In this document: positions 1-64,000 of the stretch, in pieces | Position numbering within the stretch: the stretch's first letter is position 1 | Layout of the letters: each line of letters starts with the position of its first letter | NCBI GenBank assembly: GCA_903916255.1 | Contig: CAIWVW010000007.1 | Location: forward strand, 1 to 64,000 | Length of the DNA stretch: 64,000 nt | Origin: an uncultured Bacteroidota bacterium | GTDB taxonomy: Bacteria; Bacteroidota; Bacteroidia; JABEUT01 | Reading direction: 5' to 3' | The notes under the pieces: generated by a model | The model's input: the letters and a program-made list of their open reading frames with translations, nothing else | Told to the model about the DNA's origin: nothing | Database searches by the model: none | Translations under genes and position numbers: made by a program

Positions 1-263
1 AGTACATGGCTAATTTCGAATTGGTAAAACGCAAACTGAAAGAAGTGGAGGAGAAGGACCACCTGCGCAACTGGCAGCCGCCCATAAGCGGAGAAGATAT
101 TATGAAAGCCTTTGGTATTGGTCCGTCACTTCAAGTGGGTATTATTAAAGATGCCATTCGCGAAGCCATTTTGGAAGGCACCATCCCCAACCAGCCCGAA
201 GCCGCCCATGAATTTATGATTAAGAAAGGGCAAGAATTAGGCCTGAAACCTGCGGCGTACTAA
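1..263 (+). CDS. cca: CCA tRNA nucleotidyltransferase, C-terminal end (partial)
   Basis: The reading frame is open from the window edge (first full codon at base 3) and stops at 261-263, so this is the 3' end of a longer gene. The visible 86 or so residues match the C-terminal tail of the HD-domain tRNA nucleotidyltransferase of Bacteroidota, which adds or repairs the 3' CCA of tRNAs in the cytoplasm. The recognisable stretch is KDHLRNWQPPISGEDIMKAF followed by a basic helix and a short tail with EAILEGTIPN. The catalytic nucleotidyltransferase and HD parts lie outside the window, so activity cannot be judged. The three tRNA genes in this window encode no CCA, which fits a need for this enzyme. 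The assignment rests on the tail alone. Confidence 0.7.
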   Translation, partial: YMANFELVKRKLKEVEEKDHLRNWQPPISGEDIMKAFGIGPSLQVGIIKDAIREAILEGTIPNQPEAAHEFMIKKGQELGLKPAAY

Positions 264-587
264 TTCCCCTCCTTGGAGGGGTAGGGGTGGGTGTTCTCTT
301 TTTATGCAAAATTCCCTCAAGTGAAATGTCCGGGTTTTACGCGTATTTGAAAATTGGAAATAGCCTTACAGCCTTTTACAGTTCTGGATTTGAGCCATGT
401 CCTGATTTTTTTGCTTTTTTGGACATTTTTAGTGAGATACAAATGTGTGGCATTTGTGTAACGCAGATTACCGGAATATAAATGACACTAAAGAGTGGTA
501 CCTAATTAGTGTCAGAAGGGCACTAATAGAAGTCATTGAGTTTTGGGGAAGAGGATAAAGTTATGATATACATATATTGATAATGTC
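264..587. other. Intergenic, no gene seen
   Basis: A 324-base stretch between the cca end and the hairpin cluster. It contains one short open frame (287-481) with no family resemblance and no promoter box, which I do not accept as a gene. Otherwise AT-rich with no structure I can name. Confidence 0.5.
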
Positions 588-829
588 GCCCCTACAGGGC
601 TTGTCGGTATGGTGCGTTATTGATACCCGGGGCTTCACCCCGGGCTACCAATATTTCGTCCCTTCGGGACTAAAATGCCAGGCATATTCTATAATTACAT
701 ATTGTGGCAAAGCCACATCGGGGCGAAATATTAGTAGCGCAGGGTGAAGCCCTGCGTGTATAGTCAAAATGAGTATTTAAGCCCGTAGGGGCGGAATCTT
801 ATTAAATTGCTTGCCAGTCGGGCTCCGAC
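588..829. repeat. Cluster of six short GC-rich hairpins
   Basis: Perfect short inverted repeats follow one another: 588-600 (GCCC/GGGC), 626-644 (CCCGGGG/CCCCGGG), 658-670 (GTCCC/GGGAC), 704-716 (GTGGC/GCCAC), 738-756 (CGCAGGG/CCCTGCG) and 817-829 (GTCGG/CCGAC). In addition ATATTTCG near 651 is echoed in inverted form by CGAAATAT near 724. The last hairpin overlaps the stop codon of the gene ending at 829. Dispersed elements with words such as 'cccctacaggg' and 'ttcgtcccttcgggac' are familiar from Bacteroidota intergenic regions. No protein is encoded. A role in transcript-end stability is possible but is inference. Confidence 0.6.
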
Positions 830-3405
830 TAGGGTTGCTTCACAAACTTATCCGTAAACACCACCGCTCCATTATTCCTGACACTTACAATATACATTCC
901 ACTTGCCAAATTGCTAACAGGAATGGTGTAAGAGTAAGCTGCGAAATTGGAAGTGTAAACTTCTTTACCTTGCAAATTATAAACCGAAATTTGGAAGTTG
1001 TTTCCGGAGTTGTAATTGCTTAGGTTGATATGCAAACATGTTGTTGCGGGGTTAGGATAAATTTTTCCGTTGGTAACCGAAACTTTCACATCGTTGGTTC
1101 CTGTTGCAATATCCGACAGGTCGCGTTTCCATTGTCCACGGCCGAAAGTGAAGGCATACAGGTAGTGGTCGCTTGGTGAAACCAATAAGTCATATACTTC
1201 GGTAGCATCGGGGAAACCGGTATCGTACATGGTCCATGTGTTGCCATCGTCGGTAGAATAAAACACACCATAATCACATCCTGCAAACAGGTGTTTAGGA
1301 TATAACGGGTCAACGGTAATAGTCTCGAAAGGCATATCGGGCAAGGTGCTGCTTATGTCTGTCCATGTACCGCCCGAGTTAAGCGATTTGAAAACGTGTC
1401 CGCCACCAAAGCCGGAAAAAACAATATATACTTCGGCTGAGTTGGATGGATTAACGGCAATTCTGCGGGGATATCTGTCAGGCAACCCTGCCGAAATATC
1501 GGTAACAGTCGTTCCTTCATTCTTGCTGAAAAACATTTTGAAAGGCACGGTAGAATCAGGCGCGGTGGCAAAATAAATGGAGTCAGTATTTGTGAATGAA
1601 CATGCAATTGCCATTATCCATGTACCCGGATTAACAGGATTATTGCCCATGAAATTAAATGTATTTCCGCCATCGGTCGAAAGTTGCAGCCCTTCGCCGC
1701 AGGCATAAATATAATTGGTGTTTGAATAGCAAAGTATATACGGCGCAAGGAATGGTGCATAGTTATAGTTGCTGTTCGCGTTTGAGGTGTTGTAGAGTAT
1801 CTGATTATTAAATCCTCCATTGCCTTGTGCATTATCCTCGCACACATTCAAATATTGATAAGCCCCGAATTGGGTGTTATCGTTGGTATGGTCGATAGCG
1901 TTATAGCAGCCATCGCCGCCAACAACACCATACCATGTTCCAGGGCCCGAACCGGGATAATATTTGATGGTGTAATTATCTTGCAGGCCGCTCAACATAA
2001 CGGTTGTATCGGTAGAGGAAATACTGCCAATGTAAGATTGGGTAGTAATATAACCGCCTGTGCATTCATAATATGAATTACCAAAATCATTCGAGCGGAA
2101 AAGGCCGCCATCGGTCAAAATATACACCATGTTCGGGTTTAGCGGATTAGCTACAATATCATGCACATCGGTATGCATGTAGTCGCTCGGGTTATTGGTT
2201 ATATTATCCAGTTGTGTAAAGTTTGTTCCCATATTGGTGGAATAGAAAAGGTCGACACCGCCCACCAGCATATTATTCGGGTTGCCCGGTTGAGCCAATA
2301 ACCCTTTGGCATACCAGCCCTGGTATGAGGCTTCGTCCGATGTGGAGCGTTGTGTCCATGTTACCCCTTTATCCGTAGACATATATATGCCAATTGTGTT
2401 ATAAATATCGCATACGTGTGCAAACATGGTATCAGGCCCATTGGCATAAGTGGCAATGGTTACCCTTCCTTCATACTGAGGCGTTGGCAAACCTGCGGTT
2501 ATATTATTCCATGTAATGCCGCTGTTGGAAGTTCTGTATACCCCGTGAACAGTGCTGCCGTAATTGCCAACCCCGCAAACCAGCACGGACGTATCTAACT
2601 TATCGATAGCCAGGCTCATTACCATTGGTATGCTCATTACCTGTTTCCATGATGCGCCGGAGTTATATGTTTTCCAAATACCATTGGTAGCTGCTACATA
2701 TACAATCGATGGTTTTAAGGGATTATAGACAACATCCCAAATGCCCAGATTTTGCTGATAGGTCCAGTTGATGGATTGGGTCCATGTGTTTCCACCGTCG
2801 GTAGATTTGAACAGGCCCATGCCATAAGAACCGCGCGTTGCACGGATATTGATAATGCCCTGCGAATAGCTGCTGTCGCTGTATACTTCGCCGGTACCGG
2901 CATACATTTCCAAGTGGTTTTGCGGATTGATGGCGATAGAACTTACCCCCAATGCCTGCACATTAAAGGAGTGCAGCGTCCATGCGGCAGTTCCAATTCC
3001 ACCTGTGGTAGATTTCCATAATCCGCCGCTGGCGGAACCGAGCCATATAACGGATGTATCGGTCGGGTCAATAGCAATGCCGATTGTACGGCCTCCCATA
3101 TTGTTTGGGCCAAGGCTCATCCATGAAGTGGAAGAGGTGGAGGCTTGCCTGTGCGCGCGTTCTTCTTTATACCATTGCATAGCTTTTGCATACGCATCGG
3201 GCGGCAAGGTTTTATTCGGATAGTTGGCAGCCATAGTTGTAAAGGCCAAGGCATCCTGCGCCGATAAATCGTTTTCTTTTTCCTTTACAGGGATATGGTG
3301 ATTGCCGGTTGCTGCAATCGAATTATGATGTGGTTTTTTTAAATAAGTAAAGCCGGTTGCCGAAATAATAGCTGCTGCAAGCAACATAGGTATCCTTTCT
3401 TTCAT
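829..3405 (-). CDS. BNR/sialidase-type beta-propeller protein with T9SS type A sorting domain
   Basis: An 858-residue secreted protein. Residues 1-20 form a signal peptide or anchor (MKERIPMLLAAAIISATGF). The body carries repeated BNR/Asp-box words such as STDGGNTWTQ, KSLNSGGTWTD and STDDGNTWTM, typical of sialidase-like or VPS10-like propellers. The last 75 or so residues are a type A sorting domain (KIYPNPATTCLHINLS, then NLASGMYIVSV and a basic end), which directs export through the type IX system and attachment to the cell surface. BNR repeats alone do not prove an enzyme; I see no sialidase FRIP arginine motif, so an adhesive or structural role is as likely. It shares general layout with the two giant paralogs at 33-40 kb but is shorter and less alike. 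The ATG at 3403-3405 is followed directly by the signal sequence. Confidence 0.85.
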   Translation of the reverse strand: MKERIPMLLAAAIISATGFTYLKKPHHNSIAATGNHHIPVKEKENDLSAQDALAFTTMAANYPNKTLPPDAYAKAMQWYKEERAHRQASTSSTSWMSLGPNNMGGRTIGIAIDPTDTSVIWLGSASGGLWKSTTGGIGTAAWTLHSFNVQALGVSSIAINPQNHLEMYAGTGEVYSDSSYSQGIINIRATRGSYGMGLFKSTDGGNTWTQSINWTYQQNLGIWDVVYNPLKPSIVYVAATNGIWKTYNSGASWKQVMSIPMVMSLAIDKLDTSVLVCGVGNYGSTVHGVYRTSNSGITWNNITAGLPTPQYEGRVTIATYANGPDTMFAHVCDIYNTIGIYMSTDKGVTWTQRSTSDEASYQGWYAKGLLAQPGNPNNMLVGGVDLFYSTNMGTNFTQLDNITNNPSDYMHTDVHDIVANPLNPNMVYILTDGGLFRSNDFGNSYYECTGGYITTQSYIGSISSTDTTVMLSGLQDNYTIKYYPGSGPGTWYGVVGGDGCYNAIDHTNDNTQFGAYQYLNVCEDNAQGNGGFNNQILYNTSNANSNYNYAPFLAPYILCYSNTNYIYACGEGLQLSTDGGNTFNFMGNNPVNPGTWIMAIACSFTNTDSIYFATAPDSTVPFKMFFSKNEGTTVTDISAGLPDRYPRRIAVNPSNSAEVYIVFSGFGGGHVFKSLNSGGTWTDISSTLPDMPFETITVDPLYPKHLFAGCDYGVFYSTDDGNTWTMYDTGFPDATEVYDLLVSPSDHYLYAFTFGRGQWKRDLSDIATGTNDVKVSVTNGKIYPNPATTCLHINLSNYNSGNNFQISVYNLQGKEVYTSNFAAYSYTIPVSNLASGMYIVSVRNNGAVVFTDKFVKQP

Positions 3406-3511
3406 GGTAAGGGAAATTGAACGGTTATTAAAAACTCACTGGTATGTTTTGCTAAAATAAGCAATTTTCTACTTGGATAGAAAAAGTATGCATAGAAAAA
3501 TAGAGGGGGGA

Positions 3512-4750
3512 TTAGAAAACCTCGCCCAAATTGAAAAATATTCCACGGGAGCCCATTAGCCCGAACCCATAATCGAAACACAGGTTTACATCGGAATATT
3601 TATTCATTTTTAACCGTAATCCGGCTCCATAGCCGGGGTCTATATACTGAAACTTATTACCGGGATACTGGCTCACGCTTTCGGCATTGGCAAATACAAC
3701 GCCGCCTAATAAGCCGTTTTTCAGTATGCGGAAACGATATTCAGCTTCATCATACAGCATGTTTTGCCCGCGAAACCTGCCCTGAATATAGCCCCTGCCG
3801 GAATTATTGGCTATATCCCACCCGTTGCTGGGCATATCAAAGTAAGGCGGATTGCCGCTCAGAGTAAACACGTTCCAGCTCCATAAAGCCAGCACATTGG
3901 GCGAGGCGGACCATAACTTAATATATTTTTTAGCCTCTACAAACAGGGATTGCCACGGTGCCGTACTTCCAAAATAGGTGGCATTGAACCGGTAAGAAAT
4001 GCTGCCATAAAAGGCATCGCGGGGATTGTTTATGTTAGAGCGGCTGTCGTATATAAAATGCAGTATGGGCCCGGAAGAAATTGTTTTGGTTGCTCCGTTG
4101 TTATATAAATCGAAATCGGCATTGCTGCCCAATTCTTTAATGTTGAAGTGGTTATCGTAATTATACCCTCCTCCAAAATAAAAGAATGAACTGAAATGGC
4201 CCAGTATTTCCTGGTAAAAGCGGATGTATGAGTAATCGATAAGGTCGGCGCTTGAAGCCAGGGTATTGCCTCCCAAGCCATAGGTATAGGACGGATATTT
4301 GTAAAAACGCCAGTCGCCAAGCAGATTAATTTTATTGTCTTTTAGCCATATGCTTGATACAAAAGGTATAATTAGCTGGCGGTTCAAATCATATTGTGCG
4401 CCGTAGTTAATAGTGGAAAGGTTTGTTGAATCAGGATTTGAAGTATAAAACGAAGTGTTTACAGATACATTGGCCAGCCAGCTACCTTCCAGCGTATATC
4501 CGATGGCGGGTACCAATGCAAAGAAGAGTTTTCCGGGTTTAAGCTTTAGGGTATCAGGTTTGGAAGTGAGGTGCCAGTTAAAAGTTTTGTTCAGCAGGTC
4601 TATAATATCCATTTGCCCGGAAAGGCTGTCTGCAATTTTTTGATTAGCGCTGATGTGGAGGTGTGTGCTGTCTTTTGTTTGCGCAATAACTGGCTTGCAC
4701 AGGATTAGAATAACCGTGGAAAATAAGAAAATAATCAGGGTTTTATTCAA
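3512..4750 (-). CDS. BamA/TamA-family outer-membrane barrel protein
   Basis: A 412-residue protein with a signal peptide (residues 1-23, ending VIAQ). The rest looks like a C-terminal Omp85-type 'surface antigen' barrel: alternating aromatic strands, a stretch like DSRSNINNPRDAFYGSISY, which matches the usual '(D/N)xRDxxxxPxxGxxxxxx' strand of the family, and a C-terminal aromatic residue (GEVF), the usual barrel-insertion signal. POTRA domains are missing, so it is a short member of unknown substrate rather than BamA itself. The frame has no ATG at its 5' end; the start is a TTG two bases after the stop of the SMR gene, and the signal peptide begins immediately, which supports it. Probably one operon with the SMR gene. 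Confidence 0.7.
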   Translation of the reverse strand: MNKTLIIFLFSTVILILCKPVIAQTKDSTHLHISANQKIADSLSGQMDIIDLLNKTFNWHLTSKPDTLKLKPGKLFFALVPAIGYTLEGSWLANVSVNTSFYTSNPDSTNLSTINYGAQYDLNRQLIIPFVSSIWLKDNKINLLGDWRFYKYPSYTYGLGGNTLASSADLIDYSYIRFYQEILGHFSSFFYFGGGYNYDNHFNIKELGSNADFDLYNNGATKTISSGPILHFIYDSRSNINNPRDAFYGSISYRFNATYFGSTAPWQSLFVEAKKYIKLWSASPNVLALWSWNVFTLSGNPPYFDMPSNGWDIANNSGRGYIQGRFRGQNMLYDEAEYRFRILKNGLLGGVVFANAESVSQYPGNKFQYIDPGYGAGLRLKMNKYSDVNLCFDYGFGLMGSRGIFFNLGEVF

Positions 4751-4752
4751 AG

Positions 4753-5121
4753 TTATGCAAATATTTTTAGCCCTACTACACCTATTAAAATCAATAAAAT
4801 AAAGAACGTCTGCTGCAGTGTAATGGGTTCTTTAAAAATGGTTACATCTGTTATTTTTACAAATACCAGCGCTACCGACATCCAGGTTGCGTATGCTATT
4901 CCGGCCGGAATGGTTTTCATGGCTTTGGAGAACAAAATAATATTTCCTACCCCGAAAACAACATAGCCCAAAACAGGAAGCAAAACATAAAAGCCTGTTT
5001 TCTGTGTAAACACTTCAGGTAAACTCAGTTTGATTAATTTACGGAAATCCATAAACTTTACCGAATATATCCAGGCTACTTCAAAAACAGATGCAATTAT
5101 CAGGTATATCCAGGCTCTCAT
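4753..5121 (-). CDS. SMR-family small multidrug/cation transporter
   Basis: A 122-residue protein with four hydrophobic segments, the size and shape of small multidrug resistance transporters (EmrE, Gdx/SugE). The membrane-embedded glutamate that couples proton and substrate is present at Glu14 (SVFEVAW). The later motif AYATWMSVALVFV corresponds to the helix-3 signature. It would export cationic compounds or guanidinium in exchange for protons as a dimer in the inner membrane; the substrate cannot be told from sequence. The region between helices 1 and 2 is some 12 residues longer than in EmrE. A -7 box at 5163-5170 lies about 40 bases upstream, and the barrel gene follows after a two-base gap. 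Confidence 0.8.
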   Translation of the reverse strand: MRAWIYLIIASVFEVAWIYSVKFMDFRKLIKLSLPEVFTQKTGFYVLLPVLGYVVFGVGNIILFSKAMKTIPAGIAYATWMSVALVFVKITDVTIFKEPITLQQTFFILLILIGVVGLKIFA

Positions 5122-5162
5122 TGATGGCTTTAGTCTTTAACCAGGGAAGTCTTTTATAGTTG

Positions 5163-5170
5163 CAAAAATA
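5163..5170 (-). promoter_or_regulatory. -7 promoter box (TATTTTTG)
   Basis: On the minus strand this is TATTTTTG, matching the Bacteroidota primary-sigma -7 consensus TAnnTTTG. It stands upstream of the SMR/outer-membrane barrel operon. No clear -33 TTTG is seen. Confidence 0.4.
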
Positions 5171-5294
5171 GGTTTAAAATGCGTAATGGGTCAAATTATT
5201 CAGTTGAAGCAGGTTAATTCCCATAGTGAACCGCCTTTAAACAAAGAATTACATATTTAATTTCCAAGTTTTAATGCCATATTAAATCTGTGAT

Positions 5295-5302
5295 TATCTT
5301 TG
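5295..5302 (+). promoter_or_regulatory. -7 promoter box (TATCTTTG) for the tRNA-Leu genes
   Basis: An exact TAnnTTTG match 93 bases before tRNA-Leu(GAG), with no protein gene between. Likely the promoter of both tRNA-Leu genes; a transcript starting here would pass through the heptamer repeat at 5318-5385. Confidence 0.5.
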
Positions 5303-5317
5303 CAGCCCTTTAAAAAA

Positions 5318-5385
5318 GTTGAAAGTTGAAAGTAGAAAGTTAAAACTAAGTATAAAACACTTTAAAACTTTGCACTTTAAACTGA
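5318..5385 (+). repeat. Heptamer array with inverted partner
   Basis: Four head-to-tail 7-bp units at 5318-5345 (gttgaaa, gttgaaa, gtagaaa, gttaaaa), then a 12-base spacer, then inverted-sense units at 5358-5385 (cacttta, aaacttt, gcacttt, aaactga). The two halves can pair imperfectly. It lies in the leader of the tRNA-Leu transcript. Confidence 0.7.
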
Positions 5386-5395
5386 ATACTGTACT

Positions 5396-5479
5396 GCCCG
5401 GATGGCGAAATTGGTAGACGCACCACTTTGAGGGGGTGGCGCCAGTAATGGTGTGCGAGTTCGAGTCTCGCTTCGGGCA
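5396..5479 (+). tRNA. tRNA-Leu (anticodon GAG)
   Basis: Class II tRNA of 84 nt. Acceptor stem 5396-5402 (GCCCGGA) pairs with 5472-5478 (TTCGGGC, one G-U), discriminator A at 5479. The anticodon stem CCACT/GGTGG encloses the loop TTGAGGG, giving anticodon GAG at positions 34-36. A long variable arm and the T-loop GTTCGAGTC are present. The CCA end is not encoded. Confidence 0.93.
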
Positions 5480-5493
5480 CAGATAAGGTGAAA

Positions 5494-5559
5494 GTGAAAA
5501 GTTAAAAGTGGAAAGTAAAATTCACTTCACTTTCAACTTTTCCCTTTTAACTTTTCACT
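5494..5559 (+). repeat. Heptamer array with inverted partner between two tRNA genes
   Basis: Units at 5494-5521 (gtgaaaa, gttaaaa, gtggaaa, gtaaaat) followed by five opposite-sense units at 5525-5559 (the last two tttaact, tttcact). The arms 5493-5508 and 5544-5559 are a perfect 16-bp inverted repeat, so the spacer between the two tRNA-Leu genes could fold into a stem. Confidence 0.75.
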
Positions 5560-5565
5560 GATATA

Positions 5566-5649
5566 GCCCGGTTGGCGAAATTGGCAAACGTTGCGGTCTC
5601 AGAAGCCGTTGGAGTTAAATCCTTAAGAGTTCGAGTCTCTTACCGGGCA
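5566..5649 (+). tRNA. tRNA-Leu (anticodon CAG)
   Basis: Class II tRNA of 84 nt. Acceptor GCCCGGT (5566-5572) pairs perfectly with ACCGGGC (5642-5648), discriminator A at 5649. The anticodon stem GCGGT/GCCGT (with G-U pairs at both ends) encloses CTCAGAA, giving CAG. Variable arm and GTTCGAGTC T-loop present; no encoded CCA. Same acceptor class as the preceding tRNA-Leu and probably co-transcribed with it. Confidence 0.93.
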
Positions 5650-5822
5650 CAGCACACAACAAGGAAAATCAGGTTAAGTACAGCTATGGGTATAGGTGGT
5701 CTTGATTAAAACGGCGTATTAAATCGGTAACAAGCATCGGAAATCCCCGTTAGAATTAGGGTAATTTGTCAGTTAAGGGCAAAAATATGTTCTATTCTGT
5801 CAGTTATGTTGTAAAAGATTTT

Positions 5823-5830
5823 TATATTTG
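5823..5830 (+). promoter_or_regulatory. -7 promoter box (TATATTTG)
   Basis: Exact TAnnTTTG match ending 15 bases before the ATG at 5846. It excludes the in-frame TTG at 5828 as start, because that codon lies inside the box. Confidence 0.5.
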
Positions 5831-5845
5831 TGCATCTCTCTTAAT

Positions 5846-6766
5846 ATGAAGAAAATACTACTTTTTTCATTTTTGTGTTTAGCCGCCCCTTTTGCAGGCT
5901 ATTCGCAATATGACCTTAACCACACGCTTAACCGCACTGAATGGTCCGGCGGGCTGGGGCTTTCACAGTTTTTGGGTGATTTGGGCGGTTCGCCTCAGGT
6001 TGGTACTCACTTTTTACACGATTTTAACTTTGGCGCCATCCGTTATGCAGGTTATTTGGGCTACCGCAAGCGCCTTAGCCATGCCTGGTCACTGCGCGGC
6101 ACCCTTACCATTGGAGAGGTATATGGAAACGATAAACTTAGCAGCAACAACTATAGAAGGAACCGTAATCAAAACTTCCGTTCCATTATCATTGAGCCTT
6201 CTGCACAATTCGAATATCACTTTTATCAATACGACCAACCGGGCCACCGTTACAGTATCAGGCACGCACATGGATTTAAAACCCTTGCACTCGATGCCTA
6301 CCTTTTTGCCGGGGTAGGGGGCTTTTACTTCAATCCTCAAGGCCAGTTGGGCGGTAGCGGACCGTGGGTTAATCTGCGCCCTTTAAGCACTGAAGGCGAA
6401 GGCTTACCCGGCGGACCACCGGAATATTCACAGTTTGCATTTTCTATTCCTGCCGGAATAGGTGTAAAATACCTTATAGATATACAATGGAGCGTAGGAT
6501 TGGAATTCTCAGACAGGCTTTGGACAAGTACCGACTATATCGATGATACGCACGGAAATTATTTCAGCGCGCAGGAAATAGACCAATACAAAGGCCCTGT
6601 TGCAGCTGCATTCTCGCATCCGGTGCTTGGCTTAATTCCCGGTCAGGATTTGGTGAATACCGAAAGAGGAGACCCAACCCACAACGATTCGTATATGTTC
6701 ATGTTCTTTAACGTGAATTACCGTCCGAATCCTTATCACCGCCACAGGAGCAGGGCTAAGTTTTAA
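5846..6766 (+). CDS. PorG-like outer-membrane beta-barrel protein (DUF6089 family)
   Basis: A 306-residue protein with a clear signal peptide (MKKILLFSFLCLAAPFAGYSQ) followed by a beta-rich barrel. The stretches WSGGLGLSQFLGDLGG, GVGGFYFNPQGQ and LRPLSTEGEGLPGG match the DUF6089/PorG family, an outer-membrane component associated with type IX secretion and gliding in Bacteroidota. That fits the five T9SS cargos in this window, although no other T9SS core gene lies nearby. I chose the ATG at 5846 over an upstream TTG because the -7 box covers the latter and the signal peptide starts here. The end of the protein is basic (YHRHRSRAKF). It is convergent with the next gene, with nine bases between stops. 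Confidence 0.75.
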   Translation: MKKILLFSFLCLAAPFAGYSQYDLNHTLNRTEWSGGLGLSQFLGDLGGSPQVGTHFLHDFNFGAIRYAGYLGYRKRLSHAWSLRGTLTIGEVYGNDKLSSNNYRRNRNQNFRSIIIEPSAQFEYHFYQYDQPGHRYSIRHAHGFKTLALDAYLFAGVGGFYFNPQGQLGGSGPWVNLRPLSTEGEGLPGGPPEYSQFAFSIPAGIGVKYLIDIQWSVGLEFSDRLWTSTDYIDDTHGNYFSAQEIDQYKGPVAAAFSHPVLGLIPGQDLVNTERGDPTHNDSYMFMFFNVNYRPNPYHRHRSRAKF

Positions 6767-6775
6767 AAGCTTTTA

Positions 6776-7999
6776 TTAAAACGTATAGATAAGCAGACCG
6801 CTTTCCAGCTTGGGTTCAATCCAGGTGGATTTAGGTGGCATTTCCTTGCCTGAATTGGCCACTTCAATAAGTTCTTCGAAGGATACCGGATAAAGGCAAA
6901 AGGCAGCGGCAATTTTTCCTGAATCAACCGCTTTTTCTAGTTCTTCCGGTGATTTTATGGCAGGGATAAATGAAATTCTTTTGTCGTTTCTCAAATCTTT
7001 TATATCCAATATGGGCGAAAGGATGTAATCGGAAAGCACGCTTACATCTAAACTGTTCACAGTATCTTTAGCGGCATGAATGATGCCTCCTAAATCAATG
7101 CTATACCATTTTTTAGCGAGATAAACCGAAAGGGAGTTTTTATTCAGAGGTTCCTTTGCCGTATCGATAGGCGTGATTTTAAACTTCTTTTTCAATTCAT
7201 TTAGAAATGAATCGGGCGTGTGCCCGTTCAAATTCTGAACCATACGGTTGTAGCTGAAAATAGTTAACTCATCATCGGCAAAAATTGCTGCGGTGAAAAA
7301 GTTATAGGCTTCGTTTCCGCTGTGGTTCGGATTAATTGCTTTTCTCGCTTCCGCTAACCTTGCCGATGAGGCTGCGCGATGGTGGCCGTCGGCAATATAT
7401 ATGGCAGGTATATTCTTAAACAGGTTTTGAATATGTTGTATTTCGTCTTGCTTGTCAATTATCCAAAGTGTGTGGCTTACCCCATCAACCATATAATCAT
7501 ACGTTGCAGCTTCTTTTGTTTTTGCATTCAAGATGGCATTCAGTTCCTTATTATGCGGATAGGTGAGGCAAACAGGCTCTGCATTAAATTCGCATACATC
7601 CAGGTATTCTTTTAGCTTTTCTTCGCGCTGCGCAAGGGTTTGCTCATGTATTTTTATAACATTGTTTTTGTAGTCGTCCACCGATGCCAGCCCAATAAAA
7701 CCTGTATGGTGCCTGCCATTTTTTATTTGCCGGTAAACATAAATACACGGGTTTGTTTCTCTGATAAATATATTTCGGGAAACAAATTCCTGCAATTTAT
7801 TTTTAATGGCATGATATCGCTCAGGTGTATGTTGAGTTGCCATTTCCGCCGGGTTTATTACATGCAAAAATGAAACAGGGTTGGCGGCAAGGATTTGTTT
7901 TATCTCCTCTTTGGTATATCGTTCAACCGAATGGGTGGCAATCTCCGCCACTTTTTCGGTGGCAGGCCTTAGGGCTGAAAATGGATTGATGATAGACAT
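6776..7999 (-). CDS. DUF1015 family protein
   Basis: A 407-residue cytoplasmic protein with no signal peptide. It begins with the family's usual opening (INPFSALRP), has the central motif YIADGHHRAASSARL and the following stretch YNFFTAAIFADDELTIFSYNR in the expected order, and is close to the usual length. DUF1015 proteins are widespread but have no settled biochemical function; some genomes place them near serine-biosynthesis genes, which is not the case here. The His-His-Arg motif suggests a catalytic or ligand-binding site, but that is inference. A -7 box (8008-8015) sits only eight bases upstream of the ATG, implying a very short or absent leader, or a start slightly downstream. Confidence 0.8.
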   Translation of the reverse strand: MSIINPFSALRPATEKVAEIATHSVERYTKEEIKQILAANPVSFLHVINPAEMATQHTPERYHAIKNKLQEFVSRNIFIRETNPCIYVYRQIKNGRHHTGFIGLASVDDYKNNVIKIHEQTLAQREEKLKEYLDVCEFNAEPVCLTYPHNKELNAILNAKTKEAATYDYMVDGVSHTLWIIDKQDEIQHIQNLFKNIPAIYIADGHHRAASSARLAEARKAINPNHSGNEAYNFFTAAIFADDELTIFSYNRMVQNLNGHTPDSFLNELKKKFKITPIDTAKEPLNKNSLSVYLAKKWYSIDLGGIIHAAKDTVNSLDVSVLSDYILSPILDIKDLRNDKRISFIPAIKSPEELEKAVDSGKIAAAFCLYPVSFEELIEVANSGKEMPPKSTWIEPKLESGLLIYTF

Positions 8000-8007
8000 A
8001 TGCGCTG

Positions 8008-8015
8008 CAAAAGTA
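8008..8015 (-). promoter_or_regulatory. -7 promoter box (TACTTTTG)
   Basis: TAnnTTTG match on the minus strand, eight bases ahead of the DUF1015 ATG. If used, the mRNA would be nearly leaderless. Confidence 0.35.
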
Positions 8016-8020
8016 TTTTT

Positions 8021-9112
8021 TTACCTGACTAAAGTGAATGAGCGTTTCCAATTTATTCCGTTCCAGCGCGATTTTCCTAAACTTTGTTTGAGCGATAAAA
8101 ATATAAAAGAAGCCTTGCCAACAATATGGTCTTCGGGTACAAAGCCCCAGTAGCGCGAATCGTCGGAATTGTCGCGGTTATCGCCCATCATAAAGTAATA
8201 GTTCATTTTAAAAGTGTACGAATCGGCATATTTCCCGTCGATAAAAACAGAGTCGTGCGATACATTCATTTTATGCTTTTCATAAACTGTAATTATTCGT
8301 TCATATAGCAGTAGGCTGTCAGTATTCAGTTTTATGGTTGCCCCTTTTTTAGGGATTATAAGCGGGCCATAGTTATCCTTGTTCCAAAAGGAAAACTTAC
8401 CTCCGGGGAACATGTCAGTGGTTGCATATTCCACCGATACACGGGTAACGGATAATATATTGCTCATTTTGCTTACAGAATCAGCTTCGGCTTCTGTTAA
8501 TAAAAACCGGTATTTGTTGCCGGATGAAACCAATCCGCCTTCGGTAACATGCAGTGTATTGTAAAGGTATGAGCCGAGGCTGTCTATCATTGCATATACT
8601 TCGTAGGAATACTTTGCTTTGGGTGGTGATGCAACCGTTTTCCCATTTATTAAAACTGCCTTGTCGGTTATGGTTAACGTATCGCCAGGCAGGCCAATGC
8701 AGCGTTTCACAAAATTGGCTTTCTTATCGACAGGGGCTCCGTCTTCCGCAGGAAAATTGAAAACTACTATATCGTTTCGTTGAATTTTTCGGTAGCCCAG
8801 CAAGCGGAAATAGGGAAGTTCAATCCATGTTAAATAGGATGGGAATGTTTCAGAAAACGGCAGTTTATTTTTAGTGAATGGAATAGCGAGTAATGTTTCC
8901 GGGAATCTTGGCCCATAAGCTATTTTATTAACCCAGATAAAATCGCCAGCCAACAGTTCATCTTCCATGGATGTGGAAGGGATGAAATAGGTTTCGCCCA
9001 CAAAATTACGCAGGAAGACAACTGTAAGCGTTAGCGCCAGCAGCAAGAGGAATAGTCGCTTGTGGTTACTTAGTCGTAAGTTGTTAGTTGTAAGTTGTGT
9101 GTCATTACCCAT
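8021..9112 (-). CDS. lepB: Signal peptidase I
   Basis: A 363-residue inner-membrane protease that removes signal peptides from exported proteins. One N-terminal hydrophobic segment (about residues 19-36) precedes the catalytic region. The nucleophile is Ser48 in IPSTSMEDELLAGD and the general base Lys136 in FVKRCIGLPGDTL; box E is MGDNRDNSDDSRYWGFVPED near the C-terminus. A long insert of about 110 residues between the Lys box and box E is common in Bacteroidota. The first 16 residues are unusual: residues 3-14 are encoded by a heptamer array (9073-9107), giving a polar TQLTTNNLRLSN leader in front of the membrane anchor. An alternative start inside the array is not available as ATG. The DUF1015 gene follows in the same direction after 21 bases, but with its own -7 box. 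Confidence 0.93.
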   Translation of the reverse strand: MGNDTQLTTNNLRLSNHKRLFLLLLALTLTVVFLRNFVGETYFIPSTSMEDELLAGDFIWVNKIAYGPRFPETLLAIPFTKNKLPFSETFPSYLTWIELPYFRLLGYRKIQRNDIVVFNFPAEDGAPVDKKANFVKRCIGLPGDTLTITDKAVLINGKTVASPPKAKYSYEVYAMIDSLGSYLYNTLHVTEGGLVSSGNKYRFLLTEAEADSVSKMSNILSVTRVSVEYATTDMFPGGKFSFWNKDNYGPLIIPKKGATIKLNTDSLLLYERIITVYEKHKMNVSHDSVFIDGKYADSYTFKMNYYFMMGDNRDNSDDSRYWGFVPEDHIVGKASFIFLSLKQSLGKSRWNGINWKRSFTLVR

Positions 9113-9159
9113 ATAGAATACTATTAGTTGAGCCTTATGACTTACGACCTATCACTTAC
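9073..9159 (+). repeat. Heptamer arrays overlapping the lepB start
   Basis: Five 7-bp units at 9073-9107 (gtcgtaa, gttgtta, gttgtaa, gttgtgt, gtcatta) lie inside the lepB reading frame directly after its ATG. Four opposite-sense units follow at 9132-9159 (gccttat, gacttac, gacctat, cacttac) in the upstream spacer. The pair flanks the translation start of lepB. Confidence 0.7.
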
Positions 9160-9167
9160 CGCTGTCA

Positions 9168-9971
9168 TTAAAAGATTTTTCCGATTTTAAAAATAAGGGT
9201 ATTGAGGCGGAAAACAACATCATTGGAGCCGGCTCTGTTTCCGGTATACACTAAAGGTGAGAGGCCATAGTTATATTCGAAGTTCATATACCAGCCTCTT
9301 TTCCTTTTCTTTTTAGTGTTTCGCTGGTAGCCGATGCTGGCCTCAAAAATGGGGCTGCCAAATGGAGAGAAGAGTTTATAAAGAAAGCTGACATCCTTTT
9401 GTCCCTGATAAACAAGGTAGCCGTTGGAATCATTTGTTACTGTAGAGTTGGCATAAGAAATAAACCTGAATTTAGCGCCGAAGGTGGCATAAATACTGCG
9501 GTTTTTACGGTCGGTGGGGCTCAATGGGAATTTATATAAAACGGGCACCTGAATTTCATTCATTACAATATCATGGTTGTAAACCAAATTATTATCGTAA
9601 AGAAAAGAAGCGCCCGGACTGAAGAAATAGGAATTAAACTGAACCTGGTCCTCCAGTATTTCAAAGCCGACTTCAATATAACAACGCTTTTGCACAGGAA
9701 TTTCTTCTACCAGACCGAAGGTATAGCCCATGCTGGTGGAAATGCCGCTAACGTAATTTGTGTATACGCCTGAAACACTTGCAAAGCCAAATACCAAACC
9801 GGCATCGATACTTGTTTTCCAGGGCCTTCCTGTCGGCTCCTGATAGGGGTGGGGAGAAGGTGGTGTTCCTTCGTGATAATAAAAGGCAGAATTACTGGTC
9901 TGGGAATAACTGTTAATGTTTACCAGCACAATAAAAAGAAAAAGAAAGCCAAGGATTTTCCTGATGGACAT
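9168..9971 (-). CDS. Outer-membrane beta-barrel protein, PorT-like
   Basis: A 267-residue protein with a signal peptide (residues 1-23, ending YSQ). The rest has the alternating aromatic pattern of a small outer-membrane barrel of about eight strands, with VPVLYKFPLSPTDR and YATFGAKFRF resembling the porin-family/PorT-like barrels common in Bacteroidota. The C-terminus (LIFKIGKIF) ends in an aromatic residue, as expected for a barrel recognised by the BAM machinery. A short basic patch (TKKKRKRGWY) would lie in a periplasmic turn or an outer loop. No specific function can be given. A -7 box stands at 10021-10028. The lepB gene lies downstream with a repeat-filled 55-base spacer. Confidence 0.65.
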   Translation of the reverse strand: MSIRKILGFLFLFIVLVNINSYSQTSNSAFYYHEGTPPSPHPYQEPTGRPWKTSIDAGLVFGFASVSGVYTNYVSGISTSMGYTFGLVEEIPVQKRCYIEVGFEILEDQVQFNSYFFSPGASFLYDNNLVYNHDIVMNEIQVPVLYKFPLSPTDRKNRSIYATFGAKFRFISYANSTVTNDSNGYLVYQGQKDVSFLYKLFSPFGSPIFEASIGYQRNTKKKRKRGWYMNFEYNYGLSPLVYTGNRAGSNDVVFRLNTLIFKIGKIF

Positions 9972-10020
9972 TGAAAAGGTTTAGAATAGGAGATTTACGA
10001 ATAAGCCTTCAATTTTGTTT

Positions 10021-10028
10021 CAAAAATA
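10021..10028 (-). promoter_or_regulatory. -7 promoter box (TATTTTTG)
   Basis: TAnnTTTG match on the minus strand 50 bases before the ATG of the barrel gene ending at 9971. Confidence 0.4.
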
Positions 10029-10125
10029 CAAATTTACAAATAGTGGGGGAATTGGGGGATTAGAGGGTGACCGTTTTTTATTTTACCATCCACGGGCAAA
10101 AATACTTCTCTCAAAAAGGTGTCTG

Positions 10126-10188
10126 GCAAAGGCGCAAAGCACGCAAAGTGAAAGCATGAATTTTCTTAGCGAGCTTTGCGTCTTTGCG
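10126..10188. repeat. CAAAG-type inverted repeat
   Basis: The left side carries CGCAAAG words (gcaaaggcgcaaagc, 10126-10140, then another acgcaaag) and the right side the complement (gctttgcgtctttgcg, 10173-10188). The arms pair over about 15 bp with one mismatch. This 'gcaaaggcgcaaag' element is a known type of dispersed intergenic repeat. It sits in the 250-base gap between two minus-strand genes. Confidence 0.7.
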
Positions 10189-10223
10189 GGAAAAAATTTG
10201 TCATCTTTACCAGAAATAGGTAA

Positions 10224-12191
10224 TTAGGCGTTTGTCCTCAACCTGCTGTTCTTAATCCCGTATGTAAAGTAAATCACCATGCCAATAATTAGCCAGATAA
10301 TAAACCGCATCCAGTTAGTAAGGCCGAGTTCGGTAATTAAATAGAAGCAGGACAGAAGCCCGAGAATGGGTATAAGTGACAGATTTTTTATAAAACTTAC
10401 AATCGTCATTGTAATGGATAACAGAACAAAAACCCAAAAGGTAATATTATCTGCAAATACACTTAAACCGCTATCGAATTTTTCATTTTCCGGCACATTA
10501 AGGGTTCTAACTATGGCTGAATATTGGTCATCATTCAATGCGGTTAAATATTTAGTTGCCGAGTCTTTGGTAATCGCCGGACTTGTTATTCTGTCCGGTT
10601 CCTGCGTTAGTTTGGTTTGCATCGTGAGTTGATAAAACTCATCAGCATTTAAGGAACTTACTAATTCATCGGGTGCTTTTAACGAACGGGAATGAAGGAA
10701 ATCATTGCATTTGTCTTTATTAAAATAGAATGCAGAACATGCTACAATCAGCATTAACAGCCCAACCCAATATTTCCCGTTGATATAGGGTACCTGGAAT
10801 TTCCCTTTTACTTTTTCTTCTCTGGGTAAAAGAAGTATACCACCGCACACCAGCGCAAAAGCAAACAAAGTTCCAATGCTTGTAAGGTCGGTTACTAAAT
10901 CTGAATCAAGAAACAGAGCGGGAATTCCTACCATTAATCCGGTCATAATGGTAGCAAATCCGGGGGTGTGATACTTAGGATGCAATTTTGAAAAGCGTTT
11001 AGGTAATAACCCATCACGGCTCATACTCATCCATATTCTCGGTTGGCCCAATTGGAATACAAGCAATACGCTGGTTGTGGCTATTACTGCGCTCAATGCT
11101 ATTATTCCGCTTAACCAGCTCAGTCCTTTTTGCTGGAAAGCATCAGCCAGGAAATCGCCTACATTAAGGTGGGTATAATTTACCATGCCTGTTAACACCA
11201 AAGCCAGTACTATATATAACACCGTGCAAATAATGAGCGAATACATCATTCCGCGCGGTAAATCACGCTGCGGGTTTTTACATTCTTCCGCTGTAGTTGA
11301 AATAGCATCGAAACCGATATAGGCAAAGAACACATCAGATACTCCGCGCATCACGCCGCCGAATCCGTTTGGTACAAAAGGTGTCCAGTTGGAAGTATTT
11401 ACATAAAAGAAGCCGATGGCAATTACGAGCATAATTACTATCAGCTTAAAGGCTACCATCAGGTTACTCGAGGTTCTTGATTCGCGAATGCCGACAAATA
11501 CCAGCCATGTAATAAAGAAGGTAACAACCAGTGCCGGAAGGTTAATAATAAATGGTATGGAGCCTATATGCGGAGCGTTGTTCCAAAGGGTATTCATTCC
11601 AGCTACATCGGCTGGAACGGGTAAATGCTTGGCAGTTAAATCAACAAACGAATTATGCCCTAAATAAATTTGTCGGAAACTGTTGGACAGGTAATCAGGG
11701 ATATGCAAACTGAAACCAATATTCGGAAAGCGCTGATGCAGGCCGGTATCCATTTTATCTAAAAAACTGGTAAAGTTGCTCGACCAGGAGTTTGCAACTA
11801 CAATATTACCGATGGCATATTCCATAATTAAATCCCATCCGATAATCCATGCAATTATTTCACCAAATGCGACATACGAATACGTATAGGCACTACCCGA
11901 TATTGGAACGCGTGAAGCAAATTCGGCATAGCAAAGCGCAGAAAATGCACATACCACAGCGGTAATCATGAACAGGAAAATAACGCCCGGTCCGCCGAAA
12001 TAACATGCTTTGCCAACGGTCGAGAAAATCCCGGCACCAATGATGGCGGCAATTCCCAAAGCGGTAAGGTCGCGCACCGACAGCACCCTATTCAGGGCAT
12101 TACCATGTTCGCCATGCTCGTCTTTTTCAAGCTGGGCAAGGATTTGTTCCTGCGATTTTTTTTGAAATAATTTTTCTGAAATTTTTGACAT
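10224..12191 (-). CDS. APC-family amino acid permease (cationic amino acid transporter type)
   Basis: A 655-residue polytopic membrane protein. The consensus helix-1 motif GIAAIIGAGIFSTVGKAC and the following CYAEFASRVPISGSAYTYSY are those of the CAT/YhdG branch of the amino acid-polyamine-organocation superfamily, which moves amino acids across the inner membrane. About 12-14 hydrophobic segments are visible. Odd: near the C-terminus a soluble insert of about 85-90 residues (from FNKDKCNDFLHSRS to FDSGLSVFADN) separates two membrane segments, longer than usual. I take the ATG at 12191; a TTG one codon upstream is also in frame. The upstream gene on the same strand ends 15 bases away, so the two may be co-transcribed. 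Confidence 0.88.
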   Translation of the reverse strand: MSKISEKLFQKKSQEQILAQLEKDEHGEHGNALNRVLSVRDLTALGIAAIIGAGIFSTVGKACYFGGPGVIFLFMITAVVCAFSALCYAEFASRVPISGSAYTYSYVAFGEIIAWIIGWDLIMEYAIGNIVVANSWSSNFTSFLDKMDTGLHQRFPNIGFSLHIPDYLSNSFRQIYLGHNSFVDLTAKHLPVPADVAGMNTLWNNAPHIGSIPFIINLPALVVTFFITWLVFVGIRESRTSSNLMVAFKLIVIMLVIAIGFFYVNTSNWTPFVPNGFGGVMRGVSDVFFAYIGFDAISTTAEECKNPQRDLPRGMMYSLIICTVLYIVLALVLTGMVNYTHLNVGDFLADAFQQKGLSWLSGIIALSAVIATTSVLLVFQLGQPRIWMSMSRDGLLPKRFSKLHPKYHTPGFATIMTGLMVGIPALFLDSDLVTDLTSIGTLFAFALVCGGILLLPREEKVKGKFQVPYINGKYWVGLLMLIVACSAFYFNKDKCNDFLHSRSLKAPDELVSSLNADEFYQLTMQTKLTQEPDRITSPAITKDSATKYLTALNDDQYSAIVRTLNVPENEKFDSGLSVFADNITFWVFVLLSITMTIVSFIKNLSLIPILGLLSCFYLITELGLTNWMRFIIWLIIGMVIYFTYGIKNSRLRTNA

Positions 12192-12204
12192 CAACTAATA
12201 GCTA

Positions 12205-12239
12205 TTTTATTTTTCGTTTTTCATTTTTGGCTTTTCATT
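12205..12239 (-). repeat. Heptamer array at the end of a coding region
   Basis: Read on the minus strand, five units: aatgaaa, agccaaa, aatgaaa, aacgaaa, aataaaa. They encode the last residues (NEKPKMKNEK) and the stop codon of the membrane protein that ends at 12207. Confidence 0.65.
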
Positions 12240-13859
12240 TGTTCCTATTATTAGCAGCAGCAAAATAAACATAAAAGGAATAACCACCGACTTGTAACGT
12301 TCAATTCCGCCTAAAATGGGCGTTACCAGCCCGATTAAGATTAACATTGCCATACAATAAGTAAGGCAGAATAAAACCAAATCCATATTGCCAATGGGGC
12401 GTTTAATAAAGAAAAGCGCTACCGTAAAAAGAAGCAATACAAAGATGTTTTCGCCGCAATAAATGGCCTGCATGGCCGAATGAATTTGCCAGGGATAGGG
12501 CAGAAGCATGGAAACATCCAGCGCAACAGGAATATGGGCAATCAGGCTGAGAATAGTTGGTTTTATGGGGTCAATAATAATGCGGCTATTGGCGGTTTCT
12601 ATATAGTTGTAAACCCAATAAGCGGTGCTATCGGTGGAGGCGGTGTGCAGCGTATCCTTATTTCCAAGCTGAATCAGGGAATAGGCAGTCCCTTTTCGCA
12701 AAGCATAGGGAGCTCTGTGGTTGGTTTTATATTCGGAATACCAAAATGGTTTTCCTGCCACATACTGTATTCCCTTTTTGAGAACACTGTCTGCCCAAGT
12801 ATTCAGCGGGAGTATGTTAACCGTATCTTTCACTGAAATGAAAGCATATTTAGTGGAGTCTTTCATATTCTCCAGATACACGCCACCTTTACTTATCCGA
12901 TTAAAATCAGTTTGCTTATCCGATAGCATTTGCAAGGGATTATGCTTGCTGCCAAGCAGTGAAGGAAATACAGCCGGCTGAATATATATAACAAGAACAA
13001 GGATATAACAAATAAGAGGATGTCTTCCAAAAAATCCGGTTCTCTTAATCAGGAATTGTGCCACTAAGCCGGGCAAAAGGCAAAGCAATACATATGCTTT
13101 TACTTCATAAAGAAGGATAACACCTGCAATGAAATATACGCTGTAAGATACAATCCTTTCCCTGGCCACTGACCATTGACCATTGACTGCTTTGAAAAAA
13201 TAATAAATCGTTGACCCTAAACCAAGCCATACAAGCCCTTCTTTCAGTATGCCTGAACTCCATAATATGACAGAAGGGAAAAGAAAAACAGCCGCAAAAA
13301 GAAGGTTGCCTCCGGTTACGGGAAATGGATAAAAAGCTTTGAAAATATAAGTAAGCCCTGTAAGCGCAATAAAGCACATAAAAATTACATGCACGCCATA
13401 ATGCCCCTGTGAAAAAAGCATGAAAAAGGCATTCAGGCGGATAATAAAATGGCTGTTATTATATAGTGTCGAGTCATATCCATTATCCCAACTGTTCATA
13501 GTATGATAAATGGTTTGGTAGCGGCTGTTAGCGTCGCCAATGCCGGTAAGGAGCGTTAGATAATCTTTTACACTTGTGTGCAGCGTGGCGAAAATCATTT
13601 TACCGTCGTCGTAATATTTGAATACATCGCTGGTAATGCGGTTTTTGTAAATATGGGTATAGATATACCAAAGGCCCATGCCAAACAACAGTTTCAGGCA
13701 GAACGCACCCAGAAAATAGATGTTGCCGAACGTACCTGCCCTGAACCACTTGCTTTTTAAAATAAAAACAGCAAATAATAAAAAATAAAACAGGCAGAAG
13801 AGTGTATCGGACATCCGGCAGGGTATATATTTTTCAAAAATAGATAAAAAGAGTTCCAT
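12207..13859 (-). CDS. Polytopic membrane protein of unknown function
   Basis: A 550-residue protein with roughly ten to twelve hydrophobic segments, two of them before residue 70, and a soluble region of about 120 residues (about 300-420) between membrane parts. The general design recalls polysaccharide polymerases or lipid-linked sugar transferases, but I see no diagnostic motif and give no function. Two heptamer repeats lie inside the frame: one encodes the short polar loop NGQWSVARE between membrane segments (13163-13190) and one the charged C-terminal tail (12205-12239). The permease gene follows 15 bases downstream. The frame starts at the ATG 13857-13859. Confidence 0.65.
   Translation of the reverse strand: MELFLSIFEKYIPCRMSDTLFCLFYFLLFAVFILKSKWFRAGTFGNIYFLGAFCLKLLFGMGLWYIYTHIYKNRITSDVFKYYDDGKMIFATLHTSVKDYLTLLTGIGDANSRYQTIYHTMNSWDNGYDSTLYNNSHFIIRLNAFFMLFSQGHYGVHVIFMCFIALTGLTYIFKAFYPFPVTGGNLLFAAVFLFPSVILWSSGILKEGLVWLGLGSTIYYFFKAVNGQWSVARERIVSYSVYFIAGVILLYEVKAYVLLCLLPGLVAQFLIKRTGFFGRHPLICYILVLVIYIQPAVFPSLLGSKHNPLQMLSDKQTDFNRISKGGVYLENMKDSTKYAFISVKDTVNILPLNTWADSVLKKGIQYVAGKPFWYSEYKTNHRAPYALRKGTAYSLIQLGNKDTLHTASTDSTAYWVYNYIETANSRIIIDPIKPTILSLIAHIPVALDVSMLLPYPWQIHSAMQAIYCGENIFVLLLFTVALFFIKRPIGNMDLVLFCLTYCMAMLILIGLVTPILGGIERYKSVVIPFMFILLLLIIGTNEKPKMKNEK
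13163..13190 (-). repeat. Heptamer array inside a coding region
   Basis: Four units on the minus strand: gcagtca, atggtca, atggtca, gtggcca. The array keeps the frame and encodes AVNGQWSVA in a loop of the membrane protein. The word 'atggtca' is unlike the gttgaaa type seen at other loci but has the same 7-bp period. Confidence 0.65.
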
Positions 13860-13956
13860 GACATATTACTGCCATTCAACTGACAAAAATCAGGCGGATA
13901 ATTAATGGAATAGTATACTATTGTATTCGTTAATCCCTGATAAATATACATACTAC

Positions 13957-14532
13957 ATGAGGAGAATTATAGCGCTTATAGCACTTTTCGGAATAGTTGG
14001 AGCCTGCAATCAAACCCCTGAAATGCGGGCATTCGATAAATACAAAAAACACATACCGCTTTTAAAATTTCCATATAAAAATTCATGCTCTGATGCTATT
14101 TCGCCGGCAAAGCTGAATATTTCCGACAGCCTGCTGAAAAAATACGGGCCTCCCGGAACTACAGGAATTATTGGTATCATAAAGGATACCGATTACTATA
14201 CAGCTATTCTATATGTGGTATCGGGCGACAGGCAGTATCCTGTTATACAGACACTGAACCCCGAAGGAACCCGCCTGAATGATATTGGATTGATAAACGG
14301 CGTTTGTTGCGGTACAGATGAAAGTTGCAATGGATATTCCTGGGGCGAAATAACCGGTGACATGCGTGTTATTCTGCGCGATTCAGAAAGGGTTTATGAA
14401 AAGGATTCCCTTACCCATGCGTATTCTAAAGTAAAGTTTAAGGACATTAATACTATGGATGTTTACCACATAACCGACTCAGGTTATATTCGGATAGATA
14501 GTTCGCAGCTTAAACGGGTGGCAAGTAAATAA
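13957..14532 (+). CDS. Lipoprotein of unknown function
   Basis: A 191-residue protein beginning MRRIIALIALFGIVGAC, a lipoprotein signal peptide with the lipobox IVGAC; the mature protein would start at Cys17. The following residues contain no family I recognise. It has a cluster of cysteines in the middle (GVCCGTDESCNG), possibly a disulphide-rich loop in the cell envelope. A TTG 36 bases upstream would add residues in front of the signal peptide, so I prefer the ATG at 13957. The gene ends in a shared terminator hairpin (14560-14590) and is convergent with the next gene. Confidence 0.65.
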   Translation: MRRIIALIALFGIVGACNQTPEMRAFDKYKKHIPLLKFPYKNSCSDAISPAKLNISDSLLKKYGPPGTTGIIGIIKDTDYYTAILYVVSGDRQYPVIQTLNPEGTRLNDIGLINGVCCGTDESCNGYSWGEITGDMRVILRDSERVYEKDSLTHAYSKVKFKDINTMDVYHITDSGYIRIDSSQLKRVASK

Positions 14533-14559
14533 AAATTATTCAAATCTGGCAACATAAAA

Positions 14560-14590
14560 ATGCCCATAAGTTTTACTTATGGGCATTTTT
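14560..14590. terminator. Bidirectional intrinsic terminator
   Basis: Perfect 11-bp arms ATGCCCATAAG (14560-14570) and CTTATGGGCAT (14576-14586) with a five-base loop, A-run before and T-run after. It lies between the convergent genes ending at 14532 and 14620. Confidence 0.85.
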
Positions 14591-14619
14591 TTAGTTGTGT
14601 ATCCTGTTGATTTGTAGTA

Positions 14620-16860
14620 TTATGGATGAACGATTAGTGTTGCCATAGCATCATAATTTAAAGTGGTAGTGTTTGGAATGTTTGCATTCAAGGTGTAGGA
14701 TGTTGAACCGGTTGTATATTGCATATAAGCAGCGCTATTGTTATAAACCGAATTTCCTGTAACACTACCTAAACTAACAGCAGAATTTGTCCCGGTCCAA
14801 GAATCTGTAACAGAAGAGATAGCGCAATTATAATCTGAAAAACCACCTATGATAATACCATTAGCAGTTGCGGGGACTGTATTGGCACAGCTTAAAGACG
14901 TGCCTGAACAAGTGCCGAGTGCATTCGTCGTAGTTCCAGCTACCACGAAACTTGTGAGGGTTCCCTGTGTTGGGGCCGTACAAAATCCCTCTAAAGAGGC
15001 GCAGAAAATAGCAGGGTAGCCATCCCAACGTGCTGTAGTTATAGTGACTGTGTAAGTACCTGCCGTTGGAGCTGCAAACGCATAGATAGCTGAAGACATA
15101 TAATCACTGGCAACCTTGGACACCTGCGGGCTAAATGCCGCAATAGTAGCTGCTCCGCTTACAGCAAGCGTTCCATTATAGGCTGTTGCAGTAGTAACAT
15201 CATATGCATCCACTACCACCACCACAATCTCATTAGCTGCATGTGTTGTTATGCTGGATGTAAAAGGGCTGGCGCTGGTTCCAGGGTTGGCGACACTGGT
15301 AGCATCTACATACAATGAAGGAGTGCCGACCGTGTATGAAATAATATTAGATTGTGTATTTCCACCGCAGGTGGTTTCTATACAATATAAGTTAACCGTT
15401 CCCGAACCGATATTTAACACAAGCGAGTTTGTTCCCTGACCGCTTACATATGTTACTGCTGTTCCCGAATAAACCCAATTATAAAGAGTTCCGGCAACGG
15501 CTGTTACGCTGTATGTAACACTGCCCGGTACGGTACATTCCGAACCCGGCCCGCTTATCGTGAATGCTGTTGGTGCTGCGGCTGAACCCGGCACAGAGAA
15601 GGGATACCAGCCCGAACCATTATAAAATTCCGGACATCCTATGGTACTGTTATAAATTACTTCACCAGCTACTGGAGAAGCTATGTTAACCCCCGGATTT
15701 GTATTAGTGGCAAGCAAAAATGCCTGATTCGTGGTATTCGATAAATCCAGGTTAGCAGATGATTTAGGTAAATTATTGCCAATTCCAACTTGTCCTGAAA
15801 CAATCATTCCATTGGAAGGTGCTGCATTTGTACCGGAATAAGAACCAACCGTAACGCCCCCGTTAACATCCAGTTGGCTGACCGGGGATGATTGGTTTAC
15901 ACCTACCTTACCGGTAGAATTTCCAATAACAACAGTGCCTGTACCACCGTTACCAATCGTGGTGGCTGAAGAACCGGAGTTGTTTAAATTAATGGCGCCT
16001 CCGGCAACAGTAAGCGCATTTCCGGCTTGAGTGATGGTAGTAGGGTTTACCGATAAGGTTCCACCCAGCTGAACATTATTGGATGTTACGCTAAGTCCGT
16101 TATTTGCTGAAACAACACCATTATTTGTCAGGGTTAAAGTGCCACCTGCACCTTCGGTAATTGTTCCGCCGCCTGACATTCCTGTACCCGGGCTGATGGT
16201 AAACTGGGTATTACCCTGAACGGCTGTTCCGGCAGTACTTCCATACGATACTCCCCAGTTGCTGATTGCAGCAGAGCCATTGTATGTTGAACCGGTTAAT
16301 CCTGTGCCGGGGCTAAGGTTTTGCATACCGATGGATGCAGGTGTAATAGTTTTATTTGTTTCTGAAGTAATTTGTCCTTGTGCATTCACCGTTATTTGTG
16401 GAACAACAGATGTGCTGCCATAAGTGCCTGCTGTTACTCCGGAGTTTGCAAGGCCCACCGTGGCAGCTGAAGTTCCATTATAAGTAAAAGAAGTTATCCC
16501 CGTTCCTGCGGTAAGGTTTGCACCTGCCACGCTGCTGCCGGAGTTAAATAAATAATCCCAATGTGAACCATCCCAATAATAGTAGCCCGCTCCGAAAGGC
16601 ATACCGCTATTAGTGTTCCAAACAATCATGCCTGTTGTAGGGGCCGGTATGGTCAGAATATCCGTATTATTGGCCAAACTCACATTCGGCATAAGGAAAC
16701 CTAAATGTGCATTGGATGCATCACTCAAATCTAAAATGGCAGGGTTTGTAGATGCTGCTCCTGCAACGTTCATGGATATGTTCCCGGTTTGAGAATAGAT
16801 TATAGGGGAGATGCAAAAACTTACCGCCGCTAAAGCAGTTTTAATATTTCTAAAATTCAT
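14620..16860 (-). CDS. Secreted repeat-rich surface protein, tail-fibre-like
   Basis: A 746-residue protein with a signal peptide (MNFRNIKTALAAVSFCISPIIYSQ). Residues to about 400 are low-complexity Gly/Ser/Thr/Asn-rich, with the phrase VGVNQSSPVSQLDVNGGVTVG that is typical of Bacteroidota 'tail fibre-like' surface proteins. An immunoglobulin-like segment follows (FTISGPGSECTVPGSVTYSV to VNLYCIETTCGG), then a C-terminal beta-rich region. It ends LIVHP without a T9SS sorting domain, so its surface anchoring is unclear. An earlier ATG at 16939-16941 is in frame, but the -7 box at 16894-16901 lies between, so a transcript would start downstream of it; I use 16860. Catalytic motifs are absent; adhesion is a guess. 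Confidence 0.65.
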   Translation of the reverse strand: MNFRNIKTALAAVSFCISPIIYSQTGNISMNVAGAASTNPAILDLSDASNAHLGFLMPNVSLANNTDILTIPAPTTGMIVWNTNSGMPFGAGYYYWDGSHWDYLFNSGSSVAGANLTAGTGITSFTYNGTSAATVGLANSGVTAGTYGSTSVVPQITVNAQGQITSETNKTITPASIGMQNLSPGTGLTGSTYNGSAAISNWGVSYGSTAGTAVQGNTQFTISPGTGMSGGGTITEGAGGTLTLTNNGVVSANNGLSVTSNNVQLGGTLSVNPTTITQAGNALTVAGGAINLNNSGSSATTIGNGGTGTVVIGNSTGKVGVNQSSPVSQLDVNGGVTVGSYSGTNAAPSNGMIVSGQVGIGNNLPKSSANLDLSNTTNQAFLLATNTNPGVNIASPVAGEVIYNSTIGCPEFYNGSGWYPFSVPGSAAAPTAFTISGPGSECTVPGSVTYSVTAVAGTLYNWVYSGTAVTYVSGQGTNSLVLNIGSGTVNLYCIETTCGGNTQSNIISYTVGTPSLYVDATSVANPGTSASPFTSSITTHAANEIVVVVVDAYDVTTATAYNGTLAVSGAATIAAFSPQVSKVASDYMSSAIYAFAAPTAGTYTVTITTARWDGYPAIFCASLEGFCTAPTQGTLTSFVVAGTTTNALGTCSGTSLSCANTVPATANGIIIGGFSDYNCAISSVTDSWTGTNSAVSLGSVTGNSVYNNSAAYMQYTTGSTSYTLNANIPNTTTLNYDAMATLIVHP

Positions 16861-16893
16861 GATTTTAAGTAAAATAGTATATATCAGGTTCCT

Positions 16894-16901
16894 CAAATGT
16901 A
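16894..16901 (-). promoter_or_regulatory. -7 promoter box (TACATTTG)
   Basis: TAnnTTTG match on the minus strand, 33 bases before the ATG at 16860. It decides against the longer in-frame start at 16941. Confidence 0.5.
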
Positions 16902-17089
16902 AAATATTTTTCAATCCCGCTGTTGATGTTTCACTTTGCAATAAGCATACCGATAAAAATGAAACAATATAATATTTTAATTATCAAAGTATTATGATTT
17001 TTTCGGGCTGAACAGATGCCTTGGTAAATTTAACAAAAAGGGGGTGTGATGTAAGCTTAAAATTACTTCGGAAACGGAAAAACACTTAA

Positions 17090-18574
17090 TCAGGCATTTT
17101 CCTCCCCCTGAAAAAGGTCCTTTTCAGAAAACATGGAGCCCAGCAAATCTTTAAACTGTATACTTCTTTCCAGACTGTTTTTACCAATTAGGGAGTGTTC
17201 GGCTAAGGCAAATAACACAAATTCCATCATCACTGTTTTTTCTGTTTCGGCTAAACGAGGTACAAATGATTCTACCAAATCAGCCAGGCCGGGAATACTT
17301 TTCAATGTGCTTATATAATTAGCATCGGTATCTAAAAACAGGCAATCGACCGTATTGCCATCGCTAAACCAGCTAATGACAGATTGGTAAGGACTGATTT
17401 GTTTTTTCTTTTTCAATTTATTCGAGTCGGGAAACATGCCTAAAAATTCATTTCGGATTGCTTTGCCCAATAAGTTTTGTGCAACTATGGCTGCGCCTTC
17501 CTGTTCGCCTTCATACACCAATTCTATTTTACCGTTTACCGAAGGAATAACGCCATACAAATCTACTATTCGTGCAAAGGTTTTCTCTTCGCTGTTTAAA
17601 AGCATTCTGCGTTCAGCGGTGCTTACCAGATTTTCGTATGCCGAAATGGTGAGCCGAGCGGAAACACCACTTTTGTTGTCTACAAATTCACTGTCGCGGG
17701 CTTCAAATGCAATTCGTTCAATCAGGGTTCCGATTAAATCAACAACTTTAATTTTCCCTTTTTGCTCCTGACTTAGTTTAGCTTCCTGCGCGGTTATTTG
17801 TTTCGACAGTTCGATATTTTTAGGGTAGTGGGTCAAAATCTGGCTTCCTATACGGTCTTTCAAAGGGGTTACAATGCTGCCCCGGTTGGTATAATCTTCC
17901 GGATTGGCAGTAAAAATAAATTGAATATCCAGTGGAATGCGCAGCTTAAAGCCGCGTATCTGAATATCGCCTTCCTGCAGAATATTAAACAACGCAACCT
18001 GAATACGCGCCTGTAGGTCGGGCAATTCATTTATTACAAAAATACAGCGGTTGCTGCGGGGGATAATGCCATAATGCAATACCCGTTCATCGGCATAACT
18101 TAAGCGGAGGTTTGCCGCTTTTATAGGGTCCACATCACCGATTAAATCGGCCATGGAAACATCCGGAGTAGCCAGTTTTTCCACATATCTTTCCGAGCGG
18201 TGAAGCCATGTAACGGGGGTTTTGTCTTTCTGTTCGGCTACCAGATTTTTTGCGAAAGTGGAAATAGGGTTTAGCGGGTCATCATTTAATTCGCTGCCTT
18301 CCACCACCGGAATATACTCGTCCAGCAAATCGGTAAGCTGGCGGGCAATTCTTGTTTTTGCCTGTCCGCGCAAACCCAATAAGTTAATATTGTGCCGCGA
18401 TAAAAGCGCCCGTTCAATTTCCGGAATTACAGTGTCTTCAAAACCAATAATGCCTTTAAAAACATTTTCTTTCTTTTTTATTTTTCCAATCAGGTTATCC
18501 CTTAATTCATCTTTAATCGATTTCGGCTTATACCCTTCTTTCTTTAGTTCTCCTAATGTTTTACACAATTTCAT
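17090..18574 (-). CDS. BchI/ChlI-like MoxR-type AAA+ ATPase
   Basis: A 494-residue AAA+ protein of the magnesium-chelatase I/MoxR clade. Walker A is GLRGQAKT with Lys73; the A in place of the last G is common in MoxR. The Walker B position reads CIFVINELPDL: Asn182 stands where aspartate is normal, while the catalytic Glu183 is kept. TANPEDYTNRGSIVTPLKDRIG is the sensor-1/arginine region. The protein is longer than ChlI (about 350), with an extra C-terminal helical part. Its partner, a VWA-domain protein, is encoded ten bases upstream, the typical MoxR-VWA pairing in which the ATPase remodels a client bound through the VWA metal site. No chlorophyll or cobalamin genes are nearby, so a chelatase role is unlikely; the client is unknown. 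Confidence 0.75.
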   Translation of the reverse strand: MKLCKTLGELKKEGYKPKSIKDELRDNLIGKIKKKENVFKGIIGFEDTVIPEIERALLSRHNINLLGLRGQAKTRIARQLTDLLDEYIPVVEGSELNDDPLNPISTFAKNLVAEQKDKTPVTWLHRSERYVEKLATPDVSMADLIGDVDPIKAANLRLSYADERVLHYGIIPRSNRCIFVINELPDLQARIQVALFNILQEGDIQIRGFKLRIPLDIQFIFTANPEDYTNRGSIVTPLKDRIGSQILTHYPKNIELSKQITAQEAKLSQEQKGKIKVVDLIGTLIERIAFEARDSEFVDNKSGVSARLTISAYENLVSTAERRMLLNSEEKTFARIVDLYGVIPSVNGKIELVYEGEQEGAAIVAQNLLGKAIRNEFLGMFPDSNKLKKKKQISPYQSVISWFSDGNTVDCLFLDTDANYISTLKSIPGLADLVESFVPRLAETEKTVMMEFVLFALAEHSLIGKNSLERSIQFKDLLGSMFSEKDLFQGEENA

Positions 18575-18583
18575 AATGGTATT

Positions 18584-19678
18584 TTATTTAAAACTTCTTT
18601 TTTTATTTCGTTCAAAATCTTCAAAAATAAATTCTCCCAATCCCTGCAAGGATGTATAAAAGGCCTTGCCGTTATTGGCTTCCGTAAAGTCATGAACAAA
18701 TTCCTGCAGGTAAGGGTCCTTGGCCACCATAAACGTGGTGATGGGTATTTTAAGCCGGCGGCAGCTTTGGGCAAGGGTAAGGCATTTGTTCAGTATTTTC
18801 CGGTCGAGGCCAAAACTGTTTTTATAATATTCTCCATGTTCATACAGGCAGGTGGGTTTGCCATCTGTAATCATAAAAATTTGCTTGTTCGCATTTTTCC
18901 TGCGGTGCAGTAAATCCATAGCTAATTCTATTCCGGCAACTGTGTTGGTGTGGTAGGGGCCTACCTGCAAATAGGGTAAGTCTTTCACTTTTATTTCCCA
19001 TGCATCATCGCCAAATACAATAATATCGAGGGTGTCTTTAGGGTATTTGCGTTTTATAAGTTCTGCCAGCGCCATGGCTACGTTTTTGGCGGGAGTAATA
19101 CGGTCTTCGCCATACAGAATCATGGAATGCGAAATGTCAATCATCAGCACCGTAGATGTTTGGGTTTTATGCTCTTTTTCGCGCACTTCCAAATCATTTT
19201 CGGTGATGGAGAATTCAGCAATTCCATTATTTACCTGTGCATTTTTCATCGATTCGAGCATGGCTATCTGGTCAAGTGTATCGCCAAACTGAAAGGGCCG
19301 CGAATCGCTGCTTATTTCATCTCCCAGTCCGGTGTATTTGGTAGAATGGTTGCCGGATTTGCCTTTTTTCAGTTTCCCGAAAATTTTTTCAAGGGCTTGC
19401 TGGCGAATGGCTTGCTCCGTTTTGGCAGTTATTATAATGTTGCCGCTGCCGGGTTTATCATCGCGGATATATCCTTTGTCTTTCAAGTCCTGAATAAAGT
19501 CGCCGATTCCATAATTGGGTTCGGTTAATTTATATTCTTTATCCAGTTCTGTAAGCCAGGCGATGGCCTCATTAAAATCGCCGCTGGTGTAAGTTAAAAG
19601 CTGTTTGAAAATATTGAACAGCCGCTCGAAAGGTGTCTCGTCAGGTTTATTGTAATGCGTAAATCTATACCCCAGCAT
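18584..19678 (-). CDS. VWA-domain partner of the BchI-like ATPase
   Basis: A 364-residue protein with a C-terminal von Willebrand factor A domain (about residues 174-355). The metal-ion-dependent adhesion site is complete: DISHS (Asp181, Ser183, Ser185), a threonine in the YHTNT loop near residue 246 and TDG with Asp272. The N-terminal 170 residues are helical and charged, with no known domain. No signal peptide, so it acts in the cytoplasm. The layout resembles the C-terminal half of BchD/CobT and of VWA proteins paired with MoxR ATPases; here the ATPase gene follows after nine bases in the same operon. The start ATG is at 19676-19678; no promoter box was found. Confidence 0.8.
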   Translation of the reverse strand: MLGYRFTHYNKPDETPFERLFNIFKQLLTYTSGDFNEAIAWLTELDKEYKLTEPNYGIGDFIQDLKDKGYIRDDKPGSGNIIITAKTEQAIRQQALEKIFGKLKKGKSGNHSTKYTGLGDEISSDSRPFQFGDTLDQIAMLESMKNAQVNNGIAEFSITENDLEVREKEHKTQTSTVLMIDISHSMILYGEDRITPAKNVAMALAELIKRKYPKDTLDIIVFGDDAWEIKVKDLPYLQVGPYHTNTVAGIELAMDLLHRRKNANKQIFMITDGKPTCLYEHGEYYKNSFGLDRKILNKCLTLAQSCRRLKIPITTFMVAKDPYLQEFVHDFTEANNGKAFYTSLQGLGEFIFEDFERNKKRSFK

Positions 19679-19790
19679 AAATCAGAATAATGCGTAAATT
19701 TATGTATTAAATTCCGGTAAGTGTATGAGGAAGCCTGTATTTATTAAAAAATGCGGGCAAGCAATACAGCCGTTGCTGAGCTTCGGCGAG

Positions 19791-19853
19791 GCGAAGGTCT
19801 CCTTCGCAACCTTCTTCAGCGGACTGCGTCCGCCGAAGGTCGCTATGGCGACC
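19791..19853. repeat. Three consecutive perfect hairpins next to tRNA-Ser
   Basis: 19791-19807 (GCGAAGG/CCTTCGC, 3-base loop), 19819-19833 (GCGGAC/GTCCGC, 3-base loop) and 19838-19853 (GGTCGC/GCGACC, 4-base loop). They occupy the bases immediately 3' of the tRNA-Ser gene on its strand and share the word CCGAAGG or its complement. They could act as terminator or processing signals; no T-run follows. Confidence 0.65.
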
Positions 19854-19858
19854 GAAGG

Positions 19859-19945
19859 CGGAGAGTGGGGGATTCGAACCCTCGGGACCCTTTCGGGTAC
19901 ACACGCTTTCCAGGCGTGCTCCTTAAGCCACTCGGACAACTCTCC
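19859..19945 (-). tRNA. tRNA-Ser (anticodon GGA)
   Basis: Class II tRNA of 87 nt on the minus strand. Acceptor GGAGAGT (from 19945) pairs with ACTCTCC (19866-19860), discriminator G at 19859, as usual for serine tRNAs. Anticodon stem CACGC/GCGTG encloses CTGGAAA, giving GGA. Long variable arm (TACCC/GGGTC type) and T-loop GTTCGAATC present. No encoded CCA. Confidence 0.93.
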
Positions 19946-20016
19946 TAAAAAATCAGGGCGCAAAGATAAATAAATACCGTTGCGCCCGATTGATTCAATT
20001 AAGACAAAAAACTATC

Positions 20017-21642
20017 TTATAATGTCTTTGTGGGAACATAAGGCTCCAGCCCGGCCTGTGTCATGGTCCATTTTTGGCCGCCTATGTGCTGGCCACGGTG
20101 GTGCAGTGCCCTGCAAAGTACATGGTCAATGCCTTCCGGCAAATCGACGCTTTTATTGAGCGGCACCTCTAAAGTAAGGTCAAGCCGTTGTTTTCTCCAT
20201 CCTTTGGTTATTTCAATACTATAATAAGGGTCAAGAGCCAGCGTGGAATCACGATTTGTGTAGTTGTATTCAATCCCTGCCGCAAAGTCATCGGCTTCGG
20301 CCTTGTTTATGCCATTCGCAATTTTAGTAACCACCAGGTGATAATTGGAATCCAGGCTTTGTTCTATGCATAGGGACGGATTTCCGCGGTAATCATCTTC
20401 TGCGGCTATGTATACGTTTAATGAATCCAATTCAAGAAGATTATCCTGGGGGAAGCTCTTGTTGTCCATCTTTACATAAAGCATTTTTGCATTTGGCGGA
20501 ACCGATAAATTAACATCGTTGCGGGTGAAATCGGTCACCGAAAAGTGGCTGAAAACAGCTGCAATTCCTATTATCATCAGCACCCAAGAAACGCTCCAGA
20601 GGATACCGGCTGTAATAGTAAACCATTGGAAAGGCTGCCTGCGGCCTGCCGCTGCCCGAATAAAACGAACAATAATAGCTAAAACCGGGATGCCGAGGAA
20701 AAGCAATATGCCGAGCAATAAAACAATCCGCATACCACCTGTTACCGACAGCATATTAAACATGTTGCTCACCGAATAATGAATCATTTGGTGGTTGCCG
20801 CCTTCAATGTTTATAATGTTTACTCCGCTGGTGAGTGATACAATTAAACCTATAAGAAGAATGCCAAATACAATGGCAATACAAACAGAAACTATAGTGA
20901 GAATAGTTTTGAGTACTCCGCCAATAAAGGTTCCCAGGCCGTGCCCGGCTGAGGTGACGAAATCGCCCATGTTTTTGCCGAATTCCTTTGCATGGTCTCT
21001 TCCGCGCCCGTCGCGGATATCATTTCCAAAATCCTTTACTTTTTTTTTAATGTTGTCCATTTCTTCCTCCATTATTTTGCGGATGTTGTTTACATCTACC
21101 GGTTCGCCCATCATTTCCAGCTTTTCGGCTGCGGTGCGGGCTTTTGGGGTGATTACTACCAACAAGAGATAGAGGATGATTCCGAAGCCACCAATAAATA
21201 TGGACAGCCCGAATGCCAGCCGCAACCAGATGGGGTCGATTCCGAAGTGGTGTGCCAAACCGGAACAAACGCCGCTTATTACTTTATCATCCGTATCGCG
21301 GTATACGCGCCTGCGGCCTGTGTATCCATATTGATTACCGGAATTGGTATATGCCTGTTGTTTTGATTCACTACCTTCAGGTGCGCCAAAGTCCTCAGGG
21401 TTGCCCATGATGGAAATTACTTCATCCACTTCGGTAAGGGTGATAACCTGCTTGTAAGCGTTTATCTTTTGCTGTAATATTTCAGCAATGCGCGATTCTA
21501 TATCGGCCATAATTTCATCATGCCCTTCCGAGCTTTTCAGCGATGCGCTGATAGCATCTATATAGGCCGAAAGTTTTGCATGTGCATCTTCTTCTACGTT
21601 GAATACGATGCCTCCTATGCTGCTGCTTATTGTCTTTTTCAT
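20017..21642 (-). CDS. PspC-domain membrane protein
   Basis: A 541-residue protein. Residues 1-75 form a small alpha/beta domain ending in the helix EIMADIESRIAEILQQKI often found in front of PspC in Bacteroidota. The PspC domain is at about 107-172 (RRRVYRDTDDKVISGVCSGL, then a membrane segment). Further hydrophobic segments lie at about 235-265, 290-325 and 340-365, followed by a soluble C-terminal region of about 175 residues. PspC domains belong to the phage-shock envelope-stress response in the inner membrane. The gene is directly downstream (eight bases) of a PadR regulator, a standard pair in this phylum, so its expression is probably controlled by that repressor. Confidence 0.85.
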   Translation of the reverse strand: MKKTISSSIGGIVFNVEEDAHAKLSAYIDAISASLKSSEGHDEIMADIESRIAEILQQKINAYKQVITLTEVDEVISIMGNPEDFGAPEGSESKQQAYTNSGNQYGYTGRRRVYRDTDDKVISGVCSGLAHHFGIDPIWLRLAFGLSIFIGGFGIILYLLLVVITPKARTAAEKLEMMGEPVDVNNIRKIMEEEMDNIKKKVKDFGNDIRDGRGRDHAKEFGKNMGDFVTSAGHGLGTFIGGVLKTILTIVSVCIAIVFGILLIGLIVSLTSGVNIINIEGGNHQMIHYSVSNMFNMLSVTGGMRIVLLLGILLFLGIPVLAIIVRFIRAAAGRRQPFQWFTITAGILWSVSWVLMIIGIAAVFSHFSVTDFTRNDVNLSVPPNAKMLYVKMDNKSFPQDNLLELDSLNVYIAAEDDYRGNPSLCIEQSLDSNYHLVVTKIANGINKAEADDFAAGIEYNYTNRDSTLALDPYYSIEITKGWRKQRLDLTLEVPLNKSVDLPEGIDHVLCRALHHRGQHIGGQKWTMTQAGLEPYVPTKTL

Positions 21643-21649
21643 GGGTTTG

Positions 21650-22021
21650 TTATAATATGTTTGAAGAATATTTTTTTACTATTTGCTCAACCGAGCCTAC
21701 CAGTTCGCTCCAGGAGGAATAGAGGTCTTTCAATAATTCCTGTCCCGATGGAGTTAGGCGGTAATATTTTCGTGGCGGCCCGGAAGTAGATTCCTTCCAT
21801 TCGTAAGCCAGGCGGCCCTCATTTTTCAAGCGCATAAGCAAGGGGTAAAGCGTACCTTCCACCACTATCAGTTTTGATTCTTTCATGGCATCTATTATCT
21901 CGGACGGGTAAGCATCCTTTTCAGATAAGATGCACAAGATGCAAAACTCCAATACGCCCTTCCGCATTTGCGCTTGTCCGGCGGGATCTGTTTTGGGAGT
22001 TTTTGCGTTTTCGGTTTCCAT
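21650..22021 (-). CDS. PadR-family transcriptional regulator
   Basis: A 123-residue winged-helix regulator. Residues 20-95 contain the PadR core: GVLEFCILCILSEKDAYPSE, the recognition segment VVEGTLYPLLMRLKNEGRL and the wing GPPRKYYRLTPSG. The C-terminal helix serves for dimerisation. The family usually represses an adjacent membrane or stress gene until a ligand binds; here the neighbour is the PspC protein eight bases downstream in the same operon, which is the likely target together with its own promoter. A -7 box (22079-22086) and a heptamer array (22036-22070) lie upstream. Confidence 0.9.
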   Translation of the reverse strand: METENAKTPKTDPAGQAQMRKGVLEFCILCILSEKDAYPSEIIDAMKESKLIVVEGTLYPLLMRLKNEGRLAYEWKESTSGPPRKYYRLTPSGQELLKDLYSSWSELVGSVEQIVKKYSSNIL

Positions 22022-22035
22022 ATTCTTTTTTATTG

Positions 22036-22070
22036 ATTCCTAATTCCTAATTTTTAATTCCTAATTAATT
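22036..22070 (+). repeat. Heptamer array
   Basis: Five units: attccta, attccta, attttta, attccta, attaatt. It occupies the leader between the -7 box at 22079-22086 and the PadR start, so it would be transcribed as part of the 5' UTR. No inverted partner seen. Confidence 0.65.
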
Positions 22071-22078
22071 TGACAATG

Positions 22079-22086
22079 CAAAGATA
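22079..22086 (-). promoter_or_regulatory. -7 promoter box (TATCTTTG) for padR-pspC
   Basis: Exact TAnnTTTG on the minus strand, 57 bases before the PadR ATG. The heptamer array lies in the resulting leader. Confidence 0.5.
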
Positions 22087-22196
22087 TGTGAAAATATTAA
22101 TACCATGTATAACATAGTAGTAAATATTCTTAAATTAATCATGTAATGTACTGATATTTAGGTTGAATATTTTTAAGCACCATATCATTATTTGCT

Positions 22197-22204
22197 TATC
22201 TTTG
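22197..22204 (+). promoter_or_regulatory. -7 promoter box (TATCTTTG)
   Basis: Exact TAnnTTTG ending six bases before the ATG at 22211. A transcript would begin at or next to the start codon. Confidence 0.45.
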
Positions 22205-22210
22205 TAATTA

Positions 22211-22780
22211 ATGAGCAAAAAACATGCGATAAAACTCACGGTACCTAATCCCTGTTCTGAGGATTGGAACGGAATGACTCCTAATGAAGAAGGGAGGTTT
22301 TGCCTCAAATGCAATAAAACTGTTATTGATTTTTCTACATTTTCAGATAAGGAATTATATAGTTTTTTTCTTAATTCCAAAGGTAGCTTTTGCGGAAACT
22401 TTAATTCTTATCAATTAGAGAAACTAATTAGAAGCCCGGAACCCGCAAATGGTAATGTTCTTCATAAGCTATTTCTTGGGGCATCCCTTGCTGCCGGAGT
22501 TGCAGCAACAGCTCAAAACAACAATAAATTGCATCACCGAAATAATCACATACAAACACCCACTGCTTTACCGGAAAAGAATAGTGAATATGTTGTTCAA
22601 CCTGCTGATACTACCGATATAGTTATTGCAAATGAACCATTAAAACCGCTTCCTTTTATCAATAATTCAAGCAATGTGAATATTAGGGGTGGAGGCGTTG
22701 CGACCCAATATATTATTGAAGGGAAAAAAGCAACACCATTTGTAAAAGATAAAAGTGCTAACAAACCTAAAAATCAATAA
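22211..22780 (+). CDS. Cysteine-motif protein of a Bacteroidota-specific type (copy 1)
   Basis: A 189-residue protein. The first 75 residues carry a conserved pattern shared with the next gene: IKLTVPNPCSEDW, EGRFCLKCNKTVIDFSTFSD, KELYSFF and FCGNFNSYQL. The four cysteines (PC, CxxC, CG) suggest a small metal-binding or redox fold. A short hydrophobic stretch follows (LFLGASLAAGVAATAQ), which could be a membrane segment, leaving a Pro/Thr/Asn-rich tail of about 90 residues outside. I know proteins with this head from Bacteroidota, often joined to a carboxypeptidase-like regulatory domain, but no function. This copy lacks that domain. It forms an operon with the paralog 14 bases downstream. 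Confidence 0.6.
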   Translation: MSKKHAIKLTVPNPCSEDWNGMTPNEEGRFCLKCNKTVIDFSTFSDKELYSFFLNSKGSFCGNFNSYQLEKLIRSPEPANGNVLHKLFLGASLAAGVAATAQNNNKLHHRNNHIQTPTALPEKNSEYVVQPADTTDIVIANEPLKPLPFINNSSNVNIRGGGVATQYIIEGKKATPFVKDKSANKPKNQ

Positions 22781-22794
22781 CTGTTTCCTGCTTA

Positions 22795-23568
22795 ATGGCA
22801 AAACCCCTCAGAATAAAACTCACTATTCCTGAACCCTGTTCCGAGAATTGGGATAAAATGACTGTCAGTGAAAGGGGTAGGTTTTGCAGCCGTTGTAGCA
22901 ATATCATTACCGATTTCTCCACATTTACCGACAAAGAATTAGTGGAATACATTTCAAAAGCTAATGCCAAAATTTGCGGCAGGTTTGAGAATACCCAATT
23001 AGATAGAGTGATTGCTATTTACGAACCTGCAAATACTCCTGTTTTTAAGAGATTGTTATATGGAACTGCACTCGCCGCTGGTGTGGCAGGCTCATTACAA
23101 AGTCAAGTTCGAAGCACAACTCCTTCGGAAATAAAGGCAACTCGGTCCGGCAGCAATATCGATTTGATAAGTCCTGCATATAAACCAACTGATGATTCTA
23201 CATTCAAAATAACAGGGTATATAATTGATTCCGTCACTAAACAGCCCTTGCCTTTTGCTAATGTAATTCTTGAACAAGGTGATAAGATGATAACCGGAAT
23301 AACGGCAGATGATTATGGGAAATTTGAAATATTTGCTTCCAAAGATTTTTCAAATAAAAAATTGACAATTCGGTCTGCATATTACGGCTTTCACGACTGG
23401 AGCAAAATCTTTACTTTAACAAAACTTGCATCAAATTTTTCTATAGAAATGAAACAGGACTCAAGTGTTGATTCGGTAAAGGTGGTAAAGGTTACGATGG
23501 GATATGTCTCGCCAATAATTATAAAAAGTATTAATACAGATACAATAATTAAGAAAGTTAAAAAGTAA
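22795..23568 (+). CDS. Cysteine-motif protein with carboxypeptidase-like regulatory domain (copy 2)
   Basis: A 257-residue paralog of the preceding protein. The head repeats the same pattern (IKLTIPEPCSENWDKMT, GRFCSRCSNIITDFSTFTD, ICGRFENTQLDRV), then a hydrophobic stretch (LLYGTALAAGVAGSLQ). Residues 140-230 form a carboxypeptidase-regulatory-like beta sandwich (ITGYIIDSVTKQPLPFANVI and GKFEIFASKDF), the kind of domain seen at the start of TonB-dependent receptors. The topology would place the cysteine head inside and the sandwich in the periplasm, or both outside; I cannot decide. The gene is convergent with DUF5683, six bases between stops. Confidence 0.65.
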   Translation: MAKPLRIKLTIPEPCSENWDKMTVSERGRFCSRCSNIITDFSTFTDKELVEYISKANAKICGRFENTQLDRVIAIYEPANTPVFKRLLYGTALAAGVAGSLQSQVRSTTPSEIKATRSGSNIDLISPAYKPTDDSTFKITGYIIDSVTKQPLPFANVILEQGDKMITGITADDYGKFEIFASKDFSNKKLTIRSAYYGFHDWSKIFTLTKLASNFSIEMKQDSSVDSVKVVKVTMGYVSPIIIKSINTDTIIKKVKK

Positions 23569-23574
23569 TATTCT

Positions 23575-24171
23575 TCAGAACTTTTTCACCAGCGTAAAGC
23601 CCGGCGTAAAGCACATGGTGCCGCTTAACGGATTAGGCATAAGGCTGGGCGTAAAATGTAACGATATATCATCCGATACATTAAAACTGTGCATTTGCGC
23701 ATCTACATTGGCATCCACAATTTGCAAAAGATATATTCCGGCTGCAATAATAACGGAAAGGTCCCTGTCTTTGTGGTAATAGTCTATAATACTCGATAGC
23801 TCGGAAGACGAATAGAGATTATAATACTGGTCGATGCCGCCGTTGGTGCGTATCGTTAATGCATTATTGTAGTTATTGTAATACTGTTGGTTGGTAATTA
23901 TAAAATAAGCGGCAACGCCTATACCGACATAAACAATGGGCAATTTCCAGTATTTTTTATTGTAAATCTGCCCAAGGCCGGGGCATACTGCCGAATAGAG
24001 CATTGCTTTAGCAGCGGAATGAGGATGAGTTTTTTTAGGTTGAACACCGGTAGAATCTTGTGCCGAAAGGGTAAAGGAAAACAAACATGCAAATAGAAAA
24101 ATTGAAAATGGCAATTTAACTTTCCACTTTTCACTTTTAACTTTCCACTCGCTTGTTTTATTGACCAGCAT
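23575..24171 (-). CDS. DUF5683 domain protein
   Basis: A 198-residue membrane or envelope protein. DUF5683 features are visible: KAMLYSAVCPGLGQIYNKKYWKLP, followed by a hydrophobic segment (IVYVGIGVAAYFII), a YNNYNNAL stretch and YLLQIVDANVDAQMHSFNVS. A signal-like hydrophobic stretch is at residues 20-36 (LPFSIFLFACLFSFTLSAQ). The residues in front of it, SEWKVKSEKWKVK, are encoded by a heptamer array (24114-24148) and supply the positive n-region. The ATG at 24169-24171 overlaps the end of parB by 14 bases; no other ATG precedes the hydrophobic stretch. In many Bacteroidota this gene follows parA-parB, as here. Function unknown. Confidence 0.8.
   Translation of the reverse strand: MLVNKTSEWKVKSEKWKVKLPFSIFLFACLFSFTLSAQDSTGVQPKKTHPHSAAKAMLYSAVCPGLGQIYNKKYWKLPIVYVGIGVAAYFIITNQQYYNNYNNALTIRTNGGIDQYYNLYSSSELSSIIDYYHKDRDLSVIIAAGIYLLQIVDANVDAQMHSFNVSDDISLHFTPSLMPNPLSGTMCFTPGFTLVKKF
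24114..24148 (-). repeat. Heptamer array encoding a signal-peptide n-region
   Basis: Minus strand: gtggaaa, gttaaaa, gtgaaaa, gtggaaa, gttaaat. Three heptamers equal seven codons, which gives the visible seven-residue periodicity in WKVKSEKWKVK of the DUF5683 protein. Confidence 0.75.
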
Positions 24172-25057
24172 GTAATAACTCTAAAATCTTATGAAACTGC
24201 TCGTCCGATGAAAAAGCAATTACAATTTTGCCTTTATCTCCCGAACGGGAAATTTTTACTTTAGATGCATATTTTCCCGAAAGGTTCTTTTCAATATTTT
24301 TATAATCCGCGCTGATTCCGTTCTTGCTGCTTTTAGCGGGCGATTTGCCTTTTGCAATTTTTGCTTTTTCTTCGGTATCGCGCACACTCAACGATTCATC
24401 CAATATCTTATCGAATACACTCAATTGGTTAATAGGGTTATCAATATTGATAAGCGCACGGGCATGGCCCATGGTAATTTTCTTTTCGCGGATAGCCAAC
24501 TGTATTACCGGCGGAAGTTTTAACAGGCGCAGGTAATTGGTAACGGTGCTGCGGTCTTTTCCAATTTTATCGGAAAGTTCTTCCTGGGTCAAGCCGCATT
24601 CATCAATCAGGCGCTGGTAGCCCATTGCAATTTCTATGGCATCTAAATCTTCACGGTGCGTGTTTTCTATAAGCGCCATTTCAAGCATGGCTTTATCATC
24701 TGCCAAACGCACGTATGCCGGAATCTCGGTCAATCCGGCTACCTGCGATGCTTTAAACCTTCGTTCGCCTGAAATTAACTGGTACTTGTCCTTGCTTACC
24801 CTCCTAACCGTTATCGGTTGAATCAAGCCATAATGAACAATGGAATCGGAAAGTTCTTTCAGCGCTTTTTCTTCAAAACGTGTGCGCGGCTGAAACGGGT
24901 TTACCTCTATCTGCTCAATCAGTATTTGCGATATTCCGCCATGCTGTGTGCTGCTGTGAATAGACGACGAATGTGTAACTGTTTCTATAGCATCATCCGA
25001 ATCGAGCAACGCGCTCAATCCTCTTCCAAGTGATTTCTTTTTTGGGTTCTGGTTCAT
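24158..25057 (-). CDS. parB: ParB/Spo0J chromosome-partitioning protein
   Basis: A 299-residue DNA-binding CTPase-type ParB. It opens with the usual KKSLGRGLSALLD, then the ParB N-terminal domain with IEVNPFQPRTRFEEKAL, the CTP-binding box GERRFKA (in YQLISGERRFKASQVAGL) and ENTHREDLDAIE, then a helix-turn-helix around LTQEELSDKIGKDRSTVTNY. The C-terminal 40 residues form the dimerisation region. It spreads from parS sites and works with ParA to segregate the chromosome. I saw no parS-like palindrome in the window by eye. The upstream parA gene is separated by an 81-base spacer holding heptamer arrays; downstream it overlaps the DUF5683 gene by 14 bases. Confidence 0.93.
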   Translation of the reverse strand: MNQNPKKKSLGRGLSALLDSDDAIETVTHSSSIHSSTQHGGISQILIEQIEVNPFQPRTRFEEKALKELSDSIVHYGLIQPITVRRVSKDKYQLISGERRFKASQVAGLTEIPAYVRLADDKAMLEMALIENTHREDLDAIEIAMGYQRLIDECGLTQEELSDKIGKDRSTVTNYLRLLKLPPVIQLAIREKKITMGHARALINIDNPINQLSVFDKILDESLSVRDTEEKAKIAKGKSPAKSSKNGISADYKNIEKNLSGKYASKVKISRSGDKGKIVIAFSSDEQFHKILELLHAGQ

Positions 25058-25065
25058 CCTTTTCT

Positions 25066-25130
25066 AATTGTAAATTGTGAATTGTAATTTGTGAATGAAT
25101 TTCATTTAGCATTTACAATTAACAATTTAG
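25066..25130 (+). repeat. Heptamer array with inverted partner between parA and parB
   Basis: Units at 25066-25100: aattgta, aattgtg, aattgta, atttgtg, aatgaat; opposite-sense units at 25110-25130: catttac, aattaac, aatttag. Together they fill nearly the whole parA-parB spacer and could fold. Confidence 0.7.
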
Positions 25131-25138
25131 CATTGTTT

Positions 25139-25951
25139 TTAGTTTTCTTCAATATTAATGACCTTTTCGCTTTGTTTCAAACGGGTCATTTTGTTCTTTT
25201 GCAATACTTCGCGGGCAAGGTGCAGGTAATTCAGCGCACCGCGCGATGCGGCATCGTGCATGATGATGGTTTTTCCGAAACTCGGAGCTTCGCTCAACTT
25301 GATATTCCGGTGTACAATTGTATCGAACACTATCTGCTGGAAATAGGTTTTTACTTCTTCCACCACCTGGTTGCACAGGTTCAAACGACCGTCGTACATG
25401 GTAAGCAAAATGCCTTCCATTTCTAAATCGGGGTTCAGGCGCTCTTCCACAAATTTTACTGTTTGCAACAGTTTACCCAAGCCTTCCAATGCAAAGTATT
25501 CGCATTGGATGGGTATGATAACAGAATCCGCCGCCGTCAATGCATTCAGGGTTATCAACCCTAATGATGGCGAGCAATCCAATATGATAAATTCGTAATC
25601 ATCCTTTATTTTAGCCAATGCCGCCTTCATCATCTTTTCGCGGTTGGGCAGGTTAATCATTTCTATTTCCGCACCTACCAGGTCAATATGGGCAGGAAGC
25701 AAATCGAGGTTTGGTGTTTCCGTAGTAAGGATAACATCTTTGGGCTGAACGCTGTCAATAATGCATTCATAAAGCCCTGCTTTTATCTTTTTCAGGTCAA
25801 ACCCCACACCCGAGGTGGCATTTGCCTGTGGGTCGGCATCTACCAGCAGTGTTTTATGTTCCAATACGGCCAAGGCAGCCGCCAGATTAATAGCGGTAGT
25901 TGTTTTTCCTACTCCGCCTTTTTGGTTTGCAACTGCAATTATTTTTCCCAT
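25139..25951 (-). CDS. parA: ParA/Soj-type ATPase
   Basis: A 270-residue deviant Walker A ATPase of chromosome segregation. The motif KGGVGKTTTAINLAAAL is at residues 10-26, with both the signature and the catalytic lysine; DADPQANATSGVG and the later LDCSPSLGLITLNAL are in order. No N-terminal helix-turn-helix, as usual for chromosomal Soj. It binds DNA as an ATP dimer and is released by ParB. It leads the parA-parB-DUF5683 set. The ATG is at 25949-25951, and the neighbouring UPF0173 gene ends 16 bases upstream on the same strand, so the two may be co-transcribed. Confidence 0.95.
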   Translation of the reverse strand: MGKIIAVANQKGGVGKTTTAINLAAALAVLEHKTLLVDADPQANATSGVGFDLKKIKAGLYECIIDSVQPKDVILTTETPNLDLLPAHIDLVGAEIEMINLPNREKMMKAALAKIKDDYEFIILDCSPSLGLITLNALTAADSVIIPIQCEYFALEGLGKLLQTVKFVEERLNPDLEMEGILLTMYDGRLNLCNQVVEEVKTYFQQIVFDTIVHRNIKLSEAPSFGKTIIMHDAASRGALNYLHLAREVLQKNKMTRLKQSEKVINIEEN

Positions 25952-25967
25952 TTTCTTATTTTGTTAA

Positions 25968-26648
25968 CTAAATTTCTTTCGTTTCGCCTATGTTCATAAA
26001 CACTATCCTCTTGCCTGCTTTTCCAAAAGCCTGTTCCACTTTTGCAATATCTATTTTAATCAGGTCAAAGGTATTGTAATGCATTGCAATAATGGTATTG
26101 CATTTAATCATATCTGATGCTTTTATAGCATCTTCATATCCCATTGTAAAGTTATCGCCAACTGGCAAAAAAGCAAAGTTAAGCCTGTGCCCATCGCCAA
26201 TCAGTTTCATGTCTTCCGTAAGTGCGGTATCTCCGGCATAATAAAAATTACCTTCAGCAGATTCTATTACAAATCCTCCCGGATTGCCTCCATAAGTGCC
26301 ATCATCAAAACTGCTGGAATGGATTGCATTCACACTTTTCACTGTAAACTTTGAAGCGTTAACTGCACCACCGGTATTCATTGGCCGGAAAGACTTGATT
26401 CCCTTTTGGGCATAGTACATGCAAATTTCATAGTTTGAAAAAAGCACGCCGCCTGTCCTTTTGGCAATATCAAACGCATCGGCCACATGGTCCTGGTGGG
26501 CGTGGGAAAGCAGGATATAATCCGCCTTAACCTCCTCCACTTTTATGTGGGAAGCCAATGGGTTGGGAGTGATAAACGGGTCAAACAAAATATGCTTGCC
26601 GCCTATCTGAACCCCAAAGCAGGAATGTCCGAAATACGTTACTTTCAT
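25968..26648 (-). CDS. UPF0173 metal-dependent hydrolase (metallo-beta-lactamase fold)
   Basis: A 226-residue cytoplasmic protein of the YtkL/UPF0173 branch. It starts with MKVTYFGHSCFGVQIGGKHI and has ILFDPFITPNP and the metal-binding motif SHAHQDHVAD (HxHxDH), then FYYAGDTAL and IAMHYNTF, which carry the remaining metal ligands. The family binds two metal ions and is thought to hydrolyse an ester or phosphodiester; the natural substrate is unknown. Length and order match the family. It precedes parA by 16 bases. Confidence 0.88.
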   Translation of the reverse strand: MKVTYFGHSCFGVQIGGKHILFDPFITPNPLASHIKVEEVKADYILLSHAHQDHVADAFDIAKRTGGVLFSNYEICMYYAQKGIKSFRPMNTGGAVNASKFTVKSVNAIHSSSFDDGTYGGNPGGFVIESAEGNFYYAGDTALTEDMKLIGDGHRLNFAFLPVGDNFTMGYEDAIKASDMIKCNTIIAMHYNTFDLIKIDIAKVEQAFGKAGKRIVFMNIGETKEI

Positions 26649-26755
26649 AAATAAAATCTTCCTGTTAAAACGAAAACTATGTTTAACTCGGCGAATTTAA
26701 GGCATCGGCCCGTAGCACAACCCGTTTATTTATGAATATTTTTCAACAAAACAGG

Positions 26756-27253
26756 CTATTCTGTCACTGGTTTCGGGGTATCATTACCACCGTCGTACAC
26801 ATATTTCCACGTACCATCGGCTTGTTTTTTCCAAATGGTGATATAATTTCCAAATAAGGCTGTATCATGCCCCGCTTTTGTTTTGGTTTTCAGGGTCCAG
26901 CCTCCAAAAGTATAACCTAAATCGCCCGAAGCGGCTATTTCAGCCTTAAAGGGTTGCCATTGCAGGGTGAAACTTGAATCAGGGTGTGTAGCATTAAAGT
27001 CGCCAATAGCTTTTTTGCCTTCCAATGGCATAGAACCTTCACCGGATTCGATTGCACTTTCCGCAACATTCTCCATCCGGGCTCGGTTGAAGCCTGATTT
27101 CAAAGATAAATCACAGAATTTTTTATCCTGGTCTATTAATACTGTTTTCAGGCTGTCGTTATTAAGAAGGGCAACTGAATTGGTTTTTTTGCAATTCTGG
27201 CAACAGCTTGATAGTATTGCAAAAACAGGGAGAATAAGCAGGTATTTATACAT
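26756..27253 (-). CDS. DUF4440/SnoaL-like lipoprotein
   Basis: A 165-residue protein with a lipoprotein signal (MYKYLLILPVFAILSSC, lipobox LSSC, with a second Cys next to it and a CQNC cluster). The mature part is an NTF2-like cone domain: an N-terminal helix (LIDQDKKFCDLSLKSGF), and the strand pattern GDLGYTFGGWTLK and GNYITIWKKQADGTWKYVYD typical of DUF4440. Such proteins bind small ligands or act as isomerase-like folds, with no assigned substrate here. It lies seven bases downstream of another secreted small protein on the same strand and probably shares its promoter. Confidence 0.78.
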   Translation of the reverse strand: MYKYLLILPVFAILSSCCQNCKKTNSVALLNNDSLKTVLIDQDKKFCDLSLKSGFNRARMENVAESAIESGEGSMPLEGKKAIGDFNATHPDSSFTLQWQPFKAEIAASGDLGYTFGGWTLKTKTKAGHDTALFGNYITIWKKQADGTWKYVYDGGNDTPKPVTE

Positions 27254-27260
27254 CTTGAAA

Positions 27261-27665
27261 TTAGTTTTTGCGTTTATAAATATTCTTCCCTGTAGAACCC
27301 AATAGCATGTATTGCTCGTCTATTGCATTAATGGCATAATCTATATGATGGTTGAATCCTTCTTTATATTCGCGCAAAGAATAGCAGGTTACATCATCCG
27401 ATGAAAATATGTTATCTGTAAAGGTGTAACTCCAATAAGATGTATTTAGTTTTTTAATACCGCCTTCTGCAAACATAATGCGTTCTGTAAGCGAATCTTC
27501 GGTAATAACCAATACATGGCTCGTATCTTTCTGGTCTACCCAAGTGCCGAGGATAAGTTGTTTTATTTTATTGGTATCCAGCTTTTGGCAAGGGTCATAA
27601 ACCTTTTGAGCCTTTGCCTGAAGGGTAAATAAAGCTAATACGGCGAGTACAAAAAAGTATTTCAT
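27261..27665 (-). CDS. Small secreted protein of unknown function
   Basis: A 134-residue protein starting MKYFFVLAVLALFTLQAKAQ, a clear signal peptide. The mature part contains KQLILGTWVDQKDTSHVLVI and later LNTSYWSYTFTDN, reminiscent of lipocalin-like 'WxD' domains of Bacteroidota, but I cannot confirm the family. A longer in-frame start at 27722 would place a non-signal extension first; the -7 box at 27671-27678 rules it out. Operon with the DUF4440 lipoprotein. Confidence 0.6.
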   Translation of the reverse strand: MKYFFVLAVLALFTLQAKAQKVYDPCQKLDTNKIKQLILGTWVDQKDTSHVLVITEDSLTERIMFAEGGIKKLNTSYWSYTFTDNIFSSDDVTCYSLREYKEGFNHHIDYAINAIDEQYMLLGSTGKNIYKRKN

Positions 27666-27670
27666 AACAT

Positions 27671-27678
27671 CAAAAATA
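27671..27678 (-). promoter_or_regulatory. -7 promoter box (TATTTTTG)
   Basis: TAnnTTTG on the minus strand, five bases before the ATG at 27665. It suggests a leaderless or nearly leaderless message. Confidence 0.4.
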
Positions 27679-27723
27679 GTTGGTTGCGTAAAAGTACGCA
27701 ATTTATAAATTAAACATTTCAAT

Positions 27724-27731
27724 TACCTTTG
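27724..27731 (+). promoter_or_regulatory. -7 promoter box (TACCTTTG)
   Basis: Exact TAnnTTTG, 20 bases before the DedA ATG. Heads the DedA-WbqC-glycosyltransferase operon. Confidence 0.5.
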
Positions 27732-27751
27732 GCAACCATTATAACTAATAT

Positions 27752-28393
27752 ATGATAGATACATTAAAACACTGGCTCGACCTTTTACTTCATGCCGACA
27801 CTTCACTGCAAATGCTGGTAACCAATTACCAAGGTTGGACATACCTGATTCTTTTCACTATTATTTTCTGTGAAACAGGATTGGTTGTAACTCCTTTCCT
27901 GCCGGGCGACTCTTTGTTGTTTGCCGCCGGAGTAATTGCCAGCAGCCTCGGGGTATTAAATATTTATGCGCTGTTGGGTTTAATATTTATTGCCGCTTTT
28001 GCGGGAGATAATTCAAACTATTTTATCGGTAACTACATCGGCCCGAAAATCTTCAATCTTAAACTTCGCTTTATCCGCAAAGATTATTTGGAAAGAACCC
28101 ACGCCTTTTATGAAAAGCACGGGGGAAAGACGATTATAATTGCACGGTTTATTCCTATCATCCGCACATTTGCTCCTTTTGTGGCCGGCGTTGGAAGCAT
28201 GACCTACAGGAGATTCCTTTCATTTAGTATACTAGGCAACCTATTATGGATTAACAGTTTCCTTTGGGCAGGCTACCTTTTAGGCAATAATGAATTTGTA
28301 AAAAAGCATTTTACACAGGTAACTTTCGGAATCATATTTGTATCACTTCTTCCTCCAATTTATGGAGCCATCCGAAGCCGCAGCAAACGTTAA
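27752..28393 (+). CDS. DedA-family membrane protein
   Basis: A 213-residue inner-membrane protein with four to six hydrophobic segments. The family signatures are visible: FCETGLVVTPFLPGDSLLFAAG, GDNSNYFIGNYIG, the basic segment FYEKHGGKTIIIARFIPIIR and FAPFVAGVGSMTYRRF. DedA proteins are linked to lipid-carrier (undecaprenyl phosphate or phospholipid) flipping and to envelope homeostasis; the acidic and arginine residues needed are present (Glu in FCETG, Arg in ARFIP). The next gene starts inside its last 32 bases, so the two are translationally linked. Confidence 0.9.
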   Translation: MIDTLKHWLDLLLHADTSLQMLVTNYQGWTYLILFTIIFCETGLVVTPFLPGDSLLFAAGVIASSLGVLNIYALLGLIFIAAFAGDNSNYFIGNYIGPKIFNLKLRFIRKDYLERTHAFYEKHGGKTIIIARFIPIIRTFAPFVAGVGSMTYRRFLSFSILGNLLWINSFLWAGYLLGNNEFVKKHFTQVTFGIIFVSLLPPIYGAIRSRSKR

Positions 28394-29012
28394 GCAAGCG
28401 CAGGCTGTAGTTTTACCGCTGGCATATTTACCGCCTTTGCAGTATTTCCGAAGCATGTTGAGGCATAACCAGGTTATTTTCGATTTGCACGAACATTTTC
28501 ACAAGCAGTTTTATTATAACCGTTGCAATATTGCCGGGCCGAATGGTGTTTTAAAGCTCTCCATTCCTATCCTGCACAAGCATAAAAGAACAGCTATAAA
28601 GGATGTGCGCATTTCGTATGAACATAACTGGCAAACCCTTCATTGGCGAAGCTTGGAAGCCGCATACAGGCGTTCCCCCTATTTTGAATTTTACGAACAT
28701 TATTTTGTAAGCATATTCTCAGATTTCAAGCCTGAATTTCTATGGGAATGGGACATGAAACTGTTTGAAATAATGAATTCTGTTTTCGGGAATGCTATAC
28801 AGTATGCTTTTACAGGTGAATATGAAGAATCCTATCCGGGAGCCCTTGATTTGAGGGAATGGGCAGCCCCGAACGTATTAGCCAAACAACCTGCTACGAA
28901 TGAAAAATACCATCAGGTTTTTGAGGAGCGGCAGGGTTTTATAAGTAATTTAAGTATCATAGATTTGCTTTTTTGTGAAGGTCCTCATGCGAAAGAATAC
29001 CTTAAAAAATGA
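28362..29012 (+). CDS. WbqC-like family protein
   Basis: A 216-residue protein (start ATG at 28362; an in-frame TTG lies eight codons upstream). The family features are VVLPLAYLPPLQYFRSMLR, the FYYNRCNIAGPNGVLKLSIP segment and SYEHNWQTLHWRSLEAAYRRSPYFEFYEHY. WbqC proteins occur in polysaccharide clusters and in the conserved Bacteroidota set with signal peptidase; the reaction is not known. Here it is sandwiched between DedA and a glycosyltransferase, overlapping both (32 bases and 4 bases), which supports a role in envelope glycan or lipid-carrier work. Confidence 0.85.
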   Translation: MEPSEAAANVKQAQAVVLPLAYLPPLQYFRSMLRHNQVIFDLHEHFHKQFYYNRCNIAGPNGVLKLSIPILHKHKRTAIKDVRISYEHNWQTLHWRSLEAAYRRSPYFEFYEHYFVSIFSDFKPEFLWEWDMKLFEIMNSVFGNAIQYAFTGEYEESYPGALDLREWAAPNVLAKQPATNEKYHQVFEERQGFISNLSIIDLLFCEGPHAKEYLKK

Positions 29013-30109
29013 AATTCATTACCTATAATGACTCTCCGGGTGGCATATATAAAAGCCAGGTAATAGATGTGTGCCGTTTTCTGGAAACTAACTTTCATAT
29101 TTCGGTTGAATTGATTGCATTTGTATCTGCACGAACTTTTATAAATGACAGGAAAAAGATAAAGGCATTGTATAAAAATGCCACAGTGCTGCCATCCTTT
29201 CCGGGAATTAATAATTGGAGGAAGAATATATGGATATTAAATGGATATATGCTATTACGGAAAAGGGATGCAGCTATTGCCCGAGGTGTATTTGCCACAA
29301 TTCTTGCCATTGATTCCGGGAAATTTTCCCGGGTTTGTTTCGATTCCCGTGCAGCCTATGCTGCTGAATGGAAGGAATATCTTTCAAAGGAATCCCCGGT
29401 AATTGCAGCTGAAATGAGTAAACTGGAAAAAGATGCGCTGGAGCGTTCCAATTTCAGGATAGCGGTTTCTGAAAAGTTGGTTGATTATTGGAAAGAAAAT
29501 TATGGCTATAGCAAGAATGGCCATGTTGTTATTCCATGCACCATTGCCAGCAGCATAGAGAAGCCTAATGCAGTACCTAATATGCGTACTGAAATCGGGA
29601 TAGTTGATACAGATGTATTATTGGTTTTTTCCGGCTCGGCGGCAGGTTGGCAATCAATGAAAGACTTATACCGGATATTGGAGTCGGCCTTTCAAAATAA
29701 TAGTAATTTAAAACTATTGCTCTTATCTAAAGATGCTCCTGATATTGAATTTTTAAAAAAGTTTCCGGGAAGAATTATTCATAGGTGGGTAGAACCGGAG
29801 CAAGTGCCGGCCTATTTAAGTGCCGGAGATTATGGTTTGTTGTACCGTGAAAATTCTATTACGAATAAAGTTAGTTCGCCGGTAAAATTTGCAGAATACC
29901 TGGCTGCCGGATTGCCTGTAATTATTTCCAATAATGTTGGCGACTATAGTGTTTTTGTAAAAGAAAAAAACTGTGGACAATTATTTGATTCTGTTGATTG
30001 GGCCAATCTTAAAAAAACAACTGAAGAAGAAAAAAACAGAATTCGTCAAATTGCCATTTCTCAATTTACCAAATCAGCGCATGCTGAAATGTACAGAAGA
30101 TTATTGTAA
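29009..30109 (+). CDS. Glycosyltransferase, GT4-like (GT-B fold)
   Basis: A 366-residue cytoplasmic glycosyltransferase. The C-terminal half has the Rossmann donor-binding part: LLVFSGSAAGWQSMKDLYRI, then SAGDYGLLYRENSITNKVSSPVKFAEYLAAGLPVI, which carries the family's acidic residues before the (K)xxEYLAxG loop. The N-terminal acceptor domain is less conserved. It would transfer a sugar from a nucleotide donor to a glycan or lipid acceptor; donor and acceptor are unknown. The start overlaps the WbqC stop in an ATGA arrangement. No membrane segment. Confidence 0.82.
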   Translation: MKFITYNDSPGGIYKSQVIDVCRFLETNFHISVELIAFVSARTFINDRKKIKALYKNATVLPSFPGINNWRKNIWILNGYMLLRKRDAAIARGVFATILAIDSGKFSRVCFDSRAAYAAEWKEYLSKESPVIAAEMSKLEKDALERSNFRIAVSEKLVDYWKENYGYSKNGHVVIPCTIASSIEKPNAVPNMRTEIGIVDTDVLLVFSGSAAGWQSMKDLYRILESAFQNNSNLKLLLLSKDAPDIEFLKKFPGRIIHRWVEPEQVPAYLSAGDYGLLYRENSITNKVSSPVKFAEYLAAGLPVIISNNVGDYSVFVKEKNCGQLFDSVDWANLKKTTEEEKNRIRQIAISQFTKSAHAEMYRRLL

Positions 30110-30121
30110 TGCGCTAGCCTG

Positions 30122-30862
30122 TTATTTGTCTAAACTGCCGAACACCTTTTTCAGAATATCATCCACCCTCGCCATCGGGTTCTTCCGGATTTTTAATTCT
30201 TCCGCTGCAAGCAAAATAAAAATTCCGCTTAGCGCTTTTTGTGTTACATATTCATTCAGGTCAGGATTAACCTTTTTTACAAACGGGTCTTTATTATAGG
30301 TATTTACCAGGGGAGCCCAATATTTGGTTACCTGTACACTGTCGACTGCCGCTTTCACTATCGGCAAAAAAGCATCGTGAAGTTGTTGTTGGGTTTTGCT
30401 TTGAAGGTATTGGGTAGCTGCATTATCAGGGCCTTTCAATATATTTAACCCATCATCGATAGACATAGACATTACAGCGTTTAAAAATATGGTTGCCGCT
30501 TTCACTGCCGCTTTTTCCGCTGCGCGGTTCATGCTTAAAATAAAATCATCTACCTGCTTTTGCATACCCAAATCTACCGCAGTCTGCCTTACCTTTTCAG
30601 CATCCGGCGGAAACGGAATTTTTATCAGGGAATCCTTATAAAAGCCATCTGTTTTGGATGCTGAAGCGCCTGCATTTTTAGAGCCTACGCTTAATGCGTC
30701 TTTCAATCCTTTCACTATATCATCATTGCTAAGAGGGGCGCTACCGCCTTTATTCCCTAACAATCCGCTGGCATCTTGCCTGGCTTTATTCAGATTAAAC
30801 TGGGCAAACGCACCTGCGGATATGCACATAAGGGCAACAGCTATAATTGCTTTAACTTTCAT
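30122..30862 (-). CDS. DUF4197 protein, secreted
   Basis: A 246-residue protein with a signal peptide (residues 1-20, ending AGAFAQ). The DUF4197 pattern is clear: SNDDIVKGLKDALSVGSKNA, FPPDAEKVRQTAVDLGM, FILSMNRAAEKAAVKA and DEF-like region SIDDGLNILKGPDNAATQYL, then YVTQKALSGIFILLAAEE. All-alpha periplasmic protein of unknown function. Its likely -7 box (30886-30893) lies in the end of the OsmC gene upstream. Convergent with the glycosyltransferase gene, 12 bases between. Confidence 0.85.
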   Translation of the reverse strand: MKVKAIIAVALMCISAGAFAQFNLNKARQDASGLLGNKGGSAPLSNDDIVKGLKDALSVGSKNAGASASKTDGFYKDSLIKIPFPPDAEKVRQTAVDLGMQKQVDDFILSMNRAAEKAAVKAATIFLNAVMSMSIDDGLNILKGPDNAATQYLQSKTQQQLHDAFLPIVKAAVDSVQVTKYWAPLVNTYNKDPFVKKVNPDLNEYVTQKALSGIFILLAAEELKIRKNPMARVDDILKKVFGSLDK

Positions 30863-30877
30863 AATAGATAGGGTTAT

Positions 30878-31294
30878 TTAAAACACAAAAGTAATGTTCT
30901 GTATGAGGTTAGGATGAAGGCTTTGGGCAACAGGACATGTGCGGGCGGTTAGTTCCAGCAATTTTTTTTGCTCATCGGTATATCCTATAGGCGGAAAAGT
31001 TAATTTTACGTCTATTTGAGCTACCCTGCGGGGATTTGCTGCCATAATTTTGGTTACCTCTGCAACGGTTCCGTCAATAGTAATATTGCGGCTTTGGCAC
31101 GCAATACCCATTACCGTAAGCATACAATTCGCCAGTGATGTAGCCATTAAATCGGTAGGTGAAAAGGCTTCCCCTTTACCATGATTATCGGGTGGAGCAT
31201 CGGTAATTATTTTAGTGCCCGATTTAAGATGTTCGGCGGTGGTTCTTAAGCCGCCTGTATAAATAACCTTCGAGGTAATAACGTTGTCTGCCAT
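30878..31294 (-). CDS. OsmC-family protein
   Basis: A 138-residue OsmC/Ohr-type thiol protein. The two reactive cysteines are at Cys57 (SLANCMLTVMG) and Cys120 (TARTCPVAQSLHPN); such a pair reduces organic hydroperoxides. The central helix region (GEAFSPTDLMATSLANCM) matches the short OsmC branch. I start at the ATG 31294, where the family's N-terminal strand begins; the longer in-frame version would run through the divergent promoter region. A -7 box at 31317-31324 serves it. Another OsmC paralog is at 58440. Confidence 0.85.
   Translation of the reverse strand: MADNVITSKVIYTGGLRTTAEHLKSGTKIITDAPPDNHGKGEAFSPTDLMATSLANCMLTVMGIACQSRNITIDGTVAEVTKIMAANPRRVAQIDVKLTFPPIGYTDEQKKLLELTARTCPVAQSLHPNLIQNITFVF
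30886..30893 (-). promoter_or_regulatory. -7 promoter box (TACTTTTG) for DUF4197
   Basis: TAnnTTTG on the minus strand, 24 bases before the DUF4197 ATG and inside the last codons of the OsmC gene. Confidence 0.35.
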
Positions 31295-31302
31295 ATTTTG
31301 TA

Positions 31303-31310
31303 TAAATTTG
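31303..31310 (+). promoter_or_regulatory. -7 promoter box (TAAATTTG), plus strand
   Basis: Exact TAnnTTTG for the gene starting at 31338. It faces the minus-strand box at 31317-31324, six bases apart, so the two transcripts would start across each other's box. Confidence 0.45.
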
Positions 31311-31316
31311 CCCTTA

Positions 31317-31324
31317 CAAATATA
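31317..31324 (-). promoter_or_regulatory. -7 promoter box (TATATTTG), minus strand
   Basis: Exact TAnnTTTG for the OsmC gene (ATG at 31294), overlapping the start region of the opposing promoter at 31303-31310. Confidence 0.45.
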
Positions 31325-31337
31325 GGACAAAGTATTA

Positions 31338-32108
31338 ATGACCAACTTTATAAAAATAGTATTTGCCACATTTGTTGCTTCCATTGCAAGTATGCCGCTT
31401 TGTGCGCAGAACGATTTGGAAGACCCTGCCGGTTTTAATAATGATGCCAACGTAATTTATAACCAACAGGCTTTAGGCGGTCTTTCCGCGCATACTGAAG
31501 GATGGGGTTTTTTTTACCGAAGAGCCAAAATAAAAGACATTTATGTAAAGTTGTTCTACGAAGTGGAGGCTGTTACCATGCACGATGAACATGAATATAA
31601 AACCACCAACCAGAACCAGCCTGATGCATCTTCCTACTATTTTGGCAAATTGAATGGAATGGAGGCAATACGACTGGGTGTTGGGGAATCGAGAATGATT
31701 TGGAGAAAGAACGATTTGAATTGTGTGCAAATAGATGCGGTATATGGGGCCGGTTTTTCGGTAGCAGTATTAAAACCTGTATATCTCGATATTTTGGTAA
31801 ATGGCCCCAGCGGAGAAACAACGCCTGAATCTGAAAGATACGACCCGAATTTAGATACCCCCAATAATATTTACGGGCGCGCCTCCGTATTCGATGGGCT
31901 GAATGAACTGTCCTTCTATCCCGGAGTGTATGCCCGTGCCGGAGTTAATTTTGACTTTGCAAACCGTCATAAAACCATTAAGGCGCTGGAAGTAGGGGTA
32001 GTGGTGGACGGGTATAAAAACGTAATTCCTATAATGGCATTCGCCCAAAACAACCAGATATTTGCCAACTTGTATGTAAGTTTCAGTTTAGGTAAACGCT
32101 GGATATAA
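31338..32108 (+). CDS. Outer-membrane beta-barrel protein, unknown family
   Basis: A 256-residue protein with a signal peptide (MTNFIKIVFATFVASIASMPLCAQ). The rest alternates aromatic strands and short turns (GWGFFYRRAKIKDIYVKLFYE, LNCVQIDAVYGAGFSVAV, IFANLYVSFSLGKRWI) and ends in a Trp-Ile pair, so a small outer-membrane barrel is likely. No recognised family. The lipoyl synthase gene follows after nine bases and may be co-transcribed, though no functional link is apparent. The -7 box is at 31303-31310. Confidence 0.6.
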   Translation: MTNFIKIVFATFVASIASMPLCAQNDLEDPAGFNNDANVIYNQQALGGLSAHTEGWGFFYRRAKIKDIYVKLFYEVEAVTMHDEHEYKTTNQNQPDASSYYFGKLNGMEAIRLGVGESRMIWRKNDLNCVQIDAVYGAGFSVAVLKPVYLDILVNGPSGETTPESERYDPNLDTPNNIYGRASVFDGLNELSFYPGVYARAGVNFDFANRHKTIKALEVGVVVDGYKNVIPIMAFAQNNQIFANLYVSFSLGKRWI

Positions 32109-32117
32109 AATCAGTTT

Positions 32118-32999
32118 GTGTCAGAAAACGAAAATAGTAAAGTAGCAAATCCGCCGGTAGGCGCAGGAAAACCTTCTTGGTTAAAAGTAAAGCTCCCCAC
32201 GGGCGAAAACTACCGCAATGTAAGGGAAGCAGTAGATAAAAACCGTCTGCATACTATTTGCCAAAGCGGAAATTGCCCGAATATGGGTGAATGTTGGGGG
32301 GCCGGAACTGCCACATTTATGATTTTAGGGAATATCTGTACCCGTTCCTGCGGATTTTGTGCCGTTGCAACCGGCCGCCCGCTTGCGGTAGACCTGAAGG
32401 AACCTGAGCGTGTTGCCGATGCGGTGCACTTAATGAAAGTAAAGCATTGTGTAATTACTTCGGTGAACAGGGATGACCTGAAAGACGGTGGAGCAGCCAT
32501 TTGGGTGGAAACCATTAATACAATCCGTAAAAAATGTCCGGGAGTAACGCTGGAAACCCTAATCGGTGATTTTAAAGGTGAAGCCGAACATGTTGCCAAA
32601 ATTGCCGAAGTGCGCCCTGAAATAGTATCGCATAATTTGGAAACAGTAAGAAGACTTACCAAACAAGTACGTATTCAAGCTAAATACGACCGCAGCCTTG
32701 CGGTGCTAAAAATGCTGAAAGATGCGGGGTGCCGCACAAAATCAGGCATTATGCTGGGATTAGGCGAAACTTTCGATGAAATTCTGGAATCGATGGATGA
32801 CCTCCGGTCTTCAGGCGTAGATATTCTTACTATGGGGCAATACCTGCAACCTACACCCGAACATCTTCCTGTAAAAGAATTTGTTCACCCTGATACTTTT
32901 GCCGAATTGAAATTAATTGCACTTTCCAAAGGGTTCCGCTATGTAGAAAGCGGGCCGCTGGTAAGGTCATCTTACCACGCTGAGAAGCATCTGTTCTAA
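32118..32999 (+). CDS. lipA: Lipoyl synthase
   Basis: A 293-residue radical SAM enzyme that inserts two sulphurs into octanoyl-lysine of 2-oxoacid dehydrogenases and GcvH. The radical SAM cluster motif is [10 protein letters not shown] (CxxxCxxC), and the auxiliary cluster cysteines are in [16 protein letters not shown]. The C-terminal [11 protein letters not shown] has the conserved RSSY serine ligand of the second cluster. Full family length. The frame begins with GTG at 32118, with no ATG near it; the next in-frame methionine is inside the cluster motif, so GTG is required. Confidence 0.95.
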
Positions 33000-33073
33000 G
33001 GAGGAAGTTTCGTGGCAGTTTTTTTTGTATGGGCTTTATTCAGATAAAGAGGTGTTTACATCTGTAATATTTC

Positions 33074-33081
33074 TATATTTG
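33074..33081 (+). promoter_or_regulatory. -7 promoter box (TATATTTG)
   Basis: Exact TAnnTTTG, 24 bases before the ATG at 33106. It lies downstream of one in-frame start and abuts another (33082), which argues for 33106. Confidence 0.5.
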
Positions 33082-33105
33082 ATGTTGAATTCAAAAAAAA
33101 CTTTT

Positions 33106-36100
33106 ATGAGTTTGCAAAAAAATATTCATTCTCTTGAAAAAATATTTTCAGGGTACCACTTGCCTTTATTGCTTGCCCTGTTTTTTATTGGGCTATCTAT
33201 TTCAGGGAATTTAAACAGAAGGCAATATACTTCCGAAAAGGTAATTAAAAAGGATGATGATGGCAGGCAAGATGCCGGTTCGGAAGGGATGCGGAAGTTC
33301 TTTTTCAATGCCCGCAAAAATCCCCTTACCAACAAAATGGATTACCCTGCTATGCTGGCTTCATATAAAGCAGATTTGGCCATGCGGAATGTTAAACGGA
33401 CATATAATTTTTCATCAAGTGCCAGTCTTCCGGATTTTAATTGGAACAGTTTAGGGCCGGTAGGTATCAGTGGCTCTGTATATACTTTGTTAATAGATAA
33501 AAATGACCCATCGGGCCAAACTATGTTTGCGGGTTTTGTAAATGGCGGAATATGGAAATCTACCAATGGGGGCGCTACATGGGGAAGCACTATTCCTACG
33601 TTAGCATTTAGCCAGGATGATACCATGGCAAACTTGAATATATGCTGTTTGGCACAAGATGTAAATGGTGTGCTTTATGCGGGTACCGGTGACGGTCATA
33701 CTGCCTACAGTCCAGATGGTTCGCCGTATGGGGCCGGAGTTTTAGGTGGCGGTATTTTCAAATCGACTGATGATGGAGTAACTTGGACACAGTTAGCCAG
33801 TACAATTCCAACTCCCGTTGACAGTTGGATGGTTGCATGGGCCTATATAAACCAAATCGCAGTTCAACCTGCAAATCCAAATATTATATATGCAGCTACC
33901 AGTTTTGGAATTTATATTTCTCACGATGGAGGTCTAACCTGGGCTCCCGGAGTTACTTCTACAAACAGAAAATTGTGGAAGAGCAACGCATATAATTCTT
34001 CAGATATCAAAATATCGAATGACGGAGGTGTTGTTATAGCGGGTATCGGAGGCAATACATATTTGTGCTACCCTGCAACTAATGACAGCCTATTTATAGA
34101 AGCCCCGATTACCGGGGCCGGGCACATAAACGGAAATGCTTCGTACCTGGAATATGCTATTTCCCCAACAGACCCTAACCGTATTTATGCTTCTGAAATA
34201 GCTGCCTCAGGCAGCTTTTGCCAAAATAAAGCCTCCGGAATTTATATGTGTGAAAATGCCGAGTCGAGCGGAAATGGTGGATATTGGTACGATATTGGCC
34301 CGGGGGGTACAACAGTTTTCGACCCTTATGTAGAACCAGCCAGTACCGATGACCAGGCAACGTATGATAACACGTTGGGGGTATCTCCCGGTAATGAAGG
34401 GGAATTATTGGTCGGCGGAACAACCGTTTGGAAATGGGTGCAAGCTAATTCAAGCGATACCATAGGTTCTTGGTCTTCTGTTAGTGATTATTACAACATC
34501 GGTGGAAATGACCCGCGTTACGTAGGGTCCGATGAGCATGCAATTGCCTTTGACCCTACAAACCCCGATGTGGTTTTTGTAGGTGGCGACGGAGGCGTTT
34601 ACAAAAGCATTGACAATGGTGTATCGTGGCTGGCATATAACCGGAATTTTGCGGGGGCCGAATTCTATTCCCTTTGCTATGCTCCCAATCTATTTTACGT
34701 AAATGTTAATGTAGGGAATAATTTAGAAACGGAAGGTATAGGAATGGGCGGCGGAACCCAGGACAACGGCTCATTGTATATGAATGGTAATGGAATTATC
34801 CGTGATTCAGCCACGATGCTTTATGGAGGCGATGGCGCAGGCTGCGCCGTATCTCAGATAAACCCGAACTATGCATATTTTTGTGGTGATTATGGCTATT
34901 TGCTAAGGGAAAATAGTTTACCCAATTTGTGGACCCCGCAAAGCGCTTATACCCGAACGTATGGCAACTGCATGGGTGGGGATATTGATAGTATGTATAA
35001 TGCTGCTGCTGCTTCCGGTGGGGTTAATTTTGTATTTCCGGTTGCTTTATTTGAAAATTTGTATGATACTTTGAATAGTGATTCTGTACAATTTATTGCT
35101 ACCCAAAATTATAACCAAGGAGATACAATTTACCCTATAGGCATTAATGCTACATATCCTTATATTCTCCCCAAAGCCCTTACATTAGGAGATACTATTA
35201 CTGTACCGGACAGAGGGGTGTCGAAACTTGCCGTTGCATTCTCAGGACCTTATGGTGTATGGATAAATGGGCAAGGAGCCAGCCAAAACCCAGTAATATG
35301 GAAACCAATTGGAGGGCCTCTTTCCAAACCTGATGCGTTCACTACTACCGAACCTCCGCATTGTTTAGCATGGGCTCCTAATGGCGATGCTTTATTTGTA
35401 GGGGTTGAAGGCGGAAGCGCAAATTTATACCGCTTCTCGAATCTGAATAAGGTAATTGCAAATACATATTGCAGTGGAGCGCTTTGGTACGAAGCAGCAG
35501 CTATAGTTCCAACGGGCGATTCGACAGTTATTTCCACCAATATAACATTTAGTGCTATTGCGGGTGCTGATATTCTATCGATAGATATAGACCCTAAAAA
35601 TGGGAATAATGTTCTGGTTACTATAGGTGGCTACGACGGTATTAGTGTTGAGAATGTTTGGTATTCCACGAATGCATTGGGCGCAGCTACCTTTAAAAGC
35701 GTGCAGGGCAATCTACCTCCAATGCCTGTATATAGCGGACTTGTCAATATTCTCGATTCAACCGGAAAAAGTATTGCAGGTTCGGCCATGCTGGCCACTG
35801 AGCATGGGGTTTATTCGACTGATAATATCAACGCCTCCAGTGTGCAATGGGTGAAGAATAATAAAGGCATGGCCAACTGCTTATCGTTTGTATTAAAGCA
35901 ACAAACTTTACCTTCATGGGAATGTAACAGTACGGGTATTATTTATCTGGCAACATATGGCAGGGGGCTTTGGAATGCAACAGACCTTTATCCTAAAATA
36001 CCCGATGCTATACCAATGGTTAAGGCAGACCTGAAAAAGGATAATCTGGCGGTATATCCGAATCCAATGACTTCGCAAGGCAATATTTCATTCAACCTGG

Positions 36101-36294
36101 CTGGTAATGAGCCTGTGACTATTACCATTTACAATATGCAGGGCAGGGTTATAAAAGAGTTGAATTTGGGTATGCAGGGGGCAGGTAATCATATAGTTCC
36201 AATGGAAACTGCCGATTTGCCTTCGGGGACCTATTTTGCCTCACTTACTGCACCTGATATAAGAAAAACCAGCAAATTTGTGGTGGTGAAATAA
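33106..36294 (+). CDS. Giant BNR beta-propeller T9SS cargo (tandem copy 1)
   Basis: A 1062-residue secreted protein. An N-terminal hydrophobic segment (HLPLLLALFFIGLSISGN) follows a basic stretch, acting as signal or anchor. The propeller region has BNR words such as WKSTNGGATWGS, KSTDDGVTWTQL and KSIDNGVSWLAY. The C-terminal 85 residues are a type A sorting domain: NLAVYPNPMTSQGNISF, IYNMQGRVIKEL, LPSGTYFASL and a basic end (KFVVVK). It is a close paralog of the next gene. No protease or glycosidase motif seen; WD40/BNR-like propellers with these domains are frequent on Bacteroidota surfaces. Start chosen at 33106 from the -7 box at 33074-33081. Confidence 0.85.
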   Translation: MSLQKNIHSLEKIFSGYHLPLLLALFFIGLSISGNLNRRQYTSEKVIKKDDDGRQDAGSEGMRKFFFNARKNPLTNKMDYPAMLASYKADLAMRNVKRTYNFSSSASLPDFNWNSLGPVGISGSVYTLLIDKNDPSGQTMFAGFVNGGIWKSTNGGATWGSTIPTLAFSQDDTMANLNICCLAQDVNGVLYAGTGDGHTAYSPDGSPYGAGVLGGGIFKSTDDGVTWTQLASTIPTPVDSWMVAWAYINQIAVQPANPNIIYAATSFGIYISHDGGLTWAPGVTSTNRKLWKSNAYNSSDIKISNDGGVVIAGIGGNTYLCYPATNDSLFIEAPITGAGHINGNASYLEYAISPTDPNRIYASEIAASGSFCQNKASGIYMCENAESSGNGGYWYDIGPGGTTVFDPYVEPASTDDQATYDNTLGVSPGNEGELLVGGTTVWKWVQANSSDTIGSWSSVSDYYNIGGNDPRYVGSDEHAIAFDPTNPDVVFVGGDGGVYKSIDNGVSWLAYNRNFAGAEFYSLCYAPNLFYVNVNVGNNLETEGIGMGGGTQDNGSLYMNGNGIIRDSATMLYGGDGAGCAVSQINPNYAYFCGDYGYLLRENSLPNLWTPQSAYTRTYGNCMGGDIDSMYNAAAASGGVNFVFPVALFENLYDTLNSDSVQFIATQNYNQGDTIYPIGINATYPYILPKALTLGDTITVPDRGVSKLAVAFSGPYGVWINGQGASQNPVIWKPIGGPLSKPDAFTTTEPPHCLAWAPNGDALFVGVEGGSANLYRFSNLNKVIANTYCSGALWYEAAAIVPTGDSTVISTNITFSAIAGADILSIDIDPKNGNNVLVTIGGYDGISVENVWYSTNALGAATFKSVQGNLPPMPVYSGLVNILDSTGKSIAGSAMLATEHGVYSTDNINASSVQWVKNNKGMANCLSFVLKQQTLPSWECNSTGIIYLATYGRGLWNATDLYPKIPDAIPMVKADLKKDNLAVYPNPMTSQGNISFNLAGNEPVTITIYNMQGRVIKELNLGMQGAGNHIVPMETADLPSGTYFASLTAPDIRKTSKFVVVK

Positions 36295-36325
36295 TTTTCT
36301 CCGTGGTAGCCTAATCTACCGTTTA

Positions 36326-36376
36326 ATAAGTGAAACCCACCATTCGATAAGTGAAACCCACCGTATAATAAATGGG
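36326..36376. repeat. 21-bp direct repeat
   Basis: The word ATAAGTGAAACCCACC occurs at 36326-36341 and again at 36347-36362, a 21-bp period, with a degraded third copy after it. It sits in the 236-base spacer between the two giant paralogs, which holds nothing else but the promoter at 36497-36504. Confidence 0.6.
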
Positions 36377-36496
36377 GCTGCTTTTTCCTTTTTATTGATA
36401 TATCTTTGAACTGTTTTAAATCATTTTACCAATGCTTTAAAAATGTTTTTTTACGTAAAAATGTAAATTGACATATTCTAACGTACTATTATTTTA

Positions 36497-36504
36497 TACA
36501 TTTG
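36497..36504 (+). promoter_or_regulatory. -7 promoter box (TACATTTG)
   Basis: Exact TAnnTTTG, 26 bases before the ATG at 36531; it excludes the longer in-frame start at 36468. Confidence 0.5.
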
Positions 36505-36530
36505 TAACTCTAACTACCAATTTATTCAAC

Positions 36531-39500
36531 ATGAACCTGCAAGAATCTACTACAATCCGCAAAAACTCACTGTCAGCTCTCAGCCTGCCATTCGCAGTAG
36601 CAGCCTTATTTATAGGGTTGTCTATCTCTGAATATAACAACCACAGGCAATATACCCCAGAAAAAATTAAGGCTACACAAGCTGATAATGACAAGGATGC
36701 TGCGGGAATGATGAAATATTTCTTTAATGCGCGAAAGGACCCTTCAACAAATCAATTGGATTATAAGGCTATGATAGCGTCTGCTGAATTAAGTCAGGAA
36801 TTGAAAAGCGCAAAAAGAAGACATTCTTCCTCCACTCTTCCCAATTTTAATTGGAACAGTGTTGGTCCGGTTAATGTTGGCGGGCGCACAAGGTCCATTT
36901 TAATAGATAATCAGGATGCTACCCACCAAACTATTTTTGCAGGTGGTGTTTCGGGTGGTATCTGGAAATCTACAAATGGCGGTTCTACTTGGGGAAAAAG
37001 CTTTGCAACTATTTCAATGAGCCAGGCTGAAAATATGGCCAATATGAATATTAACTGTATTGCCCAGGATGCCAATGGTGTTATTTATGTTGGTACAGGG
37101 GAAGGTTTTACAGCGTATGATGATGATGGTACACCCTATAGCTCAGGAGAGTTAGGCGCTGGAATTTTCAAATCGACCGATGATGGAAATACCTGGACAC
37201 AGTTAACCAGCACTATACCTGCTACTGCCGATTCATGGCAAATTGCATGGGCATACACCAATCGCATTGGTATTCTGCCAAATAATCCAAACACAATTTA
37301 TGCCGCCACCAATTTAGGCGTTTATATCTCACGTGATGGAGGTACTTCGTGGAGAGCTGCATACGGCAGCCCAACCAAACCTTTATGGAAGAGTGGAACA
37401 TACAATGCTCTCGACCTTAAGGTATCAACAGACGGAAGTGTTATTGTGGCATGTATTGGAGGATATACATATTTATGTTATCCGCAAACCAATGATAGTT
37501 TATTTACTCAAGCCAAATCTTCCGGGGTCGGCCATATTAATGGAGATGCTTCCCGTATTGAATATGCAATTTCTCCAACAGACCCTAACCGCATTTACGC
37601 ATCAGAAATTGCCCAAAGCGGTAGTTTTTGTCAGAACAAAGCTTCCGGAATATACATGACCATGAATGCTAAAACCAATGAAGGGTATTGGTATTTAATC
37701 GGCCCGGGCGGCAGTGTTGCATTCGACCCTTATGTAGAACCAGCCAGTACCGATGACCAGGCTACATACGATAATACTTTAGGTGTATTCCAATCTAATG
37801 AAGGCCAGTTGTTGGCAGGTGGAACTACTTTATGGGGATGGACACAACTTTATGCTACAGATACTGTAGGTCAGTGGGCACAGATTAGTATTTATGCTTC
37901 GTCAGACCCATATAACCTGCATGCTATCCACCCGGATATGCACACCATTGTTTTCGATAATAATAACCCGGAAACTGTATATATTGGTTGCGACGGAGGT
38001 ATTTATAAAAGCACCAATATGTATATAGACCCTACTCAGATAGAATCTTCTATTGCTTCTATTGCGTTTGGAGCATACAACCAGAATTATGATGTTACCC
38101 AATATTATTCCCTATGTTTTGCACCGTATGTAAATTACCAAACAGTTAATTATGGTGATACTACCAAGCTGCAAGGCTTGGGAATGGGTGGTGGAACACA
38201 AGACAACGGGTCACCCTATATTAACGGATATGGAAATTCACCAAATTTCGGTACCGATATGTCAAGTGGCGACGGAGCCGGTTCTTGGGTATCATCTATT
38301 AATCCGCTTATAGCATATTTCTGTAGCGATTACGGATACCTGCTCAGAGAGGGAAATTTGGCTAATCTTTCATTTCCTACAACAGCATATACCCAAACCT
38401 ATGGCAAATGTCTGGGTGGCGATATAGATAGTATGCATAATGCAGCTGAAGCTGCCGGCGGAGTTAACTTTGTATTTCCGGTTGCCCTGTATGAGAATGC
38501 ATATGATACACTCAACAGTGATTCTGTTCTGTTTATTGCTCCTGATAGTTTAAAGGTAGGAGACACTATCTACCCGAATGGAATTAATGGAACATATCCT
38601 TACATATTAAAGAAAGCCTATGCTTACCGCGATACTTTTGAAGTACCTGATAGAGTAGTATCAAGGCTTGCCATTGCGTTTTCAGGCCCTTATGGCGTAT
38701 GGATTAACGGCCAAGGTGCAAGTAACAGTACCGTAATCTGGAAACCTATTGGCGGCGCTCTTTCAAAACCGGATGCCTTTACGAACACCGCGCCACCACA
38801 TTGCTTGGCATGGTCCCCAAATGGAGATGCTTTATTTGTAGGTGTTGAAGGCGGAAGCGCAAATTTATACCGCTTCTCGAATTTGAATAAAGTAATTGCA
38901 AATTCCTATTGCAGTGGAGCACTTTGGTATAAGGGCGGAAGTCAGGTAACACAAGATGACACAACCGTTGTTTCCACCAATTTAACTTTCAGCGGTATCT
39001 CAGGAGCAGATATTCTATCTATAGATGTAGACCCTAAAAACGGCAATAACGTGCTTGTTACTATAGGCGGATATTCAGGTACAAGTGTTGAAAATGTATG
39101 GTATTCAACCAATGCGCTTGGAGCAGCCCCTACCTTTAAAAGTGTACAAGGCAATTTACCTCCTATGCCGGTTTACAGCGCAATATTGGATGTGCTTGAT
39201 ACTGCAGGAAACAGTATCCCGGGTTCTGCTATGGTTGCTACCGAGCATGGGGTTTATTCCACCACTAATATTAATGCAACACCGGTTGTTTGGCAAAGTA
39301 ATAACACGGGTATGGCTAACTGCCTCACTTTTGTTATGAAACAACAAACATTACCAGCCTGGGAATGCAACAATTCAGGTACAATATACCTTGCAACACA
39401 TGGAAGAGGACTATGGGAATCTACCGATTTGCATGGATTAGAATTGTCGACACCAACCGTTAAGGCCGACGCTACCAGGAATAACCTATTGGTATATCCA

Positions 39501-39734
39501 AACCCTATGACCACTCAGGGTAATGTATCCTTCGACTTGCCTTCCGCAGATAATGTAACTATAACTATATATGACATGCAAGGTAAAGTAGTGAAAGAAA
39601 TAGCTATGGGAACACAGGCTCCGGGCACCCATATCGTTCCTTTCCAAACTTCGCAGTTCCCTGCGGGAACCTATTTTGCTTCCTTAACGGGAACAAACTT
39701 CCGCAAGGTTAGCAAGTTTGTTGTGATTAAATAA
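36531..39734 (+). CDS. Giant BNR beta-propeller T9SS cargo (tandem copy 2)
   Basis: A 1067-residue paralog of the preceding protein with the same order: N-terminal hydrophobic segment (LPFAVAALFIGLSISEYNN), BNR propeller (WKSTNGGSTWGKS, KSTDDGNTWTQLTS, ISRDGGTSWRA), the shared central block NGDALFVGVEGGSANLYRF, and a type A sorting domain (NLLVYPNPMTTQGNVSF, IYDMQGKVVKEI, FPAGTYFASL, end KFVVIK). Patches of the gene are almost identical to copy 1 at DNA level (39 identical bases near 38844-38882), against a more diverged background. It has its own promoter and a strong terminator (39757-39788). Function beyond surface display unknown. Confidence 0.85.
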   Translation: MNLQESTTIRKNSLSALSLPFAVAALFIGLSISEYNNHRQYTPEKIKATQADNDKDAAGMMKYFFNARKDPSTNQLDYKAMIASAELSQELKSAKRRHSSSTLPNFNWNSVGPVNVGGRTRSILIDNQDATHQTIFAGGVSGGIWKSTNGGSTWGKSFATISMSQAENMANMNINCIAQDANGVIYVGTGEGFTAYDDDGTPYSSGELGAGIFKSTDDGNTWTQLTSTIPATADSWQIAWAYTNRIGILPNNPNTIYAATNLGVYISRDGGTSWRAAYGSPTKPLWKSGTYNALDLKVSTDGSVIVACIGGYTYLCYPQTNDSLFTQAKSSGVGHINGDASRIEYAISPTDPNRIYASEIAQSGSFCQNKASGIYMTMNAKTNEGYWYLIGPGGSVAFDPYVEPASTDDQATYDNTLGVFQSNEGQLLAGGTTLWGWTQLYATDTVGQWAQISIYASSDPYNLHAIHPDMHTIVFDNNNPETVYIGCDGGIYKSTNMYIDPTQIESSIASIAFGAYNQNYDVTQYYSLCFAPYVNYQTVNYGDTTKLQGLGMGGGTQDNGSPYINGYGNSPNFGTDMSSGDGAGSWVSSINPLIAYFCSDYGYLLREGNLANLSFPTTAYTQTYGKCLGGDIDSMHNAAEAAGGVNFVFPVALYENAYDTLNSDSVLFIAPDSLKVGDTIYPNGINGTYPYILKKAYAYRDTFEVPDRVVSRLAIAFSGPYGVWINGQGASNSTVIWKPIGGALSKPDAFTNTAPPHCLAWSPNGDALFVGVEGGSANLYRFSNLNKVIANSYCSGALWYKGGSQVTQDDTTVVSTNLTFSGISGADILSIDVDPKNGNNVLVTIGGYSGTSVENVWYSTNALGAAPTFKSVQGNLPPMPVYSAILDVLDTAGNSIPGSAMVATEHGVYSTTNINATPVVWQSNNTGMANCLTFVMKQQTLPAWECNNSGTIYLATHGRGLWESTDLHGLELSTPTVKADATRNNLLVYPNPMTTQGNVSFDLPSADNVTITIYDMQGKVVKEIAMGTQAPGTHIVPFQTSQFPAGTYFASLTGTNFRKVSKFVVIK

Positions 39735-39756
39735 TAGGAATTAAAAAACTTAAAAG

Positions 39757-39788
39757 GAAACCCCTGTCAGCATAAAGACAGGGGTTTC
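39757..39788 (+). terminator. Intrinsic terminator
   Basis: Perfect 12-bp arms GAAACCCCTGTC (39757-39768) and GACAGGGGTTTC (39777-39788) with an eight-base loop, after the stop of the second giant BNR gene. The T-run after it is short. Confidence 0.8.
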
Positions 39789-39866
39789 TTGCTTATGTGG
39801 TGCAGGGTAAGAAGGCTGTGATTCTATTTTATGATAAAAGTCTTGCAAAACATACTCCGTTTGATA

Positions 39867-39874
39867 TACATTTG
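39867..39874 (+). promoter_or_regulatory. -7 promoter box (TACATTTG) for gap
   Basis: Exact TAnnTTTG 31 bases before the gap ATG; a TTG at 39843-39845 is 21 bases upstream, close to the expected -33 spacing. Confidence 0.55.
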
Positions 39875-39905
39875 CACCCGAATTTAAAACACATAAACAA
39901 AAACA

Positions 39906-40901
39906 ATGAGCAAAATAAAAGTAGCCATTAATGGTTTCGGAAGAATAGGCAGGGTAACCCTGCGGGCCTTATTAAAAAGAAGCAATATTGAAGTTGTTGC
40001 TATTAATGACATTACCGATAGCGCTACACTGGCGCATCTTTTTAAATATGATTCCATTCATGGTAAATTCGACGGCACAGTAGCTGTCGAGGCAGATGGT
40101 ATCCGAATTAACGGGAACCTTATTAAAATTACCGCTCAGCGCGACCCTGCGGCCCTTCCATGGAAGGAATTGGGTGTTGATACAGTTATTGAATCAACCG
40201 GATTGTTTGTTGACCGTGCAAGTGCGGAAAAGCATATTACAGCCGGAGCAAAAAGGGTGATTATTTCGGCTCCTGCCAAAGGGGATATTAAGACAATAGT
40301 AATCGGTATTAATGATAATACATTAAGCAAAACGGATACCATTTTATCCAATGCCTCATGCACTACCAATTGTGCTGCCCCTATGGCCAAGGTTATACAT
40401 GAAAACTGGGGTATTGAAGTAGGTTTCATGACTACCGTACATGCTTATACAAGTGACCAACGCCTCCATGACGCTCCTCACAAAGATATGCGCAGGGCTC
40501 GCGCCGCAGCGCTTTCAATGGTTCCTACCTCCACCGGGGCTGCCAATGCTATTGCTGAAGTATTTCCTGAATTGAAAGGCAAACTTACCGGAGATTCTAT
40601 CCGTGTACCGGTGCCTGATGGTTCTATTACCGACTTTACTTTTATTGTTAAAAAACCTGCTACCGTTGCGGATATTAATGCCGCATTTAAGAAAGTATCT
40701 GAAGGCGCTTTGAAAGGTATTTTGGAATATTCGGAAGAACCATTGGTTTCTGCTGATATTGTAGGTAATACACACTCCTGTGTATTTGATTCCGGACTGA
40801 CTGCCGTAATTGGAAACCTGGTTAAAATTAGCGGTTGGTATGATAATGAAACCGGTTATTCAAACCGATTGGTTGACCTGATTGAAAAAACAGGCAACTA
40901 A
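39906..40901 (+). CDS. gap: Glyceraldehyde-3-phosphate dehydrogenase, type I
   Basis: A 331-residue glycolytic enzyme oxidising glyceraldehyde 3-phosphate to 1,3-bisphosphoglycerate with NAD. The Rossmann opening INGFGRIGRVTLR is at residues 8-20; Asp35 (AINDITD) indicates NAD rather than NADP. The catalytic cysteine is Cys152 in SNASCTTNCAAPM with His179 in MTTVHAYTSDQ. The C-terminal WYDNETGYSNRLVDL is conserved. Full length. It is transcribed alone, with its own promoter (39867-39874) and a strong bidirectional terminator (40926-40955). Confidence 0.97.
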   Translation: MSKIKVAINGFGRIGRVTLRALLKRSNIEVVAINDITDSATLAHLFKYDSIHGKFDGTVAVEADGIRINGNLIKITAQRDPAALPWKELGVDTVIESTGLFVDRASAEKHITAGAKRVIISAPAKGDIKTIVIGINDNTLSKTDTILSNASCTTNCAAPMAKVIHENWGIEVGFMTTVHAYTSDQRLHDAPHKDMRRARAAALSMVPTSTGAANAIAEVFPELKGKLTGDSIRVPVPDGSITDFTFIVKKPATVADINAAFKKVSEGALKGILEYSEEPLVSADIVGNTHSCVFDSGLTAVIGNLVKISGWYDNETGYSNRLVDLIEKTGN

Positions 40902-40925
40902 GTTTTTTATTTTGTAATTTATTAG

Positions 40926-40955
40926 TAGCCACGCAACTGCGTGGCTATTTTTTTG
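40926..40955. terminator. Bidirectional intrinsic terminator after gap
   Basis: Nine-bp arms TAGCCACGC (40926-40934) and GCGTGGCTA (40939-40947), four-base loop, then a T-run. It separates gap from the convergent gene ending at 40969. Confidence 0.88.
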
Positions 40956-40968
40956 TAAAAAAACAGGA

Positions 40969-42921
40969 CTAAATCTTCTCCAGCATCCAGTAAATAATAG
41001 GATTTGCTTCAATAGTTCTTACTGAAAAATCGTCCATGTAAAAATTATTCCTGCCCCTGTTCCAAATGAAAACGTGTACTTTTAAATTCCTTTCATTTTG
41101 GTATAAATCGGGCAACTTAATAAAGTGGTATGCCTTTCTCCATTGGTGGCAGCTGTCATCAGGCATAAAATCGGACACATGGGATGAACTCCAGCATATT
41201 TCTTTATCTCCTTCAGTAATAGTAGCCACTACCTGAACGTCTGTAATTGGTTCAATAGGGTAAACCGCAACAGAAATCAGGATAAGATTATTGGGGTTAT
41301 CTGTCATTTTATTCAACGGGCAGCTGAAGGCCGGCCCCCATTCATTTAGTGAATCCATTTTATAGGCATGTTTCCCTGAATAGGCTATGCTGTCGGAAGT
41401 ATATTTCTGGTTTGCTTCGCTCCAATAGGGACAGGGCTGCTCGAAAGTATTTACCGATTCGAAAATATAAGGCGATTTTCCTTCTCGGGGCTTAGCTGTG
41501 AAAAGATAAAATGTGCCTTCGTCAAAATTAGCCTGTTCAACCAGATAAGGATAATAATTGAGAAATAGGGGCAATACAACAGGCGATGTTCTTGCCAAAT
41601 TGCCAAACGACAAATAAGATGCTTTGTCTTTATGAGCTTCAAGGAATCTTACAATGTCCGCCAACTTACCGTTCTGAAAATCGAGATTATAATACGGTAA
41701 ATTAATATGGAGTTTTCGGATATAATATTGCGGAACACTGTCATCGTCATTCATGTTTAAAAATGAAAGTACATTATCATTTCCATATTTTTGTTGGGCA
41801 TTGTAAGTAAGTTTTATTTCCTGCTCATAGCGCGATTTATAAAAGATATCATAGTACTTCCTTTCCAGAACAGTAGATAACAAACATGTTAGGCAAACAA
41901 TTACCGTGACCACTAATTTTCCCGATGATTTTAATTCCGGCAGCCAACCGAACAAAAAGAAGAGGAAGAAAGGGAAAGTAAACATCAGGCTCGATTTTTC
42001 AAGAATCGGGTTTTCATATTTAGAATAAAGGAAAACAATCAGGAATTGAACAGTAAACCATCCAAAAGAAAGGAGGATAAATTTACATGCGCTTTTATAC
42101 TTTCTCCGTATAAAACTGATTAATCCTGCAAGAAACAAAGCAGCTGCAATGGCATATATGAACCGTGAAAAATTGAAGGTGTATTTTAAGTAATCGATAA
42201 TATAATCGTTTTGGGGTGGCCCGAAAATGCCTCTCAACCCACCAACATGAAACTGGTAAAGGAAAATGCGCATGTGCGGCAAGTATAAAATGAAAATAGA
42301 TAGCCCTGCAATGATATACTTAACCAGGAATTTTCGCTGAACAAAGAAAAGGCCGCTAAACCCTACAATAGCAGCCAGTAAAAGTGTAAAGTAGTGGTTA
42401 TAGGCGCAAAACGCGCTGAAGAGAACATACAGAATAATATTGCGGCGGTAGTTTGTTTCGGGTTTAAATAAAACCCGCGACCAGTAGAAAACCATAGCAA
42501 GCGTAAAAAATAAACCGCTGGAGTAGGGGCGGGCAATCTGGCTGTACATTACCGTATATTGTAGCGTTGCAATAAATGCAGCACAAACCAGGGCGGTAGT
42601 TGAATTAAACCAGTCTTTTGCCAACAGAAAAATATATAATACTGCTAAAACCCCGCAGGCAATAAAAGGCAGTTTAACAGCCAATTCGGAATAGCCAAAT
42701 ACCTTGGTCCAGTAATATAGAAATACCTGCACACCGGCAGGATGGGCGTCAATAATAACTCCTTTATTAATTAATTCGGAAAAACTGCCAAATTTAGTGC
42801 GTGCAAGGGCATCGAATTCATCAGCGGTAAAAGGTATTTCGAATGGATGAAGTAAGCGAAGCACCGCAGCCAATAAAAGCAATAGTGTTAAAATTATGTA
42901 TGTTGTTTTACTATCTTTCAT
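40969..42921 (-). CDS. GT39-like membrane glycosyltransferase with C-terminal beta domain (copy 1)
   Basis: A 650-residue protein. The first 420 residues hold about ten to twelve membrane segments. The acidic pair in the first periplasmic loop (PFTADEFDALART, Asp34-Glu35) and the conserved YSQIARPYSSGLFF segment match the PMT/ArnT (GT39/GT83, GT-C) fold, which uses polyprenyl-phosphate sugars to glycosylate proteins or lipids outside the inner membrane. The C-terminal 200 or so residues form a soluble beta-rich region (YAYSGKHAYKMDSLNEWGPA and VHVFIWNRGRNNFYMDDFSV), like a carbohydrate-binding sandwich. It is a tandem paralog of the next gene upstream, six bases apart, so the two are one operon. 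Donor and acceptor unknown. Confidence 0.75.
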   Translation of the reverse strand: MKDSKTTYIILTLLLLLAAVLRLLHPFEIPFTADEFDALARTKFGSFSELINKGVIIDAHPAGVQVFLYYWTKVFGYSELAVKLPFIACGVLAVLYIFLLAKDWFNSTTALVCAAFIATLQYTVMYSQIARPYSSGLFFTLAMVFYWSRVLFKPETNYRRNIILYVLFSAFCAYNHYFTLLLAAIVGFSGLFFVQRKFLVKYIIAGLSIFILYLPHMRIFLYQFHVGGLRGIFGPPQNDYIIDYLKYTFNFSRFIYAIAAALFLAGLISFIRRKYKSACKFILLSFGWFTVQFLIVFLYSKYENPILEKSSLMFTFPFFLFFLFGWLPELKSSGKLVVTVIVCLTCLLSTVLERKYYDIFYKSRYEQEIKLTYNAQQKYGNDNVLSFLNMNDDDSVPQYYIRKLHINLPYYNLDFQNGKLADIVRFLEAHKDKASYLSFGNLARTSPVVLPLFLNYYPYLVEQANFDEGTFYLFTAKPREGKSPYIFESVNTFEQPCPYWSEANQKYTSDSIAYSGKHAYKMDSLNEWGPAFSCPLNKMTDNPNNLILISVAVYPIEPITDVQVVATITEGDKEICWSSSHVSDFMPDDSCHQWRKAYHFIKLPDLYQNERNLKVHVFIWNRGRNNFYMDDFSVRTIEANPIIYWMLEKI

Positions 42922-42927
42922 TACATT

Positions 42928-44871
42928 TTAATCCGTTTTTTCAACTAATGTATACATCATGGGGTTTCCTGCTATTACCCGCACTCCAAAATCAGTCAAG
43001 TAAAAATTCTTCCTGCCTTTGTTCCAAATGTAAACCTTCACTTTTACATCTGGGTAATTGCTATAATTCCCGGGCAAATTAATGGCGTGATAGGCTTTCC
43101 CCCATTTTCCGGCGGAATTATCGGAAATAAACTTACTGGCATCAGTCGCGGACCAATATATGGCTTTTCCCTGCGATTCGATTGAGGCTACAATTTCCAC
43201 ATCTTTCATAATTCCCAAGGGGTAGAGTGAGACAGAAATTAGCACAATGTCATCTTTATTTTGTATCATTTTATCCAAGCTACAGTTAAAAGTGGGGCCC
43301 CATTCATGCTGTGCGTCCATTTTGTAAGCGTATTTTCCTGAACCGGAAGTGCTGTCTAATAAAAATGCTGTATCATTCACGGGCCAATATTTATATAGCT
43401 TTTTAAAGTCATTTATGGATTGAAAAATATAAGGGCTTATCCCTTTTAAGGAATCTGAAGTAAAAATGTAATTGGTTCCCAATGGATAGTTTTTTACGCC
43501 AGCGATATAAGGGTAATAATTCAAAATAAGTGGTAAATATATCAAGTCGGAGCCGGCTATATTATCATATGTAAGATAGGTGGTTTTAAATTCTTTGAGG
43601 CAACTTGCCAACTGCCATTTTTCCACCGAATCGGGAAACCAGGCATAAGGCACATTGGTTTGGTATTTGCGGAAATAGAACATTGTAATACTATCGGGCT
43701 TTGACTGAGCTAATGCTGTAAGGCTGCATCCGGGAACATTTTTGAAAAGCGAATCATTCGTAACTACTTGCCGCTCGTAGTGCGATTGGTAAAATAAATC
43801 ATAATACTTTCTTTGCGAAATAAGAACAAACACGTTTACCGCACACACTATCAACACCAATGCATTACGGGCCTTGCTTTTAAAATCGGGCATGAGCCCG
43901 AAAAAACTGAACAGCAGGAAAGGGAAACTGAAAATAAGTACCGAATATTGCAGCACTGGATTAACATACCTTGAATAGTAAAATCCAATTAAAAAGGGTA
44001 ACAGGAACCAAGCAAGGGAAATAAAATAAAAAGGTGATAAAACATTTTTTTTTAGGAACAGGTTTATTATTCCTATAAGGAATAGAAGTCCCACTGCTAT
44101 GTAAGCGAGAATTGAGAACTGAAGGATGTAGCCGATGTATTGAATGATAAAGTCGTTTTGGGGCTTTCCCAGCCATTGGCCAACACCGCCAATATGAAGT
44201 TGGTAAAAGAAGATGTGAAGATGAGGGATATAGAGTATAAATATGCCAAGTCCGGCGAGCAGGTATTTCAAAAGGAATTTCCCTCTTACAAAAAACAAAC
44301 CTGTAAGCCCCACTATGCCTGCAAACAATAAGTTGAAATGATGATTATAGGCACACAATACACTTAATAGTATAAACAGGAACAGGTTTTTAACATATGT
44401 GTCTTCGGGTTTAAACACCACCTTGTTCCAATACCAAACCATAACCAAAGAAAGAAACAACCCGCTCGAATAAGGCCTTGCAATCTGGCTATACATTATA
44501 GTATATTGAACAGTGGCAACAAATGCTGCGCAAACCAGACCGGTTGTGCTATTAAACCATGCTTGCCCTAGGCGGAATACGTACAGAACCGATAAAATTC
44601 CGCAAATAATAAATGGAAGTTTTACTGCAATTTCAGAATAGCCGAAGAACTTTGTCCAATAATAAAGAAAAACCTGCACTCCTGCCGGGTGGGCATCAAT
44701 AATTACACCTTTGGAAATCAATTCGGAAAAACTGTTAAATTCCGTCCGGTTCAGCGCACCTAATTCATCTGTGGTAAATGGTATTTGGAATGGATGAATT
44801 AAGCGAAGCACCGCAGCCAATAGCAACAATAAAGTTAAAACAATATACGTACTTCTGGTTTCTTTTTTCAT
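42928..44871 (-). CDS. GT39-like membrane glycosyltransferase with C-terminal beta domain (copy 2)
   Basis: A 647-residue paralog of the preceding protein, first gene of the pair. The acidic loop is IPFTTDELGALNRTEF, the family segment is YSQIARPYSSGLFLSL, and the shared loop DAHPAGVQVFLYYWTK is identical in both. The C-terminal soluble region repeats the pattern (GKYAYKMDAQHEWGP, VKVYIWNKGRKNFYLTDFGV). Both copies keep the catalytic acidic pair, so both may be active. The -7 box at 44879-44886 serves the operon. A substrate difference between the copies would lie in the more diverged middle periplasmic loops. Confidence 0.75.
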   Translation of the reverse strand: MKKETRSTYIVLTLLLLLAAVLRLIHPFQIPFTTDELGALNRTEFNSFSELISKGVIIDAHPAGVQVFLYYWTKFFGYSEIAVKLPFIICGILSVLYVFRLGQAWFNSTTGLVCAAFVATVQYTIMYSQIARPYSSGLFLSLVMVWYWNKVVFKPEDTYVKNLFLFILLSVLCAYNHHFNLLFAGIVGLTGLFFVRGKFLLKYLLAGLGIFILYIPHLHIFFYQLHIGGVGQWLGKPQNDFIIQYIGYILQFSILAYIAVGLLFLIGIINLFLKKNVLSPFYFISLAWFLLPFLIGFYYSRYVNPVLQYSVLIFSFPFLLFSFFGLMPDFKSKARNALVLIVCAVNVFVLISQRKYYDLFYQSHYERQVVTNDSLFKNVPGCSLTALAQSKPDSITMFYFRKYQTNVPYAWFPDSVEKWQLASCLKEFKTTYLTYDNIAGSDLIYLPLILNYYPYIAGVKNYPLGTNYIFTSDSLKGISPYIFQSINDFKKLYKYWPVNDTAFLLDSTSGSGKYAYKMDAQHEWGPTFNCSLDKMIQNKDDIVLISVSLYPLGIMKDVEIVASIESQGKAIYWSATDASKFISDNSAGKWGKAYHAINLPGNYSNYPDVKVKVYIWNKGRKNFYLTDFGVRVIAGNPMMYTLVEKTD

Positions 44872-44878
44872 TTAGGCT

Positions 44879-44886
44879 CAAAGATA
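44879..44886 (-). promoter_or_regulatory. -7 promoter box (TATCTTTG)
   Basis: Exact TAnnTTTG on the minus strand, eight bases before the ATG of the first GT39-like gene; a short leader is implied. Confidence 0.4.
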
Positions 44887-44996
44887 CGTTCTTCCTCGTA
44901 TTGTAATTTAATAGCTGCTTTATTAACAGCCTTTCTTTAAAACTACTTCATCTAATCATCATTACTTTTTGATAGATTAGCTTACTTTGTATAAGC

Positions 44997-45653
44997 ATGA
45001 AAAAAGAAATTCCATTTATTCATCTTCTTTTATGGGCGTTCATTGCCATAGGTATGCTTGATTCATGCCATTCAAGTAAAAAAGCAACTAAATCAAAGCC
45101 TTCTTCCCAAAGTAATGGTCAGCAAAGTACCTACACACCCTCGGCTTTTTCACCCGCAAAGGGCGATAAAAAGAAACGTAAGGCGAAGGAAGCATATCCG
45201 CCGGCAACTGAAGAATCTGGCGTGAAAGAAAGTACAATAGCGGCCAAGTACGCACCCATTCTTGGCGTTTCAAAGAAAGACATTACCAATTACGCGTTGT
45301 ATAAATTCATTGATTCCTGGTACGGCGTTCCCTATAAATTTGCCGGAAGAACCAAGTCCGGGGTTGATTGTTCTGATTTGGCCTCTTTGCTTTTTCAGTC
45401 CGTGTTCGGCATTACAATAGGCGGCAATGTTACCGATATATACCGGCGTTGTATACCCATTAAAGGTTCTGAACTTCAAGAGGGCGATTTGGTATTCTTT
45501 AAAATAAACAGCAAATCACTTTCGCATGTGGGCATATATTTGCAAAACCATAAGTTTGTTCATGCAAGTGTGCATGCAGGGGTTGTAATCAGCGATTTGG
45601 GTGAAGATTACTACCGCAAGTACTTTTGGGGGGCGGGAAGGCTACTCAAGTAG
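44997..45653 (+). CDS. NlpC/P60 cysteine peptidase lipoprotein (C40 family)
   Basis: A 218-residue cell-wall hydrolase. A lipoprotein signal ends in the lipobox MLDSC (Cys24), followed by a Ser/Lys/Pro-rich linker to about residue 85. The catalytic domain has Cys125 in GVDCSDLASLLF, His177 in LSHVGIYL and the third polar site His189 in KFVHAS. Such enzymes cut peptide bonds in peptidoglycan stems, usually between D-Glu and meso-DAP. The stop codon TAG lies inside the first unit of a heptamer array (45650-45716) that also forms the spacer before the convergent purL. Confidence 0.9.
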   Translation: MKKEIPFIHLLLWAFIAIGMLDSCHSSKKATKSKPSSQSNGQQSTYTPSAFSPAKGDKKKRKAKEAYPPATEESGVKESTIAAKYAPILGVSKKDITNYALYKFIDSWYGVPYKFAGRTKSGVDCSDLASLLFQSVFGITIGGNVTDIYRRCIPIKGSELQEGDLVFFKINSKSLSHVGIYLQNHKFVHASVHAGVVISDLGEDYYRKYFWGAGRLLK

Positions 45654-45716
45654 AAAGTAGAAAGTTAAAAGTGTAAAGTAGAAAGGAATAGCCGTTACAA
45701 ACTTTTAACTTTTTAC
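45650..45716 (+). repeat. Heptamer array with inverted partner between convergent genes
   Basis: Five units at 45650-45684 (gtagaaa, gtagaaa, gttaaaa, gtgtaaa, gtagaaa), including the stop codon of the NlpC/P60 gene; opposite-sense units (cttttaa, cttttta) end at 45716. Arms 45657-45672 and 45701-45716 pair over 16 bp with one mismatch, so the element may act as a terminator for both genes. Confidence 0.75.
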
Positions 45717-45727
45717 GGTGCACTTCA

Positions 45728-47959
45728 TTACTCTTCTACTATTTTCATAATAGCGTTATCGTAGTTTTCTTTTAAGCTATCCACTTTACCGAAAGATTCC
45801 CCGTCAATAATCATCTCATTTCCATCGACCACTCCAAGGAAACTAAACTCTGCACTTGAATTAAGCATCAGTTCCGTAAAAGCATCTTCATTTTCGGGTT
45901 TAACGGTTACCACTACTCTCGATTGGCCTTCGCCAAAAAGGAAAGCATCTTTGCGGATGTTTGGGTCTGAATCAATATCAAAGCCAACTTTACCTGCCAT
46001 AGCCGATTCGGCAAGGGTAATGAACAACCCTCCGTCTGAACAGTCGTGAGCCGATTCAATCAAGCCTTTTACAATCATTTCTTTAATGGATGCCTGCACT
46101 TCATATTCTTCCGAAAGGTCGAAGTGAGGGGCGGGAGACCCTTTTATTTTATGCCAGGAGTAAAGGTATTCCGATGAACTGATATCATTTTGGCACTCGC
46201 CGATTAAATAAATCAAATCGCCTTCGTTTTTGAAATCAAGGGTCATTGTTTTGTTCTTGTCATGTACAATTCCAAGCATACCTATTACAGGGGTCGGAAA
46301 CACAGGGCCTTCGTAAGAGGATTGATTATAAAAACTAACGTTTCCGCCGGTTACAGGCGTATTAAATTGTTTGCAGGCTTCGCCAATGCCTTTAATGGCT
46401 TCCACAAATTGCCAATACACTTCAGGGTTATAAGGGTTTCCAAAGTTTAGGCAATTGGTAATGGCCATAGGTTCGCCACCCGAGCAAACAATATTACGGG
46501 CTGCTTCGGAAACGGATATTGCACCGCCTTTGTGCGGGTCGGCATATACGTAACGGGAATTACAATCTACTTTTAATGCAAGTGCAGAATCTGATTTCTT
46601 AACATTAACAATAGCTGCATCCGATGGTTTGTTTGAACTCATATTAATAGTGCCAACCATAGAATCATATTGCTCATAAACCCATTTTTTGGAGGCTATG
46701 TTCGGGTGGGTGAGTAAATAATTGCCTACTTCCTTATAATCGGAAGGCTCGGAAATACTATCGATATTAAACTTTTGAAATTCCTTATAATATGCAGGTT
46801 CTTTAAACTCTCTTTTATATACAGGCGCTCCGCCACCCAATACAAGAGTTTCGGCAGGTACATCGGCGACGAGTTCATCGCCTACATAATATTTCAAACG
46901 GTCGCCGTTAGTTACTTCGCCAATTACAGCATAGTGCAAATCCCATTTTTCAAGCACATCTTCCACTTCCTTTTCTCGTCCTTTCTTAACGATTACAAGC
47001 ATCCGCTCTTGTGATTCGGAAAGTAATATTTCAAAAGGTTGCATGTTTTGCTGGCGCAATGGAACTTTATCCAAATGGATAATCATACCGCTTTGGCCCT
47101 TGGCCGACATTTCAGAAGTGGAGCAGGTAATACCCGCTGCGCCCATATCCTGCATACCAACAACTGCCCCTGTTTTAATAACCTCTAATGAAGCTTCCAA
47201 TAAAAGCTTCTCCTGGAAAGGGTCGCCTACCTGCACCGATGGCAGCGATTCAGCAGAGTCTTCGGTAATATCTGCGGAAGCAAAAGTAGCTCCGTGTATG
47301 CCATCTTTTCCTGTGCTGGAACCGATTATATAAACAGGGTTTCCTTCACCGTGTGAGGTTGCAGAGGCAGTTTCGCCAATTTTTACAATACCCACCGACA
47401 TGGCATTTACCAGCGGATTCACATTATAGCATTCATCAAAGAATACTTCGCCGCCAACCGTTGGAACGCCAAAAGCATTGCCATAATCGCCAATGCCTTT
47501 CACAACACCTTTCATCAGCCATTTTGTTTTATCGGTGTTAATGTTTCCAAAACGAAGCGAGTTTAGTTGTGCAATTGGGCGGGCACCCATGGTAAAAATA
47601 TCGCGGTTGATACCGCCAACACCTGTTGCCGCACCTTGATAGGGCTCCAGTGCCGAAGGGTGGTTATGTGATTCTATTTTGAAAGCGCAGGCATATCCGT
47701 TGCCAATATCGATTAATCCTGCATTTTCTTCTCCGGCTTTCGCAAGCAAACCTTTGCCTTCCCGCGGAAGGGTTTTAATCCAATAAATAGAGTTTTTATA
47801 AGAGCAGTGTTCACTCCACATTACCGAGTAAATGCTCAATTCCGTATAGTTTGGTGTACGCCCGAGTATAGTAACAATCTTTTCAAATTCTTCTTCCGAC
47901 AGTCCCAGTTGTTTAGCCGTTTCCGCAGTAACTTTTGGTTCTTTTACAATAGCTTCCAT
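45728..47959 (-). CDS. purL: Phosphoribosylformylglycinamidine synthase subunit PurL (small form)
   Basis: A 743-residue ATP-dependent enzyme of purine synthesis, converting FGAR to FGAM with ammonia from glutamine. It has the two AIRS-type halves: residues up to about 400 begin [27 protein letters not shown] and contain [20 protein letters not shown]; the second half contains [19 protein letters not shown] and [16 protein letters not shown]. There is no glutaminase domain, so this is the small PurL that needs separate PurQ and PurS, which are not in the window. Transcribed from a -7 box at 47982-47989. Confidence 0.95.
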
Positions 47960-47981
47960 ATCTTGGTTTATAGTGTTGCGG

Positions 47982-47989
47982 CAAAGATA
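47982..47989 (-). promoter_or_regulatory. -7 promoter box (TATCTTTG) for purL
   Basis: Exact TAnnTTTG on the minus strand, 22 bases before the purL ATG. No purine riboswitch is seen in the short leader. Confidence 0.5.
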
Positions 47990-48146
47990 GGGTAAGTGGA
48001 ATTACTACAATGTTACAAAATCCTGAACTTAAAGATTCTGTTAATAAGTTTTTTCTTGAATGATTTATAAGTGTATTTCAAGAATACACAGTAAGTTACT
48101 TAAATAGGCATCTTGATAGTGTACGATTGTGTGAGAAGGAATTGTA

Positions 48147-48154
48147 TATATTTG
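48147..48154 (+). promoter_or_regulatory. -7 promoter box (TATATTTG)
   Basis: Exact TAnnTTTG 28 bases before the collagen-like lipoprotein ATG; TTG at 48127-48129 is 17 bases upstream. Confidence 0.5.
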
Positions 48155-48182
48155 TAGTCTAAAACTCTAAATAAAACAAATT

Positions 48183-48743
48183 ATGAAATTATCACATTAT
48201 CTTTCTATTGTTGCCATAGCAGCGATGTTTGCTTCCTGCGGACAACAAGGAGCAACAGGACCCGCAGGGCCAACAGGTGCAACAGGCGCAACAGGTGCAA
48301 CAGGCGCAAATGGAGTGGCAAATATAAGTACCAGCACTTATACCGTTACTGCTTCAAATTGGACTGACCCATCTTCCAACACTACTTGGATTTCTTCCTG
48401 GACCGAAGGAGATATTACAGATAATAACAACGATGCCGTTGTTGCTTATTGGAGCATTTCTAGTTCCGGATGGTTGGCATTGCCGGTAACAAGTTTAATT
48501 AACCCCGGTGATGAAATGAGTTTTGGATATGATAACAATATTGTTACTTTCTCTTATTATACTGGAGGTACCTTTACTGCTCCGCCAAGTTCTTACAGTA
48601 ATTTTACTACTATTTACTATAAGGTTACGGTTATCCCTCCTGCAATTCAGGCTAAATATCCCGGTACCAACTGGCAAAATGCTTCGGAAGTGCAACGAAT
48701 ACCTGAAGTTCAAGCTGCATTGAATAATGCCGATAACAGATAA
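48183..48743 (+). CDS. Collagen-like repeat lipoprotein
   Basis: A 186-residue lipoprotein: signal MKLSHYLSIVAIAAMFASC with lipobox FASC, Cys19. Directly after it comes a short collagen-like tract of eight Gly-x-y triplets (GATGPAGPTGATGATGATG and on), then a C-terminal beta-rich domain of about 140 residues ending in an acidic-Asn tail. Similar small proteins with a GxT tract behind the lipidated cysteine are widespread in Bacteroidota; the tract probably acts as a stalk or trimerisation rod. The globular domain has no family I recognise. The gene is monocistronic, with its own promoter and strong terminator (48762-48788). Confidence 0.75.
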   Translation: MKLSHYLSIVAIAAMFASCGQQGATGPAGPTGATGATGATGANGVANISTSTYTVTASNWTDPSSNTTWISSWTEGDITDNNNDAVVAYWSISSSGWLALPVTSLINPGDEMSFGYDNNIVTFSYYTGGTFTAPPSSYSNFTTIYYKVTVIPPAIQAKYPGTNWQNASEVQRIPEVQAALNNADNR

Positions 48744-48761
48744 TCTATTGTAATGTATTTT

Positions 48762-48788
48762 AAAGCCTCGCCCTTAGCGAGGCTTTTT
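48762..48788 (+). terminator. Intrinsic terminator
   Basis: Ten-bp arms AAAGCCTCGC (48762-48771) and GCGAGGCTTT (48777-48786), five-base loop, then a T-run. Ends the collagen-like lipoprotein gene. Confidence 0.88.
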
Positions 48789-48862
48789 TTATTCTCGGAA
48801 TCTAGTTGAGAAAAGTCATATTAATTAATGATAACTTATTGGGTTATTTCATAACTGTTACG

Positions 48863-48870
48863 TACATTTG
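48863..48870 (+). promoter_or_regulatory. -7 promoter box (TACATTTG) for dps
   Basis: Exact TAnnTTTG 17 bases before the dps ATG, with TTG at 48839-48841, 21 bases upstream, at the expected -33 distance. Confidence 0.55.
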
Positions 48871-48887
48871 TTCTTAAATAAACAACT

Positions 48888-49358
48888 ATGAAACCAAACA
48901 TTGACATTACTGACAAAAACAGAGAGGCAATAGCAAACATGCTAAACATATTGCTTGCCGATGAATACGTGCTTTACACCAAAACCCGCAATGCACATTG
49001 GAATATTGTGGGCAGTAACTTCATGGAGCTGCATAAGTTTTTTGAAGGCCAATATGAAGCAATTGACGAAACTATTGATTCGGTAGCTGAAAGGGTGCGC
49101 GCATTGGGGCATTGGGCGCTTGGCTCTATGAAAGACTTTTTGGCCGTAACTCATTTGTCGGAAGACGAAGAATTAAGCAATGAAAAAGATGCTATAAAGG
49201 CATTGCTTGAAGGCCATGAAAGCATTATCTGCAACTGCCGGAAGGATATTATCACCATTAACGATAAGTATAAAGATGTGGGAACAGCCGACTTTATTAC
49301 CGGTGTTATGGAAGAGCATGAAAAAATGGCATGGATGCTGAGGTCATACCTTTCATAA
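48888..49358 (+). CDS. dps: Dps ferritin-like DNA-protection protein
   Basis: A 156-residue four-helix protein that forms a dodecamer, oxidises and stores iron and protects DNA under starvation or peroxide stress. The intersubunit ferroxidase ligands are all present in the right spacing: His37 (TRNAHWNIVG), His49 (MELHKFFEGQYE), Glu53, Asp64 and Glu68 (ETIDSVAERVRALG). The N-terminus is short and not basic, so direct DNA binding like that of E. coli Dps is doubtful. Monocistronic with its own promoter; an unrelated kinase gene follows on the other strand. Confidence 0.93.
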   Translation: MKPNIDITDKNREAIANMLNILLADEYVLYTKTRNAHWNIVGSNFMELHKFFEGQYEAIDETIDSVAERVRALGHWALGSMKDFLAVTHLSEDEELSNEKDAIKALLEGHESIICNCRKDIITINDKYKDVGTADFITGVMEEHEKMAWMLRSYLS

Positions 49359-49392
49359 CAGCAGGCATATAAAATAGAGAAAAGGTTATTAT

Positions 49393-51159
49393 TTAAACTT
49401 CCTGTGGTTGTAAATGCGATTCAAGCACGGTAGGATTATTGAGGAGGCGTACAATTTTATCGTATAATTCATCAGGCTTGAATGGCTTTGGAACGTATTC
49501 GTTCATGCCTAATGCCACACACTTTTCATAATCGAGCCTGAGTGCTGATGCGGTAATTGCTATTATAGGCAGATTGGAAGCAGGAGGCAATAATGTAGAG
49601 CGGATATACTTCGTTGCTTCCAGCCCATCCATTTCAGGCATTTGAATATCCATCAAAACTATGTCGTATGGTTTCACGGTAAGCATTTCGATAGCTACCC
49701 TACCATTTTCAGCTATGCTTACTTTAGCTCCCCATTTTTCTAGTGTTTTTAATATTACCCGCTGATTGATTTTATTATCCTCGGCCACTAAAATGTGAAT
49801 ACCGTTTAAATTTCTCAGGTTGGTTGCGCCATTGGCAGCAATAGCACCCACATTGAATTGTTCCACATATTGCCTGAAGGAGAGCCTCACCGAAAAAGTA
49901 GAGCCTCTTCCGGGTTTGCTTTCGGCAAAAATGGTTCCATCCTGCATTTCCACTAATTTTTTGGCAATACCCAACCCTAAGCCTGTTCCGCCGAATTTGC
50001 GGCTTGTATCGATGCTTGCTTGTGTAAAGGGTTCAAAGATGCTGATAAGCTTATTGGGGCTGATACCAATACCGGTGTCTTTTACTACAAATTCGATGGA
50101 GATACTTCCATTTTCCTCGCCCCGCATATAAACATTGAGGCTCACTTCGCCTGTTTCGGTAAACTTAACTGCATTGCCTGTAAGGTTCCATAAAATTTGA
50201 GATAGGCGCACGGGGTCACCAACTATTTTCTGGGGAATGCTTTTTTCTACATTACTGTAATATTTAATATTTTTTTCGCGGGCTTTAACTTCCATTGCCA
50301 GCGAGAGGTTACGAATAATATCGCGCACATTAAACGGCGTTTCATCAAACACCATTTTGGCTGCATTTATTTTAGAAATATCAAGAATATCATTAATAAT
50401 GGTAAGCAACATACTGGCCGAATCACGTATTCCGCGGGCATATTCTTTTTGCTCGTCATTCAGCTGGGTTTGGGTAAGCAGATAGGCCATACCGATTACG
50501 CCATTCATGGGGGTGCGTATTTCATGGCTCATATTCGCCAAAAACTCTTCTTTTATTTTTGCGGCTTTTTCGGCTTGTTCTTTTGCAACTATCAATTGGG
50601 TTTCCAGTTCCTTTTTCTCGCTGATGTCATTCAATAAAGAAAGGCTGCATTTCTTTCCGTAAAGTTCGATTATGATATTGGAGAAAAGCATATTCAGCGG
50701 CTTCCCCATTTTGGTAAACATAATCTGTTCCCTGTTTTTCAGGGCTCCGTTTTTTTTCAGTTCACCTATAAGCCTTGCGCGGCTTTCCGAAAGCAATATA
50801 CCCAGGCTGGTTTCAGAGCGGCCGATGGCTTCCTGGCGCTGATAGCCAAATAAGTCGAGGAAGGCTTGGTTGGCATCCAAAATAATGCCTGAATCGAGTT
50901 CAGCAATACAAATGCAGGTCGGGCTGAAATCGAAAAAGGTGAGGAATTTTTTGTTGTTATCGATTAATACTTTCGATTGGTTAGCCATCTTGTTATATAT
51001 GATGGTGGAAACAACCAATGAAACAGCTATGCCGCCCCATAGTATGGAATCGGGAATGGAAGGGCTTTTATGGGTAGCAATACTCATAAGCCAAAATACC
51101 AGCAGTAATACTGAATTAAGCGCTAAGAATACGGACCATTTAGTAAATCTTCTCTCCAT
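49393..51159 (-). CDS. Hybrid sensor histidine kinase, one PAS domain
   Basis: A 588-residue membrane kinase. Two hydrophobic segments (about 10-28 and 40-55) have no sizeable periplasmic loop. A PAS domain spans about 73-183 (FFDFSPTCICIAELDSGIIL), followed by a short coiled coil, HisKA with phospho-acceptor His212 (FLANMSHEIRTPMNG), HATPase with N, G1 and G2 boxes (NLTGNAVKFTETG, KDTGIGISPNK, GGTGLGLGIAKKLV) and a C-terminal receiver with phospho-acceptor Asp504 (VLMDIQMPEMDG) and Lys558. No DNA-binding output domain, so it must signal through a phosphorelay partner not in the window. Sister of the next gene; both share the same cytoplasmic core. The -7 box is at 51229-51236. Confidence 0.9.
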   Translation of the reverse strand: MERRFTKWSVFLALNSVLLLVFWLMSIATHKSPSIPDSILWGGIAVSLVVSTIIYNKMANQSKVLIDNNKKFLTFFDFSPTCICIAELDSGIILDANQAFLDLFGYQRQEAIGRSETSLGILLSESRARLIGELKKNGALKNREQIMFTKMGKPLNMLFSNIIIELYGKKCSLSLLNDISEKKELETQLIVAKEQAEKAAKIKEEFLANMSHEIRTPMNGVIGMAYLLTQTQLNDEQKEYARGIRDSASMLLTIINDILDISKINAAKMVFDETPFNVRDIIRNLSLAMEVKAREKNIKYYSNVEKSIPQKIVGDPVRLSQILWNLTGNAVKFTETGEVSLNVYMRGEENGSISIEFVVKDTGIGISPNKLISIFEPFTQASIDTSRKFGGTGLGLGIAKKLVEMQDGTIFAESKPGRGSTFSVRLSFRQYVEQFNVGAIAANGATNLRNLNGIHILVAEDNKINQRVILKTLEKWGAKVSIAENGRVAIEMLTVKPYDIVLMDIQMPEMDGLEATKYIRSTLLPPASNLPIIAITASALRLDYEKCVALGMNEYVPKPFKPDELYDKIVRLLNNPTVLESHLQPQEV

Positions 51160-51228
51160 TAAGGGGTTTTAGTTAACAATAAGTTCAGCCAGTTCGGTAC
51201 ACTTCTCTTCTTACAGGGGGTGTTCTTG

Positions 51229-51236
51229 CAAATATA
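51229..51236 (-). promoter_or_regulatory. -7 promoter box (TATATTTG)
   Basis: Exact TAnnTTTG on the minus strand, 69 bases before the ATG of the shorter kinase; shows that the two kinases can be transcribed separately. Confidence 0.4.
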
Positions 51237-51309
51237 TTATTTTAAAATCAGTTCAGTGTAAGTAAGCAAAGCCAAATTTAACGCTAATAACAGAACAGCC
51301 TGATAGGTA

Positions 51310-53829
51310 TTATTGATTAGAAATAGATTTGCCCACAGGTTCCCTGTTCAGGTGCCTGGCCATTTTAGATATCATGGAGTAAAGTTCTTCCGGTTTAAAG
51401 GGTTTTGATATATAATCATCCATCCCTAATTCCTGGCATTTTTCTTTATCGAGGCGAATCACGGATGCCGTCATGGCAACGATTGAAACATTGGAAGCGG
51501 GAGGTGACAATGTCGTTCTGATTAATTTGGTGGCTTCAACGCCATCCATTTCCGGCATTTGAACATCCATCAGTATTAAATCATAATTATTGGCGGCAGC
51601 CATTTCATAGGCTTGCCTTCCATTTTCAGCTATATCGACAGTTACGCCCCATTTGCTCATGGTTTTTATTCCAACCCGTTGGCTTATGCGGTTATCTTCA
51701 GCCAGTAAAACTCTTACACCGGAAATATCCCTGCTGTCAATCAAATCTTTTTGCGGTGCAGAAACCGGTTGTTTCGCGCTTGGAAAATATTTCTTGTAAG
51801 CTAGTATGAAAGAAAATTCCGAGCCTTTGCCCAACTCACTTTCTGCCTGTATGGTTCCACCCTGCATTTCAACCAAACGCTTGGAAATACTTAATCCTAA
51901 GCCGGTGCCTCCATATTTCCGCGTTGTATCGGCAGTAGCTTGCACAAATGGCTCGAAAAGGCCGGGAAGCTTTTCAGGGTTGATGCCTATACCGGTATCT
52001 TTCACTGTAAATTCAATGAAAATATTTTCGGCATCTTCTTTTATCTTATTGATGTTGATACTTACTTCGCCGGTTTCAGTAAACTTAACCGCATTGCCTG
52101 CCAAATTCAATAAAATCTGAAATAAACGAACAGGGTCGCCAAGTACTTTTTGAGGTACGCTCAGGTCCATATGGGTATGGAAACCGATATTTTTTTCTTT
52201 TGCTTTCAACTCCATGGAAAGGGAGAGGTTTCTCAAAACATCATATATGCTGAAAGGCGTTTTTTCGAATGCCATCTGGCCTGCATTTATTTTCGATATA
52301 TCGAGTATATCATTGATAATGGTAAGCAGGATTTCCGACGAATCCTTAATCCATCCCGCATATTCCTTTTGTTCATCGCTAAGGTTGGTTTGCGCCAGCA
52401 GGTTTACCATGCCAATAATTCCATTCATGGGTGTCCTTATTTCATGGCTCATATTCGCCAAAAAGCGTTCTTCGGATTTTACGGCTTCGCGGGCTTTTTC
52501 AGTAGCTGCGATAAGCTGGTTTTCCAATTCTTTCCTGTCGCTTATGTCATTAACAATATCCAGTGAGCATTTGCGGCCGCCAATATCCAGCACTATACTG
52601 GAGTAAAGACAGGTAATCAGTTTTCCTTTTTTTGTGCGCACTATCTGTTCCCGATTTCTAATAATGCCCGATTCAACCAACTCATGTTTAATGGCAGTGC
52701 GCAAACCCGGAGGCAATAGGCCCAGTTCAGATGCGGTGTGATTAATCATTTCCTCACGGCTATATCCGCAGATATCGATAAAAGCTTGGTTGAGCTCTAA
52801 CATTTTTCCGCTTTCCAGGTCAAAAAGACCAATACCGCCCGGGTTATAATCGAATATGGTTTGAAGCTTGGCTTTATTTTCAAAGAGGGCAGTTTCAATT
52901 TTCTTGTTTTCGGTAATGTCATTTAGCAGGGTAAGGCTGCACTTGTTCCCGTTCAGGTCAATAATAATATCAGACAATAAAACGGTCACTTCCGTGCCAT
53001 CTTTGGCATAGGTGGCCTGTTCCCAATTGCGCAAGGAGCCTCTGCGGGTAAGTTCGGCAATGTATTTTTTACGGTCCTCGGGGCGTATTATGCCTAGTTC
53101 CATAGTCGTGCGGCCTACTAATTCGCCTTTGGTATATCCGTAGGTTTGCAAAAAGGATTCATTGGCATCCAATATTTTTCCCGATTCCAGTTCGACTATA
53201 GAAATGGCTGTTGGGCTCGAATCGAAAATGGTTTCGAATTTCCGCACATTTTCAAGCAATGCGGTATCAAGGTCCTTATGGATGCTGGCACTGTTCAGTA
53301 ATACTATCCCGCAAGCCTTTCCGCCCAGAAAGGTTAATTTGTATGTTAATACGCATGTAAAGTGTTCGCCCGATTTACGCTTGAACCGTATTACTTTATT
53401 ACGGATAAAACCATATTGCTTCACTTCGGCTACCATTTGCTGCCTGTCCTCAGGTTCAACAATACCTAATTCGATAGATGATTTTCCAAGAATTTCCTCC
53501 CTGGTATAACCGAACATATCTGTATATCCTTGGTTTACATCTAATATTATGCCTGAATCAAGCTCTAAAATGCAAACCCCTACCGGGGTATAGTCGAAAA
53601 TAGTAGATAATTTTTTATAGGTTTCATCGTATCTTCTTTCTTTATCAGATACCCTGCGGTAAACAAAGAAAGCGGAAACCATAGAAAGGATTAAAAGCCC
53701 CAGCAATACAAGGTTAAAACCGGACACATTTACGGATGCCTGCCTGATAATAATAAAAGACGAGGAAGCTACGAAAACAACAATGGAAATGATTAAAATA
53801 AATGACCAAGCCGAAAATTTCGTCTTCAT
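51310..53829 (-). CDS. Hybrid sensor histidine kinase, three PAS domains
   Basis: An 839-residue relative of the downstream kinase. Two membrane segments (about 8-28 and 38-57) precede three PAS domains at about 74-184, 197-307 and 322-433, each opening with the same phrase (IFDYTPVGVCILELDSG, IFDSSPTAISIVELESG, IFDYNPGGIGLFDLESG), so the PAS modules arose by repeat duplication. HisKA carries His462 (FLANMSHEIRTPMNG), HATPase boxes follow (NLAGNAVKFTETG, KDTGIGINPEK, GGTGLGLSISKRLV) and the receiver has Asp755 (LILMDVQMPEMDG). No output domain. It and the shorter copy probably descend from one ancestor by duplication and gain or loss of PAS modules. Confidence 0.9.
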   Translation of the reverse strand: MKTKFSAWSFILIISIVVFVASSSFIIIRQASVNVSGFNLVLLGLLILSMVSAFFVYRRVSDKERRYDETYKKLSTIFDYTPVGVCILELDSGIILDVNQGYTDMFGYTREEILGKSSIELGIVEPEDRQQMVAEVKQYGFIRNKVIRFKRKSGEHFTCVLTYKLTFLGGKACGIVLLNSASIHKDLDTALLENVRKFETIFDSSPTAISIVELESGKILDANESFLQTYGYTKGELVGRTTMELGIIRPEDRKKYIAELTRRGSLRNWEQATYAKDGTEVTVLLSDIIIDLNGNKCSLTLLNDITENKKIETALFENKAKLQTIFDYNPGGIGLFDLESGKMLELNQAFIDICGYSREEMINHTASELGLLPPGLRTAIKHELVESGIIRNREQIVRTKKGKLITCLYSSIVLDIGGRKCSLDIVNDISDRKELENQLIAATEKAREAVKSEERFLANMSHEIRTPMNGIIGMVNLLAQTNLSDEQKEYAGWIKDSSEILLTIINDILDISKINAGQMAFEKTPFSIYDVLRNLSLSMELKAKEKNIGFHTHMDLSVPQKVLGDPVRLFQILLNLAGNAVKFTETGEVSININKIKEDAENIFIEFTVKDTGIGINPEKLPGLFEPFVQATADTTRKYGGTGLGLSISKRLVEMQGGTIQAESELGKGSEFSFILAYKKYFPSAKQPVSAPQKDLIDSRDISGVRVLLAEDNRISQRVGIKTMSKWGVTVDIAENGRQAYEMAAANNYDLILMDVQMPEMDGVEATKLIRTTLSPPASNVSIVAMTASVIRLDKEKCQELGMDDYISKPFKPEELYSMISKMARHLNREPVGKSISNQ

Positions 53830-53881
53830 ATTCAGCAGTCTATACGGTAAATAAGGGTAATAGTTTCAGGTAGCTTTGTTA

Positions 53882-53889
53882 CAAATATA
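53882..53889 (-). promoter_or_regulatory. -7 promoter box (TATATTTG)
   Basis: Exact TAnnTTTG on the minus strand, 52 bases before the ATG of the larger kinase. Confidence 0.45.
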
Positions 53890-54031
53890 TACAAATTGAC
53901 CAAAAAACAAGGTAAGACGTATCATAATTTGCTGAAATTACATTAAATCAGGTATTTACCCGGTTTTCGGTTTAGCTTTAGTCAATTTAACCGGAATATA
54001 AATTGGAAGTTTGGGTGTAAAAGAAAATCCA

Positions 54032-54039
54032 TAGGTTTG
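54032..54039 (+). promoter_or_regulatory. -7 promoter box (TAGGTTTG)
   Basis: Exact TAnnTTTG 16 bases before the ATG at 54056. Confidence 0.45.
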
Positions 54040-54055
54040 CAAAAAAAATGAAATC

Positions 54056-54946
54056 ATGAAAAATATAGCAGTTATAGGTTCAGGGACAATGGGGAATGGA
54101 ATTGCCCATGTTTTTGCTCAAAATGGATACAACGTATCTCTTATTGATATTTCAGCAGACGCATTGAACAAAGCAGTTGCAACAATATCGAAAAACATCG
54201 ACAGGCAGGTAGCTAAAGGCGTTTTAAAAGAAGAGGATAAAACGAACACGCTTAAAAACATTACCACATACACGGAAATGGATAAGGGCGTTAAAGGTTG
54301 CGAACTGGTAATTGAGGCTGCTACCGAGAACCCTGAAGTTAAATTCAAGCTCTTTCGCGATTTGGATGCTATGTGTGCCGAAGGGGTTATTTTGGCCAGC
54401 AATACATCCTCTATTTCATTAACCAAAATTGGCGCTCAAACCAAACGTTCCGATAAGGTAATAGGTATGCACTTTATGAATCCTGTGCCTGTAATGAAAC
54501 TTGTAGAAGTTATACGCGGCTACAATACTTCCGATGAGGTTACCCGCCTCGTTATGGACTTATCACGCAAGCTGGGTAAAATTCCTGTGGAAGTGAATGA
54601 TTACCCCGGTTTTGTTGCTAACCGCATACTTATGCCGATGATTAATGAATCCATTTATGCTTTGTTTGAAGGTGTTGGAGGAGTGAATGAAATAGATACC
54701 GTTATGAAACTGGGTATGGCCCATCCTATGGGCCCACTGCAACTGGCCGATTTTATAGGGCTGGATGTATGCCTATATATTTTACGTGTATTGCACGATG
54801 GATTGGGAAATCCTAAATATGCGCCTTGTCCGTTGCTGGTAAATATGGTTACCGCAGGCGATTTAGGGGTAAAATCGGGCACGGGTTTTTATTCTTATAC
54901 CCCGGGAAACAAAGACTTAATATTAGCACCAAGGTTTAGGAAATAG
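54056..54946 (+). CDS. 3-hydroxyacyl-CoA (3-hydroxybutyryl-CoA) dehydrogenase
   Basis: A 296-residue single-function enzyme oxidising L-3-hydroxyacyl-CoA with NAD, or the reverse, in fatty acid or butyrate metabolism. NAD-binding motif GSGTMGNGIAHVF at residues 8-20, Asp31 (LIDIS) indicates NAD, the catalytic His139 lies in IGMHFMNPVPVMKLVEV, and the C-terminal substrate domain has YPGFVANRILMPMINE and GMAHPMGPLQLADFIGLD. The size fits the PaaH/Hbd type rather than the larger fused enzymes. Monocistronic; the next gene is convergent, one base between stops. Confidence 0.92.
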   Translation: MKNIAVIGSGTMGNGIAHVFAQNGYNVSLIDISADALNKAVATISKNIDRQVAKGVLKEEDKTNTLKNITTYTEMDKGVKGCELVIEAATENPEVKFKLFRDLDAMCAEGVILASNTSSISLTKIGAQTKRSDKVIGMHFMNPVPVMKLVEVIRGYNTSDEVTRLVMDLSRKLGKIPVEVNDYPGFVANRILMPMINESIYALFEGVGGVNEIDTVMKLGMAHPMGPLQLADFIGLDVCLYILRVLHDGLGNPKYAPCPLLVNMVTAGDLGVKSGTGFYSYTPGNKDLILAPRFRK

Positions 54947-54947
54947 T

Positions 54948-55451
54948 TTATCCCTTCAGCGCTTTTCTACCTTCCTTCAGTATAAAGGAGAAATAGCCGA
55001 TATAATAGGTGCAAAAGGCAAATAAAACCGCGCCGGTAATAGGGTCGCGCATAGATTGCATACGGGCTTGAATGTCTTGTTGGCTTTGGTCCGGTTCAAA
55101 CATATCTTTAAGCACCACCACGCGGTAAACAAAACGGGCCAGGAATAGCGTAATTACAACAATTTCAACCCAGATATGCGTTTTGAAATATAATCCATTT
55201 TCTCTTTTTTCAAATTTTGCATGGTTGGTGGCTGTGTACGCAAGCACCAAACCAATAATAATGCCCAGCCCGTCACTTACAAAAGCCATAGGATATAAAA
55301 AGGCAAATGCCAGAAAAAGGACAGATACAATGGAAAACAGTACCACGCGAACTATCAGCAATGGTTCATTGAATTTTTGAAAACCTATGCTGCGCCTGAT
55401 TCTTCGGGCTAAAATTAAGGCGATTAAAAAAACGATAATCGGAAATTTCAT
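54948..55451 (-). CDS. Small membrane protein, possibly DUF1453/CcdC-like
   Basis: A 167-residue protein with about four hydrophobic segments (1-14, 29-47, 59-73, 90-110) and a fifth near the C-terminus. The segment EKRENGLYFKTHIWVEIVVI followed by LFLARFVYRVV resembles the pattern of DUF1453/CcdC membrane proteins, but I am not certain. A basic stretch (ARRIRRSIGFQKF) follows the first segment. No enzyme motif. Stands alone, convergent with the dehydrogenase gene; no -7 box found upstream. Confidence 0.5.
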   Translation of the reverse strand: MKFPIIVFLIALILARRIRRSIGFQKFNEPLLIVRVVLFSIVSVLFLAFAFLYPMAFVSDGLGIIIGLVLAYTATNHAKFEKRENGLYFKTHIWVEIVVITLFLARFVYRVVVLKDMFEPDQSQQDIQARMQSMRDPITGAVLFAFCTYYIGYFSFILKEGRKALKG

Positions 55452-55538
55452 GCGTTAAATTTTCGCTAAAATATAAATTCTGCGCATAATCTGTAAATTG
55501 ACGTGAGGTAATATAATGCAGGGTTTCCCGTTATGTTG

Positions 55539-55546
55539 TATATTTG
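55539..55546 (+). promoter_or_regulatory. -7 promoter box (TATATTTG)
   Basis: Exact TAnnTTTG 19 bases before the ATG at 55566. Confidence 0.5.
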
Positions 55547-55565
55547 AAAAGCTAAACCTATCCGG

Positions 55566-58376
55566 ATGAACTATAAAAAGCTACCTTTTTTTATTTCTTT
55601 TTTTGCAGTTTGTTTATTGGTATTTGGCACCCGAAGTGCGGTTGCTCAATCTGCAGATAATTCCTCTGCCGAGAATTTCGAGAACACCTATATTCATTGG
55701 TTTTTTGCATTGGATAAAACAAGACTAACCAACAGTATTTCCCGTTCCGATTTTGATTTATTTACACGCTTTTCCCAAAAGGCAATCGATTCGGTAAGGG
55801 CTGATTTTATTCGGCGGATTGGTAATAATGAAATAACAACTTCCAATGTTGGGAAATACGAATCAGTATTGGAAAAGGCCATTTTTTCACTTTACGGAAA
55901 ATATGAAACGATAAAGGAGCTGTATCCTTCATCGGTGGATGAATTCAGGAATGTAAAAGCGCCATACCTTTCTTCAAACTGTAATTCCGCTTGCAATAAT
56001 ATTGATTTTGAAAGCGGAAACCTATCGGGCTGGAATGCCTATTACGGTGTTAATGAATCGAGTACCACCGGTAACAATATAGCACTTATTACAGGCGGTC
56101 CGGCCGGGGCGGTTACCCATGCTGCAAATGATGCGCTTACAAGCACTCCGGGCTATTATAATAGTGGTTCTGTCGGGCCGAATCCCAGCCCTGATTACCA
56201 GATTAATATTACTTCAGGCAGCCGAGGCGATGCAATTATACCTTCTATTCCTGTCGTATCCCCTTTTGGGGGACAGTATTCGGTTATGGTGGGTGACAGC
56301 ACCCTCGTGAATTACGGTGTTGCTATTCTTTCCCAAACTTTTTTAGTGGGCACGTCCAATGCAAATTTCACATATCAATATGCCGTTTTTTTAGCTAACC
56401 CTATACATAATTATTACCAGCAGCCTTTTTTTAAAGTTGCAGTGCTCGACGGCAGCGGAGATACCATACCCTATTGCGGGGAATATAGTGTGGTTTCGGG
56501 TAATGGAACCCAGAAATTCGACAGTACAATATACAATGAAACTTATCCGGATGGGAACACGGCTGCTTTTACTGTTTATTATAAAAATTGGAGCATTGTA
56601 AATGTTCCGCTTGGAAAGTATGTGGGGCAATGCGTAACCGTTGTTTTTGAAGCTGTAGATTGTGCTTTGGGCGGACATTTCGGCTATGCCTATGTAGATG
56701 CTTCCTGTGCGCCGCTAAATATTATCAGCTCATCTCAGGTGTTTTGCGGACAGGACAGTATTCAACTTACAGGCCCTGCGGGAGAGAGCACATATTTCTG
56801 GACAGGGCCACCCGGAGGTATAATATCCAGCGATTCCGCACGAACTGTAAGTATCATCGATACGGGTAATTATACATTAATTGTGACACCATTTACAGGA
56901 GCTACCTGCAATGATACGCTTAAAATCCATATCGGGAAAACTACTGGCACACCGCCTAAACCAAGTTTTTTTGCAGATACTATTTGTGTTGGAGGCACTA
57001 CTAACTTTACCAATACGTCCAATCCTATTTCAGGCGCCAGTTTTTATTGGGATTTTTACAATTTAGGAAGCTACCAGGATTCGAGCGTAAACCCAACATG
57101 GAAATATAATATACCGGGAATTTACACCGTAAAATTGCACGAGGTATTGAACGGCTGTGGAATGGATACCCTTATTAATGTTGTGGTGGATAGCCTTGTT
57201 ACCACGTCATTCATTTCCGATACTTCCTGCATACGCGATACTGTTTACTTTACCAATACCTCAACTGGGGGAGCTACCTCATATCTTTGGAATTTCGGAG
57301 ACCCTTCATCGGGTGCCAATAACACATCCACTGCCACAAACCCTTTTCATGTGTATCAAACTGCGGGGACGTATACTGTTACATTAGTTGGGCATAACCC
57401 GGGCAAATGTGGTGATTCGGTGAAAGAAATTATGGTGCTATTGCCCAGTTTAAAGCCTAATATCAGCGGAACAGACAGTGACTGTGCAGGCGATATGGCA
57501 ATTATTACAGCCAGTGGGGGAACATCTTATAGGTGGAGCACAGGCGCCGTTACTTCTTCCATAAAAGTTTACCCGACTACCACAACCACGTATACCGTAA
57601 AAATTTCTAACAGCAGGTGTTACCTTGATACCACATTTACTGTAATTGTTAAGCCTACCGGTTCAGGTGCTGTTTCAGGAAAAGGCTCGGTTTGTTTTGG
57701 CGATTCTATTGTATTAACGGCTACCGGAGGCGGAACTTATTTATGGAATACAGGTGCCACAACCAGTTCGATAATCGTTATTGCCAATAATTTTAAGGAT
57801 ACGGCATATTCCGTTTTCATAAGCAATGGCGATAGTTGTGTAACTATTCATAAACACATAAACATCGACTCCATTTCGGGTTTTGCCTGTTGCAGCGATA
57901 CAATTTTTAGCGGAAATTCCACCACACTTTCCGGCAGTGGAAGTACTACTTATTATTGGGAACCACCGGGCGGTTTAAGTTGCGATACATGTCCCAATCC
58001 GATAGTTAGCCCCACAGTTACTACTACCTACACATTAATATCCACAACAAATGCAGGCTGCTTGGCACAATCATTAGTTACGGTTACCGTTGAAATACCC
58101 TGCGATGACTTTTTTGTGCCGAATGTATTTACCCCGAACAACAATGGGATAAATGACACGTATTTAATAAAGGTGAAGTTTATGTCGGATTATCAAATCG
58201 ATATTTTTAACCGGTGGGGCAAAAAGGTATTCAGTTCAAATAATCCTGATAATCCTTGGGATGGAAATATAGATGGAGCGCCAGCCAGTTCAGGTGTGTA
58301 CTATTACATAATCCGCTCTACCTGCGAAAATGGAAACTCTTTTGAAAAGCATGGCTTCCTGCAATTGATACGGTAG
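55566..58376 (+). CDS. PKD-repeat surface protein with T9SS type B (CHU_C) sorting domain
   Basis: A 936-residue secreted protein. Signal peptide: residues 1-27 (ending AVAQ). Residues about 140-390 form a beta-rich region (NIDFESGNLSGWNAYYG, resembling a lectin-like fold). PKD-type repeats follow: NPTWKYNIPGIYTVKLHEV and SYLWNFGDPSSG with FHVYQTAGTYTVTLVGHN; then tandem Ig-like repeats with YRWSTGAVTSSIKV and YLWNTGATTSSIIV. The C-terminal 85 residues are the gliding-motility type B domain: FVPNVFTPNNNGINDTY, YQIDIFNRWGKKVFSS, SSGVYYYIIR. Type B proteins are exported by T9SS but usually not A-LPS anchored in the same way as type A. It is likely an adhesin. Confidence 0.88.
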   Translation: MNYKKLPFFISFFAVCLLVFGTRSAVAQSADNSSAENFENTYIHWFFALDKTRLTNSISRSDFDLFTRFSQKAIDSVRADFIRRIGNNEITTSNVGKYESVLEKAIFSLYGKYETIKELYPSSVDEFRNVKAPYLSSNCNSACNNIDFESGNLSGWNAYYGVNESSTTGNNIALITGGPAGAVTHAANDALTSTPGYYNSGSVGPNPSPDYQINITSGSRGDAIIPSIPVVSPFGGQYSVMVGDSTLVNYGVAILSQTFLVGTSNANFTYQYAVFLANPIHNYYQQPFFKVAVLDGSGDTIPYCGEYSVVSGNGTQKFDSTIYNETYPDGNTAAFTVYYKNWSIVNVPLGKYVGQCVTVVFEAVDCALGGHFGYAYVDASCAPLNIISSSQVFCGQDSIQLTGPAGESTYFWTGPPGGIISSDSARTVSIIDTGNYTLIVTPFTGATCNDTLKIHIGKTTGTPPKPSFFADTICVGGTTNFTNTSNPISGASFYWDFYNLGSYQDSSVNPTWKYNIPGIYTVKLHEVLNGCGMDTLINVVVDSLVTTSFISDTSCIRDTVYFTNTSTGGATSYLWNFGDPSSGANNTSTATNPFHVYQTAGTYTVTLVGHNPGKCGDSVKEIMVLLPSLKPNISGTDSDCAGDMAIITASGGTSYRWSTGAVTSSIKVYPTTTTTYTVKISNSRCYLDTTFTVIVKPTGSGAVSGKGSVCFGDSIVLTATGGGTYLWNTGATTSSIIVIANNFKDTAYSVFISNGDSCVTIHKHINIDSISGFACCSDTIFSGNSTTLSGSGSTTYYWEPPGGLSCDTCPNPIVSPTVTTTYTLISTTNAGCLAQSLVTVTVEIPCDDFFVPNVFTPNNNGINDTYLIKVKFMSDYQIDIFNRWGKKVFSSNNPDNPWDGNIDGAPASSGVYYYIIRSTCENGNSFEKHGFLQLIR

Positions 58377-58388
58377 AATATAAATATT

Positions 58389-58431
58389 AAAAAAGGGAGA
58401 ATGGAAAATCATTTTCCATTCTCCCTTTTTT
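58389..58431. terminator. Strong bidirectional terminator
   Basis: A 21-bp perfect inverted repeat (58389-58409 and 58411-58431) around a single central base, with A-run left and T-run right. In the folded RNA a few central pairs must open to form the loop. It stands between the convergent genes ending at 58376 and 58440. Confidence 0.9.
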
Positions 58432-58439
58432 AATTATTT

Positions 58440-58847
58440 TCAGCCTTGCACTTCCATCGTAATATTCGTGTTCAATACCTTTGAAATAGGGCAATTGGCC
58501 TTTGCATCTTCTGCATGTTTCTTAAAGTCTTCGCTGCTGCAATTCGGAACTGTTCCTTTTACAACTAAGTGAGAATTGGTGATAGCTCCGTTATCAAGTG
58601 TTACGGCGCAAGTTGTTTCAAGTGAAGCGGGAGTAAAGCCTGCTCCGCCCAAAACAAAGCATAGTTTCATGGTAAAGCATCCTGCATGTGCTGCTGCAAT
58701 AAGCTCTTCGGGATTGGTTCCAACTCCGTTTTCAAAGCGGCTTAAATAAGAATATTGGGTTTTGTTAAGTGTGGTGCTTTGCGTGGTAAGGTTTCCGTTT
58801 CCTTCTTTTCCTGTGCCGTTCCATACGGCTGTAGCTGTGCGTTTCAT
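58440..58847 (-). CDS. osmC: OsmC-family organic hydroperoxide reductase
   Basis: A 135-residue peroxiredoxin-like enzyme of the true OsmC branch. The reactive cysteines are Cys57 (AAHAGCFTMKL) and Cys119 (KANCPISKVL); the N-terminal ATAVWNGTGKEGNGNLTTQS and the motif SRFENGVGTNPEELIAAAH are characteristic. It reduces organic peroxides with thiols. A second, more distant OsmC homologue is at 30878. The promoter box is at 58882-58889; the terminator at 58389-58431 ends it. Confidence 0.92.
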   Translation of the reverse strand: MKRTATAVWNGTGKEGNGNLTTQSTTLNKTQYSYLSRFENGVGTNPEELIAAAHAGCFTMKLCFVLGGAGFTPASLETTCAVTLDNGAITNSHLVVKGTVPNCSSEDFKKHAEDAKANCPISKVLNTNITMEVQG

Positions 58848-58881
58848 AGGGTATGAGTAATTAAATGGTTAAGTTATCTGC

Positions 58882-58889
58882 CAAAGATA
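58882..58889 (-). promoter_or_regulatory. -7 promoter box (TATCTTTG) for osmC
   Basis: Exact TAnnTTTG on the minus strand, 34 bases before the ATG. Confidence 0.5.
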
Positions 58890-58922
58890 TGCAATAAATA
58901 ATAACAATAGTTGAAGAGGCTA

Positions 58923-59501
58923 TTATCCTTTAAATGGAGCGATATGTTCTGTAAGTAAAGGAAAAAACGCCATGAAATCGCGGTTGTAGATTTCAGGATT
59001 ATTTTCCAACTCTATAGCCGCACTATCCATCGGGAAATAATATTTCATACGCTTCGACATTCCCGCCAACGCGTCTTTTATATGCTCTTTTTTGCGGTAG
59101 GACAGCAGCCAGTTTTCACGGCTCATATACGTTGAAATAACAAGGCTTTCCTTTGGCATTTTATCCAAATGCTTATTAAGCGTTTCATAGGTATTAATAC
59201 AAAATTCTTCGAGGCTTATTTCGGAAAAAGCACTCCAGTTATTTGCCAAGAAATAATCGTAAAACATGTCGGTTATTACGCCTGAATATTTGCCATAATT
59301 AGGCCGGAGGCGATGCACGCTTTGAAGATAAATGGGATTGTTGTCCGAAAAATAATCCACCTCGCGGTGCATCAGAATACCTTTGCTTATTTTATCAGGA
59401 TAGGTAGAGTATTTGCTCCCTTTTACTGCGTCGGCAATAAAGTTTCCAATTAAAAGTTCTTCATCTTCTCCGGCCAGAAAGAGATGTGCCAAAAAGTTCA
59501 C
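58923..59501 (-). CDS. ACP phosphodiesterase-like protein (DUF479/AcpH)
   Basis: A 192-residue protein of the AcpH family, which removes the phosphopantetheine group from acyl carrier protein in E. coli. The opening MNFLAHLFLAGEDEELLIGNFIADAVKG and the motif HREVDYFSDNNP (metal-binding HD-like histidine and aspartates), and DMFYDYFLANNW are the family's conserved points. Starts with GTG at 59499-59501, as no ATG precedes the conserved opening. It follows the YqgE gene by six bases in the same operon. Confidence 0.85.
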   Translation of the reverse strand: MNFLAHLFLAGEDEELLIGNFIADAVKGSKYSTYPDKISKGILMHREVDYFSDNNPIYLQSVHRLRPNYGKYSGVITDMFYDYFLANNWSAFSEISLEEFCINTYETLNKHLDKMPKESLVISTYMSRENWLLSYRKKEHIKDALAGMSKRMKYYFPMDSAAIELENNPEIYNRDFMAFFPLLTEHIAPFKG

Positions 59502-59507
59502 CTTTCG

Positions 59508-60107
59508 TTAGTTTAGTGTTGGGTCCTCCGGAAAATCGGCCACCATGGAATATTTGCCGCCAAGGTCTTTCAATATGTTTTTCCAGAGGTTGCTGTTGTC
59601 TTTCATCACAAGTGATTTTACCGCCGGGGTAATAATCCATGCGTGTTGTTTCATTTCGCTTTTCAACTGTCCGGCTGTCCAGCCTGCATAGCCTGCAAAA
59701 AAACGGATTTGGGTTGTTTTAACTTTGCCAATTCTAAGCAGGTCTTTCAGGGTTTCGAAATCGCCGCCCATATAAACACCATTCATAATCTCTATGCTGC
59801 CTTCCAGTTTATCGCCAAGGGTATGAATATAAAATAGCAACTCTGTACTAACCGGCCCGCCATAGAATAGTGTGTCCTCAAATTCCGGAAAATCATCGAT
59901 GGCTTGGGTAGGTTTAATAGCCAGTTTACGGTTCAGAATAAATCCCATAGTGCCTTTGTCGCTGTGTTCTGTAACCAATACAACGGCTCGTTTAAACTCG
60001 GGGCTTTCCATAAAAGGTTCCGCCAATAAGAGCACGCCGGGTTCGGGTTTCATCTGTTTTTCGAAAATAGATGAAAAATCAGTTATGTTATCGTGGTTAT
60101 CGGGCAT
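59508..60107 (-). CDS. YqgE/AlgH family protein
   Basis: A 199-residue cytoplasmic protein with the family's motifs: GVLLLAEPFMESPEFKRAVV, VTEHSDKGTMGFILNR, FYGGPVSTELLFYIH and IRFFAGYAGWTAGQLKSEM, plus the C-terminal WKNILKDLGG. Function unknown; in Proteobacteria it is linked to regulation and to the adjacent YqgF, but neither is near here. The start overlaps the ribH end by 11 bases, so translation is likely coupled. Confidence 0.9.
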   Translation of the reverse strand: MPDNHDNITDFSSIFEKQMKPEPGVLLLAEPFMESPEFKRAVVLVTEHSDKGTMGFILNRKLAIKPTQAIDDFPEFEDTLFYGGPVSTELLFYIHTLGDKLEGSIEIMNGVYMGGDFETLKDLLRIGKVKTTQIRFFAGYAGWTAGQLKSEMKQHAWIITPAVKSLVMKDNSNLWKNILKDLGGKYSMVADFPEDPTLN

Positions 60108-60597
60108 TCTCCGTAGTCAGCTTGTTACGTAATTCAATCATTTCGAGGGCTGTATTAGCTGCATCGGCGCCTTTATTACCATGTTTGCCGCCGCTGCGTT
60201 GTTTGGCTTGTTTCAGGTTATCAGTTGTTAAAACGCCAAATATAACGGGAATATTGTGTGCCAGGTTCAATTGCATAATTCCATCGGCTACCGCTTTTGA
60301 TATATAATTGAAATGGGGTGTTTCACCACGGATGATACATCCCAGGCAAATTACCGCATCAGGGGCATAGGTTTTAATGGCCCATTGGGCACCAAGAGGA
60401 AGTTCATAACTGCCCGGTACATTTAAAACTTCCATTGCAAAGGAATCTATTTCGGTATTCTCGAACACGGTAAATACCCCTTCTAAAAGGGCATCGGTAA
60501 CATCCTTATGCCATTGGGAAACTACCACGCAAACTTTCAATTCTTTCCCTGTGAAAAGGGGAGCGGCTTTTTTCTTGTTTGCTTTCCTGGTAGCCAT
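60097..60597 (-). CDS. ribH: 6,7-dimethyl-8-ribityllumazine synthase
   Basis: A 166-residue enzyme of riboflavin synthesis, condensing 5-amino-6-ribitylaminouracil with dihydroxybutanone phosphate. Typical stretches: VVVSQWHKDVTDALLEG, VLNVPGSYELPLGAQWA, CLGCIIRGETPHFNYISKAV with the catalytic histidine, and PVIFGVLTTDNLKQA. The N-terminus has an extra basic stretch (ATRKANKKKAA), common in this phylum. First gene of ribH-yqgE-acpH; no FMN riboswitch is visible upstream. The TPR gene lies upstream on the same strand with a repeat-containing 80-base spacer. Confidence 0.95.
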   Translation of the reverse strand: MATRKANKKKAAPLFTGKELKVCVVVSQWHKDVTDALLEGVFTVFENTEIDSFAMEVLNVPGSYELPLGAQWAIKTYAPDAVICLGCIIRGETPHFNYISKAVADGIMQLNLAHNIPVIFGVLTTDNLKQAKQRSGGKHGNKGADAANTALEMIELRNKLTTENAR

Positions 60598-60605
60598 GTT
60601 AATTA

Positions 60606-60680
60606 GTTAAAAGTTGAAAGTGTATAAAGAAGAAAAGTCCGGGCTTTAAAAACTTTAGGAACTTTTTACTTTACGAACTT
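60606..60680 (+). repeat. Degenerate heptamer array with inverted half
   Basis: Units gttaaaa, gttgaaa, gtgtata at 60606-60626, then a spacer with a GC-rich CCGGGC, then opposite-sense words (aacttta, ggaactt, tttactt) to 60680. A weaker example of the family, between ribH and the TPR gene. Confidence 0.5.
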
Positions 60681-61356
60681 ATTTTGCGGTTTTCGCCTGT
60701 GCCCTGGCAATATATTTATCTATATCGTTGGCCTGTGCGTAGTTGAAGTATTGTTTCTGTATGGTTTGATATATGTTCAGCGCATTGGTATAATCACCCT
60801 TCACTTCATATGCCTGAGCTGCCTTTTTCAAATACATGGGAGCCGTATAGTCGTTATCGCTTTTCTTTACAGCTTCCATATAGTATTCGATAGCTTTATC
60901 TGTATTGTTCAACTGCATTTCAGCATCGCCTTCCACACCAACGGCATTGGCGCTTACCAATACATCATGGGCATCAAATTTTTCTAAATTATCAATTGCT
61001 TGCTGATAGTTTCCTTTTTGATAGTAGCACATACCAAGGTAGTAATTGGCAAGGTGTCCGGCAGGGGTCCAGCCATATTGGTCGGCAATATCCTGAAAAC
61101 CTAAATTGGCTCCATCACCCTTAATAGCTCTGTTAACAGAGTCCATTGCAAAATAATTTTGCGCCCTGCGCATGGCCATTTCAGCATCTTGTTCCTGCGA
61201 AGGTATATACCAGTATTTGAATGTAACAAAGCCACCGATAAGAACCGTAACTATGATAGAAATAATAGAAATGGTTTTTTTGTTGTCATCCAGGTAGTTT
61301 TGAACGCGGTCCCACCTTTGTTCAACATTCATTAGAGGGTCATTTTTTTGTGCCAT
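60679..61356 (-). CDS. Membrane-anchored tetratricopeptide (TPR) protein
   Basis: A 225-residue protein. One membrane segment at about 29-50 (TISIISIIVTVLIGGFVTF) with the N-terminus probably inside, then a periplasmic alpha-helical solenoid: LANYYLGMCYYQKGNYQQAI, GDAEMQLNNTDKAIEYYMEAV and YEVKGDYTNALNIYQTI are three TPR units. The layout resembles YfgM-type proteins, which assist at the Sec translocon, but that is only a resemblance. Protein-protein scaffold. It has a -7 box at 61383-61390 and precedes ribH. Confidence 0.8.
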   Translation of the reverse strand: MAQKNDPLMNVEQRWDRVQNYLDDNKKTISIISIIVTVLIGGFVTFKYWYIPSQEQDAEMAMRRAQNYFAMDSVNRAIKGDGANLGFQDIADQYGWTPAGHLANYYLGMCYYQKGNYQQAIDNLEKFDAHDVLVSANAVGVEGDAEMQLNNTDKAIEYYMEAVKKSDNDYTAPMYLKKAAQAYEVKGDYTNALNIYQTIQKQYFNYAQANDIDKYIARAQAKTAK

Positions 61357-61382
61357 GTGCTTTAATACTTTTTTTGAAGCGG

Positions 61383-61390
61383 CAAAAATA
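61383..61390 (-). promoter_or_regulatory. -7 promoter box (TATTTTTG)
   Basis: TAnnTTTG on the minus strand, 26 bases before the TPR gene ATG. Confidence 0.4.
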
Positions 61391-61789
61391 GCCTTTTTTG
61401 GGTAATGGCAGACAAACTGGTATAATTTTGAACGTCGGGTATCGAATTTCGAATGAAATCAGGTATCAATAATGCTGTTAATGTCAATAGGTTTTACTTT
61501 AAATTCTAATGGTTTTGAAAACCTAAATGATGTGATTTTATGGTGGGGGTGAGGTAATGAATATGTGTATTTTATTATAATAATCAAAAACTTACGGTAA
61601 AACGGATGTTGGAAAACTATTGATGCATTTTTTTAGCAATTGCAAATTGGCGGCTCAAAGGGCTTCTTGGTAATAACAAATAAATTCATGCCATATATCA
61701 ACATTAAAATGTTAGGTAATAGCTTAAGTCCATTTTTTAATTGAATAAAATATGTCTAACTTTACCATTCAATACTAATTATCCTGTTT
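61391..61789. other. Divergent intergenic, no gene seen
   Basis: About 400 AT-rich bases between the minus-strand TPR gene and the plus-strand subtilase. I find no open frame with a recognisable product and no hairpin of note. A near-consensus -7 word TAACTTTA (61757-61764) lies 25 bases before the subtilase ATG, with the last base off consensus. Confidence 0.4.
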
Positions 61790-64000
61790 ATGAGAAAATT
61801 ACTTTTTGTATGTGTGGCTGTTTTAGCGGGTTTAAACTCCTTTGGCCAATCTGTTACCAAAATGGATTATTATCTGGCAACAAAGGATGATGCATATAAA
61901 ACCAGAATGGCTGAAGCCAAAACAATGCTCCCAATTTTAATAGAGGGAAACATTAGTACAATCAAGCAACTGGTTAAGGAAAACGGGGGCACATTTAAAT
62001 ATTCTTACGGAAATATTGCTGCTATAGTTATTCCTGTAAGCGCTTTGCCTGCGTTTAATAGTAATAAAGAAGTAATCAGAATGGAGGGGGCGCCCCAGCA
62101 TTATGTACCCTGTAATGATACAATGCGCAAAAGAAACAGCATTGTACAGGTTCAGCAAGGTAAATTTCCGCTGACACAAAAGTATAACGGAAAAGGAATT
62201 GTTATAGGCTTTGTAGATACCGGGATAGATTATAAACATCCCGATTTTATCGATTCTACGGGTCATTCGAGGGTGAAATATTATTGGGACCAGAATCAGC
62301 CTATCGGAATATTTACTCCCTTGCCTTATGGATATGGACAAGCATGGACTGAAGCGGAAATAGATGCGGATTTGGCAAATGATACTTCTTCGTATGATGA
62401 CTACAGCCATGGAAGTAATGTTGCAGGAGTGGCCTGTTCAAATGGAAGAGCGAATGGATTGGAGGAAGGGGGATGTCCTTCATCTGATATAGTTTTTGTT
62501 GCTTTAAATTTTAACGGACCTGCAAGTGATTTAACCGATGCTATAAATTATATTTATACTGTTGCCGACAGCCTTAACGAACCATGTGTCCTGAATGCCA
62601 GTTTGGGTTCTTACGATGGTTCGCATGACGGATTGGATTTGCAGGCGCTGATGATAGACAGCATGATTCTTGCCAAACAACCGGGGCGTGTATTTGTAGC
62701 AGCTGCGGGTAATGCCGGAGGAATTCCTTTTCACCTGCACGATTCGTTGCCAAATGCAACCGACAGCACCTGCACTTGGTTTTCGTATGATGCGGGAAAT
62801 GGCAATGTGGATATACAATTATTTGCTAATGTGGCTGATTTTAATAATATCAATTTTGCTATTGAGTGCGATAAGGTTACTCCGGGCTCCTATTCCACAA
62901 GGGCAAGAACCATATTTTCCAATATAAGCGCTCACCTTGCTCATATTGATTCAACCTATTTGGTAAACGCTGCACATGACACAATTGCCAAAGTGAAGTA
63001 CTACGCTCAAATTTATTATCCCGGAAATTATTCGATGGAGTATGTTATTACTACCGATTCTACCAGTTCTGCTTATAACTGGATGTTAATTACAAAAGGG
63101 CAGGGAAGATTTGATTCCTGGGATTGGTATTCAACTGTGGATATAGTGGATACGTCAGGGTTCTTGTTAAATCAAACAAAATATCCTGAAATGCAGCATT
63201 ATGTAATGCCGGATGTAAACCAAACTATTTGCAGCAGTTTCCAATGTTCACCGGATGTGATTACCGTTGCTAATTATAATAACCGAGCATGTTATGAAGA
63301 TTCGCAGTTGCGCGATACATGTTATGCAAAAGTTCCCGGTGCGCTTGCTCCATCTTCCAGTTGGGGGCCTACCCGGAATTATACATTAATTAAACCAGAT
63401 ATTGGAGGAGCAGGTGCTGTTATTATGTCGGCTCTTGCAACCGACTGGCAGGCCGCTTATTTAAGCGGCGCTCCTACCGCCTGCGACCCGGGCGGATGGC
63501 ACGAAGAGGACGGAGGCACCTCTTTAGCAAGCCCAGGTGTAGCAGCCGTTGCGGCTTTATATTTGGAAAAGAACCCTACCGTTAAGAACCATGAAGTGTG
63601 GTATGCAATTACCCATTGCGATTCTGTAGATGGATTTACCGGTGCTTGCCCTAACTATAAATTCGGATACGGTAAGGTAAACGCATTTAAAGCCCTTACA
63701 AAATGTTCTCCTCCTGCCGCTGTGCCTGAAGTTGCAGAACCAGCTAATGTTGCCATTCTTAAAGCATATCCTAATCCGGTTATATCGAGCACTACCGTTG
63801 AATATGACTTTTCCGGCATTAGGAATTTCACTCAGGCGCAAATTGAATTTTATGATGTTTTAGGCAAGAAAGTGAAGACTGTTTTGTTGAGTAGCAATTC
63901 CGGAACAGTAAATATTACGAAGAATACACTCTCATCAGGAATGTATTTCTACAGCCTTATTGTAGACGGCTCCCGCATTAAGACTGAGAAATTGGATGTT
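61790..64000 (+). CDS. Subtilisin-like S8 protease with T9SS type A sorting domain (3' partial)
   Basis: The frame is open from ATG 61790 to the last base (737 codons, no stop), so the gene runs off the window, probably by only a few codons. Signal peptide: residues 1-20 (MRKLLFVCVAVLAGLNSFGQ). The S8 catalytic triad is complete: Asp143 (GFVDTGIDYKHPDF), His207 (YSHGSNVAGVAC, where HGT is normal) and Ser578 (GGTSLASPGVAAVAAL, where GTSMA is usual). Between His and Ser lies a large insert of more than 300 residues with a jelly-roll-like part. The type A sorting domain begins AYPNPVISSTTVEY and contains YDVLGKKVKTVLL and LSSGMYFYSL. A surface or secreted protease of unknown substrate. Confidence 0.88.
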   Translation, partial: MRKLLFVCVAVLAGLNSFGQSVTKMDYYLATKDDAYKTRMAEAKTMLPILIEGNISTIKQLVKENGGTFKYSYGNIAAIVIPVSALPAFNSNKEVIRMEGAPQHYVPCNDTMRKRNSIVQVQQGKFPLTQKYNGKGIVIGFVDTGIDYKHPDFIDSTGHSRVKYYWDQNQPIGIFTPLPYGYGQAWTEAEIDADLANDTSSYDDYSHGSNVAGVACSNGRANGLEEGGCPSSDIVFVALNFNGPASDLTDAINYIYTVADSLNEPCVLNASLGSYDGSHDGLDLQALMIDSMILAKQPGRVFVAAAGNAGGIPFHLHDSLPNATDSTCTWFSYDAGNGNVDIQLFANVADFNNINFAIECDKVTPGSYSTRARTIFSNISAHLAHIDSTYLVNAAHDTIAKVKYYAQIYYPGNYSMEYVITTDSTSSAYNWMLITKGQGRFDSWDWYSTVDIVDTSGFLLNQTKYPEMQHYVMPDVNQTICSSFQCSPDVITVANYNNRACYEDSQLRDTCYAKVPGALAPSSSWGPTRNYTLIKPDIGGAGAVIMSALATDWQAAYLSGAPTACDPGGWHEEDGGTSLASPGVAAVAALYLEKNPTVKNHEVWYAITHCDSVDGFTGACPNYKFGYGKVNAFKALTKCSPPAAVPEVAEPANVAILKAYPNPVISSTTVEYDFSGIRNFTQAQIEFYDVLGKKVKTVLLSSNSGTVNITKNTLSSGMYFYSLIVDGSRIKTEKLDV

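What the first reader, a model, noticed from the sequence alone, without database searches (positions are those of the whole stretch)
5318..60680. A family of 7-bp-period tandem arrays spread over at least nine loci
At 5318, 5494, 9073, 12205, 13163, 22036, 24114, 25066, 45650 (and weaker 60606) there are four or five direct heptamers per array. The word differs (gttgaaa, gtcgtaa, attccta, aattgta, tgaccat, aatgaaa) but the 7-bp period holds throughout, and five of the strong arrays are followed within 4-26 bases by an inverted array. Established knowledge: heptanucleotide STRR repeats with this design are described in filamentous cyanobacteria. I know of no named equivalent in Bacteroidota. 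Constant period with changing word suggests a copying mechanism acting on length 7 rather than spread of one sequence. That is inference.
Basis: partly seen in the sequence, partly recalled or inferred. Interest (0 to 1): 0.75.

Follow-up and report, generated by a model that had tools for sequence, protein, structure and literature searches.

The report
Seven-base hairpins with changing words
Scattered through this Bacteroidota genome and its relatives are short arrays of repeated seven-base words, many paired with an inverted copy and predicted to fold as hairpins; at one spot in six related species the word comes in four kinds while the two halves still match, which would fit a copying process that likely works in seven-base steps.

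Summary
The arrays are real and far above chance. In 864 kb sampled from six species of the genus, 73 arrays have period 7, against 4-16 for each of periods 5, 6 and 8-11. They are genome-wide. (1) Five of the window's ten arrays share one word, AAAGTNN, whose three-unit pattern has 113 (overlapping) sites in the genome against 17 for the reversed pattern. (2) Many arrays are arms of predicted imperfect hairpins with a usual polarity, the arm carrying AGT/AAT first. (3) Similar repeats were already reported from five Bacteroidetes.

The new observation is at an orthologous site. Between two tRNA-Leu genes (next to one of them in one species) six species carry a palindromic heptamer element in four word classes, and the two arms match in word class in each. 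Paralogous gene ends differ mostly by whole 7-bp units. This fits in-place turnover in 7-bp steps, but the copying is inferred and why 7 is unexplained. RAYT transposases, reverse transcriptases and terminator function are not supported. An apparent link to loss of the hairpin nuclease SbcD did not replicate. New variant of a known kind.

The parts
5315..5345 (+). (AAAGTNN)4 arm in the leader of tRNA-Leu(gag); looser inverted arm about 5359-5378
   Evidence: a promoter-like TATCTTTG upstream is judged by a recalled consensus
5491..5520 (+). 5' arm of the palindromic element between the two tRNA-Leu genes (AGTNNAA)
   Evidence: fold -25.0 kcal/mol, z -6.3
5526..5559 (-). 3' arm of the same element
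9066..9103 (+). AGTNGTA array at the 5' end of a signal-peptidase (Peptidase_S26) ORF; inverted partner about 9139-9160
   Evidence: (downstream pairing -24.5)
12201..12240 (-). AATGAAA/AGCCAAA array at an ORF end, period 14 stronger than 7
13158..13191 (-). TCARTGG array inside ORF 12207-13859 (reads ...VNGQWSVA...; no Pfam match); other heptamer words at the same site in G002 (loose) and G007
22029..22067 (-). AATTAGG array just upstream of a PadR-family ORF
24113..24152 (-). AAAGTNN array 5 nt beyond the end of a ParB-like ORF
25059..25133 (.). palindromic AATTGTA/AATGCTA element between a ParA-like and a ParB-like gene; absent in G002, where the aligned flanks abut
45645..45727 (.). palindromic AAAGTNN element between an NlpC/P60 gene and a PurL-like gene; first unit contains the stop codon; corresponding gap 10 nt in G002 and 29 nt in G007
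60606..60680 (.). weaker palindromic AAAGTNN element

Best explanation
These are short seven-base arrays, often the arms of predicted imperfect hairpins, that likely renew themselves in place by copying in seven-base steps, so that period and palindrome would persist while the word drifts. Shown: the period, the 4-6-unit size, the usual arm order, arm matching above shuffled pairs, whole-unit differences between paralogs, and four word classes at one orthologous site with arms matched in class. Inferred: when the strands separate, the repetitive palindrome would fold into a hairpin; arms would pair in register or slipped by 7; gaps would be filled, or loops removed, using the other arm or the neighbouring unit as template. 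That would add or remove whole units and keep the arms alike. Unexplained: why the step is 7, and why one word (AAAGTNN) dominates this genome.
For: Word change with matched arms: at the tRNA-Leu site, RNA duplex energy of 5' with 3' arm averages -23.7 within species and -14.8 between species; 6 of all 720 arm assignments do as well as the true one, as many as there are permutations among the three species sharing a word. Words (my reading): AGTNNAA in G000, G008, G009; AGYTAAR in G007; AATTNTR in G004; AAYTATR in G002. G006 and G010 show none upstream of tRNA-Leu(cag) (by eye). Genus-wide: of the 41 arrays (of 73) with a definable AGT/AAT strand that had enough flank, 32 pair better with their 3' flank than their 5' flank (mean -16.0 vs -10.4), and 0 of 2000 shuffles of the 3' flanks among arrays reach the observed mean. 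Polarity: of 44 plus-strand AAAGT clusters (two or more units), 11 have an inverted cluster downstream within 80 nt and 0 upstream. 7-bp step: seven paralogous gene ends in G000 were aligned; five with similar GC-rich hairpins downstream carry 3, 4, 5, 5 and 14 AAAGTNN units, and two close paralogs (C79:171, C79:2779) differ by one unit in the array. Two others (L132:198, L146:398) share a 20-nt loop but one arm of L132 has become 5 x AGTAGAA. Context: arrays per kb of spacer are alike in tandem (29 in 37.0 kb) and divergent (15 in 18.7 kb) gene pairs and lower in convergent ones (4 in 9.9 kb). Among arrays of definable strand in tandem contexts, 13 are sense and 10 antisense without a mate, 3 and 2 with one.
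Against: No copying event was observed; only diverged species and paralogs were available. Plain slippage plus selection for a hairpin would look similar. Within the shared-word class at the tRNA-Leu site, arms pair as well or better across species, so matching is at the level of the word, not unit by unit. One aligned paralog pair (C79:22562, C79:20355) differs by a single base inside the array, not by 7. In the divergent spacer at G008 91.9 kb, two arrays with unrelated words are conserved in G009 without copy change (2 of 66 array positions differ against 17 of 109 elsewhere, p 0.011), which suggests constraint rather than turnover there. Some neighbouring opposite arrays have different words (L075, L144:4639). 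The G002 tRNA-Leu element has AAC/ACT, not AGT, in its first arm, an exception to the usual polarity, and 9 of 41 arrays pair better upstream. Recurrence of AAAGTNN across the genome is not explained by local copying. The AGT/AAT core is clear in the genus (41 of 73 against 20.5 permuted) but not in other lineages (11 of 45 against 8.9).
Confidence: 0.42

Rival explanations
1. Simple replication slippage at 7 bp (as proposed by Mrazek 2007, quoted in PMC4679880), with hairpins a by-product.
For: Whole-unit differences between paralogs; heptamers reported as the most abundant category of such repeats in most genomes surveyed (quoted); arrays concentrate in spacers, 48 of 73, with ORF coverage 91.7%.
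Against: Slippage alone does not give matched inverted arms, a usual arm order, or both arms of one class with different words between species. 71 of 73 arrays have 4-6 units and lack the long tail expected of free slippage, though the scan cannot see fewer than 4.
Confidence: 0.27
2. RNA or DNA hairpins kept by selection (mRNA or tRNA processing, stability), with compensatory change of the arms.
For: Predicted stable folds at the tRNA-Leu site in six species (z -3.3 to -6.3 against mononucleotide shuffles); one conserved locus.
Against: No clear preference for gene context or orientation; present in one species and absent in another between the same genes, including between the ParA-like and ParB-like genes; variable positions of the arms are often mismatched (by eye); selection for a hairpin does not need a 7-bp period.
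Confidence: 0.16
3. A small mobile palindrome that inserts at gene boundaries and whose copies drift.
For: Presence/absence at parA-parB (75 bp against a 0-bp gap in G002) and at the purL end; a mixed-word AATGCTA/AATTGTA element at two loci in G000 (L055:7522-7621 and window 25059) and a similar one in G004.
Against: No target-site duplication or fixed end could be defined; no excess of arrays at Y1 transposase genes (6 arrays, 4 of them at one locus, in 67.7 kb around 20 of the 32 Y1 matches in the genus genomes searched; background expectation 5.7); no reverse transcriptase match in six genus genomes, three of them under 90% complete.
Confidence: 0.12

Closest known systems
Tandem heptanucleotide repeats of filamentous cyanobacteria (STRR; the name is recalled)
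   Same: 7-bp units; three different heptamers in Calothrix; inverted pairs mentioned for Nostoc GGGGA(C/T)T repeats (PMC4692102, passages)
   Different: Different words; arm-matched word change at orthologous sites was not in the passages read
TAACTGA direct repeats (MacGregor 2015, PMC4679880; abstract, passages and one section read)
   Different: One word; direct repeats with one indirect case in the main genome; there mostly just before start codons
GGGANTN repeats of Xanthomonas (PMC4692102, passages)
   Same: Majority with four units, variable positions inside the heptamer, some inverted pairs
   Different: G-rich, quadruplex-forming; one word family
Geobacter metallireducens predicted regulator sites, class 3: five tandem heptamers, consensus MTYCTGA (PMC2700814, passages)
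   Same: Five tandem heptamers; the site classes are mostly found in pairs (opposite strands stated for class 2)
   Different: Read there as regulator binding sites; one word; not compared between species here
REP elements with RAYT transposases
   Same: Dispersed extragenic palindromes
   Different: Described as 20-40-bp palindromes with a GTAG or CGTC tag (PMC3733652, title, abstract start and passages); no excess of our arrays at Y1 genes

Membership tests
Cyanobacterial-type heptanucleotide repeats (STRR-like) | tandem 7-bp units above chance, genome-wide | tested here: met
Cyanobacterial-type heptanucleotide repeats (STRR-like) | one of the published STRR words | not tested
   published STRR words were not searched for
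TAACTGA repeats | word TAACTGA | tested here: not met
   not the word of any window array; a TAACTGA unit was seen in L189 of another genus; no genome search for it was made
TAACTGA repeats | mostly forward-oriented just upstream of start codons | tested here: not met
   no clear orientation or context bias
REP/RAYT | palindromes flanking a Y1 transposase gene | tested here: not met
   20 of 32 Y1 matches examined, 6 arrays in 67.7 kb, background rate
REP/RAYT | array load follows Y1 gene number | tested here: not met
   20 of 22 genomes have Y1; G239 has 10 matches and 0 array-word sites, G000 has 7 and 130
Intrinsic terminators | enriched between convergent genes | tested here: not met
   4 arrays in 9.9 kb of convergent spacer against about 0.8 per kb elsewhere
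Reverse-transcriptase-made repeats (DGR, retron, group II intron) | RVT_1 gene in the genome | tested here: not met
   no match in G000, G002, G006 (97-99% complete), G008, G009, G010 (57-86%)
Mobile element (MITE-like) | target-site duplication and fixed ends | tested here: inconclusive
   flanks about 15-30% diverged at the sites compared

The most novel reading that the evidence does not exclude
A hairpin-templated copying process with an intrinsic 7-base step rewrites both arms of repetitive palindromes in concert, so that these elements inherit their shape (period, polarity, palindrome) rather than their sequence.
Probability: 0.28. Interest if true: 0.75.

Novelty: new variant of a known kind. 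Interest (0 to 1): 0.52.

Why it matters
Heptamer repeats have been noted in several bacterial phyla, and the papers read here give no settled cause. An orthologous site where the word differs but both hairpin arms still match makes one cause testable: a 7-base copying step acting on hairpins. If true, some repeats are inherited as a shape rather than as a sequence.

Tried and rejected
Stop codon in every unit (all-frame translation stop): 45 of 73 arrays against 36.6 permuted, maximum 46 of 100 permutations; marginal, not pursued.

Sense orientation after stop codons: suggested by AAAGTNN examples, not borne out (13 sense, 10 antisense without mates, whose set includes four stretches fetched for holding AAAGTNN).

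RAYT/Y1 transposase: not supported.

Reverse transcriptase: no match in the six genus genomes searched.

Loss of the hairpin nuclease SbcD as a permissive state: after a look at 20 genomes, the 247 phylum genomes gave load of at least 10 in 1 of 81 SbcD+ and 28 of 166 SbcD- genomes (Fisher 1e-4; within-family permutation 670 of 20000). A replication whose tests were written down before the SbcD states were seen (the loads had been seen) failed in 208 further genomes: 3 of 32 against 31 of 176, p 0.31; within-family 14214 of 20000. At load of at least 1 it was 9 of 32 against 91 of 176, p 0.02. The load counts only two words. Rejected as an explanation. A LexA control search was asked for twice and not answered; it was dropped so that the last search could go to the replication.

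AGT/AAT core as a general rule: holds in the genus, not in other lineages.

Literature: seven searches. Mrazek 2007 was not among the listed papers and is cited through PMC4679880; a 2008 paper on small dispersed repeats in Nostoc is recalled only. PMC4060949, PMC12699852, PMC13155455 and PMC3733652 were searched for terms only and gave nothing on heptamers in Bacteroidota. The comparison of words between species at one site was not found in what I read; that is no proof that it is unpublished.

Odds: after re-checking, confidence was lowered from 0.45 to 0.42 (a one-base indel in one paralog pair; hairpin pairing in many rather than most arrays), and rivals and novel case adjusted slightly.
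Full report
Where this is. The window is bases 1-64000 of contig C7 of a 3.74-Mb, 149-contig genome.

Observation. Lags 7 and 14 are the only clearly favoured ones in the window and in 464 kb of the genome, where one order-3 Markov shuffle gave none at either. With one rule applied to 864 kb from six species of the genus, counts are 6, 12, 73, 7, 16, 4 and 4 for periods 5 to 11. A few of the 73 are A- or T-rich runs that the low-complexity filter let through. Arrays are short: 71 of 73 have 4-6 units (the rule cannot see fewer than 4). By the rows, 39 of them lie in the 464 kb of G000.

Words. Five of the ten window arrays are AAAGTNN, with two variable bases in each unit. That pattern, three units in a row, has 113 exact sites in the genome (overlapping sites in longer arrays counted each) against 17 for the reversed pattern. 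In the 100 exact sites listed the first variable base is A, G or T and never C; in the 82 listed sites of eight genomes of another genus it is T or C in 77, so usage appears lineage-specific. In the genus, arrays carry AGT or AAT at a fixed place in at least 80% of units in 41 of 73 cases, against 20.5 expected when the seven columns are permuted (0 of 200 permutations as high), and this remains when arrays with AAAGTNNAAAGT are removed (26 of 54 against 15.3). In 45 arrays from other lineages it is not significant (11 against 8.9); AGT alone is 5 against 1.6 there. The reversed pattern used as control is itself a frequent heptamer word in some genera.

Hairpins. AAAGT clusters on the plus strand have an inverted cluster within 80 nt downstream in 11 of 44 cases and upstream in none. 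Without asking for a second array, an array pairs better with its 3' than its 5' flank in 32 of 41 cases, and shuffling the 3' flanks among arrays never reaches the observed mean in 2000 trials (both arms of a few elements are counted separately). So a basic element is (ARTNNNN)n - loop - (NNNNAYT)n, and some single arrays may have a degraded second arm. Some neighbouring opposite arrays have unrelated words, and the G002 tRNA-Leu element does not follow the polarity.

Orthologous sites. Between tRNA-Leu(gag) and tRNA-Leu(cag), G000, G008 and G009 have AGTNNAA palindromes, G007 AGYTAAR and G004 AATTNTR; G002 has an AAYTATR palindrome just before tRNA-Leu(cag), the other tRNA being 2.9 kb away. 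Two other species show no element before tRNA-Leu(cag). Arms pair well only within their own word class; inside the AGTNNAA class they pair across species as well as within. Inside ORF 12207-13859 the same site reads TCARTGG in G000, TCAGTWG in G007 and a looser version in G002; protein constraint may act there. The parA-parB element (25059-25133) is absent in G002, and the purL-end element (45645-45727) is reduced to 10 nt in G002 and 29 nt in G007; G009 has other heptamer-like units there. Which state is ancestral is not known. Against turnover, two arrays in a divergent spacer are more conserved between G008 and G009 than their surroundings (2 of 66 against 17 of 109, p 0.011).

Seven-base steps. 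Seven G000 gene ends that appear to be paralogs with a T9SS-type C-terminal domain (my reading of the sequence; not profile-tested) were aligned. Five have AAAGTNN arrays of 3, 4, 5, 5 and 14 units between the stop codon and similar GC-rich hairpins; the closest pair differs by one unit. The other two, with a different hairpin, differ from each other by one base inside the array. Two further paralogous ends share a 20-nt loop but have different arms, one homogenised.

Place and use. Arrays avoid ORFs (48 of 73 in spacers; 12 at ORF edges, 12 inside, 1 at a stretch end; ORFs cover 91.7%), show no excess between convergent genes and no clear sense bias in tandem contexts. This speaks against terminators and against one regulatory role. 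ORFs here are simple open frames of at least 90 codons, not curated genes.

Beyond the genus. 63 of 247 phylum genomes and 90 of 247 class genomes have at least one three-unit AAAGTNN site (the sets overlap). Among 80 named loci around purL, the spacer after purL holds palindromic heptamer elements in a groundwater Flavobacteriia bin (L165) and in Siphonobacter aquaeclarae (L189), and single arrays lie near its end in a few others. G206 has an array with 19 exact TAAAATC units. The period-7 excess is less clean outside the genus: period 7 against period 8 is 25 to 15 in the 80 named loci, 12 to 12 in G206, 5 to 2 in G155 and 6 to 0 in G116.

Mechanism. I commit, at 0.42, to turnover in place in 7-base steps with the arms kept matched by hairpin-templated repair. 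Shown are the outcomes; the enzymology is inferred. What sets 7 is unknown; the only published idea met is a polymerase contact length (Mrazek 2007, quoted in PMC4679880 and PMC4692102). A candidate permissive factor, loss of SbcD, looked convincing in the first 247 genomes and failed a replication specified beforehand.

Novelty. Heptamer repeats, including inverted pairs and units with variable positions, are known in several phyla, and in a few Bacteroidetes. The arm-matched word difference at an orthologous site was not described in what I read; the library is limited to open papers and I read parts of them.

Noticed in passing
window 48183-48743: ORF with a lipoprotein-like start and Gly-X-Y triplets (GATGPAGPTGATGATGATGANG), a short collagen-like stretch coded by a 9-bp repeat.
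   Followed up: partly
window 36318-36371: 2.6 copies of a 21-bp repeat, ACCGTTTAATAAGTGAAACCC, that also occurs (up to 2 mismatches) in L053, L136 and L137 of the same genome, the latter two beside paralogous gene ends with arrays.
   Followed up: partly
L136, L137, L134 (G000 C79, C41): Heptamer arrays (AGTGGTC type) inside the coding part of a secreted-protein-like paralog family, besides the arrays after their stop codons.
   Followed up: partly
L006, L011, L013 (G000 C81, C122): Arrays that read as KVESEKLKVESE-like peptide inside apparent coding sequence; a second array of ATTACTA words follows in L011 and L013.
   Followed up: no
L239:2577-2731 (G206): 19 exact TAAAATC units in a row: long homogeneous heptamer array in another family.
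   Followed up: no
L249:585-1154 (G116): Larger repeats that contain TACTATCGACT-like 7-bp units.
   Followed up: no
L189:6236-6333 (Siphonobacter aquaeclarae): Palindromic element after purL whose units roughly alternate between CGGTTTA-like and CTGTTTT-like words, with a TAACTGA unit in the second arm.
   Followed up: no
window 5480-5565 region in G002: About 2.9 kb separates the two tRNA-Leu genes in G002, against about 70-95 bp in G000 and four relatives.
   Followed up: no
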